Shown piece after piece: positions 1 through 35,735 of a DNA stretch of 35,735 nt. Each line of letters begins with the position of its first letter. Within the stretch, counting starts at the first letter, position 1. Below the pieces are notes generated by a model. The model did no database searches, was not told where the DNA came from, and saw nothing but the letters and a program-made list of their open reading frames with translations. Origin of the DNA: Treponema sp. UBA3813 (GTDB lineage: Bacteria > Spirochaetota > Spirochaetia > Treponematales > Treponemataceae); NCBI GenBank assembly GCA_002368605.1, contig DFEB01000054.1, positions 1-35,735 of the forward strand, read 5' to 3'. A program made the position numbers and the translations under genes.

Positions 1-348
1 TGGTTCCGCAAGGACGAGAACAACGCAGAGCTTCCAGGCGGATTCATGTGGCCAGGCTACGGCGACAACTCACGCGTTCTCGCATGGATTTTCGACCGCT
101 GCGACGGAAAAGACAACTATGTTGACACACCAATCGGCTTCATGCCAAAAGACGGCGCAATCAACACAGATGGCTTGCCAGAGTACTACAAAAAGACTCT
201 TCCAGAGATCACAAAAGTTGACAAGGAAGGCTGGTTGAAGGAAGTCAAAGACATCCGCGAAAACCACTATCCAAAATTCGGCAAACACTTGCCAAAAGAA
301 TTGTCTGACTGCTTGGACGACTTGGAAAAGCGCTTGAACAAAGCATAA
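1..348 (+). CDS. pckG: Phosphoenolpyruvate carboxykinase (GTP), C-terminal fragment
   Basis: Only the last 115 codons are in the window; the reading frame is open from base 1. GTP-type PEPCK interconverts oxaloacetate and PEP in the cytoplasm, and in anaerobic fermenters it often works in the CO2-fixing direction toward oxaloacetate. The visible part begins WFRKDENN and continues through FMWPGYGDNSRVLAWIFDRC, which matches the conserved WFR.D..G.F.WPG(F/Y)G.N.RVL.WI block of the GTP-dependent family and is absent from ATP-type enzymes. The tail is charged and helical and ends KRLNKA. The catalytic P-loop and lysine lie upstream of the window. A palindromic repeat begins three bases after the stop. 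The family call is firm; the direction of flux is inference. Confidence 0.9.
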   Translation, partial: WFRKDENNAELPGGFMWPGYGDNSRVLAWIFDRCDGKDNYVDTPIGFMPKDGAINTDGLPEYYKKTLPEITKVDKEGWLKEVKDIRENHYPKFGKHLPKELSDCLDDLEKRLNKA

Positions 349-350
349 AA

Positions 351-443
351 CTCACAGAGCTTAGGAGCGCACAGAGAGCGTAATGAACAGGAACGATTTT
401 CCTAATTCTGAAAGCTCTCTGTGAACTCTGTGTTCTCCGTGAG
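351..443. repeat. Imperfect palindrome of CTCTGTG-type units
   Basis: The inner arms CACAGAGAG (370-378) and CTCTCTGTG (415-423) are perfectly complementary. Outer CTCAC (351-355) pairs with GTGAG (439-443). Between them both arms carry further degenerate copies of an ACAGAG/CTCTGTG unit. The loop of about 36 nt is unremarkable. It sits directly after the pckG stop, so it could form a 3' hairpin in that transcript, but there is no adjoining U run. It resembles the other palindromic arrays at 7716-7784 and 13339-13450 in plan, not in sequence. Confidence 0.6.
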
Positions 444-520
444 GAATTTAGAATACCCGCTCTGAGATTTTCTTGGGGTGGGATTTTTTTTGCGTCAAAG
501 CACCCGCATCTATAAAAACA

Positions 521-550
521 ATCTGCGTTCATCTGCGTGCATCCGCGTCT
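521..550 (+). repeat. Three degenerate 10-nt units, ATCTGCGTTC type
   Basis: Three consecutive 10-mers (ATCTGCGTTC, ATCTGCGTGC, ATCCGCGTCT) lie upstream of the antitoxin-like gene. The same unit makes up both arms of the palindrome at 7716-7784, so this looks like a half-element of the same family. The rest of 349-584 holds the preceding palindrome and a T-rich stretch near 484-491; no other gene is seen. Confidence 0.65.
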
Positions 551-584
551 AATTTTATGCTAATATTTTTCCGATAATTTATTT

Positions 585-1190
585 ATGATTAAGACTTTTG
601 AGATTGATTTAGATGACGCTTTGGTTGAGAATGCCAGCGAGATTTTTGAGGCTCTTGGCACTGACATCGATACTGCGATAAAAATGTTTTTGACTCAGGC
701 GACTCTCCGTCAGGGATTTCCTTTTGAGGTGGCGATTCCCCAGGAAAGTGAGAACGATTCCCTTCATGACGGCGTTTCCGAGGAAGAGGAGGATGCGCTG
801 GCTACGGCGACTGAAACTCCTGTTGAGGCAAGTCCGGTTCCGCCTGTTTCACCTGAGATTGCGGCCCGCGTTGCTGCCAATGAGGCTCTTGTCGCTCAAA
901 TGCGTGAAGAAATCGGAGACAAAGACCTTACTCCTGAGTTTGACGAGGGTGAGGAAGAGAAAATTCAGAATGCAGAATGCGAAATGCATAATGATTCTGA
1001 GAGTGCATCTCCTGTAGAAGCGGAAGTTGCTTCTGAATCGGACGAGATGCCTTCCGAGCCAGAAAAATCTCCCGTGACCGAGCCTGCTTCAGAGCTTGTA
1101 GACGAAGATGAAGAAGAGGACGAGACTACGCCCGACAATCTCTTTGACGCATGGGATGTGGGCGAGGAAGAGGACATCGGCTGCCGATAG
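585..1190 (+). CDS. RelB/DinJ-type antitoxin domain with a long acidic tail
   Basis: Residues 1-52 fit the RelB/DinJ ribbon-helix-helix family: a short strand (MIKTFEIDLDDAL), a helix ending ASEIFEALG, then the typical DIDTAIKMFLTQA helix and the GFPFEV box. Known members bind DNA as dimers and neutralise RelE/YafQ-type mRNA interferases. The remaining ~150 residues are not part of that family: they are rich in Glu, Asp, Pro and Ser and look disordered. Residues 126-138 are encoded by an AATGCAGAATGC-type repeat (960-1000). No toxin-sized partner follows; the next gene is convergent. It may be a solitary regulator whose tail replaces the usual toxin-binding segment. There is no Shine-Dalgarno; GATAAT lies 6 nt before the ATG. 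The domain call is good, the function uncertain. Confidence 0.7.
   Translation: MIKTFEIDLDDALVENASEIFEALGTDIDTAIKMFLTQATLRQGFPFEVAIPQESENDSLHDGVSEEEEDALATATETPVEASPVPPVSPEIAARVAANEALVAQMREEIGDKDLTPEFDEGEEEKIQNAECEMHNDSESASPVEAEVASESDEMPSEPEKSPVTEPASELVDEDEEEDETTPDNLFDAWDVGEEEDIGCR
960..1000 (+). repeat. In-frame AATGCAGAATGC repeat inside the antitoxin-like gene
   Basis: Near-tandem CAGAATGC units on the left are followed by ATGCATAATGATTCTG on the right, which is roughly the inverted copy. The element is read in frame as 13-14 codons (Lys126 to Glu139) within the acidic tail and introduces the only cysteine-containing stretch of the tail. Confidence 0.6.
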
Positions 1191-1196
1191 AGTCTT

Positions 1197-2234
1197 CTAA
1201 AAAATGACAGTGCAGCTGATGGGCAGGTGGTCGGAATAGCCCTTGCCGTTCCATAACTGGTAGCGTTTGGGATGACCGTCTTCGTAAGCCCATTCACCGG
1301 AGCATTCCGCCTTAAAGTCTGTGAGTCTTATATTTCCAGCGGCGAAAAAATGGTCGATTCGTTCCCAGAAGTTTTTGTACCAGTAACTGCCTTGTGTAAC
1401 ACAATTACCGTCTTCTAAAATCCACGGAGAGTAGACGGCAAATTTCTCTTCTCCGTGAAGCATTATGTTTGTTTTTCTTTCCCCGTTCTGACTGTCTTGT
1501 GCATCTGACTCTGAAATATCAAATTCCCAAATATCTTTGTTAAAATCCCCCAGTGCCAGCACGGCCTTATCTTTTCCCTTTACCTTTTGCATCAAGCGTA
1601 CAAGAAGCTTTTCCTGCCGTTTTCTCCAGATTTCAGATTCTTCCGCGCCTCCGCTTTTACTTTTCCAGTGGTTTACGAAAAGCGTGAGTTTGCTTTTATT
1701 TTTTGTCAGCGAGAATTGTATAATCGGACGCATGGATGGCTGTTTTTTACCGTTACGAAAATCAATTGTATGAACGGAAATCCCTTCTAGGGAATAGCGG
1801 GAAAGAATCGCACAGCCAATCGATGAGCCCTCAGTTTTGGCAAAAAATCCATGGGTGTAGAGTTTCGCAAAATCGAAAGTACCCGAAAGCCTGTTCGCTA
1901 TATCCTGAATCTGCTCTTCTTTTTCGAGTTCTTCCATGACGAACAGATCCGCATCCAGTTCTTTGATGACCGAAGCCAGCCTGTCCAGCCGCTCTTCATA
2001 TCTTTCCTTGCTCCAGCCACTTTTTTCATTCCTGTATTCGCTGTACTCGTTCCCATCGAAGGAAGCGTCGAAAAATGTCTGAAGGTTCCAGTTTACTACT
2101 TTTAAGCTTTCTTTGCCGGAATTTTCTTTTTGCGAAGTTCCGCAGGAAAAAAATAGAAAAACAAAAGAAAGTGCGAGAATTTGTAGGCGGCAAGCCAGCC
2201 TTAAAAACGGAGATTTTAGTTTTATTTTGTTCAT
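1197..2234 (-). CDS. Endonuclease/exonuclease/phosphatase-family lipoprotein
   Basis: Member of the EEP superfamily (DNase I, exonuclease III, inositol phosphatase and sphingomyelinase relatives), probably exported and lipid-anchored. The N-terminus is a signal peptide ending LFFSC, an atypical lipobox of the relaxed kind seen in spirochetes. After it come VVNWNLQTFF (strand with the metal-binding Asn), a DADLFVMEELE block holding the catalytic Glu, NHWKSKSGG, the LALGDFNKD motif and the C-terminal SDHLPIS. All catalytic signatures are therefore present. I chose the ATG at 2234; an upstream in-frame TTG at 2303 would bury the signal peptide. The substrate cannot be told from sequence; extracellular nuclease or phosphoesterase are the main options. 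It converges on the antitoxin-like gene with a 6-bp gap. Confidence 0.8.
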   Translation of the reverse strand: MNKIKLKSPFLRLACRLQILALSFVFLFFSCGTSQKENSGKESLKVVNWNLQTFFDASFDGNEYSEYRNEKSGWSKERYEERLDRLASVIKELDADLFVMEELEKEEQIQDIANRLSGTFDFAKLYTHGFFAKTEGSSIGCAILSRYSLEGISVHTIDFRNGKKQPSMRPIIQFSLTKNKSKLTLFVNHWKSKSGGAEESEIWRKRQEKLLVRLMQKVKGKDKAVLALGDFNKDIWEFDISESDAQDSQNGERKTNIMLHGEEKFAVYSPWILEDGNCVTQGSYWYKNFWERIDHFFAAGNIRLTDFKAECSGEWAYEDGHPKRYQLWNGKGYSDHLPISCTVIF

Positions 2235-2298
2235 GCCTATATATAGGTGAAAAAAGTGCGTTTTTGGTAATGAAAAGCATAAAAAAAACACAAAAATC

Positions 2299-2327
2299 TT
2301 CAAAAATGTATGTTTTCAGGTTATAAT
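2299..2327 (+). promoter_or_regulatory. Promoter of the SpoIIE-type phosphatase gene
   Basis: TTCAAA (2299-2304), 17-nt spacer, TATAAT (2322-2327). The ATG follows 7 nt after the -10 box and no Shine-Dalgarno is present, so the message may be leaderless. Confidence 0.5.
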
Positions 2328-2334
2328 ATGGCTT

Positions 2335-3939
2335 ATGAAAGGGAAGATTCAGATTTCAATTCTTTCAATAAAGCTTTTGGTAAGCGCCGTTTTATTTGGA
2401 CTCGCAATGTGTGTTATCAACAGTTTTATCAGCTACCGTGAATTTAAAAGGCAAGTTGAAAGTATGTATTCGAAGGTTACGAGTCAGTTCGCTGAAACCG
2501 CTATTTCTTACATTGATGCAGACAGAATCTTCATTTGGCTTACAGAGGGCCCCGACAAATATTGGGATTCCATGAATGCCCGTTTGAACGAACTTACGGA
2601 AACAGCCCAACTCGCCTATATTTATCTTACTGTTGTTTCTGCTGATTACAAATCGCGGACTTATGTTTTTGACACTGTAAACAGTCTTGTTTTAAATGAT
2701 CCTTTCCCGCTGGGATATGTAGAATCCTTGGAGCGCAAAACTCCTGATTATATCGAAGATTTACAGCGTATTTTTGATGAAGGCGCTTCTCAGAGTTATT
2801 TCTCATATAAAAAAAATGGTGGTCATGTCACAACTTCAATACCTGTGCGTGATTTTACGGGAACGGTAATAGCCGTCATGAGCGTAGTAAAACCAATGAA
2901 TGAAATTGCCGAGTACAAGGCGAATTATCTCCGGGTATTGCTTTTTGCAGCTCTCGGATTTACGGCCTTCTTCCTCGTCTTGTACACTTTTTCTTTAATC
3001 CGCGGGCTTGTACAGCCTCTTATGTTCATTATCGATGAAACATCTCACTTTGCGGAGCATCACGGTGAACTGACTGGCCTGCTCAAAAAAATCAAAAATC
3101 ATGATGAATTGGGGTTACTGGCAAAATCAGTTGAAAAAATGAGCATCGACATGAACCAGTATATTTCCGAACTTACCAGTGCGACCGCCGAAAAAGAAAG
3201 GCTTGGCGCAGAATTAAATGTCGCGACTAAAATTCAGGCTGAAATGCTTCCCCGTGTTTTTCCTCCTTATGAAAATCATCCTGAAATCGAATTGTTTGCC
3301 AGCATGACGCCTGCCAAAGAAGTTGGCGGAGATTTCTATGATTTCTTTATGATTGATGACAGGCATTTTGCCCTTACAGTTGCCGATGTTTCAGGAAAGG
3401 GAGTTCCGGCCGCTCTGTTCATGGTCATTGCGAAAACTTTGCTCAAGGATGCTTCATTCCGTTATTCTTTACCGAGTGAAATATTTACCCATGTGAACGA
3501 TATTCTTTGCGAAGGAAACGAATCTGGTATGTTCGTAACTTGCTGGCTCGGAATCCTTGATGTGAACACAGGTAAACTTGTTTTTGCAAATGCCGGGCAC
3601 ACATCGCCTGTTCTGTGCAAAAACGGAAGCGTCTCATATCTTGAATCAAAACCTAACCTGATGCTTGCGGCGATGCCTGATATGGTGTATATGGATCATG
3701 AGATTGTCATTTCTAAGGGTGACAGGCTTTTCTTATATACAGATGGCGTAACAGAGGCCGCCGATAAAAACGAAAATTTGTACGGCGAAGAGCGTTTGCT
3801 CAACAAGATGAAAAATCTTAAGTCGGAAAATCCACGGGATGTGCTTGATGAAGTGCGCTCTGATATCGATGCTTTCGTTCAAGGCGCGCCACAGTTTGAT
3901 GATTTAACTATGCTTGCGATGATTTACAAGGGGAAATAG
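2335..3939 (+). CDS. Membrane-bound SpoIIE/RsbU-type PP2C phosphatase
   Basis: Serine phosphatase of a partner-switching pathway; family members dephosphorylate a STAS-domain anti-sigma antagonist. Layout: TM helix at residues ~13-31, an extracytoplasmic sensor of ~165 residues, a second TM at ~198-222, a HAMP-like linker and coiled coil to ~290, then the PPM/SpoIIE domain from ~294 (ATKIQAEMLPRVFPP) to the end. Metal-binding motifs are visible: EVGGDFYDF (~331), VADVSGKGVPAALFM, NAGHTSPVL, YTDGVTEA (~470) and the final FDDLTML. It therefore looks catalytically intact and transmits an external signal inward. The kinase gene follows 9 nt downstream and the STAS gene lies convergent beyond a terminator, which completes the phosphatase-kinase-antagonist set. 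The signal sensed is unknown. Confidence 0.88.
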   Translation: MKGKIQISILSIKLLVSAVLFGLAMCVINSFISYREFKRQVESMYSKVTSQFAETAISYIDADRIFIWLTEGPDKYWDSMNARLNELTETAQLAYIYLTVVSADYKSRTYVFDTVNSLVLNDPFPLGYVESLERKTPDYIEDLQRIFDEGASQSYFSYKKNGGHVTTSIPVRDFTGTVIAVMSVVKPMNEIAEYKANYLRVLLFAALGFTAFFLVLYTFSLIRGLVQPLMFIIDETSHFAEHHGELTGLLKKIKNHDELGLLAKSVEKMSIDMNQYISELTSATAEKERLGAELNVATKIQAEMLPRVFPPYENHPEIELFASMTPAKEVGGDFYDFFMIDDRHFALTVADVSGKGVPAALFMVIAKTLLKDASFRYSLPSEIFTHVNDILCEGNESGMFVTCWLGILDVNTGKLVFANAGHTSPVLCKNGSVSYLESKPNLMLAAMPDMVYMDHEIVISKGDRLFLYTDGVTEAADKNENLYGEERLLNKMKNLKSENPRDVLDEVRSDIDAFVQGAPQFDDLTMLAMIYKGK

Positions 3940-3948
3940 GAATCAAAA

Positions 3949-4356
3949 ATGAAAGAACTGAAAATTAAAGCTGAAGATGCACAGATGAACACCGTAAATG
4001 ATTTTATTCATTCTTGTTTGCCTGATAACTGCAATGAAATCATTTTTAATAAAATTGATTTGGCAGTGGAAGAAATTTTCGTGAACATTGCGCATTATGC
4101 CTACAATCCTGGTGAGGGGGATGCTTGGATTTCAGTCTCTTTTGACGAAGAAGACCGTGTTCTGACAATAATTTTTAAAGATAATGGCAAGGAATTTAAT
4201 CCAATTGCAAAGGAAGACCCGGATGTCACGCTTTCTGCAGAAGAGCGCGAAATCGGAGGCTTAGGTATTTTTTTAACGAAGAAATTCATGGACTCCGTGA
4301 ATTATGAATACAAGGATAATCAGAATATATTAACCATAAGAAAGAAGATTGTTTAG
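3949..4356 (+). CDS. RsbW/SpoIIAB-like serine kinase (HATPase_c)
   Basis: A stand-alone GHKL ATPase domain of 135 residues, the size of anti-sigma-factor kinases. The N box is DLAVEEIFVNIAHYAYN (~38-54), the G1 box FKDNGKEFNP follows, and the G2 box GGLGIF is at 103-108. Such proteins phosphorylate a serine in a STAS partner and, when free, bind a sigma factor or other target. It lies 9 nt behind the phosphatase, so the two are co-transcribed. The STAS protein encoded at 4459-4758 on the opposite strand is the obvious substrate. No sigma factor gene is nearby, so the output may be something other than sigma. Confidence 0.85.
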   Translation: MKELKIKAEDAQMNTVNDFIHSCLPDNCNEIIFNKIDLAVEEIFVNIAHYAYNPGEGDAWISVSFDEEDRVLTIIFKDNGKEFNPIAKEDPDVTLSAEEREIGGLGIFLTKKFMDSVNYEYKDNQNILTIRKKIV

Positions 4357-4434
4357 AATCCGAAATGCCGGGCGTTGCGGGGAGAGATGGGAAAAATCCC
4401 GCAGAGTGGGGGAGCGACCAACGGAGTGGGCGCT

Positions 4435-4461
4435 AGGGGAGAGACTTCTCCCCTTTTTTTA
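4435..4461 (+). terminator. Intrinsic terminator after the phosphatase-kinase pair
   Basis: Perfect 8-bp stem AGGGGAGA / TCTCCCCT with loop GACT, followed by seven Ts on the plus strand. The 75 nt between the kinase stop and this stem are G-rich and repeat-like. Confidence 0.85.
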
Positions 4462-4758
4462 TTCAATTGAAAGAATTGAGTCCATGCCAGTCGCACTTAA
4501 AACCTGACGGCAGAAATCTGATGGTTGCCGGAGAATCATTTTACCACCTGTTGGAAGCATGATTTTGTGAGCTAACAAAATCACTCGAAGGCCCGCGCTT
4601 GATACATATTCAACGGCAGAGAGATTTAAAAAAAGAGTCTGCTTTGATGGTTCAATTTGCTTGAGAACGGCTTCAAGTTGCGGGGCTGTTGTTGTGTCGA
4701 GCCGGCCGCTTACGACCAATTCGATTCCTTCTGGTACTTTGTTTTCAGTGATAGTCAT
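4459..4758 (-). CDS. STAS-domain anti-sigma factor antagonist
   Basis: A 99-residue single STAS domain. The strand-turn SGRLDTTTAPQLE and the conserved LNLSAVEYVSSAGLRVIL segment match SpoIIAA/RsbV; Ser54 (within SSAGLR) is the expected phosphorylation site. In the unphosphorylated form, family members sequester the cognate kinase. It is the second gene of a minus-strand pair, 44 nt behind the zinc-ribbon/SUMF gene, and faces the phosphatase-kinase operon. The partnership with the facing genes is inferred from proximity. Confidence 0.88.
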   Translation of the reverse strand: MTITENKVPEGIELVVSGRLDTTTAPQLEAVLKQIEPSKQTLFLNLSAVEYVSSAGLRVILLAHKIMLPTGGKMILRQPSDFCRQVLSATGMDSILSIE

Positions 4759-4802
4759 AAAATCATTTTCCTATTTTTTTTAATAAAATACAATATCAAA
4801 AA

Positions 4803-5783
4803 TTAAATTTGTGTGCTTATATCGCTCCGGCAAATTCTGAATCCAAGGCTGCTGCTCTTTCCGCTTGGGATACTTCCGCTACGGTAAAAAACCGTGCACT
4901 GATCCGCGTCATCAAGCCAGCATCCACCTCGTTTTGCGTGCATTGTTCCGATTGAGGGACCTCGTGGGTTTACTTGTAGTGTAGTCGGAAGCCGAGGCTC
5001 ATAGTAATCCCAGCACCATTCGGTGACATTTCCGCACATGTCGAAAAGACCGAGAGAGTTAGGTTTTTTGAGTCCGACTACATGGGTCGTGATATCGCTG
5101 TTTTCTCCGTACCATGCGACTTGGTTTATGTCGCTTCCTCCTGCATAGCGATAGGGCGAACCGTCTTTTCCTCCGCGAGCGGCGTATTCCCATTCTGCTT
5201 CGGTGAGCAGACGGTAGCCGTTGGCCGCAAAGTTACAGGTGATTCGCTTCCAGACTGGACTGTTTGCATCGAATGAGCTCAAGTCATACTGTGTGCCGAT
5301 GCTGTAACATGGAGTGAGACCTTGAATTGAACTGAGTGTATTGCAGTAAATGAGGGCTTCGCACCAGTTTACCATTTCGACTGGGCGGTCTTCACCCTGT
5401 AGCTTCGATGGGTTTTTGCCTATTACATACATGTATTGTTTTTGCGTGATAGGTGTTTCAGAGACATAAAAACTTGAGAGCTTTGCCTGAAATTCCCCAG
5501 TGAGGCTTCCCATGAGAAAATCACCGCCTTTGACGGGAACTAGTTTCGGAATTGTATCGTTTGATGATTGAGAGATTTCTTGAAGTGTTCCGCTTGTAGG
5601 AGCGTCTTTTATGACACGGACGGCTTTGCCGCATTGAGAGCAGAATTTATCGATTGCGCTTAGAGAGGCTCCGCAGTTTGTGCATGAGCGACATACTTTG
5701 AGAGAACCTACAGGAAAACCGCAGTTACTGCAAAAGTTTGCCTCGTCAGGAAGTTCTGTGTTGCATTTGATACAATTTAACAT
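4803..5783 (-). CDS. Zinc-ribbon plus SUMF1/FGE-like domain protein
   Basis: The first ~55 residues hold two zinc-ribbon modules: C4..C7/C18..C21 and C34 or C37 with C48..C51. After a linker, residues ~85-322 form a formylglycine-generating-enzyme-like (SUMF) domain: VKGGDFLMGS, ETPITQKQYMYVIG, PVEMVNWCEALIYCN, YRLLTEAEWEYAARGG, GLFDMCGNVTEWCWDYY and LGFRICRS. The closely spaced cysteine pair of true sulfatase-activating enzymes is not evident (GGCWLDDADQC is spaced differently), so a non-catalytic binding or signalling role is at least as likely. There is no signal peptide, so it is cytoplasmic. The start has a good GGGAG ribosome site. It is co-oriented with the STAS gene, which hints at a link to the signalling set. 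Confidence 0.8.
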   Translation of the reverse strand: MLNCIKCNTELPDEANFCSNCGFPVGSLKVCRSCTNCGASLSAIDKFCSQCGKAVRVIKDAPTSGTLQEISQSSNDTIPKLVPVKGGDFLMGSLTGEFQAKLSSFYVSETPITQKQYMYVIGKNPSKLQGEDRPVEMVNWCEALIYCNTLSSIQGLTPCYSIGTQYDLSSFDANSPVWKRITCNFAANGYRLLTEAEWEYAARGGKDGSPYRYAGGSDINQVAWYGENSDITTHVVGLKKPNSLGLFDMCGNVTEWCWDYYEPRLPTTLQVNPRGPSIGTMHAKRGGCWLDDADQCTVFYRSGSIPSGKSSSLGFRICRSDISTQI

Positions 5784-5852
5784 GTTTTATCTCCCATTTC
5801 AGCTATCAATTATAGCACAAATATTAAAAAAGTATATAATCGAATTCATATT

Positions 5853-6464
5853 ATGAAAAAGATTTCGCCTCCCTCTAGGAAAAGGCTTCTTATCTTAGAA
5901 AAAATCCTCTCCCAAAGTGCGAAAAAACGCATCACTTCTGTGGAATTAAGCGATTTGACTGGCTGGGGAGAGGCTACGATTCGTCGGGATATTTCAAATT
6001 TGGAATTGCACAAGGGAGTCTCAAACGGTTATGAAGTGAGTGTTTTGGGGGAGACGATTCGTAAGACTTTTCAGATCGAGGGAGCTGATTCAGAAAAACA
6101 CCGTTGCTGCATCGTGGGATTGGGAAAGCTGGGAGAGGCTTTGCTTGAGTCTTCTGTTTTTGAGGGAAGTCCTTTTGAGCTTGTGGCAGGCTTTGACACC
6201 AATGTGAATAAAATCGAAATCATGAAATCCTCTGTTCCGCTTTTTGCCACCCTGGATTTGGAAAGCAAAATCCGCTCGCTGAAAATTGAATATGCCGTTC
6301 TTGCCGTGCCTGATGAAAAGGCCCAGTTTATGGCAGACCGCCTTGTCTCATACGGGATTAAAGGAATCGTAAATTACACGAATATTATCCTGCATCTTTC
6401 CAAAAATGTGCTTGTGGAGAATGTGAACACGGCCTTTATCCTGACGGGTATGATTGCTAAGTAA
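5853..6464 (+). CDS. rex: Redox-sensing transcriptional repressor Rex
   Basis: 203 residues, normal for Rex. An N-terminal winged helix (residues ~8-65, including ITSVELSDLTGWGEATIRRDISNL) binds DNA. A Rossmann domain follows with CCIVGLGKLGEAL as the NAD(H)-binding glycine motif, FDTNVNKI, and the C-terminal NYTNIILHLSKNVLVENVN helix that swaps between subunits. Rex leaves its operators when NADH/NAD is high. Two Rex-like palindromes lie immediately downstream, flanking the serC promoter. TATAAT (5835-5840) is 12 nt before the ATG and no Shine-Dalgarno is seen, so translation may start on a very short leader. Confidence 0.93.
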   Translation: MKKISPPSRKRLLILEKILSQSAKKRITSVELSDLTGWGEATIRRDISNLELHKGVSNGYEVSVLGETIRKTFQIEGADSEKHRCCIVGLGKLGEALLESSVFEGSPFELVAGFDTNVNKIEIMKSSVPLFATLDLESKIRSLKIEYAVLAVPDEKAQFMADRLVSYGIKGIVNYTNIILHLSKNVLVENVNTAFILTGMIAK

Positions 6465-6466
6465 TA

Positions 6467-6484
6467 TCGTGAAAAATTTCACAG
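6467..6484. promoter_or_regulatory. Rex operator, site 1
   Basis: TCGTGA-AAAATT-TCACAG fits the Rex consensus TTGTGA-N6-TCACAA with perfect GTGA/TCAC half-sites. It lies 2 nt after the rex stop and about 30 bp upstream of the serC -35 box. Confidence 0.75.
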
Positions 6485-6511
6485 TAAATCAGCCTAAATT
6501 CCCCCTTTTCA

Positions 6512-6540
6512 TTGACCAAGATTTCTGAAAGGAATAAAAT
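6512..6540 (+). promoter_or_regulatory. serC-serA promoter
   Basis: TTGACC (6512-6517), 17-nt spacer, TAAAAT (6535-6540). The predicted start is near 6547, between the two Rex-like sites. Confidence 0.7.
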
Positions 6541-6554
6541 CCATGCCATAAATT

Positions 6555-6572
6555 CTGTGAATATTTTCACGC
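6555..6572. promoter_or_regulatory. Rex operator, site 2
   Basis: CTGTGA-ATATTT-TCACGC again has the GTGA-N6-TCAC core. It covers about +8 to +25 of the predicted serC transcript, a position suited to blocking transcription, and ends 13 bp before the serC start codon. Confidence 0.7.
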
Positions 6573-6585
6573 TATGGAGAAAAAA

Positions 6586-7713
6586 ATGGCTAGAGTCTAC
6601 AATTTCAGTGCAGGGCCAAGCTGCCTGCCGGAAGAAGTTTTGAATGAATGTGCGGCAGAAATGCTTGATTATAAAGGAACGGGTCAGTCCGTAATGGAAA
6701 TGAGCCACCGCTCAAAGGCTTACGAGCCAATCATCGAGGACGCTGAGGCTATGGTCCGCAAATTGATGAATGTTCCTGAGAACTACAAGGTTCTTTTTGT
6801 TCAGGGCGGCGGAAGCACACAGTTCGCAATGGTTGCTCAGAATTTGGGCATCAAAAACAAAAAAGCCGCTTACATCGAGACTGGTGTTTGGGCAAAGAAA
6901 GCTGCCGCAGAGGCAAAAAAGCTTGGAATCGCCGTTGATGTAATCGCTTCTTCAAAAGACAAGAATTATTCTTACATCCCGCGCGTCGAGAAAGTGACGG
7001 GCGACTACGACTATGTTTACATCTGCTTCAACAACACAATCATGGGAACTCACTACGAGTACATCCCTGAGACCGGCGACATTCCACTGGTTGCAGATAT
7101 TTCTTCATGCGTTTTGAGCGAACCTCTTGATGTCTCAAAATTCGGTCTTCTTTTCGCAGGCGCACAGAAAAACCTGGCCCCGGCTGGCGTTACTTTGGTA
7201 ATCGTCCGCGAAGACTTGATTCCTGAAGTTGACGCTTGTCTTCCAGGAACTCCGACAATGCTCGCTTACAAAACACACGCTGACAATGGCAGCATGTACA
7301 ATACACCGCCATGCTACACAATCTATGTTCTTGGAAAAGTCCTTCACTGGATTGAAAAGAACGGCGGAGCTGAAGGTATGCTCAAACGAAACAAGGAAAA
7401 GGCTGATTATCTCTACAACTTCCTTGATTCAAGCGATTTCTACCATGCCACAACTGAGAAGGGAAGCCGCTCTTTGATGAATGTTCCTTTCCTTACAAAA
7501 TACTCAACTGGAGCAACAGACGAAGCTTCTGTCGCAAAAGAAAAGGAAATCAACGACAAGTTCGTTAAGGAAGCCGCCGCAGCTGGCCTCGTAAACCTCA
7601 AAGGACACCGCCTGGTTGGTGGTATGCGAGCAAGCATTTACAACGCAATGACTCTCGACGGAGTTAAAGCATTGGTGGACTTTATGAAGAAATTCGCCGA
7701 GGCAAATAAATAA
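6586..7713 (+). CDS. serC: Phosphoserine aminotransferase
   Basis: PLP enzyme that converts 3-phosphohydroxypyruvate and glutamate to phosphoserine, the second step of serine synthesis. The 375-residue product starts MARVYNFSAGPSCLPEEV, the family signature, and includes SVMEMSHRSKAYE, FVQGGGSTQFAMVAQN and AGAQKNLAPAGVTLV with the PLP lysine at ~195; the C-terminal GHRLVGGMRASIYNAM block binds substrate phosphate. I start at 6586, not the ATG at 6574, because that upstream ATG overlaps the GGAG ribosome site. It is followed by serA, separated by a palindromic repeat. Likely controlled by Rex. Confidence 0.95.
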   Translation: MARVYNFSAGPSCLPEEVLNECAAEMLDYKGTGQSVMEMSHRSKAYEPIIEDAEAMVRKLMNVPENYKVLFVQGGGSTQFAMVAQNLGIKNKKAAYIETGVWAKKAAAEAKKLGIAVDVIASSKDKNYSYIPRVEKVTGDYDYVYICFNNTIMGTHYEYIPETGDIPLVADISSCVLSEPLDVSKFGLLFAGAQKNLAPAGVTLVIVREDLIPEVDACLPGTPTMLAYKTHADNGSMYNTPPCYTIYVLGKVLHWIEKNGGAEGMLKRNKEKADYLYNFLDSSDFYHATTEKGSRSLMNVPFLTKYSTGATDEASVAKEKEINDKFVKEAAAAGLVNLKGHRLVGGMRASIYNAMTLDGVKALVDFMKKFAEANK

Positions 7714-7715
7714 TT

Positions 7716-7784
7716 AGACGCGGATAAACGCAGATAGACGCGGATTTATATTTTATCTGTGTTAATCTGCGTGCATCTGCGTCG
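7716..7784. repeat. Palindrome of six degenerate 10-nt units between serC and serA
   Basis: The left arm is three tandem units of the form GACGCGGATA/AACGCAGATA; the right arm (from ~7755) is three inverted units ATCTGTGTTA, ATCTGCGTGC, ATCTGCGTCG. The spacer is ~10 nt of A/T. The unit is the same as at 521-550. In the serC-serA message it would form a long imperfect hairpin 20 nt before the serA start. Confidence 0.75.
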
Positions 7785-7803
7785 AAAAAAAATGGAGAAA
7801 AAT

Positions 7804-8982
7804 ATGTATAAGATTCAGACTTTAAATAAAATCAGTGCTATTGGCTTGGAGAATTTTCCTCGCGATACTTATGAGATTGCTACGGACATCAATAACCCGG
7901 ACGCTATTCTTGTCCGCTCTGCAGAGATGCATGGAATGGACTTGGGTGAGAGCGTAAAGGCCGTTGCCCGTGCAGGTGCCGGCGTAAATAACATTCCTTG
8001 CGATGAGCTGGCTGCAAAGGGCGTCGTTGTTTTCAATACACCGGGCGCAAACGCAAACGCAGTAAAAGAACTTGTAATCCTTGGTCTTTTGCTTTCAAGC
8101 CGACCGGCAGTTGCCGCAAACAAATGGGTGGCTGGCCTTGCCGGAAAGGGCGATGAAATCCCTGCCTTGGCAGAAAAAGGCAAATCTCAGTTCGTGGGCC
8201 CGGAGCTTAAAGGAAAGACCCTCGGCGTTATCGGTCTTGGCGCAATCGGTGCAATGGTCGCTAACACGGCAATCGCCTTGGGAATGAGCGTCATCGGTTA
8301 CGACCCCTTCCTTTCTGTAAAAGCCGCCCTCTCCCTTGACCGCAATGTCAAAATCTCTGACACCCTCGAAGGTGTTTACACAAAATCTGACTATATCACG
8401 GTTCATGTACCGCAGACAAACGACACAAAGGGCATGATTAACGCTTCTTCAATCAAAACAATGAAAGACGGCGTTCGAATCATCAACTTTGCACGAGGCG
8501 GTCTTGTAAACAACGCTGATGTGCTTGCGGCCCTCGACTCAGGAAAAGTCTCAGCCCTCATCACTGACTTTGCTGACGAAGAATTGCTCAAATGCGACAA
8601 AGTAGTCTGCTTGCCACATCTTGGAGCTTCTACCCCGGAGGCAGAGGATAACTGCGCTGTTATGGCTGTAAATGAATTGCGCGACTTCCTTGAATGTGGC
8701 GAAATCCGTAACTCTGTAAACTTTCCTAAGACTTTCTTGAACGGCGAAATTCCTGCAAACGGAACCCGACTTTGTATCGCTCACAAAAATGTTCCAAACA
8801 TGATTGCTCAGTTCACCGCCGTTCTCGGAAACGCAAAACTCAACATTGCCGGCATGGTCGATCAGAACAAAAATGATTTGGCTTACGCTCTTATCGATGT
8901 TGACGGAAAAGTCGAAGGCGAGGCTCTCAAGGCATTTGAGGCAATTGACGGCGTAATCAAAGTTCGCCCGATTTATGCATGA
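7804..8982 (+). CDS. serA: D-3-phosphoglycerate dehydrogenase
   Basis: NAD-dependent first step of serine synthesis, 3-phosphoglycerate to 3-phosphohydroxypyruvate. The 392-residue product has the 2-hydroxyacid dehydrogenase layout: ARAGAGVNNIPCDELAAKG, the Rossmann motif GVIGLGAIGAMVAN, substrate-binding NFARGGLVNNADV and PHLGASTPEAEDN with the catalytic His. It ends in an ACT domain (~315-392, FTAVLGNAKLNIAGM) of the short type. The start follows GGAG with a 7-nt gap; an upstream in-frame ATG at 7759 lies within the repeat. Because the reaction makes NADH, Rex control of the operon would be logical. Confidence 0.95.
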   Translation: MYKIQTLNKISAIGLENFPRDTYEIATDINNPDAILVRSAEMHGMDLGESVKAVARAGAGVNNIPCDELAAKGVVVFNTPGANANAVKELVILGLLLSSRPAVAANKWVAGLAGKGDEIPALAEKGKSQFVGPELKGKTLGVIGLGAIGAMVANTAIALGMSVIGYDPFLSVKAALSLDRNVKISDTLEGVYTKSDYITVHVPQTNDTKGMINASSIKTMKDGVRIINFARGGLVNNADVLAALDSGKVSALITDFADEELLKCDKVVCLPHLGASTPEAEDNCAVMAVNELRDFLECGEIRNSVNFPKTFLNGEIPANGTRLCIAHKNVPNMIAQFTAVLGNAKLNIAGMVDQNKNDLAYALIDVDGKVEGEALKAFEAIDGVIKVRPIYA

Positions 8983-9010
8983 AAATTAGAACTTAAAGCT
9001 GAAAATTGAG

Positions 9011-9059
9011 AATCGTCGTGCATAGCGGGGAGATTTCTGCTTGCACGGCGATTTTTTTT
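9011..9059 (+). terminator. Intrinsic terminator after serA
   Basis: AATCGTCGTGCA pairs with TGCACGGCGATT (one mismatch) around an ~19-nt loop, and eight Ts follow on the plus strand. The 25 nt before it (8985-9010) carry a degraded GAAAATTAGAACTTAAAGC array like the one inside the pseudouridine synthase gene. Confidence 0.75.
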
Positions 9060-9091
9060 ATCGTGCCCGGCCTGAAATTTGGATTAAGGTT

Positions 9092-9748
9092 TTAAAGCAG
9101 TTCGCCTGGCTTTTCAATCACGAAATCAGCTTTGAATTCGCTGAATTCTTCCCGGCTTCCGTAGCCCCACAAAACGGCGCAACAGGGAATATTATTTTTG
9201 TGGGCTCCGATAATGTCGTGCTTTCGGTCGCCAATCATAAGAATCTTTCCATTTTCGCGCTCTTCTTCAAGGTGATTTTCCTTAATCACATATTCGATGA
9301 CCTTTGCCTTTTCGCTGCGGGTTTCCTCAAGGTCAGAGCCGCCGGCAAATTCAAAAAAAGGTGCAAGATTGAACTTTTCAAGAATCCGATTCATAAAGAT
9401 TTCAGGCTTGCTTGTGGCCACGAAGAGATGTTTTCCTTGAGATTTAAGGGCTGAAAGCGTTTCGATTATTCCATCGTAAGCCGAGTTTTCAAAAAGTCCT
9501 TTTTCGGCAAAGTATTCCCGGTACTTTCCCATAGCCTCGTGAGCCTTTTCACGGGAAAATCCGAATAATTCCTGAAAAGAATCCATGAGGGGAGGACCGA
9601 TGAATTTTTTGAGGGTGCTTTCGGGAACATTATGAATACCGTAATATTCAAGGGCGTGGCGGGCAGAATTTATAATCCCCGGTGCCGATTCCGTAAGAGT
9701 TCCGTCCAAATCCCAAAAAAGATGCGTAAAAGAAGAAAGCTGATTCAT
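9092..9748 (-). CDS. HAD-superfamily hydrolase, phosphoglycolate phosphatase-like
   Basis: A 218-residue subfamily IA HAD phosphatase. Motif I is FWDLDGTLTE (nucleophile Asp13, acid Asp15), the cap region contains KFIGPPLMDSFQ, motif II is VATSKPE with motif III Lys nearby, and motif IV is MIGDRKHDIIGA. The GPPL cap motif is shared by phosphoglycolate and related phosphatases, but substrate cannot be fixed; phosphoglycolate, nucleotide or sugar phosphates are all possible. It is cytoplasmic with no signal peptide. A structured terminator-like element lies just upstream, separating it from the AICAR formyltransferase gene. Confidence 0.8.
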   Translation of the reverse strand: MNQLSSFTHLFWDLDGTLTESAPGIINSARHALEYYGIHNVPESTLKKFIGPPLMDSFQELFGFSREKAHEAMGKYREYFAEKGLFENSAYDGIIETLSALKSQGKHLFVATSKPEIFMNRILEKFNLAPFFEFAGGSDLEETRSEKAKVIEYVIKENHLEEERENGKILMIGDRKHDIIGAHKNNIPCCAVLWGYGSREEFSEFKADFVIEKPGELL

Positions 9749-9787
9749 ATATACCAGTGGATTCTTTCATCACAAAAGCGCAGAACT

Positions 9788-9886
9788 GAAAAAAAACAGG
9801 CGGAGGTGAGGTTCAGAAACGAACTCGCCTGAGCTTGCTCACTGCGATGTTCGATTTCTGGTTCTCACCGGAAGCCTGTTTTTTTT
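9788..9886 (-). terminator. Structured terminator element E1
   Basis: Multi-stem hairpin. P1 is AAAACAGGC/GCCTGTTTT with U/A runs outside; internal loop GGA/GGAA; P2 is GGTGAG/CTCACC; symmetric GTT/GTT loop; P3 is CAGAAA/TTTCTG; P4 is CGAAC.CGC/GCG.GTTCG; the apical stem is GAGC/GCTC. It lies 15 bp after the AICAR formyltransferase stop (minus strand) and has U runs on both strands, so it can terminate both ways. Shares its plan with elements at 23385-23492 and 28534-28625. Confidence 0.8.
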
Positions 9887-9901
9887 GCTTCAGCTAATTG
9901 A

Positions 9902-11077
9902 TTAGTGATGGAAAAGTCTTATGCCCGTGAAGGCCATGACCATTCCGTACTTGTTGCAGGTTTCGATTACATTGTCGTCACGGACGCTTCCGCCTGGCTG
10001 AGCGATTACAGAAACGCCTGACTTGTGGGCGCGCTCAATGTTGTCGCCGAAGGGGAAGAATGCGTCGCTTCCGAGAGCAACATCAGTGTTCTTTGCGAGC
10101 CATTCCTTTTTTTCTTCGCGGGTGAATACAGACGGCTTTTCTGCAAAGATTGTCTGCCATTTGCCTTCTGCAAGGACATCCTCGTACTCATCGCCGATGT
10201 AGACATCGATGGCGTTGTCACGGTCAGCACGCTTGATTCCGTCAACGAATTTGAGGCCGAGAACTTTCGGTGACTGACGGAGCCACCAGTTGTCTGCCTT
10301 CTGACCTGCCAGTCGGGTACAGTGGATTCGGCTCTGCTGGCCGGCTCCGATACCGATTGCCTGACCGTCCTTTACATAGCAGACTGAATTTGACTGTGTG
10401 TATTTGAGGACAATCTGTGCGATAAGGAGATTGTGCTTTTCGTCTTCGGTCAAAGTCTTTTTCTCTGTGACGATGTTTGAGAGAGTTGACTCGTCAAGCT
10501 TTAAGAAGTTGTGTCCCTGCTCGAATTTAACGCCGAAAACCTGTTTGACTTCTGTTTCTGGCGGAATGTAGTTAGGGTCAATCTGAAGAATGCAGTAGGC
10601 TCCCTTCTTTTTTGCCTTTAAAAGCTCCAAGGCATCATCGTCATAGCCCGGAGCGATGATTCCGTCTGAAACTTCCTTGGCGATGAGCTGGGCTGTGGCC
10701 TTGTCACACTTGTCGCTCAAAGAGATGAAGTCGCCGAAAGAGCTCATTCGGTCTGCACCACGGGCACGGGCATAAGCACAGGCCAGAGGGGTGAGCTGGA
10801 TTGAATCGTCCACGAAGTAGATTTTTTTGAGAGTGTCAGAAAGGGGCTTTCCGATTGCGGCTCCGGCCGGGCTTACATGCTTGAAGCTTGTTGCTGCAGG
10901 AAGGCCTGTTGCTTCTTTGAGCTCCTTTACAAGCTGCCAGCCGTTCAAGGCGTCCAGCAAGTTGATATATCCGGGTTTTCCGTTAACAACAGTGAGCGGC
11001 AAATCGCCCTCGTCCACAAAGACGCGCGCCGGTTTCTGGTTCGGGTTGCATCCGTATTTAAGTTCAAGTTCTTTCAT
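9902..11077 (-). CDS. AICAR formyltransferase, single-domain (no IMP cyclohydrolase)
   Basis: Transfers the formyl group from 10-formyl-THF to AICAR in purine synthesis. In most bacteria this domain is the C-terminal half of PurH; here the 391-residue protein begins directly with MKELELKYGCNPNQKPARV, the start of the AICARFT fold, and no cyclohydrolase (MGS) domain precedes it. The catalytic SFKHVSPAGAA motif (~64-74) holds the Lys-His pair; SFGDFISLSDKCD, QQSRIHCTRLAGQKA, LGSDAFFPFGDNIERA and QPGGSVRDDNVI follow. The length suits the stand-alone form known from some clostridia and treponemes, so it is not a truncation. IMP cyclohydrolase must be encoded elsewhere. No purine riboswitch is visible upstream. 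Confidence 0.9.
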   Translation of the reverse strand: MKELELKYGCNPNQKPARVFVDEGDLPLTVVNGKPGYINLLDALNGWQLVKELKEATGLPAATSFKHVSPAGAAIGKPLSDTLKKIYFVDDSIQLTPLACAYARARGADRMSSFGDFISLSDKCDKATAQLIAKEVSDGIIAPGYDDDALELLKAKKKGAYCILQIDPNYIPPETEVKQVFGVKFEQGHNFLKLDESTLSNIVTEKKTLTEDEKHNLLIAQIVLKYTQSNSVCYVKDGQAIGIGAGQQSRIHCTRLAGQKADNWWLRQSPKVLGLKFVDGIKRADRDNAIDVYIGDEYEDVLAEGKWQTIFAEKPSVFTREEKKEWLAKNTDVALGSDAFFPFGDNIERAHKSGVSVIAQPGGSVRDDNVIETCNKYGMVMAFTGIRLFHH

Positions 11078-11141
11078 ATTCTAAAGGATAGCGGAAAAGC
11101 GCAATGTTTTCAATTCTTCTGATTTCATATACAATCATTTC

Positions 11142-12098
11142 ATGCTAAAAAAATCTTCTCTTGTCGGCCTGATTTTTGCTTCCCTTTCCGTTTTTATGTG
11201 GGGAATCACCTTTGTTTCTACGAAATATCTTCTGCGGTCTTTTTCGGCCTTTGAAATCCTTGTGCTCCGTTTTTTTCTCGCTTATCTGGGCTTGTGGATT
11301 TTGCGACCTAAATCTCTTCATCTTGAAGATAAAAAAAACGAAATCTATTTTGCCCTTGCAGGATTTTCCGGAGTTACGGCTTATCAGTTTATGGAAAATA
11401 TGGCCATATCTTACACCAGCGCGTCAAATGTGAGCATTATCGTCTCAATCTGCCCGATTTTTACTGCGATTTTTTCTCAAATCTTCCTTAAAGAAAAGCA
11501 CCTTACGCCCACATTCCTGCTGGGATTTTTGCTTGCGATTTTCGGAATTGCCCTTGTAAGTTTTAACGGCGTGGTCATCCTTCACTTAAGCCCTAAAGGT
11601 GACTTGCTGGCTCTGGGGGCGGCGGTCTTGTGGGGCGTTTACTCGGTCTGCGTGTCAAAAATCAACGCACTGGGCTTGGACTCTATCCAGACAACGCGGA
11701 GAATATTTTACTGGGCCCTGCTTTTTATGATTCCAATCGGTCTTTTCTCGATTATGACTTTAGGAACATTTCCTGTATCTACTCCAGATTTTAAAATTCC
11801 GGGAATTTCTCTGCTTTTAGACTCAGAATTTAATCACTTTCGTTTTTCAAATCCTCTGAACTGGCTTAACCTTTCTTTTTTGGGCTTGGGAGCCAGTGCC
11901 TTCTGCTTTGCCGCCTGGAACATTGCCTGTGAGCGATTGGGAACCGTCCGCGCCACCGTGGGAATTTACCTCATTCCGGTAGTGACGATAATCTTCGCTT
12001 TTTTTGCCCTGGGGGAGAACATTTCCCTTATGGGGGCGATTGGAGCCGTCATTACGATTGCAGGCCTTTTTGTAAGTGAGATAAAAAAAGATGATTAA
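11142..12098 (+). CDS. DMT/EamA-family transporter
   Basis: A 318-residue integral membrane protein with about ten hydrophobic segments arranged as two EamA repeats. The first spans MLKKSSLVGLIFASLSVFMWG through FLLGFLLAIFGIALVSFNG; the second starts DLLALGAAVLWGVYSVCVSKIN and ends GAIGAVITIAGLFVSEIKK. Family members are drug/metabolite exporters, often for amino acids or nucleosides; substrate unknown. TACAAT (11130-11135) ends 6 nt before the ATG, with TTTTCA 17 nt upstream of it and no Shine-Dalgarno, so it may be leaderless. Its stop overlaps the convergent pseudouridine synthase stop. Confidence 0.85.
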   Translation: MLKKSSLVGLIFASLSVFMWGITFVSTKYLLRSFSAFEILVLRFFLAYLGLWILRPKSLHLEDKKNEIYFALAGFSGVTAYQFMENMAISYTSASNVSIIVSICPIFTAIFSQIFLKEKHLTPTFLLGFLLAIFGIALVSFNGVVILHLSPKGDLLALGAAVLWGVYSVCVSKINALGLDSIQTTRRIFYWALLFMIPIGLFSIMTLGTFPVSTPDFKIPGISLLLDSEFNHFRFSNPLNWLNLSFLGLGASAFCFAAWNIACERLGTVRATVGIYLIPVVTIIFAFFALGENISLMGAIGAVITIAGLFVSEIKKDD

Positions 12099-13654
12099 AA
12101 TTCCGGCGGGCAGTCAATCGTCATTTGCCGGCCTGTGAGTGGGTGAGTGAAAGTGATTTTCTGCGCATGGAGCATAAGCCGTTCTCCCTCGTCGCAGTGA
12201 CCATACAGAGTGTCGCCGATAATTGCCGTTCCGAAGCCGTGACTGTCTGCGCTGGCCAGTCGGAGCTGGTGGGTTCGTCCCGTGTGGGGCATAAAAAGTA
12301 CCCTTGTTGCATTCCGTGTCGAGCCGTCAGGAGCATGGTATCGCTCTACATCGAGAATCTGCCATTGAGTGACCGCGCTTTTTCCATTTTCGGCATCCCA
12401 AATCTGGTGGGGGCGGTTCTCAACATCAAGACGGAAAAACAATTCCATCGAGCCTGTCTGGCTGATACCTTTTTTTGCGAGAACTCCGTCCAGAAGAGCG
12501 ACATATTCTTTTTGAACTTCCTTGGCCTCAAACTGTCTGTTCAGTTCCCTGTGGGCTTCTTTGGTAAAGGCTAAAATCATAATTCCTGAAGTTTCCATGT
12601 CGAGACGATGAACCGCAGGCTGGGCAATTTCAACTGAATCCCCGAAAAGCCGCCTGAAACGAGACTCAACGCAATCTTTTTTGTCTTCACCCCGGCCGGG
12701 AACGCTCAAAATCCCAGATTCTTTGTTGACCACGCAAATCGTCTCGTCACGGTATAAAATTCTTAAGCTAAGCATTGCAGGAAGCAGAATTCCACAACGC
12801 TCATCGCAGGGGGGAGTTAGGAGTGAGGGGTTGGGTGTTGGGCGGTCCGGCTTCGCCGTCACGCTTTCCGCGAGCACATTCGTTGTCGTGCTCGTTTGAC
12901 TTCCGCTATTGCTCCATACCGCAAGCGGTACGCCTTCGGCGGTGCTACAATCGTTACCGCTCGTCTCTGTGTATGCTGTTTCGGCCAGCGAAATTGGGAA
13001 GAGCTCGTGTGAAAAAGCATAGTCGAATAGCTTGGGGGCACAGCAATCGCCTGTTCCGGTTGGGGGAAGTTTACCCTGATTGTAGCGTGCGCAAATTTCT
13101 TTAAGGGAGAGGATTTTTCCGTCGATGCAGTGAAAATTATAAAGCGCGTGGACTTTTTCAAGGGACTCTGTACAAAGTTTTTCCCTCTCAGTCCGAAGTT
13201 TTTTTAATTCAAAGTTCATGTTGCCTGATTCAGAATGAACTGATTCACTGGCAATTTTTTCCGTCAGTTCATGAATTCTTTTGTCATTTTCCGAAAGTGC
13301 CTCTTCAATTTCCTCAGCAGAAACAATCGGAGGAACAAGCTGAAAGTTGAAAGATGAAAGTTGAAAGTTAGAACTTGAAACTTGAGAGTCTCTCTCTTCC
13401 GGGGGAAAATCTTCCCAGACATTCTCTTTTCCGTTTTCAACTTTCAACTTGCGGGCGTTTCCAGAATTCGTTACCAGGTTGACTTCATTGCCATCTTTGT
13501 CCCTACATACCAGGACCCCCAGCATTACCCACTGATTTTTTCTTTCCTGACTTGGGCGTGCAATCTGCTTTAGAGAGAGTTTTCCTTCTTTAATGGCTAG
13601 AATCACTTCTTCGAGAATGATGGCTGCTTTTTCTTGTGGGAGGGGCGGAAACAT
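12095..13654 (-). CDS. RluA-family pseudouridine synthase with N-terminal domain and repeat insertions
   Basis: The C-terminal ~230 residues are an RluA/TruC pseudouridine synthase: NKESGILSVPGRG, QPAVHRLDMETSGIMILAFTKEAHRELNRQF (catalytic Asp in HRLDMETSG), LPHTGRTHQLR-like MPHTGRTHQLRLAS, and IIGDTLYG. The N-terminal ~280 residues are the extra domain seen in some RluA proteins of Bacteroidetes and spirochetes, with a coiled coil (ENDKRIHELTEKIASE..KKLRTEREKLC) and KLPPTGTGDCCAPKLFDYAF. Two stretches are encoded by repeats: ~residues 69-105 (13339-13450) and 57 codons at 12809-12979, placed between SLAE and CDERCGILLP. Both keep the frame. The RNA target is unknown (tRNA or 23S rRNA). The synthase domain itself looks intact. 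Confidence 0.85.
   Translation of the reverse strand: MFPPLPQEKAAIILEEVILAIKEGKLSLKQIARPSQERKNQWVMLGVLVCRDKDGNEVNLVTNSGNARKLKVENGKENVWEDFPPEERDSQVSSSNFQLSSFNFQLVPPIVSAEEIEEALSENDKRIHELTEKIASESVHSESGNMNFELKKLRTEREKLCTESLEKVHALYNFHCIDGKILSLKEICARYNQGKLPPTGTGDCCAPKLFDYAFSHELFPISLAETAYTETSGNDCSTAEGVPLAVWSNSGSQTSTTTNVLAESVTAKPDRPTPNPSLLTPPCDERCGILLPAMLSLRILYRDETICVVNKESGILSVPGRGEDKKDCVESRFRRLFGDSVEIAQPAVHRLDMETSGIMILAFTKEAHRELNRQFEAKEVQKEYVALLDGVLAKKGISQTGSMELFFRLDVENRPHQIWDAENGKSAVTQWQILDVERYHAPDGSTRNATRVLFMPHTGRTHQLRLASADSHGFGTAIIGDTLYGHCDEGERLMLHAQKITFTHPLTGRQMTIDCPPEF
12809..12979 (-). repeat. GC-rich palindromic repeat inserted in frame (57 codons)
   Basis: On the coding strand it contains the perfect hairpin TACCGCTTGCGGTA, the arms CGAGCAC/GTGCTCG, a GGAGCAATAGCGGAAGTCAAAC core and ends in a CCCAACCCCTCACTCCTAACTCCCC tract of degenerate units. 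It is translated into a Thr/Ser/Pro-rich segment unlike the flanking enzyme. The core resembles sequences at 13736-13757, 28403-28422 and (inverted) 31328-31348. Boundaries are inferred from where family-like sequence stops and resumes. Confidence 0.65.
13339..13450. repeat. In-frame GAAAGTTGAAAGTT palindromic array
   Basis: The left arm (13339-13386) has tandem TGAAAGTTGAAAG-type units; the right arm (13433-13450) is TTTTCAACTTTCAACTTG, the inverted unit. On the minus strand it is translated within the N-terminal domain of the pseudouridine synthase (SSNFQLSSFNFQL and RKLKVENGK). Confidence 0.65.
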
Positions 13655-13680
13655 GCTTTAATTTTGCCCGAAACTTGTTT

Positions 13681-13770
13681 TTTTTACAAGCAAAGCCTAC
13701 GCAGGATGCGGCGGGCGTCAGTTGCGGAACGAAGTGGAGCAATGAGCGTGAGCGAACCCAAAGCAGCCTG
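13681..13770. repeat. GC-rich intergenic repeat
   Basis: A G/C-rich stretch within an AT-rich intergenic region, ending in the GGAGCAATGAGCGTGAGCGAAC core (13736-13757) that resembles the segment inserted in the neighbouring gene. No ORF is supported. The remaining part of 13655-14185 holds the small RNA gene described separately. Confidence 0.45.
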
Positions 13771-13830
13771 TAGAAAATAAAATTTCGTACAAAAAAATTA
13801 AAAAAAATCGCAGAATTTTAAAAATTTTCC

Positions 13831-13858
13831 TTGCTTTTGTAGAAAAGTGTGGTATTAT
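13831..13858 (+). promoter_or_regulatory. Promoter of the small RNA gene
   Basis: TTGCTT (13831-13836), 16-nt spacer, TATTAT (13853-13858), in a strongly A/T-rich context; predicted start near G13865. Confidence 0.65.
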
Positions 13859-13879
13859 TAAATTGTAGACAGGAGCGAG

Positions 13880-13960
13880 ATGAGGACGCACACCGGCTGC
13901 ACGATAGGAGGCGTAATGCAATTTCCGACAAAAAGATCTGACTCCTCAGGGGTCTTGTAA
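13880..13960 (+). CDS. Short ORF (26 aa) within the small RNA
   Basis: ATG at 13880 follows AGGAG with a 4-nt gap; an internal in-frame ATG at 13916 follows GGAGG. The peptide begins MRTHTGCTIGG and ends SDSSGVL. Having two Shine-Dalgarno-preceded starts in one frame is unusual. It could be a leader peptide or chance. The stop lies right after the first internal hairpin. Confidence 0.35.
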   Translation: MRTHTGCTIGGVMQFPTKRSDSSGVL

Positions 13961-14036
13961 TTACATTCACTCCACCTGCAGGAATTGCAGGATATCATTA
14001 ATTGCCCTTCGCTAAGGTCGAAGAGAGGCAAACTAT

Positions 14037-14067
14037 AAACCGCCAAAAGCTGGCGGTTTTCTTTTTT
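14037..14067 (+). terminator. Intrinsic terminator of the small RNA
   Basis: Perfect 9-bp stem AAACCGCCA/TGGCGGTTT, 5-nt loop, then TCTTTTTT. Confidence 0.85.
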
Positions 14068-14185
14068 ATAGAGCTTTTATGGGAAAAAAAATCGATAAAC
14101 GGCTTCCTTTGCTAACAATTATGCGTTTTTCTTCCGAAAATAAATCAGGTGGTTTTTTCTATTTGCGAATGGCAAGGGGGATATT

Positions 14186-14494
14186 ATGACAATTACAATC
14201 GATGAATCAAAACTTCTTCATACGGTGAAGAGTATTTCGATTTTGCTCGTTATTGCGGCTGTACTTACATTTTTAGGGCTTTCAAGCAAAATTTTTCATT
14301 TTAGCGAGGAGCAGCCTGTTCTTTATGAAATGAACTACAACCGTCTCTCAACTCCGGGCAAGGGTGTTGCCACTTCCATGAAAAAAACGGGCGAAGTGCA
14401 GTCGAAAGTGCTTGGCCCTCACCGTGGAAACGGAAAGGGTGGATCGAAATTCTTTGACGAAGTCGAAAAAGTCCACGGAAATAAAGCAAAATAA
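14186..14494 (+). CDS. Small single-pass membrane protein, unknown function
   Basis: A 102-residue protein I do not recognise. It has a short N-terminal cytoplasmic segment, one hydrophobic helix at ~17-38 (SISILLVIAAVLTFLGLSS) and a basic, Gly/Lys-rich tail (HRGNGKGGSKFF). The start has a strong AGGGGG ribosome site. Its stop overlaps the start of the GluQ-RS gene (TAATG), so the two are translationally coupled; no functional link is otherwise apparent. Confidence 0.65.
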   Translation: MTITIDESKLLHTVKSISILLVIAAVLTFLGLSSKIFHFSEEQPVLYEMNYNRLSTPGKGVATSMKKTGEVQSKVLGPHRGNGKGGSKFFDEVEKVHGNKAK

Positions 14495-15432
14495 TGCGTG
14501 GCAGATTCGCGCCTTCTCCCAGCGGGCGGATGCATCTCGGAAATGTTTATTCCGCTCTCCTTTCCTATCTTTCGGCAAAAAAGCAGGGCGGTGAGTGGAT
14601 TCTTCGCGTTGAAGACCTTGACCGCCAGCGTTGTAAAAAAGAATATTCCGCGCAGTTGCTTGATGATTTGCTCTGGCTGGGCTTAAAATGGGACAATTTT
14701 TCTCCTGAGAAGGGCGGACTAGCCCCAGAGTTTTTTCAATCTAACCGCGATTCCTTCTATATAAGTGCCTTTAACTCTCTCTGTGAAAAAGGTCTTGTTT
14801 ATGATTGCTTTTGCCGTCGTGCCGATTTGCTTTCTGCTTCGGCTCCCCATGCCAGCGATGGAAGCCCGATTTATTCAGGAAAATGCAAGAGTCTTTCGGA
14901 AAATGAGCGTAACCTTCTATTAAAAACGCGTTCTCCTGCAAAGAGACTCATGGTCGAAGATAAATCAATTTCTTTTATTGACGGGCATTTTGGTGCTCAG
15001 AAATCCAATCTTCCTCGTGATGTGGGGGATTTTATCATTCGCCGTTCTGACGGAAATTTTGCCTACCAGCTTGCAGTGGTTGTGGATGATGCCCTTATGG
15101 GCGTGAGCGAAATTGTCCGGGGCAGGGATTTGCTCTCATCTGTGGGCGCGCAGCTTTATCTTTATGGAAAACTTTCTTTGATTCCGCCTGATTCTTTCCC
15201 CGAATTCTATCATCTGCCACTTTTGCTCTCTTGTGACGGACGGCGGCTTTCAAAGCGAAACAAGGATATTGATATGGGATTTTTGCGAGATAATTTTTCT
15301 GCTGTAGATTTGATTGGAAAAATCCTTTTTTTGAGCGGTTGCATTGAAAAAGAAGAGAAAATTTCCCTTGAAGAGGCCGTAGGCGAATTCGATTGGAAGA
15401 AAGTAAAAAAAGAAGATATTTTTGTAGCTTAA
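14494..15432 (+). CDS. gluQ: Glutamyl-Q tRNA(Asp) synthetase
   Basis: GluQ-RS (YadB) is a truncated GluRS paralogue that attaches glutamate to the queuosine base of tRNA-Asp without needing tRNA for activation. The 312-residue product has RGRFAPSPSGRMHLGN (HIGH-type motif at 14-17), LRVEDLDRQR, a zinc site made of C105, C107 and YSGKC near 131, and a KMSKS-like RRLSKRNKD (~251). It lacks the anticodon-binding half of GluRS, which together with the length separates it from GltX. Its presence implies queuosine-modified tRNA in this organism. Confidence 0.9.
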   Translation: MRGRFAPSPSGRMHLGNVYSALLSYLSAKKQGGEWILRVEDLDRQRCKKEYSAQLLDDLLWLGLKWDNFSPEKGGLAPEFFQSNRDSFYISAFNSLCEKGLVYDCFCRRADLLSASAPHASDGSPIYSGKCKSLSENERNLLLKTRSPAKRLMVEDKSISFIDGHFGAQKSNLPRDVGDFIIRRSDGNFAYQLAVVVDDALMGVSEIVRGRDLLSSVGAQLYLYGKLSLIPPDSFPEFYHLPLLLSCDGRRLSKRNKDIDMGFLRDNFSAVDLIGKILFLSGCIEKEEKISLEEAVGEFDWKKVKKEDIFVA

Positions 15433-15451
15433 AAAGCAGGTTGAACATCTT

Positions 15452-15480
15452 TTGTCATTATCGTATACTGATTGTATATT
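15452..15480 (+). promoter_or_regulatory. argJBD promoter
   Basis: TTGTCA (15452-15457), 17-nt spacer, TATATT (15475-15480); predicted start near 15487. Confidence 0.7.
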
Positions 15481-15488
15481 TATGTAAA

Positions 15489-15502
15489 TTTTATGCATAA
15501 AA
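15489..15502. promoter_or_regulatory. Palindromic operator candidate at the argJ transcription start
   Basis: TTTTATGCATAAAA is a perfect 14-bp palindrome at about +2 to +16. It is nested in a larger imperfect inverted repeat: TGTATATTTATG (15473-15484) against CATAAAAATACA (15496-15507). The position suits a repressor; an ArgR-type regulator is a guess because the A/T pattern only loosely resembles ARG boxes. Confidence 0.5.
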
Positions 15503-15522
15503 ATACATTTCGGGAGCGAATT

Positions 15523-16794
15523 ATGGCATATTCTTTCATTGATGGCGGCGTTACGGCTGCCCAGGGCTTTACGGCCAACGGAATCTTGAACAAAATCAAG
15601 TCTAGCCGCACAACGAACGATACGGCTCTTATTTTTTCAGAAAAGGTCTGCAATGCGGCGGGTGTATTCACTCAGAATCGGGTCAAGGCTGAATGTGTTA
15701 AGTTGACAAAAGACCATATCGCAAACGGCAAGGCTCAGGCTGTCATCGCCAACAGCGGTAACGCAAATGCCTGCACTGGCAAGGAAGGCTACGACAACGC
15801 AAACAAGGAAGCTGTGGCAGTGGCCGCAAAAATGAACATAAACTCTGACGATGTGCTTGTTCTCTCGACAGGCGTAATCGGTCAGCAGCTTCCTGTGGAA
15901 AAAATCCTCAACGGTCTCGACAAGCTGGCTGACGGTCTTTCAAAGGAAGGTCACAAAGAAGCCCGAATTGCAATCATGACCACCGACACCCACTATAAGG
16001 AAGTCGCCCTGGAAACTGTGATTGGCGGCAAAACCGTGCGCATGGGAACAATGGCCAAGGGAAGCGGCATGATTCACATCAATCTGGGAACCATGTTGGG
16101 CTTTATCACCACTGACTGCGCAATTTCTTCACAAATGCTTGAAAAGGCCTTGCGAATCTCTGCGGCAGGCACTTACAACTGCGTTTCAATCGACGGCGAC
16201 ACTTCAACGAACGATTCACTTCTCATTCTCGCCAACGGCATGGCAGGAAACGCAGAAATCACTAGCGAAGGGGCTGATTTTGACGCTTTTGTTGAGGCTT
16301 TGAACGCCCTTAACACTGAAATGGCAAAGAAAATCGCCGCTGACGGAGAAGGTGCGACACGACTTGTTACCTGCAATGTCGTTGGTGCTGACACGGTAGA
16401 AAATGCCCGCGGCTTGGCTAAGGCCGTCATCTGCTCAAATCTCGTAAAGGCTGCCTTCTTCGGAGCGGACGCAAACTGGGGCCGAATCCTTGACGCAATG
16501 GGCTACTCAGGCTTCTTCTTCACTCCCGAAAAAACTTCTGTCTCATTCTTGAGCCGTGAGGGTGCAAAACGCTACTTCGAGGACGGAAATGTGAACGGGG
16601 GCAAAGAGTCTTCAATCAAGGTCTTTGACCACGGAGTTCCGCTGAATTTCGACGAAGACTTGGCAAAGAAAATCCTCACCGAAGAAGCCGTGGACATTCT
16701 CGTGGAGCTTGAAGACGGAAAAGCAAAAGGCACGGCCTGGGGATGTGACCTCACTTACGATTATGTAAAAATCAACGGAGACTACCGTACCTAA
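15523..16794 (+). CDS. argJ: Bifunctional ornithine acetyltransferase/N-acetylglutamate synthase
   Basis: Transfers acetyl from N-acetylornithine to glutamate, recycling acetyl groups in arginine synthesis. The 423-residue product starts MAYSFIDGGVTAAQGF after a GGGAG ribosome site; the in-frame ATG at 15472 lies in the promoter. ArgJ is made as a precursor that cleaves itself at a Thr; here the site is KGSGMIHINLGTMLGF with Thr190 as the expected new N-terminus. Most ArgJ proteins read (A)TML after P-N-M; here it is I-N-L-G-T-M-L. AVIANSGNANACTG, IMTTDTHYKEV and DGDTSTNDS are all typical. First gene of argJ-argB-argD. Confidence 0.93.
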   Translation: MAYSFIDGGVTAAQGFTANGILNKIKSSRTTNDTALIFSEKVCNAAGVFTQNRVKAECVKLTKDHIANGKAQAVIANSGNANACTGKEGYDNANKEAVAVAAKMNINSDDVLVLSTGVIGQQLPVEKILNGLDKLADGLSKEGHKEARIAIMTTDTHYKEVALETVIGGKTVRMGTMAKGSGMIHINLGTMLGFITTDCAISSQMLEKALRISAAGTYNCVSIDGDTSTNDSLLILANGMAGNAEITSEGADFDAFVEALNALNTEMAKKIAADGEGATRLVTCNVVGADTVENARGLAKAVICSNLVKAAFFGADANWGRILDAMGYSGFFFTPEKTSVSFLSREGAKRYFEDGNVNGGKESSIKVFDHGVPLNFDEDLAKKILTEEAVDILVELEDGKAKGTAWGCDLTYDYVKINGDYRT

Positions 16795-16805
16795 TGGAGA
16801 AAATT

Positions 16806-17714
16806 ATGTCAGAAAATACAGAAAACGAAATGCGTGAAAAAATTGACCCGCGTGTGGATAACGCTCACTGGTCGGATGTTTTGGTTCAGGTTTTGCCTTA
16901 CTTCCGCCACTGGGTCGGAAAAACTGTCGTCGTAAAATACGGCGGAAACGCAATGCTCAACGAAGAGTTAAAAGCCGCCGTTATGAAGGACATCGTTTTG
17001 CTCAGTACAATCGGAATCAAGGTCGTACTGGTGCATGGCGGCGGCCCTGAAATCAACCACATGCTGGAGCGGGTCGGAAAAGAATCGAAATTCATCAACG
17101 GACTTCGCTACACTGACGCTGAGACAATGGAAATCGTTCAGATGGTTCTGACAGGAAAGCTCAACAAAGACATTGTCGGCATTCTCTTGCAGGAAGGCGG
17201 CAAGGCGGTAGGACTGTCTGGCGTGGATTCAGGTCTCTTGCGGGCAAAAAAAATCGACAAGGACGGAACAGATTTGGGCTTTGTGGGCGAAGTAACCGAG
17301 GTTCATCCCGAAATCATCCAGTCGCTTTTGGACGAGGGCTTTATTCCGGTCGTCTCAACGGTGGCCTTGGGTGAGTCAGGGGACAGTGCCCGCTACAATA
17401 TTAACGCTGACACTGCGGCGGCAAAAATCGCAATCGCTTTGAAGGCCGAAAAATTCGTTCAGCTCACCAATGTCGCGGGCGTTCTCCGTGACGTGAACGA
17501 CCCAAAATCACTGATTCAGCGAATCCACATCGAGGATGTCCAAAAATATTTCGACGACGGTACGATTTCAGGCGGCATGATTCCAAAAATCGAGTGCTGC
17601 ATGATGGCTCGTCAGGGCGGAGTTCCCCGAACTCACATCATCGATGGCCGGGTTCCGCACTCTCTTTTAATCGAGATGTTCAGTGACCGCGGTATCGGCA
17701 CGATGATTTATTAA
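16806..17714 (+). CDS. argB: Acetylglutamate kinase
   Basis: Phosphorylates N-acetylglutamate, the regulated step of the cyclic arginine pathway. Amino acid kinase fold: VVVKYGGNAML near residue 38, VLVHGGGPEINHML, LSGVDSGLLRAKKID, NINADTAAAKIAIAL and GGMIPKIECCMMA. The ~20-residue N-terminal extension (NTENEMREKIDPRVDNAHW) resembles the helix that supports hexamer formation in arginine-inhibited enzymes, so feedback inhibition is likely but inferred. The start at 16806 is preferred over 16794, which lies in the GGAG ribosome site directly after argJ. Confidence 0.94.
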   Translation: MSENTENEMREKIDPRVDNAHWSDVLVQVLPYFRHWVGKTVVVKYGGNAMLNEELKAAVMKDIVLLSTIGIKVVLVHGGGPEINHMLERVGKESKFINGLRYTDAETMEIVQMVLTGKLNKDIVGILLQEGGKAVGLSGVDSGLLRAKKIDKDGTDLGFVGEVTEVHPEIIQSLLDEGFIPVVSTVALGESGDSARYNINADTAAAKIAIALKAEKFVQLTNVAGVLRDVNDPKSLIQRIHIEDVQKYFDDGTISGGMIPKIECCMMARQGGVPRTHIIDGRVPHSLLIEMFSDRGIGTMIY

Positions 17715-17763
17715 AGACACGAATTATACTAACTATCACTAATTAAAATTGTGAGGAAAAAAT

Positions 17764-18933
17764 ATGGCTTCTAAAATTGTTGTGAATAATTACGGCTCAT
17801 TTGATGTCACCATGGTAAAGGGCAAGGGCTCAACCTGCTACGACATCAATGGCAAAAAATATATCGATTTTCTGGCAGGAATTGCGGTCAACTGTCTCGG
17901 CCACAATTTCAAACCTTTGGTAAAGGCGATTTCAAAGCAGGCGAAAAAACAGATTCATGTCTGCAACTATTTCGTAAGCGATGTGGGCGTTGAGTACGCT
18001 ACGGAACTTCTGGGAATCACGGGCTATGATGCCGTCTATTTCGGAAATTCCGGCGCGGAAGGAAACGAAGCCGCAATCAAACTGGCACGAAAATACGGCT
18101 ACCTCAATGGCGGCGAAAAACGACGGGTCATTTACACGCTGGAGTCTTCTTTCCACGGCAGGACCTTGGCGACTCTTACCGCCACAGGTCAGGAAAAATT
18201 CCATCCGGCCTGTTTTGCTCCTTATGTCGACTGCTTCAAGACGATTAAAGCCAATGACTGGGAAGCCATAAAAACCGCTTTTGACGACACAACGGCGGCT
18301 CTTTTGATTGAGTGCGTTCAGGGCGAGGGCGGAGTGAACATCGTTGACGCTGACTGGGCAAAGGCGGCCTCTGATGCGGCTCGTGCGGCTGGTGCTATCG
18401 TTATGGCAGATGAAGTTCAGACAGGCTTCGGCCGAACTGGAACTTTATTTGCCAGCGAAGCATTGGGCTTTGACCCGGAAGTGATTTCCTTTGCCAAGGG
18501 AGCTGCCGGCGGCGTTCCTTTCGGCGGCATTTTGATTAAGGGAAAGGCAGCCGATGTCTTTAAGGCTGGCGACCATCAGTCAACTTTCGGCGGAAATCCT
18601 CTTGCTTGTGCGGCGGGTCTTGTAGTTCTTCATGAGCTTGAAAAACCAGGCTTCCTTGAAAGCGTGGTCGAAAAGGGCGACTACATGAGAAAGGCAATCG
18701 CCGGCTTTAATGCAAAATGCGTCGGTGAAATCCGCGGAAAAGGCCTCATGATTGGAGTTGACATGATTAACGGAGCAAATGCGGTCGAAGTCGAGAAAAA
18801 ACTCCTTGCAAAAGGCTTGCTCACTTCAACGGCAGGGGCAAACACTCTCCGAATCGTGCCGCCTCTCAATATTTCATACAAAGAAATCGATGAAGGGCTT
18901 TCGATTCTCAAAGATGTGCTTTTAAGCGAGTAG
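17764..18933 (+). CDS. argD: Acetylornithine aminotransferase
   Basis: Class III PLP aminotransferase that makes N-acetylornithine from the semialdehyde and glutamate. Landmarks in the 389-residue protein: GIAVNCLGHNF, GNSGAEGNEAAIKLARKYG, SSFHGRTLATLTATGQ, ADEVQTGFGRTGTLFA and FAKGAAGGVPFGG with PLP Lys245, then HQSTFGGNPLACAAGL. Starts after GAGGA, 49 nt behind argB. argC and argF are not in the window, so the pathway is completed elsewhere. Confidence 0.92.
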   Translation: MASKIVVNNYGSFDVTMVKGKGSTCYDINGKKYIDFLAGIAVNCLGHNFKPLVKAISKQAKKQIHVCNYFVSDVGVEYATELLGITGYDAVYFGNSGAEGNEAAIKLARKYGYLNGGEKRRVIYTLESSFHGRTLATLTATGQEKFHPACFAPYVDCFKTIKANDWEAIKTAFDDTTAALLIECVQGEGGVNIVDADWAKAASDAARAAGAIVMADEVQTGFGRTGTLFASEALGFDPEVISFAKGAAGGVPFGGILIKGKAADVFKAGDHQSTFGGNPLACAAGLVVLHELEKPGFLESVVEKGDYMRKAIAGFNAKCVGEIRGKGLMIGVDMINGANAVEVEKKLLAKGLLTSTAGANTLRIVPPLNISYKEIDEGLSILKDVLLSE

Positions 18934-18953
18934 TTTGGAAGAAAAAGTGATTG

Positions 18954-19018
18954 AAAGAGGAAAAGAAACCGTCGCAAGCAAACTTGCTTAGCAAAAAGGT
19001 GTCGTTTCCTCTTTTTTG
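18954..19018 (+). terminator. Intrinsic terminator after argD
   Basis: AAAGAGG/CCTCTTT with a bulge, an inner AAAC/GTTT extension, and an apical AAGCAAACTTGCTT hairpin, followed by six Ts. The multi-stem plan loosely recalls the E1-E3 elements. Confidence 0.7.
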
Positions 19019-19051
19019 TTTTCTTAAATTCTGTTACAATAAATTTCCGTT

Positions 19052-20527
19052 ATGAAAAACGGATTTGATAATGAAAAGTATCTGCGGATACAGTCTGAGC
19101 ACATTAAGGAAAGGATTGCCAAGTTCGGCAATAAACTTTATCTGGAATTTGGCGGCAAATTATTTGACGATTACCATGCAAGCCGCGTTCTTCCTGGGTT
19201 CCAGCCCGATTCAAAACTGAAAATGCTCATGCAACTGTCTGATATGGCGGAAATCGTCATTGTAATCAGTGCAGTTGACATCGAAAAAAACAAAGTCCGT
19301 GGCGATCTGGGCATTACCTACGATAAAGATGTTCTCCGTTTGCGCGATGAATTTCAGAATCTTGGTCTTATGGTTGGTTCTGTCGTAATTACGCATTTTA
19401 AAGGTCAGGAAAGCGCAAAAGCCTTTAAGAATAAGCTCAAACGAATGGGCATCAACTGCTATTATCACTACATGATTGAAGGTTATCCTCAGAATGTTTC
19501 TTTGATTGATTCAGACGAGGGCTACGGAAAGAATGATTATGTTGAGACTAGCCGCCCCCTCGTTGTTGTTACAGCACCGGGACCTGGAAGCGGCAAAATG
19601 GCTGTCTGCTTAAGCCAGCTTTATCAGGAGCAGAAGAGGGGCATTAAGGCAGGATATGCCAAATTCGAGACCTTCCCAATCTGGAATCTTCCGTTAAAAC
19701 ACCCGGTCAACCTCGCTTACGAGGCCGCTACCGCTGATTTGAACGATGTGAACATGATTGACCCCTTCCATCTTGAGGCTTATGGAGAAACAACCGTAAA
19801 CTACAACCGCGATATCGAGATTTTTCCTGTCTTGAACGCGATTTTTGAAGGAATTTACGGCGAAAATCCATACAAGTCACCCACGGATATGGGCGTAAAC
19901 ATGGCCGGCTACTGTATTTTTGACGACGAGGCCTGCCGCGAAGCTTCAAATCAGGAAATTATCCGCCGTTATTACACCGCCCTTGACAATCTCATCGAAG
20001 ACAAGGGCAGCGAAAACGAAGTCAACAAAATCGCCCTTCTTATGAAGCAGGCAAAAATCACCGTTGAAGACCGCAAGGTCGTAGAGCCGGCAAATGAACG
20101 GGGTAACAAGGCAAGCGTTCCTGCGGCTGCGATTGAACTCAGTGACGGAACGATTATCACCAGCGAGACTTCAAGCCTTTTGGGAACTTGCGCCGCCCTC
20201 ATTTTGAACGCCACAAAACATCTTGCGGGCATTGACCACAAAATCAAGCTCATTCCAAAAGATATGATTGAGCCGATTCAGAACATGAAGGTCAATTATC
20301 TCAAAGGAAACAACCCCCGCTTGCACACGGACGAAGTTCTAGTGGCTCTGGCAATGCTCTCTCCATCCAATGAAAACTGCAGAAAGGCTATTGAACAACT
20401 TCCGAATTTAAATGGCTGTCAGGTTCATACAACGGTCATGCTTTCAGAAGTTGACCGAAAGATTTTTAAAAAGCTGGGCGTGGATGTCACTATGGAGCCG
20501 GTGCTTAAAACAAGCCGAAAACGATAA
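19052..20527 (+). CDS. DUF1846 family protein
   Basis: A 491-residue cytoplasmic protein of the DUF1846 family, known from structural genomics but without an established role. It opens GFDNEKYLRIQSEHIKERI and LYLEFGGKLFDDYHASRVLPGF, typical of the family, and contains VVTAPGPGSGKMAVCLSQLY, a P-loop-like segment suggesting nucleotide binding. Rossmann-like strands flank it. It is 3 nt ahead of the pyrophosphatase gene, so the two form an operon. TACAAT (19035-19040) lies 11 nt before the ATG with no clear Shine-Dalgarno. Confidence 0.88.
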   Translation: MKNGFDNEKYLRIQSEHIKERIAKFGNKLYLEFGGKLFDDYHASRVLPGFQPDSKLKMLMQLSDMAEIVIVISAVDIEKNKVRGDLGITYDKDVLRLRDEFQNLGLMVGSVVITHFKGQESAKAFKNKLKRMGINCYYHYMIEGYPQNVSLIDSDEGYGKNDYVETSRPLVVVTAPGPGSGKMAVCLSQLYQEQKRGIKAGYAKFETFPIWNLPLKHPVNLAYEAATADLNDVNMIDPFHLEAYGETTVNYNRDIEIFPVLNAIFEGIYGENPYKSPTDMGVNMAGYCIFDDEACREASNQEIIRRYYTALDNLIEDKGSENEVNKIALLMKQAKITVEDRKVVEPANERGNKASVPAAAIELSDGTIITSETSSLLGTCAALILNATKHLAGIDHKIKLIPKDMIEPIQNMKVNYLKGNNPRLHTDEVLVALAMLSPSNENCRKAIEQLPNLNGCQVHTTVMLSEVDRKIFKKLGVDVTMEPVLKTSRKR

Positions 20528-20530
20528 TTT

Positions 20531-22186
20531 ATGGAAAAAACGACTTACATTTTCGGACACAAAAATCCTGACACGGACTCGGTCGTTGCGGCCTCGGCTT
20601 ATGAAGCCTACAAAAATTTGCTGGGCTTTAAAGAATATAAGGCTGCCCGTGCGGGAAAGCTGAATCCTCAGACTGACTATATTTACAAAAAATTCGGCAT
20701 TACTCCGCCTGAATTTATCCCGGACTTGAATCCCCGCGTCGCATATTACATGACGGATTCCGTGGACATGGTTCATCAGATGAATTCCTTTTGGGCGGCA
20801 TCTCAGTTTATGCGTCGGACGGGTCGCCGGGTTCTTCCTGTGGTCGATGATGAAGGTCACTACAAGGGAATTTTGAATTTCAATTCATTTTCAAAGAATG
20901 TTTTTGAAATCTTGAATCCTGAGCACCATATTTCCGTTTTTACTGACATTCACCTTATGGCTCAAACCCTAAACGGTAAAATCCTTAATATGGGGGAAGA
21001 TGCCGAAGATTTGCACAAATATACCATCGTTTCTGGAGCTTCAAGCCTGGATTCTTTTAAAAAGACCCTGAGCGCCCACTCTCACGGAGGCATTGTCGTC
21101 GTTACGGGAGACAGGGAAGACATTCAGAAAGTATGCTTTGAGAATCATGTCCGTGCTGTTGTGTTGAGTGCGGGCCGCCTTCCTAGCGCAGAAATGCTTG
21201 AAGAGGCAAAAAAGGCGGGAACGAGCGTCATTGTCAGTAAGTACGATACGGCTTCTTCTTCCATGCTGATTTTGTATTCGACTCCCGTGCGAATGGTTTG
21301 CGATCAGGGAGTAAAGCCGATTAAGGGAGATGATTCCATTCAAAAAATCATGCCTTTGCTCAAAGCGGCTGATGGTCAGACTCTGCCTGTAGTGGACGAT
21401 GATGGAAAAGTCGAAGGAATTTTAAGTGAAATTGATATTCATCATGAGCCGAAAATTTCCCTTGCCCTGGTCGATCACAATGAAATGAGTCAGGCTGTAG
21501 ACGGAATCGAAAATTACTCAATCTGCGATGTAGTTGATCACCATAGAATCGGTTTTTCAAAGACTAAAGCGCCAATTTCTTTCATCAATATGCCTCTGGG
21601 CTCAACCTCAACGATTATCACGAAGCTTTTTCGGGATCAGAATCTTGAGATTCCTCTCCATGTGGCAAAACTCCTTCTTTGCGGCATTTTAAGCGATACG
21701 CTGATTTTGCAGAGCGCGACCACGACTCCTGTGGATGTGAATCTTGCGAATTTCCTTTCAGAAAAAACTGGCTTGAATATCAAGGATTTGGGCGAGGAAA
21801 TCATAAAGGCGGGAAGCAGAATCTCCGGGCGCACTTCTTACGAAGTCATAAATCAGGACATGAAGGAGTATAACGAAAACGGCGCGATTTTCACTGTGAG
21901 CCAGATTGAAGTAGATGGTACTGAAGAAGTGCTTGCTCGGAAGAATGAATTCTTGGACGATTTGGAAATTGCCCGAAGAAGCCACGGAGCGCTTTTTTCA
22001 ACGCTGCTCGTGACAGATATTTCAACTCTTTCTTCGGTCATGCTCGTGGCCAGCGAGGAGAAATTCATCCAGTGTCTGCATTTTCCCCAGCAGGAAGAGC
22101 ATGTTTATTTCTTAAAAGATGTGGTCAGCCGCAAAAAGCAGCTGATTCCAATGCTTACTGAAGTTCTTGCTTCTTACGGCGTGTGA
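20531..22186 (+). CDS. Manganese-dependent (family II) pyrophosphatase with CBS and DRTGG domains
   Basis: Hydrolyses pyrophosphate; the regulatory insert makes it adenine-nucleotide responsive in characterised relatives. The DHH domain begins YIFGHKNPDTDSVVAA (metal ligands His10, Asp14, Asp16) and is resumed after the insert with ALVDHNEMSQAV (~314) and VVDHHRIG (~335). The insert of about 240 residues carries a CBS motif (RRVLPVVDDEGHYKGIL), a DRTGG-like region and a second CBS (QTLPVVDDDGKVEGILSEID). The DHHA2 domain fills the C-terminus (FTVSQIEV, LLVTDI). At 551 residues it is the long CBS-PPase form. Its last 32 bp overlap the convergent transporter gene. Confidence 0.93.
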   Translation: MEKTTYIFGHKNPDTDSVVAASAYEAYKNLLGFKEYKAARAGKLNPQTDYIYKKFGITPPEFIPDLNPRVAYYMTDSVDMVHQMNSFWAASQFMRRTGRRVLPVVDDEGHYKGILNFNSFSKNVFEILNPEHHISVFTDIHLMAQTLNGKILNMGEDAEDLHKYTIVSGASSLDSFKKTLSAHSHGGIVVVTGDREDIQKVCFENHVRAVVLSAGRLPSAEMLEEAKKAGTSVIVSKYDTASSSMLILYSTPVRMVCDQGVKPIKGDDSIQKIMPLLKAADGQTLPVVDDDGKVEGILSEIDIHHEPKISLALVDHNEMSQAVDGIENYSICDVVDHHRIGFSKTKAPISFINMPLGSTSTIITKLFRDQNLEIPLHVAKLLLCGILSDTLILQSATTTPVDVNLANFLSEKTGLNIKDLGEEIIKAGSRISGRTSYEVINQDMKEYNENGAIFTVSQIEVDGTEEVLARKNEFLDDLEIARRSHGALFSTLLVTDISTLSSVMLVASEEKFIQCLHFPQQEEHVYFLKDVVSRKKQLIPMLTEVLASYGV

Positions 22187-23339
22187 TTAATCCCCAAAGA
22201 GCCGTGAGGGCGAATGTCACTGCCATGTCAAGGATTGTGCAGCCGAGAATGAAATCCACAGTCATAAGCAGGCGATAGAGCACGAATCCCAAAATCCAGA
22301 TGATGATTTTCGCAATGTCCACTTTCTTATCGGAAGAATCTCGCTTAACCACAAAGAAATCCGCAATCAAAATTGCAATCATTGGGGCAAAAACCGAACC
22401 GATGTAGTACAAGAAGTCGGTGATGTTGTCCATGTTGAAGAGAATTGCTCCCGCAGTTCCAAGAAGAGCTACCACAACGGCAGTCCATTTTCCGTCCAGC
22501 TTTTCAAATACTGTTTTGGCAGAAATTCCCGCGCTGAATGCGTCAAGGAAGGTGGTCGTAACCGTTGAAAGGACGATGATGATAAGCCCTGCGATTCCCA
22601 AGCCTGATTTTACAGCAATCTGTGCGATGTCGCTCTCGCCGGTGAAAATCGTCGCTCCCATACCGATAATGTACATCCAGCATGAGACGATTCCGTAAAT
22701 CAAAGAGCTGGCAAGAGTGGCGCGGAAGGGCTTTTCGGCTTCTTTCGTGTAATCAGAGATAAGGGGAAGCCAGGAAAGTGGCATTGCCACCGCCAGTTCC
22801 ACAGCCGCGCCAAAGGACATGGCTTCTTCAATGGCAGAGTCTGCAATCTTTTCGCCGAAGAAGATGATTTTGCACAAAACCAGAGTGAGGATAAAGAGCA
22901 GGCTCATGGTGACCACATTGATTTTTCCAAGGTTTGTGATTCCGATTACAATCCATAGAATAATCAGCGCACCGATGACGATTGCCCAAATCCACTTTCC
23001 GAATGAGAAAATCTCGTTTACGGCAAGGGAGCCGTCATAAATCATGATTCCAGTCCAGCCCACCAGCTGAAGGACATTCAAAAGTGCGAAGAATTTGCTT
23101 CCCCATGAGCCGAAACTGTATTTCGTGGTCTCCATGGCAGATTTTTTTGCAATTCCGCCGATGTATCCGGCAAAAAAGAGCAGGACGCATCCAATCAAAT
23201 GACCCAGCAAAATAGCCGCCGTTCCCCGGACAAATCCCAAAGGAGCGAAAAATGTGCCTGTAATAATCTCAGCGATAGATACCCCGGCGCCGAACCAAAT
23301 CAGCGCGTTAGAAAAGACAGATGTTTTTTTATTTTCCAT
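22155..23339 (-). CDS. cytX: Hydroxymethylpyrimidine permease, NCS1 family
   Basis: A 394-residue membrane protein with about 12 helices, belonging to the nucleobase:cation symporter-1 family (CodB/CytX). N-terminal SNALIWFGAGVSIAEIITGTF and GHLIGCVLLFFAGYIGG match the substrate-binding helices 1 and 2. Its position behind thiD and beside a TPP-riboswitch operon supports import of hydroxymethylpyrimidine for thiamine salvage over cytosine transport. It has an AAGGA ribosome site. Separated from thiD by structured element E3, which may trim read-through. The C-terminus (RRKKQELQ) overlaps the pyrophosphatase gene by 32 bp tail to tail. Confidence 0.87.
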   Translation of the reverse strand: MENKKTSVFSNALIWFGAGVSIAEIITGTFFAPLGFVRGTAAILLGHLIGCVLLFFAGYIGGIAKKSAMETTKYSFGSWGSKFFALLNVLQLVGWTGIMIYDGSLAVNEIFSFGKWIWAIVIGALIILWIVIGITNLGKINVVTMSLLFILTLVLCKIIFFGEKIADSAIEEAMSFGAAVELAVAMPLSWLPLISDYTKEAEKPFRATLASSLIYGIVSCWMYIIGMGATIFTGESDIAQIAVKSGLGIAGLIIIVLSTVTTTFLDAFSAGISAKTVFEKLDGKWTAVVVALLGTAGAILFNMDNITDFLYYIGSVFAPMIAILIADFFVVKRDSSDKKVDIAKIIIWILGFVLYRLLMTVDFILGCTILDMAVTFALTALWGLITRRKKQELQ

Positions 23340-23384
23340 GATAATTTCCTTGTTTTATGTAAGAGTAATAAATAGCAAATGATA

Positions 23385-23492
23385 AAAAGCATGCGGAATC
23401 GGGGTTGCGCTTAGCACTTTGTGCGTTAAACTCGCCTGAGCTTTGCTCACAGCGATGTTTGCTGGCGCGTTCCCGATGGGAGCATGATTTTT
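23385..23492 (-). terminator. Structured terminator element E3
   Basis: Same plan as E1. P1 AAAAAGCATGC/GCATGATTTTT (one mismatch); GGA/GGGA internal loop; P2 ATCGGG/CCCGAT; GTT/GTT loop; P3 GCGC.AGCA/TGCT.GCGC; P4 AAAC.CGC/GCG.GTTT; apical GAGC/GCTC. It abuts the thiD stop and ends in U runs. It has an extra GCACTTTGTGC hairpin in the left arm. Confidence 0.75.
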
Positions 23493-24339
23493 AGTATTTT
23501 CGAGTTAATACGAAGTTGTGCATCAAAGGGCCGCTTCCTTTGCCTAGGTCCAGGCCTGCTTCCAGCGCGCCTGAGATGTATTCCTTGGCTTTTGACACCG
23601 CGTTTTCAAGACTCTCGCCTTTTGCAAGATTTGCGGCGATTGCGCTTGAGAGGGTGCAGCCGGTTCCGTGAGTGTTGGGATTGTTGATTCGCCTTCCCTT
23701 GAACCACTTTGCGATGACCTCGCCATTTTCATTCTTTCCGTAAAGGAAATCGCTGGCGTCATTTACATTGTGGCCGCCTTTAACCAGAACGGAGCAGCCG
23801 AATTTTTCGTGGATTTTCTGAGCCGCCTCTTCCATTTCCTTTTCAGAAGTGATTTTAAGGCCTTTTGAGTCAAGTCCTGAAAGAGAGTTTCCTTCCAGAA
23901 GGACTTCAGTTTCTGGAATATTTGGCGTAATCACTGTGGCCAGCGGGAGAAGTTCTTTTTTTAAGCTTTCGATTGCCTCGTCGCTGATGAGTTTTGCCCC
24001 GCTGGTCGCCACCATAACGGGATCAACGACAATGTTTTTGAGGGAGAACTTTTTGATGGAGCTGGCGATTGTCTGAATCAGTCCCACAGACGCGACCATA
24101 CCTGTCTTTACTGCGTCCGGGAAAATATCCGTGACGACAGCCTCAATTTGTTTTTGTAAAAAATCAGGCGAGACTTCCTGAATACCCGTAACGCCGGTTG
24201 TGTTCTGTGCGGTCAGTGCGGTGACGGCGCTCATTGCGTAAACTCCGTTCATCGTCATCGTCTTGATATCCGCCTGGATTCCGGCGCCTCCGCAAGAATC
24301 ACTTCCTGCGATTGTCAAAGCAGTTTTCATCACAGCCAT
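23491..24339 (-). CDS. thiD: Hydroxymethylpyrimidine (phosphate) kinase
   Basis: Phosphorylates HMP and HMP-P for thiamine synthesis. Ribokinase-like fold in 282 residues: KTALTIAGSDSCGGAGIQADIKTM, MSAVTALTAQNTTGV, VDPVMVATSGAKL, TPNIPETEVLL and the anion-hole/catalytic NTHGTGCTLSSAIAANLAKG. I start at the ATG 24339, which follows AAAGGAGG with an 8-nt gap; longer in-frame starts lie upstream of this ribosome site. Divergent from the thiM operon. Its leader has no visible TPP element, so it may be outside riboswitch control. Confidence 0.93.
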   Translation of the reverse strand: MAVMKTALTIAGSDSCGGAGIQADIKTMTMNGVYAMSAVTALTAQNTTGVTGIQEVSPDFLQKQIEAVVTDIFPDAVKTGMVASVGLIQTIASSIKKFSLKNIVVDPVMVATSGAKLISDEAIESLKKELLPLATVITPNIPETEVLLEGNSLSGLDSKGLKITSEKEMEEAAQKIHEKFGCSVLVKGGHNVNDASDFLYGKNENGEVIAKWFKGRRINNPNTHGTGCTLSSAIAANLAKGESLENAVSKAKEYISGALEAGLDLGKGSGPLMHNFVLTRKY

Positions 24340-24393
24340 TTGTGATGCCTCCTTTTTCCCGTGGTGCCCCCGGTAAATTTTTCTGTGTTTCAA

Positions 24394-24422
24394 AACATAA
24401 TGATTTGCAAAATTTTGTTCAA
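24394..24422 (-). promoter_or_regulatory. thiD-cytX promoter
   Basis: On the minus strand TTGAAC, 17-nt spacer, TATGTT. Its -35 box lies only 12 bp from the -35 box of the divergent thiM promoter. Confidence 0.6.
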
Positions 24423-24434
24423 GAGGGCAGACGA

Positions 24435-24463
24435 TTTACAAAAGTCGATATTTGTTTTATTAT
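24435..24463 (+). promoter_or_regulatory. thiM operon promoter
   Basis: TTTACA (24435-24440), 17-nt spacer, TATTAT (24458-24463). The predicted start coincides with the 5' edge of the riboswitch. Confidence 0.7.
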
Positions 24464-24469
24464 ACAAAC

Positions 24470-24572
24470 ATTGCAGGGGAACTCGACGGAGAAATCCTAA
24501 CGAGTTGAGATAGCGTAAAGACGCAAAACCCTTTGAACCTGTCCGGTTAATACCGACGAAGGAAGCACTGTA
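24470..24572 (+). ncRNA. TPP riboswitch (THI element)
   Basis: Conserved parts are in order: GCAGGGGAA at the 5' side, the pyrimidine-binding GTTGAGAT segment, ACCCTTTGAACCTG, then CCGGTTAATACCG and CGAAGGAAGC closing the aptamer. The P3 arm CTCG...CGAG is extended. It precedes thiM by ~95 nt with a terminator in between, so it is expected to act by attenuation, switching the operon off when TPP is bound. Confidence 0.95.
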
Positions 24573-24591
24573 GAATCCAAAAAATCACAGG

Positions 24592-24618
24592 CTCTCCCCT
24601 CGGAGAGTTTTTCTTTTT
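24592..24618 (+). terminator. Riboswitch expression-platform terminator
   Basis: CTCTCC/GGAGAG stem with loop CCTC, followed by TTTTTCTTTTTT. It lies 20 nt after the aptamer and 48 nt before thiM. Confidence 0.85.
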
Positions 24619-24665
24619 TCAGACGATGCGGTCAACTTCCTGAATCTAAAAATAAGGAGTTAAAA

Positions 24666-25514
24666 ATGACCGAAAACGAAATCAAATCACAAGTAAAAAA
24701 AGCGGTCGAAGCAGTCCGCGCTCAGAAGCCTCTCGCGCCTTCAATCACAAACACCGTTACCATTAATTTTGTGGCAAATGCCCAGATTGCCGTTGGAGGC
24801 TCAGCAGCCATGGTTTATCTTCCTGACGAGGGAGAATTTGTCTCGGAAGTGGGAAGCGCGGTTTACATCAATGCGGGAACAATGTTCCCTGTCTACGAAG
24901 AGACCTTGCCCCGCACGGCAAAACGCCTTTTCGAGCTTAAAAGGAACTGGGTTTTGGATCCTGTTGGAATCGGAATCGGCTCTCTCCGCACAAAATTGCT
25001 CTCAGACTTTAAGGATTTTCCGCCATCAATCGTCCGAGGAAACGCCTCGGAAGTAATCGCCCTTGCAAAACTCTGGGGAATCGATGCAGGAACATCTTCT
25101 TCTGGCCCAAAGGGAGTCGATACCGTTGACAGCGTAGAAATGGCCGAAAACGCCGCAAAAGCCTTGGCTTCTTTCATCAACGAAAAGCGGGGAGGACTTG
25201 GGGGAGCCGTTGCCGTAAGCGGAATCGAGGATTTGGTCACTGACGGAAAAACTGTCGTTTACTGCAAGGGTGGCTCTCACTTCATGGAAAAAATCACCGG
25301 TTCAGGCTGTTCTTTGGGCGGTGTCTGCGCGGTTTATGCAGGAGTGGCTTCTCCTTTCATCGCAGCTCTTTCCGCAACACAAATTTACAATCTGGCAGGA
25401 AAGAGGGCTGAGTCAAAAGTAAATGCCCCGGCCTCTTTCCAAGTCGCCTTCCTTGACGAGCTTTATCTTGCTTCATCTGAGGATGTGGCCAACAATCCCT
25501 TCACTGTAAAATAA
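24666..25514 (+). CDS. thiM: Hydroxyethylthiazole kinase
   Basis: Phosphorylates salvaged thiazole (HET). Ribokinase-like: PLAPSITNTVTINFVANAQIAVGGSAAMVYLPDE (family: P-L-V-hydrophobic-I-T-N..V), WVLDPVGIGIGSLRT, SIVRGNASEVIALA and the catalytic KITGSGCSLGGVCAVYAG, in which the GSGC cysteine loop is conserved. 282 residues, slightly longer than usual at the N-terminus. Starts after AAGGAG. First gene of the TPP-controlled operon; the pathway here is salvage, since no thiC or thiG is present in the window. Confidence 0.93.
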   Translation: MTENEIKSQVKKAVEAVRAQKPLAPSITNTVTINFVANAQIAVGGSAAMVYLPDEGEFVSEVGSAVYINAGTMFPVYEETLPRTAKRLFELKRNWVLDPVGIGIGSLRTKLLSDFKDFPPSIVRGNASEVIALAKLWGIDAGTSSSGPKGVDTVDSVEMAENAAKALASFINEKRGGLGGAVAVSGIEDLVTDGKTVVYCKGGSHFMEKITGSGCSLGGVCAVYAGVASPFIAALSATQIYNLAGKRAESKVNAPASFQVAFLDELYLASSEDVANNPFTVK

Positions 25515-25529
25515 GGAGCCAGAGAAAAA

Positions 25530-25826
25530 ATGAACACATTGATTGCACTTGCCATTGCACCGGTAGGAACAGGCGATGAACTTTCTGCAGAGGTTGCTGA
25601 AGTAGTAAAAGTAATCCGTGAATCAGGATTACCCAACAAAACTTCCTCAATGTTCACCGAAATTGAGGGAGAATACGACAAGGTTATGGAAGTCGTCAAA
25701 AAAGCGACCTTCGTTCTTGCCGAAAAGGGAATCCGCACCGAAGTCGTGCTTAAAATGGATATCCGACCTGGTTACACTGACACCATGAGCGGAAAATTAG
25801 AGAGACTTGAAGAGCATCTCAAATAA
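25530..25826 (+). CDS. Thiamine-binding protein, MTH1187/YkoF-like
   Basis: A 98-residue protein of the DUF77 (MTH1187) family, whose relatives bind thiamine or HMP in a ferredoxin-like fold. It starts LIALAIAPVGTGDELSAEVAEVV and includes SGLPNKTSSMFTEIEGEYDKVMEVV, the typical ligand-pocket segment. The sandwich position between thiM and thiE supports a thiamine-precursor role, perhaps as a cytoplasmic carrier. 15 nt behind thiM with a GGAG ribosome site. Confidence 0.85.
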   Translation: MNTLIALAIAPVGTGDELSAEVAEVVKVIRESGLPNKTSSMFTEIEGEYDKVMEVVKKATFVLAEKGIRTEVVLKMDIRPGYTDTMSGKLERLEEHLK

Positions 25827-25847
25827 AGCAAACAAAAGGAATAAAAA

Positions 25848-26528
25848 ATGAAAGTTGATATAAGCGCATATCTTGTCGTTGGCCGGGAAAACACAAATGG
25901 TCGCCCTGTCGCACAAATCGTTTCCGACGCGGTGAAGGCAGGCTTTACCTGTGTCCAAATACGTTCAAAAACCGCCAGCGCCCTTGAGATGATTGAAGAT
26001 TGCCGGGAATCTGCAAAAGCAATCGCCGAACTTGGAAAATCTGAGAGCGTTGCCCTTCTCGTGGACGACCGCCTTGACATCGTGCTTGCCGCCCGCGAAA
26101 TGGGAATCAAAGTTGACGGCCTTCATGTAGGTCAGAGCGACATTCCGGTTTCAATTTGCCGGAAATTCTTGGGAAAAGACTCGATTATTGGTCTTTCTGC
26201 TCCCACAAAAGATTTGATTGATTATGTTCAGTCTGCTGATGTAAGTCAAATCGATTATTTCGGGGCAGGCCCTGTCCATGAGACGGCCACAAAACCCGAT
26301 TGCGGCATGGACGAAAACGGAAAGGTTATTACAAAGACTTTTGAAGAATTGGCCGAACTTGGAAAGAAAAGCCCCATTCCAGTGGTAGTAGGCGGGGGCG
26401 TAAAGTTAAAAGACATCGCCCCACTTAAAGAAAGTGGCGTCGGCGGATTTTTTGTAGTTTCCGCAGTAGCCGGAGCCGAAAGCCCCTATGCCGCCGCGAA
26501 AGAATTAGCCGACGCCTGGAAGAATTAG
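25848..26528 (+). CDS. thiE: Thiamine phosphate synthase
   Basis: Joins HMP-PP and thiazole phosphate. TIM barrel of 226 residues: VQIRSKTASALEMIE, LLVDDRLDIVLAAREMGIKVDGLHVGQSD, IGLSAPTKDLI, DYFGAGPVHETATKPDC and PVVVGGGVKLKDI, all active-site loops of ThiE. Last gene of the riboswitch operon. The stop overlaps the convergent sugar-binding protein gene by 4 bp, with no terminator between them. Confidence 0.93.
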   Translation: MKVDISAYLVVGRENTNGRPVAQIVSDAVKAGFTCVQIRSKTASALEMIEDCRESAKAIAELGKSESVALLVDDRLDIVLAAREMGIKVDGLHVGQSDIPVSICRKFLGKDSIIGLSAPTKDLIDYVQSADVSQIDYFGAGPVHETATKPDCGMDENGKVITKTFEELAELGKKSPIPVVVGGGVKLKDIAPLKESGVGGFFVVSAVAGAESPYAAAKELADAWKN

Positions 26529-27538
26529 TATTGTCTTGTTGGCAAAATTGCCGCCGCATTTGACTGATCGAAAACAGCCTCATTGACATACTGAATTTTT
26601 TCGACTGAGCCGCCGTTTTCGAGAGTATTGATAATTTCAGCAACGCGTGGACCATGGAGAGGGTTGCACTCGCAAGCACAGTTGATTTCGCCTGCAATCA
26701 TGCTGAGAAATACATCATGACCGGCATCAAATGTGATGATTATGATGTCTTCGCCTGGTTTTTTACCAGCAGCCTTGATTGCTTCAATTGCGCCCAAAGC
26801 CATATCATCATTTTCTGCAAAAAGAACATTGATTTTGTTGATTCCGACTTCTTTGATAATCTCTTCCATTGCCTTTTTGCCACCGTCTTTGCGGAAGTCA
26901 CCTGATTTCTGTGCGATAAGGTTCCAGTTTGGATGTGATTGAATTCCTTCTTCGATACCCTGAGTTCGGCCTACCTGAGCAGAAGCACCCAGTGTTCCCT
27001 GAATGTCAACAATGTTAAGGTCTTCATTTGAAAGTCCTTTTCCGTCAAGGTAGCCTTCGAGCCATTTTACGCCATCGCGACCTTCTTTAAGAAAGTTTCC
27101 GCCGACCCAGCAGAGATAAAGGCTGTCATCTTCAAGCTTCATCTGGCGGTCAGAAAGAATTACTGGAATTGCGGCTGCTTTAGCTTCTTTAAGAACTTCA
27201 TCCCAGCCAGTTTCGATAACCGGGGCAACGACGATATAATCAACATTCTGTGCGATAAAGTCGCGGATTGCGGCAATCTGAACTTCCTGATTTCCGTCTG
27301 CATCGATATAAATGAGGTCATAGCCGTTTGCAGGTGTCATAGTTGTTTTAAATGAGGATGAATTAGCGGTTCTCCATACAGATTCATGACCGACCTGAGC
27401 ATAACCGACTTTAATTGTACGATTTGAAGTCTGGCGTGAAACTACTTCGCCTGATTTTGTTTCAGCTTTTTTGTTACAACCAGTGAATAAAAGAAGGGCA
27501 AGGGCGATAATGCTTGCCGTTACTAATAATTTTTTCAT
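26525..27538 (-). CDS. Sugar-binding lipoprotein of an ABC transporter (YtfQ-like)
   Basis: Periplasmic-binding-protein type 1 fold, 337 residues. The signal peptide MKKLLVTASIIALALLLFTGC has a clear lipobox (FTGC, Cys21). The mature part begins IKVGYAQVGHESVWRTANSSS, very similar to the galactofuranose-binding YtfQ group (IGFSQVG.ES.WR.A), followed by DADGNQEVQIAAIRDFIAQNVDYIVVAP, PVILSDR and NVLFAENDDMALGAIEAIKAAG. It probably captures a pentose or hexose furanose. No permease or ATPase gene adjoins it; it lies 10 nt behind pflA on the same strand, an unexpected partner. Confidence 0.87.
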   Translation of the reverse strand: MKKLLVTASIIALALLLFTGCNKKAETKSGEVVSRQTSNRTIKVGYAQVGHESVWRTANSSSFKTTMTPANGYDLIYIDADGNQEVQIAAIRDFIAQNVDYIVVAPVIETGWDEVLKEAKAAAIPVILSDRQMKLEDDSLYLCWVGGNFLKEGRDGVKWLEGYLDGKGLSNEDLNIVDIQGTLGASAQVGRTQGIEEGIQSHPNWNLIAQKSGDFRKDGGKKAMEEIIKEVGINKINVLFAENDDMALGAIEAIKAAGKKPGEDIIIITFDAGHDVFLSMIAGEINCACECNPLHGPRVAEIINTLENGGSVEKIQYVNEAVFDQSNAAAILPTRQY

Positions 27539-27548
27539 TAAAATCTCC

Positions 27549-28301
27549 TTATTCTTTCCATTTTATATATTTTTCGCATTCAAGTATAGACCGCGCATTT
27601 TCCACACGCTCCATCGTAGGACTTTCAGTTTTTTCGAGGGGGTAAGGAATCCCCAAATCCTTGTACTTAGTGATTGCAAGCCCGTGATATGGCAGGATTT
27701 CCACCCGTTCCACATTGTGCAGAGTGCGGATAAAATCGCGGGTCTGGGTGAGATATTCGTCATTGTCGGTGATTCCCGGAACCAAAACATGTCGGATCCA
27801 GATTGGCTTTTTGATTTCGTCAAGGTAGGCGAACATTTCCCGCACATTTTTACCGCTACAGCCTGTGAGTTTTTTGTGTTCGTCCTCATTTATGTGCTTT
27901 ATGTCCACGAGGAGAATGTCAGTTACTTCCATTAACTTTTTGAATTTCTCAAACCATTCGCCTTCTTTTTTGAAAGGCCCGCCCGCAGTATCGATACAAG
28001 TATTGATGTTGCGCTCTTTTGCCTTTGTGAAAAGCTCTGTCAGAAAATCAATCTGAGCCAGTGGCTCTCCGCCAGAGACCGTGATTCCGCCTTTTTTGCC
28101 CCAGAAATCCCGGCAGCTCTCAGCCTCGTTCAAAAGTTCATCGGCTGTGTAGAGTTTTCCGCGAGTCATTTCCCAGGTGTCAGGATTGTGGCAGTAAAGG
28201 CAGCGGAAAGGACAGCCCGAAAAGAAAATGATGAAGCGGCTTCCAGGCCCGTCAGCACAGCCGAAAGATTCTAACTGATGAATATATCCTTGTAATGCCA
28301 T
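27549..28301 (-). CDS. pflA: Pyruvate formate-lyase activating enzyme
   Basis: Radical SAM enzyme that installs the glycyl radical on PflB. The [4Fe-4S] motif is C30-x3-C34-x2-C37 (SGCPFRCLYCHN); the SAM-binding GGEPLAQ segment follows, and DIKHINEDEHKKLTG and HVLVPGITDND are typical of PflA. 250 residues, so it lacks the extra ferredoxin domain of other glycyl radical activators. RBS AGAGG. It is 361 nt behind pflB, the gap being filled with repeat sequence and element E2, so a separate level of expression is likely. Confidence 0.93.
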   Translation of the reverse strand: MALQGYIHQLESFGCADGPGSRFIIFFSGCPFRCLYCHNPDTWEMTRGKLYTADELLNEAESCRDFWGKKGGITVSGGEPLAQIDFLTELFTKAKERNINTCIDTAGGPFKKEGEWFEKFKKLMEVTDILLVDIKHINEDEHKKLTGCSGKNVREMFAYLDEIKKPIWIRHVLVPGITDNDEYLTQTRDFIRTLHNVERVEILPYHGLAITKYKDLGIPYPLEKTESPTMERVENARSILECEKYIKWKE

Positions 28302-28309
28302 TTAGTACC

Positions 28310-28480
28310 TCTGTTTGCAATCGCGCAAGGGATTGTAGTGGCGGCGAAGCCGTTCGGTAGCAATGGGATTGTCGGGTCTGGCTCGACAATGACAGTGCGG
28401 ACGAATGAAGCGACAGCGTAACCACGCAAAGCCCGCCCCTGCCTTTGGCAGGGGGGCGCCCACCTTTTTATGAAAACCGA
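28310..28480. repeat. GC-rich repeat cluster between pflB and pflA
   Basis: Contains the perfect hairpins ATTGTCG/CGACAAT (28370-28389 region) and CCCCTGCC-TTT-GGCAGGGG (28436-28454), and a GAATGAAGCGACAGCGTAAC core (28403-28422) that resembles the repeats at 12894-12915, 13736-13757 and 31328-31348. No ORF is supported. With element E2 it accounts for the whole pflB-pflA gap. Confidence 0.55.
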
Positions 28481-28533
28481 GCAGGATTCATTGTAACAAA
28501 TCACGCTGATTTTATAAAAAAGACGGAAAATGC

Positions 28534-28625
28534 AAAAAGGGGCGGAAGTGAGGTTCCGACAAAAAGTCGCTTGAACTTGTTCACCGCGACTTTTATGGCG
28601 GGTTCTCACTGGGAGCCCCTTTTTG
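28534..28625 (-). terminator. Structured terminator element E2
   Basis: P1 AAAAAGGGGC/GCCCCTTTTT; GGA/GGGA loop; P2 AGTGAG/CTCACT; GTT/GTT loop; P3 CCG/CGG; P4 AAAAGTCGC/GCGACTTTT (9 bp perfect); apical GAAC/GTTC. Compared with E1, P1, P2, P4 and the apical stem all differ by compensated pairs. It lies 36 bp after the pflB stop. Confidence 0.82.
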
Positions 28626-28661
28626 TTTTATCTAGTGTTTGTTTATGACACCAGTTGTTTA

Positions 28662-31001
28662 TTACAATGAAGCGTGGCAGGTTCGTGCGATAACATCGTC
28701 CTGCTGCTCTTTTGTAAGGTTGATGAAGCGGACTGCGTAACCAGAAACGCGTACTGTGAAGTTTGCGTACTCAGGTTTCTCAGGATGAGCCTGGCAGTCC
28801 TTGAGCTTCTCTACGCCGAAGACGTTTACATTCAAGTGGTGTGAGCCGCGTGAGAAGTATCCGTCGAGGACGTTTACGAGGTTGTCGATTCGCTCGTTCT
28901 CATCGTGTCCCAAAGCAGACGGGTTGATTGTCTGTGTGTTTGAGATACCGTCGAGAGCATAGTGATAAGGAAGTTTAGCGACAGATTTGAGTGATTTTAC
29001 GAGACCCTTTGTCTCTGCACCGTAAGCCGGGTTAGCTCCTGGAGAGAATGGCTCGTGAGCTTTTCGTCCGTCAGGCAATGCGCCAGTTGCTTTTCCGTAA
29101 ACAACATTTGAAGTAATTGTAAGGATAGAAGTTGTCGGCTCTGCATTGCGGTATGTGTGATGCTTCTTGATTTTGCCGATGAAGGTTTTCAAGAGCCATA
29201 CTGCGATGTCATCTGCGCGGTCATCGTCCTGTCCGTAGCGTGGGAAGTCGCCGTCAATCTCAAAGTCGTAAGCCATGTTCTTTGCTGTTCCGATGACAGC
29301 CTTTGTTTTGCGGTCATGGATGTCGAAGTCACGGCGGAGAACTCGGACTTTTGCATATTTGATTGCAGAAAGTGAGTCAACGACATGTGAGAAGCCTGCG
29401 ATACCAGTAGCGAATGTTCGTTTGACATCTGTGTCTTCGAGAGCCAGCTCAGCGGCCTCGTAGTAGTATTTGTCGTGCATGTAGTGGATTGCGTTGAGTG
29501 CATTGACATAAAGACCTGCGAGCCAGTCAAGCATTGCATCGTATTTTGCGATAACTTCATCATAATCAAGATATTCTGAAGTGATTGGAGCGAGCTCCGG
29601 TCCTACCTGAACGCCTGGTGTGAGACCTGCTTCCTCGTCTTTTCCGCCGTTGATAGCGTAAAGAAGGGCTTTTGCGAGGTTAGCGCGTGCTCCGAAGAAC
29701 TGCATTTCTTTACCAGTCTGAGTTGCTGAAACACAGCAGCAGATTGAGTAGTCATCACCCCAGATTGGGCGCATTACATCGTCGTTCTCGTACTGGATTG
29801 AAGACGTATCGATAGAAATTTTTGCAGCGTATTTGCGGAAAGCCTCTGGCAATCTCTTTGAGTAGAGGACTGTCATGTTTGGCTCTGGGCTTGGTCCCAT
29901 GTTTTCGAGAGTGTGGAGGAAGCGGAAGTCGTTCTTTGTGACCATTGAGCGGCCGTCCTGTCCCAAACCGCCGACTTCGAGGGTTGCCCAAACCGGGTCA
30001 CCTGAGAAGAGCTGATTGTAAGATTCGATTCGGGCGAAGCGAACCATGCGGGCTTTCATTACCAGGTGGTCAATGAGTTCCTGAGCCTGGCTTTCTGTGA
30101 TGATTCCTGCCTTCAAGTCGCGCTCAATGTAGATGTCGAGGAATGTTGAAACACGACCAATCGACATAGCGGCACCGTTCTGTGTTTTGATTGCGGCAAG
30201 GTAGCCGAAGTAGAGCCACTGAACGGCCTCTTTTGCGTTTTTAGCAGGCTGAGAAATGTCGAATCCGTAGATTTTTGCCATTTCTTTCATGCCGTTGAGG
30301 GCTTTAATCTGCTCAGCGACTTCTTCGCGGAGGCGGATAACATCATCTGTCATTGTTCCGTCACCGATGTTGGCGAAATCAGCCTTTTTCTGGGCGATAA
30401 GGAAATCGATACCGTAGAGGGCAACGCGGCGATAGTCACCGACGATTCGGCCTCGTCCGTATGTGTCAGGCAAACCTGTAAGGATGTGGGCTGAACGGGC
30501 TTTATGAATCTCAGGAGTGTAAACATCAAAAACAGCCTGATTGTGTGTCTTGTGATATTCAGTGAAGATTTTGTGAAGCTCAGGATTTGGCTTGTAGCCG
30601 TACATTTCGCAAGACTGCTCAGCCATTCGGATTCCACCGTAAGGCATGAAGGCTCTTTTAAGAGGCTTGTCAGTCTGAAGACCTACAACCTGCTCCAAGT
30701 CCTTTAATTTCTCGTCGATGTAGCCGGCTCCGTGAGAAGTGAGACCTGTTACGACATCGGTATCCATGTCAAGAACGCCGCTTCTTTCTTTACCGTCAAG
30801 ACCAACTGATTTTTTGTTGTGCTCAGCCTTCTGGAGTTCCTGCAACTTGTCGAACAATTTGTTTGTTGCGTCGGTTGGGCCTGCCAAGAATGACTGGTCT
30901 CCGTCATAAGGTGTGTAGTTTTCCTGGATGAAGTCGCGTACATTGATTTCTTCTTTCCAGAGTCGTCCGTAGAATCCTTTCCAGGCTTCCTGTTCTGCCA
31001 T
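28662..31001 (-). CDS. pflB: Pyruvate formate-lyase (formate C-acetyltransferase)
   Basis: Glycyl radical enzyme that splits pyruvate and CoA into acetyl-CoA and formate. 779 residues. Start region [29 protein letters not shown] matches true PFL. The active-site cysteines lie in [18 protein letters not shown] (Cys421-423; the E. coli pair is CysCys, here a third Cys follows). The glycyl radical site is RVSGYAVRF with Gly754 near the C-terminus. [22 protein letters not shown] and [19 protein letters not shown] are family hallmarks. RBS TAGGAG. The promoter lies ~190 nt upstream, giving a long leader. Confidence 0.96.
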
Positions 31002-31186
31002 AAAAAATCTCCTATAAAATTATTTTGAATCACCTGGAGATAAAAGCCGAAGAAAGCGCATGGAGACACCGAAACACTAAAGTTCGCAATGGAAAGAGAA
31101 GTGAAAAGATGTGACCAAAACAACTTAAAGGGGCTTGTAGTTTCCAAGCAATATCGGATGCAATGCAACCGTGTTCTGATAACAAT

Positions 31187-31215
31187 AATATAGCGAAAAA
31201 GTTAGACTTAGACAA
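31187..31215 (-). promoter_or_regulatory. pflB promoter
   Basis: On the minus strand TTGTCT, 17-nt spacer, TATATT; predicted start near 31180, leaving a leader of ~180 nt in which I see no known riboswitch or Rex site. Confidence 0.65.
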
Positions 31216-31289
31216 TAGAATTTTGAAAAATAGCGCTTTTGTTTTTGGTTCTATGTAAAATTACGCTACGGGTAGTGTAAGAATCAAAT

Positions 31290-31425
31290 ATCAGGGCGCC
31301 ACGGCTAAAGCCGTCGGGCTATCCGCCGTTACGCGCTATCCGCGCTCCATTCCTCCGCTCGCACAGCTCGCTTCGGAACAGCCCTTACGGGCTGCGGCTA
31401 CTATCCCTGGCGCAGGGGTAAAAAT
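31290..31425. repeat. GC-rich palindromic repeat upstream of the AT-rich island
   Basis: Contains ACGGCTAAAGCCGT, GCCCTTACGGGC, and the inverted form of the shared core (31328-31348). Its base composition contrasts sharply with both flanks. It occupies the middle of the 31002-31601 gap; the rest is the pflB leader (31002-31215) and an AT-rich stretch (31426-31601) with a direct repeat GTGTTACAGTGTTACG near 31466-31481. Confidence 0.55.
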
Positions 31426-31601
31426 TTTTTATTTTGCAACATATACTGTAAATTATGTCGATTTTGTGTTACAGTGTTACGAAAGAATAAAAATGCAAGT
31501 AACTAAAATAAATAATCGCCGTTATTTCGAAAGAAGTGCATAAAAATAGGTTTTATCTGCGAGAATATTGAAAAGAGATTTGTGCTTAACAGGAGCAAAA
31601 G

Positions 31602-32096
31602 ATGACAAAAAAGCATACACAGGTTGAGACTTTTACACATGCATATTATCAAGGATTGATTGTTGATATTGGAAACATGAGAAAGTTAAAAACTTATGTT
31701 CCTGCACAAGACAAAAATAAAATGTTTTTAGATAAAAAACTTGGTGAAATTTCAACTATGACAGATATTCCAGAGTTTACATATCCTAAGATTACAAATC
31801 GTGCAAGAACAATTTATACAATCTGGTTCAACGAGCGAGAAATGCCGAGTGCGTTTTATGAAGTTGAGCACTCAACAAATATAATCAATTCATTGAATAA
31901 ATTTTTTGAACTGCAAGATTTCAGGGCAAGGTTTTGTATTGTTGCTGACAAAAAAAGGAAAAACGAGTTTGACGATAAAATCAGTCAATCCATATATCTG
32001 CCGATAAAACCTTTAGTTGATTTTATAGACTATGAGACACTTGCAAGTCAGCATTCAAAGATGTCAGAGTTGTTTAATAGCCCTATGGTATTATGA
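31602..32096 (+). CDS. Nuclease-like protein of unknown function, first gene of AT-rich island
   Basis: 164 residues. It starts after AGGAGCAAAAG. The segment HAYYQGLIVDIGNMRKLKTYVP and the later IWFNEREMPSAFYEVEHSTNIINSL, LQDFRARFCIVADKKRKNEF and SIYLPIKPLVDFIDYE recall a domain that I associate from memory with restriction-endonuclease-like (PD-(D/E)xK type) proteins; the acidic FYEVEHS strand would be the metal site. I cannot confirm the catalytic residues. The family often occurs as the C-terminal part of larger proteins, so this may be a stand-alone or shortened version. Low-GC, and followed closely by four small genes in the same direction. Confidence 0.55.
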   Translation: MTKKHTQVETFTHAYYQGLIVDIGNMRKLKTYVPAQDKNKMFLDKKLGEISTMTDIPEFTYPKITNRARTIYTIWFNEREMPSAFYEVEHSTNIINSLNKFFELQDFRARFCIVADKKRKNEFDDKISQSIYLPIKPLVDFIDYETLASQHSKMSELFNSPMVL

Positions 32097-32103
32097 GGTC
32101 AGA

Positions 32104-32268
32104 ATGTCAGGGAAAAGAAAATTTCTTGTGTATTTCTATAAAGATAATTTTACAATACGATGGTACAATTATGTTTATGCAGCTGACATTGATGATGCAT
32201 GGCTTATGGCAGAATCTTTATACGGAAAAGGAAACATAGAATCTATATCGCTAGAGCCGAAAAATTAG
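32104..32268 (+). CDS. Small protein (54 aa), unknown
   Basis: ATG at 32104 follows TGAGGT with a 5-nt gap and starts 7 nt after the previous stop. The product (MSGKRKFLVYFYKDNFTI...) alternates strands and a helix (DIDDAWLMAESLYGKGNIESISLEP), suggesting a compact alpha/beta fold. No family recognised. Its tight packing argues that it is a real gene. Confidence 0.55.
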   Translation: MSGKRKFLVYFYKDNFTIRWYNYVYAADIDDAWLMAESLYGKGNIESISLEPKN

Positions 32269-32283
32269 ATAGGGGAAGATAAA

Positions 32284-32505
32284 TTGTCTGATGAATTGTT
32301 TCAAAAAAAAGCAGAATTTGTCTCGTGGTGTATAGAAGAATATGCTGTTGCAAAGTCTATGAATGGTCGTGATGTTGCAAATATGTTTTCAGAAAAGAAA
32401 GTTCTTGATTTTTTGAGTAGTCATTATGAAATTTTGCATACACAGGGAAAGTCTTATATCATTGAAACAATCGAAGATTTTGTAAGGACAGGAGAGGTAA
32501 AATGA
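32284..32505 (+). CDS. DUF3791 domain protein
   Basis: 73 residues, all-helical. EFVSWCIEEYAVAKSMNGRDVANMF and VLDFLSSHYEILHTQGKSYIIETIEDFV match the DUF3791 pattern (F..CIE.YA...G..V...F...GVLDFL...YE.LHT.G..YI..DI). It starts with TTG at 32284 after AGGGGAAG; no in-frame ATG is available. Its stop overlaps the next start (ATGA). DUF3791 genes commonly sit beside DUF3990 genes, as here, and may act as partner or antidote. Confidence 0.75.
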   Translation: MSDELFQKKAEFVSWCIEEYAVAKSMNGRDVANMFSEKKVLDFLSSHYEILHTQGKSYIIETIEDFVRTGEVK

Positions 32506-32993
32506 AAATATATCATGGTGGTTTTTCAGAAGTTTCTTCTCCAAAAATCTTAAAACCAGGTCACACAATGGATTTCGGAAACGGCTTTTACACAACGACA
32601 AGTTTTGACCAGGCAAAGAAGTGGTCTCTTATAAAAAAAGACAGGTTTCATTACGAAATGGCCGTTGTCTCGACATTTGAACTGGATAATGAGATTTTTA
32701 AAACACCTGAACTGAAATCAAAAGTATTCCATAAAGCTGATGAAGAATGGTTAGATTTTGTAATGTCAAACCGTCAGAATATTCATTTTTCTTATGATTA
32801 TGATGTTGTTATGGGTGCTGTCGCAAACGATAATGTTTATGCCAGCTTGAACTTATATGAAGACGGTTTTTTGAGCAAAAAAGAGCTTCTTGAAGAACTT
32901 ATGACTTGGAAATATGTTGACCAGATTTGCTTTCATACCGAAAAATCTTTGAAATATCTAAAATTCATAAAATCAGAGGAGGTGTTCAAATGA
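32502..32993 (+). CDS. DUF3990 protein, ADP-ribosyltransferase-like
   Basis: 163 residues. The N-terminal IYHGGFSEVSSPKIL with HTMDFGNGFYTTTSFDQAKKWS matches DUF3990, which I recall as belonging to the ADP-ribosyltransferase fold group; YHG and GFYTT would be the nicotinamide-contacting His and Tyr, and QICFHTEKSLKYL the third motif. YDYDVVMGAVANDNVY is also typical of the family. Enzymatic activity is not proven for the family as far as I know. It is translationally coupled at both ends (ATGA overlaps), a strong sign of matched stoichiometry with its neighbours. Candidate toxin of the island. Confidence 0.75.
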   Translation: MKIYHGGFSEVSSPKILKPGHTMDFGNGFYTTTSFDQAKKWSLIKKDRFHYEMAVVSTFELDNEIFKTPELKSKVFHKADEEWLDFVMSNRQNIHFSYDYDVVMGAVANDNVYASLNLYEDGFLSKKELLEELMTWKYVDQICFHTEKSLKYLKFIKSEEVFK

Positions 32994-33208
32994 TTCGTCC
33001 GCAGGTTACACAGAAGAATGTTCATCTGTTCATTCCAAACAAAGTCTCAAAAATCTGCTCAGAATTGGCAAAGACAGAGAATCTTTCTCTTAATGAATCC
33101 ATCCTTAAATTCTATAATTCATCAGCATACGAAACTCTAAGCCGTGAATCTTCCAAACTGTGGCAAGAAGGTTGGGTTTATGTATATCAGATGATGAGTA
33201 ATTCATAA
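32990..33208 (+). CDS. Small helical protein, putative partner of DUF3990
   Basis: 72 residues. The start at 32990 follows GAGGAGGT with a 5-6-nt gap and overlaps the DUF3990 stop. The sequence VHLFIPNKVSKICSELAKTENLSLNESILKFYNSS, then LSRESSKLWQEGWVYVYQMM, resembles short proteins that follow DUF3990 genes in Firmicutes and looks like a DNA- or protein-binding helical bundle. An antitoxin role is suggested by context only. Confidence 0.6.
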   Translation: MIRPQVTQKNVHLFIPNKVSKICSELAKTENLSLNESILKFYNSSAYETLSRESSKLWQEGWVYVYQMMSNS

Positions 33209-33238
33209 ATTTTTACACTTTTTGGCACCACTTTTGCG

Positions 33239-33276
33239 AAAAAAAAGCAGGACAGAAGCGAACTTCAAATCCTGCT
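33239..33276 (-). terminator. Intrinsic terminator of lysS
   Basis: On the minus strand AGCAGGA...TCCTGCT encloses an inner GAAG/CTTC hairpin and is followed by eight Us. It lies between the convergent island and lysS. Confidence 0.85.
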
Positions 33277-33321
33277 GCCTGTATAGCTATAAAATTGCCG
33301 CATAAGGATGTGCGGTTCTAT

Positions 33322-35526
33322 TTACTTAACTTTTCCGTCTTTGTATTTTTCGACAGAGAGGAATTTGCCGTCAGCACCGATTTTCTTTCCGTCAAGAAGA
33401 ACGAAGCCGTCTTTTGTGTAAAGACCCATTTCAGCGAACTTGTCTGCCTTAACGAAGCACATTTCAGCCACATCTTCTGGAACAGGGTAGCCCTCCGGCT
33501 CAAGGATTGTTCCCGGCTGGAACTGGGGCGCGAAAATGACTTCGCATGTGTCTTCGGCTGTGTTGGGGTCGCTTGCTGCAAGGAGCATACCGTTTGAGCG
33601 GACTCCGCGGAAGTTTGCAGGCTTTAAGTTGTAGACAAGCACGATGTTCTTTCCCAGAAGTTCTTCCGGCTTATAGAATTTTACGATTGAGCTTACAATC
33701 TGGCGAGGCTCCTCGTCCCCTGTGTTGAGTGTGAGAATGTAAAGGAATTCGCCTCCCGGATGCTGCTCGACCTTTTCGATTTTGCTGACTTTAAGAATTA
33801 CACGGCGGCTGAATCGCTCTGCCAGTGGAAGCTGGTCGATTTCGGCCGGAGTGAGCTTTTTAGAGGCTGCCTTTTGGGCAAGCTTTTCTGCCGAAACGGC
33901 ATCAACTGTTGAGAGGAGCTTTTCAAGACGCTCTTTTCCGATGATTCGCATGAAGCTTCCCAATCGCGGGCCCTGGTCTTTTCCGATGAGGGCTGTGTAA
34001 AGGGCAAGGAAAAGCTGTTTTGCGTCCAAGCCCAGCGCGGTCGCCACATCGTAAATCGCCTGCTGGCAGTCTTTGTCAGTCTGGAATGAGTCGATTTTTG
34101 GCACGACATCAGAAAGCACTTTTTTGACGGCGGCTGCCATCTCTTCTGAAAGCTGGGCTCGTTTTCCTTCCTTGCGGAGAGAGAAGCACATGTCAGGAGC
34201 GCAGTCAGGGGCAGATTCGTTGATCCAGTACCATGCACATGCGCATCGTTTGCGGAGAGTTTCTTCCTGTTCTGGCTTAACATCGCCCAGAGACTTGATT
34301 ACAGCGTCAGCGTCTCCTGAATATGTCTGCAAGAGGGTGGTCAAAAGCCGGAACGGAACCTGATAGGGCATTACTTTCGGCATGTCGGCAATCTGGCTCA
34401 ACTCATAAAGGCGTTTTTCGCGGAGAAGGAGCTGCTCTCGTTTTGCAGGATCCTTTTCTTTAGGCTCTTCCACACCCCAGACCAAGCGTTCTGTTCTGTC
34501 GTAGGCCTCGTAAATTGTGATTACATCCAGGTCAAAGCTGATTGAGAACTCGTGGTCAACCTTGTTTGAAGCGAAAATGTAGCGCAAAACTTCCGGCTGG
34601 TAGACTTCGAGAGCATCAACCAAAGAAATTACCTTTCCTTTTGAGGAAGACATTTTTCCAGGAACGCCCTTGAGCTTAACGAAATCGTATTTCATGGTGA
34701 CAGGAGCGTCCCAGCCGTAAAGTCTTTTTGAGACCAGTTTTGCAGTGTCGTAAGAGCCACCCGGTGAGATGTGATCTTTTCCGCCCGGCTCGAAGCAAAC
34801 TTTCTCTTCGTTCCAGCGCATTGGCCAGTCAACTCGCCAGCCCAGCTTGAATTCTTTTGAGGTGCGGAGGTCGCCTTTTTCGATATGTCCGCAAGACTTG
34901 CACTTGTAAGTGATTCCGTACTCGCCGTCGTATTCGAGGATTTCTGTCTCGTCCTTGTTGCACTTGCAGCAGAAGGCGGCTACGGGCCAGTAAACGTCAC
35001 TGTCCTTCATTTTGTGCTCGTCGTCACGGTATTCGTTGAGGCAGGCCTTGATTACATCCCGCTTCTGCATGGCGATTTTCATGCCTTCAGCGTATCGGTT
35101 TGCACGGTAACGGCTTGCCTGATACAAAAATTCAGGGTGGATTCCCACGCGGGGAAGCTGAGTCTCAATGTCAACTTCGTGGTGGCGGGCATAGTTTTCA
35201 TCGCGGCCAAAGGTATCTGGAACCATGGTGATTGGATAGCGAAGATATTTTGAAAGTTCCTCTGGCTTTGGCATGTTGGCAGGAACTTTTCGGAAGACAT
35301 CGTAGTCGTCCCAAGAGTAAATGAAGCGCACATTCTTGCCTCGGTCACGGAGGGCGCGCACGACTAAATCAACCGTGATGATTTCGCGGAAGTTTCCGAT
35401 ATGGACGGTGCCAGAGGGAGTGATTCCTGAAGCGCAGGTGTATGAATCCCGCTCTCCCTTCTGCTTGATGATTCGTTCAGCCTGCTGGTCAGCCCAGTGG
35501 CAGAGTTCTTTTTCATTTCTAGACAT
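33322..35526 (-). CDS. lysS: Class I lysyl-tRNA synthetase fused to a tRNA-binding domain
   Basis: Charges tRNA-Lys. The catalytic core is the class I (archaeal-type) LysRS found in spirochetes: GITPSGTVHIGNFREI (HIGH-type at 42-45), SWDDYDVFRKVP, a zinc ribbon CCKCN...YKCKSCGH (~186-215), RVDWPMRW, and the signature GVPGKMSSSKGK (~290). From ~567 to ~680 there is an OB-fold tRNA-binding domain of the Trbp111/EMAPII/MetRS-C type (VILKVSKIEKVEQHP, QIVSSI, VLVYNLKPANFRGVRSNGMLLAAS), then a 50-residue tail. At 734 residues it is about 200 longer than ordinary class I LysRS. TTGTCT-17-TATAAT ends right at the ATG, with no Shine-Dalgarno. Confidence 0.95.
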   Translation of the reverse strand: MSRNEKELCHWADQQAERIIKQKGERDSYTCASGITPSGTVHIGNFREIITVDLVVRALRDRGKNVRFIYSWDDYDVFRKVPANMPKPEELSKYLRYPITMVPDTFGRDENYARHHEVDIETQLPRVGIHPEFLYQASRYRANRYAEGMKIAMQKRDVIKACLNEYRDDEHKMKDSDVYWPVAAFCCKCNKDETEILEYDGEYGITYKCKSCGHIEKGDLRTSKEFKLGWRVDWPMRWNEEKVCFEPGGKDHISPGGSYDTAKLVSKRLYGWDAPVTMKYDFVKLKGVPGKMSSSKGKVISLVDALEVYQPEVLRYIFASNKVDHEFSISFDLDVITIYEAYDRTERLVWGVEEPKEKDPAKREQLLLREKRLYELSQIADMPKVMPYQVPFRLLTTLLQTYSGDADAVIKSLGDVKPEQEETLRKRCACAWYWINESAPDCAPDMCFSLRKEGKRAQLSEEMAAAVKKVLSDVVPKIDSFQTDKDCQQAIYDVATALGLDAKQLFLALYTALIGKDQGPRLGSFMRIIGKERLEKLLSTVDAVSAEKLAQKAASKKLTPAEIDQLPLAERFSRRVILKVSKIEKVEQHPGGEFLYILTLNTGDEEPRQIVSSIVKFYKPEELLGKNIVLVYNLKPANFRGVRSNGMLLAASDPNTAEDTCEVIFAPQFQPGTILEPEGYPVPEDVAEMCFVKADKFAEMGLYTKDGFVLLDGKKIGADGKFLSVEKYKDGKVK

Positions 35527-35535
35527 AGTTTTTCT

Positions 35536-35564
35536 ATTATAATGAAATGCAAGGGCTTAGACAA
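35536..35564 (-). promoter_or_regulatory. lysS promoter
   Basis: On the minus strand TTGTCT, 17-nt spacer, TATAAT, then 9 nt to the ATG. The predicted start falls at or within 2-3 nt of the start codon, so the mRNA is likely leaderless. Confidence 0.75.
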
Positions 35565-35657
35565 TGAAGCGCGGAATAGGAAACTAGGGAAGCTATAGAT
35601 AACTTCGAGTTTATGTATTATAGTAAAGTTGACTTTAAGAATATTTAAAGAGGTTTT

Positions 35658-35735
35658 ATGAAAAGAATACAAAAAATTCTGATTTTGACACTTTTGTCTC
35701 TGCTGTTGTTTTCTGCCGGGTGCAAAAGAAGTGAG
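35658..35735 (+). CDS. Lipoprotein, N-terminal fragment
   Basis: Only 26 codons are in the window. A Lys/Arg start, a hydrophobic core and FSAGC (Cys22) form a textbook lipoprotein signal peptide. RBS AGAGG, 5-nt gap. Function cannot be told. Confidence 0.7.
   Translation, partial: MKRIQKILILTLLSLLLFSAGCKRSE

Follow-up and report, generated by a model that had tools for sequence, protein, structure and literature searches.

Three structured elements, E1, E2 and E3, lie within the window, the whole 35,735-nt stretch of Treponema sp. UBA3813 that was analysed (contig DFEB01000054.1, assembly GCA_002368605.1), and all three are on the plus strand, which is the strand of the model. E1 (9788..9886) possesses P1 arms at 9789-9801 and 9874-9886, enclosing a core that runs from GKA to GNRA at 9802-9873, and is faced by the 3' end of an AICARFT/IMPCHase-like gene on the minus strand (9902..11077). 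E2 (23381..23494, core 23395-23481) carries an additional hairpin within P3 and is faced by the 3' end of the minus-strand phosphomethylpyrimidine kinase gene (23491..24393). E3 (28530..28627, core 28544-28614) is situated in the same way at the minus-strand pyruvate formate-lyase gene (28662..31001). The neighbouring genes confirm the preliminary description, in which each element is located 3' of one minus-strand gene and ahead of another. A minus-strand open frame of 112 codons overlaps E3.

All parts of the fold described earlier are present, namely P1, the GGA/GG(G)A internal loop, P2 in three compensated sequences, the GTT/GTT loop and the TGARC..GYTCA tip. The plus-strand folds give z-scores of -7.7 (E1), -3.9 (E2) and -8.0 (E3), and none of the 200 shuffles of each element is as stable as the native fold. 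In an Rfam scan covering E1-E3, the three elements give no match at the gathering score, and E1 with its flanks gives none up to E=5.

E1-E3 are members of a lineage-specific superfamily found in gut and rumen Treponema. With the covariance model R1, 150 candidates scored in the 88.5% complete assembly yield 24 distinct places (26 rows, two of which are the opposite strand of listed copies), so the preliminary description is not refuted by a lack of further copies; together with the 81 of 200 Treponema genomes containing the family in the large R1 scan, these places uphold the claim of a repeated family. The same model matches none of 15 genomes outside the genus. Across the order, the basal model R2 matches 15 of 291 genomes, which represent 3 of 82 genera and a single family; across the phylum it matches 12 of 392 genomes (4 of 166 genera), the sole match outside that family being 30 nt long (G591). 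R2 is unspecific at weak scores, because a similar 40-nt match in G015 turns out to be a plain hairpin with perfect pairing. The large scans used stricter filters and scored few candidates per genome (20 for R1 in the genus and R2 in the order, 14 for R2 in the phylum), recovering 20 own-genome places with R1 and 11 and 8 with R2, compared with 24 by the full R1 search; absences and copy numbers taken from them are therefore weak. The exact 33-nt core pattern occurs in 29 stretches of genome contigs from Treponema sp., Treponema ruminis, uncultured Treponema and uncultured Spirochaetaceae, copies are present in the complete genome of Treponema ruminis RU1 (CP031518), and the exact tip pattern has no match among viral contigs. 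The elements measure 97-131 nt in their own genome and 88-156 nt in the multi-genome search, the shortest of this type being about 48 nt.

The constant part of the superfamily is its base, comprising the A-tract, P1, the internal loop GKA/GNRA, P2 and the T-tract. P3, P4 and the tip are of unrelated sequence in other families and are reduced to a loop of 3-6 nt in the shortest copies. An extra job for the elaborate core, as earlier proposed, is thus unsupported, since these parts are replaced elsewhere and what the families share is the loop with P1 and P2. In the own genome, a comparison of 16 copies shows changes on both sides at 24 of 38 pairs, against a shuffled mean of 11.4 and slid controls that also fall far below, which does not agree with stems that mutate without compensation. 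Furthermore, among 32 copies with several tip types, both partners vary at each of the 22 basal pairs, and 57 different inner P1 6-mers are seen in 108 copies.

The asymmetric internal loop between P1 and P2 (5' G[G/T]A, 3' GNRA) covaries in a non-canonical manner. Its middle positions are GG in 109, TA in 24, TG in 10, GT in 4, GA in 2 and TT in 1 of 150 copies, with GGA in 115, GTA in 35 and, as a point against the favoured reading, the mixed form (GTA with GG) in 10; these copies derive from a scan that fixed G[GT]A and GN[AG]A and favoured Watson-Crick stems, and relatedness is not taken into account by the K/N test. That G:G and T:A covary argues for selection on a folded strand, which may be either RNA or single-stranded DNA. 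The loop is nearly constant while the stems change together, and it is therefore probably read by something beyond simple stopping. Because families with unrelated tips retain the loop and it shows this covariation, it is probably a structural recognition module. GUA opposite GA resembles the core of the bulged-G (loop E / sarcin-ricin) RNA motif, but one strand is longer here (GNRA). A kink-turn was also considered and rejected, its consensus having an asymmetry of 3 nt and the present loop one of 1 nt.

Even without selection on a folded strand, the stems might remain paired through arm-to-arm copying during replication, by quasi-palindrome template switching. G-U intermediates are few where stem pairs change (22 of 1800 P1/P2 cells, with A-C in 10, in a scan that favoured Watson-Crick stems), and copies L014 and L256, which agree at 71 of 72 core positions and have a P1 mismatch in common, are distinguished by three compensated P1 pairs in a row; both observations are in keeping with such copying. 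It would yield neither the G:G/T:A covariation nor an unpaired loop, however, and we regard it as unlikely.

The terminator-like anatomy claimed earlier is borne out by the tracts and by the position at gene ends. A T-tract, defined as T in at least 6 of the 8 positions behind inner P1, exists in 123 of 154 copies, an A-tract in 95 and both in 94, in keeping with the GC-rich stem and following T-run of an intrinsic terminator. The own-genome copies (21 callable) are located between convergent or tandem genes and never between divergent ones; their spacers number 12 convergent, 8 tandem and 0 divergent, compared with 5, 17 and 12 among background spacers of at least 60 bp (Fisher p=0.0009 for convergent and p=0.002 for divergent), the 43 shorter background spacers (35 tandem, 7 convergent, 1 divergent) being set aside. 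In the multi-genome set, where a crude ORF caller was used, divergent genes flank 14 of the 107 copies whose neighbours could be called, half of them (7) belonging to family C, and this counts against the terminator reading. The median gap is 21 nt after minus-strand genes ending towards the model 3' side (67 copies) and 54 nt after plus-strand genes (65 copies). Such anatomy and position suggest that P1, with the A-tract before it and the T-tract after it, would end transcription in one direction or both. The best reading, which we consider reasonably probable, is that the elements are dispersed, often bidirectional intrinsic terminators bearing a structural recognition module.

A functional RNA 3' module, compatible with this reading, would share termination with P1, while the transcribed loop would bind a protein responsible for 3'-end stability or for the level of read-through, and movement would be secondary. 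The non-canonical loop covariation and the strong stem covariation point in this direction, as does the GGTT/GGTT stretch, in which G-U pairing is available on the model strand only. The few G-U pairs in P1/P2, in a scan biased towards Watson-Crick stems, speak against it, and the strand of the element is not fixed relative to genes in family A (-E- 24, +E+ 11, +E- 32, -E+ 3) or family C (+E+ 11, +E- 3, -E+ 7); we hold such a module to be possible but rather doubtful.

Orthologous gene ends in relatives, inspected by eye, contain a plain hairpin and T-run at the sites of E1 (G001, G020, G175, G053), E3 (G108, G183), L041 (G023), L046 (G023, G175, G203) and L239 (G000). Against the favoured reading, many relatives without the element show no obvious terminator in its place, namely at the sites of L002 (G067, G203), L044, L006 and L008 (G053), L011 and L231 (G103), L233 (G175) and E2 (G102), and at the L013 site in G103 the flanks abut. 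In G067, the L002 site lacks the whole 98-bp unit including P1 and both tracts; this single clean empty site, at which no target-site duplication is visible, shows that a unit can be gained or lost in its entirety. Identical 73-nt cores are found in different P1 stems (L004, L005, L007), and P1 changes at a higher pace than the core, a difference for which the insertion of a fixed unit gives no account. If the core had entered the loops of plain terminators already in place, P1 would be host sequence; this would account for identical cores within different stems and agrees with the plain terminators at some orthologous ends; but P1 and both tracts are absent from the empty site as well, and among the loci read no plain terminator has the same stem as the element, making this reading very improbable.

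The opposition between an RNA shape and a mobile DNA palindrome in the preliminary description proves to be a false choice, since the elements are dispersed with identical cores at different places and a clean empty site, while G-U pairs are rare and orientation is mixed. In the case of a mobile single-stranded-DNA hairpin, REP or MITE like and mobilised in trans, the terminator appearance would be a side effect tolerated at gene ends. Patchy copy number, identical dispersed cores, different families found at one and the same site, and the MITE-like combination of dispersed copies with an empty site (one clean case, L002 versus G067) are consistent with it. However, the fixed-sequence terminal inverted repeats of MITEs are absent, P1 being inverted but variable, and a transposase search of the Y1 type (PF01797) found none in the own genome (88.5% complete) or in 12 element-bearing draft genomes. 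In genome draws that possibly differ, PF01797 is present in 61 of 196 genomes, including 19 of 81 element-bearing ones, and therefore no sign of a positive association exists. We give such a hairpin limited credence.

We infer that the elements terminate transcription, that the units move and that the loop has a reader. Under the favoured terminator reading, comparison of relatives indicates that the unit is gained and lost at gene 3' ends and can occupy the position held in other species by a plain terminator; as reader of the loop, a folded-strand factor dispersing the units would be somewhat likelier than one acting on mRNA. A factor recognising the GKA/GNRA loop might disperse or copy the terminator cassettes to gene 3' ends, P1 and P2 being rewritten symmetrically with the fold kept but not the sequence, although this scheme is speculative and has a low probability. 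Terminators are usually regarded as private to single genes, yet this clade of gut spirochaetes appears to equip numerous gene ends with the same dispersed structural cassette. A dedicated reader is predicted by the covarying loop, and stems that are rewritten in pairs provide a natural test of whether palindromes are maintained by selection or by arm-to-arm copying.

Among known repeats, such as the EFAR repeats of Enterococcus faecalis, the closest kind appears, by description only, to be the pneumococcal SPRITE. SPRITE is likewise dispersed, with some 30 copies in a single genome, and is described as having AAAA...TTTT ends, a hairpin with a T-rich tract, enrichment near the 3' ends of genes and where genes converge, and a possible co-option as terminator. 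It forms a single AT-rich family whose duplex measures 18 bp, and for it no comparable empty site was found, whereas the Treponema family has several tip families, a common covarying loop, covarying stems and one empty site. No prior description of such a Treponema terminator repeat was found in the titles and abstracts searched. Palindromic structured-RNA candidates are likewise reported in PMC8040213, in the available part of which 230 of 250 are predicted by the authors to hold intrinsic terminators; these palindromes are mostly or wholly from Bacteroidetes, and its two named Treponema candidates are ribosomal-protein gene leaders. GTAG-tagged REPs with RAYTs, in the parts available, are also dispersed palindromes mostly downstream of genes, and some GTA variants here have a GTAG-like foot (PMC3733652, PMC2817692). 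The REP/REPIN arrangement, a hairpin of 20-40 nt with a GTAG-type tag at its foot, is not seen, GGA predominating within a longer hairpin with P1 outside. RAYT mobilisation was considered and is unsupported, PF01797 being absent from the genomes searched directly. In the low-GC Firmicutes, bidirectional stem-loops near convergent genes are also flanked by an A-run and a T-run, but according to the available text they form no sequence family, and pallidum is without such AT-rich structures (PMC1590033). In the present elements, a fixed outer fringe, with GC ahead of the A-tract and GT behind the T-tract, was considered and rejected; it exists in 37 of 150 copies.

The three plus-strand hairpin elements E1 (9788–9886), E2 (23381–23494) and E3 (28530–28627), each situated 3' of a minus-strand gene, lie and fold as the preliminary description had proposed. 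Further copies also exist. The own genome (G000), an 88.5% complete assembly of 83 contigs totalling 2.6 Mb, yields 34 BLAST matches to E1 with E no higher than 10, roughly half being short, and the covariance model R1, trained on 16 own-genome copies, finds 24 distinct places. From outside to inside, the elements comprise an A-tract, a free-sequence outer stem (P1), an internal loop (5' G[G/T]A, 3' GNRA), a free-sequence inner stem (P2), usually GGTT/GGTT wobble pairs, and a family-specific tip. Copies were collected from fetched loci by a descriptor scan in which the loop pattern is fixed and the stems must be largely Watson–Crick; this biases both the family counts among 154 copies (A 90, B 13, C 35 and "other" 16, our own labels assigned by motif) and the loop counts among 150 distinct copies (GGA/GGGA 96, GTA/GAGA 22, GGA/GGAA 13, GTA/GGGA 7, 12 others). 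In genome G192 the shortest copies measure about 48 nt and amount to simple terminator hairpins in which the loop is retained.

The middle positions of the loop (G/G 109, T/A 24, T/G 10, G/A 2, five others in the 150 copies) covary, with a Fisher p of about 2e-17 for the G/T by G/A table when relatedness is ignored. The E3 site shows both matched forms, GGA/GGGA in G000 and GTA/GAGA in G102, and both forms likewise occur across species at L042 versus L075 and L008 versus L232; mixed GTA/GG loops are also present (e.g., L213, L216, L251, L254, L260). The stems are compensated as first claimed: in the 16 own-genome copies, both sides vary at 24 of 38 pairs (shuffled mean, 11.4) and 96.7% of cells pair, whereas shuffles give 82.0% and slid controls do not exceed 48.4%. 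The same holds for the basal part across several tip types, where 32 copies (of 42 picks drawn among the better-stemmed of the 154) show both-sided change in 22/22 pairs, with 187 cells where shuffles average 51.6. The structures were taken from copies of this kind, and the shuffles ignore relatedness. P1 varies more quickly than the core does; L014 and L256 are alike at 71 of 72 core positions and differ, with compensation, at three consecutive P1 pairs. G-U is rare in P1 and P2 (22 of 1800 cells; A-C, 10). Fast P1 change and few G-U pairs both fit either selection in two directions, since a G-U pair reads as A-C on the opposite strand, or arm-to-arm copying; selection on the folded strand is needed by the loop covariation alone.

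By crude open-frame calls, the 21 own-genome copies with both neighbours callable (three at contig ends left out) are convergent in 12 cases, tandem in 9 and divergent in none; a second count of element spacers gives 12 convergent and 8 tandem, against a background of 5 convergent, 17 tandem and 12 divergent among element-free spacers of 60 bp or more. Across genomes, with equally crude calls, the figures are 39 convergent, 54 tandem (28 in one direction, 26 in the other) and 14 divergent; family A is approached more often from the strand complementary to the model, family C from the model strand. At orthologous gene ends, plain hairpin-plus-T terminators, judged by eye, stand at the E1 site in G001, G020, G175 and G053, at E3 in G108 and G183, at L041 in G023, at L046 in G023, G175 and G203, and at L239 in G000. 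The E2 site carries other palindromic repeats in G023, G103, G095 and G175, and such repeats occur at further sites. In ten cases neither a plain terminator nor another such repeat was seen. The elements are probably dispersed, often bidirectional intrinsic terminators with a structural recognition module, a reading weighed slightly lower because element-free sites lacking a plain terminator proved more numerous on recounting. A second, longer A/T-flanked hairpin family (5' GCGA, 3' GGGA or GAGA; L227, L270–L279, L352) has many copies in G175, where it occupies the gene end that bears the present family in G000 (L009).

Where both genomes carry the element, 44 of 45 cross-species pairs, non-independent as many involve the E3 site, are collinear and one is flipped; they often differ in stem or carry another family. 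Identical 73-nt cores at L004, L005 and L007 each possess a different P1. At the L002 site, the entire 98-bp unit including its tracts is missing from G067 with a clean flank junction, and from G203 with a less clean one. Half-deleted relics exist at L011 in G023 and G203, and hairpins of other kinds are nested in tips (G023 at E1, G095 at E3). Compared by eye, the E2 spacer (23330–23520 versus L176) seems to be the same in G000 and G067 for about 190 nt, whereas the long match around it has 79% identity, possibly through recombination across spacers. In L260 (G103), P1 is partly mispaired, the 5' arm resembling that of G067 and the 3' arm matching that of G000 at this same site; this allele is likely a recombinant through the core.

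R1 is positive in 12 of 39 relatives, own genome counted, all within the genus, in 81 of 200 genomes of the genus (E up to 0.001) and in 0 of 15 outside it. The basal-part model R2 has matches in 3 of 82 genera in the order, all of one family, and exact-core records are titled Treponema or Spirochaetaceae. Literature searches found no earlier description of this Treponema family. By description, SPRITE is the closest known kind. The REP/RAYT class (PMC3733652, PMC2817692) does not fit in its tag, nor was its Y1 transposase found in the 12 R1-positive relatives, which are draft genomes. Bidirectional stem-loops with A/T flanks have been reported close to convergent genes in low-GC Firmicutes (PMC1590033).

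In addition, a TPP riboswitch (64 bits; 24465–24581, plus strand) precedes plus-strand open frames, near the gene for phosphomethylpyrimidine kinase, whose end lies at E2. The upstream flank of L042 contains a stretch of about 50 nt recurring many times in 6/6 relatives searched, another high-copy repeat, and a tandem repeat of a 7-bp unit (7.6 copies) lies at 13337–13389.
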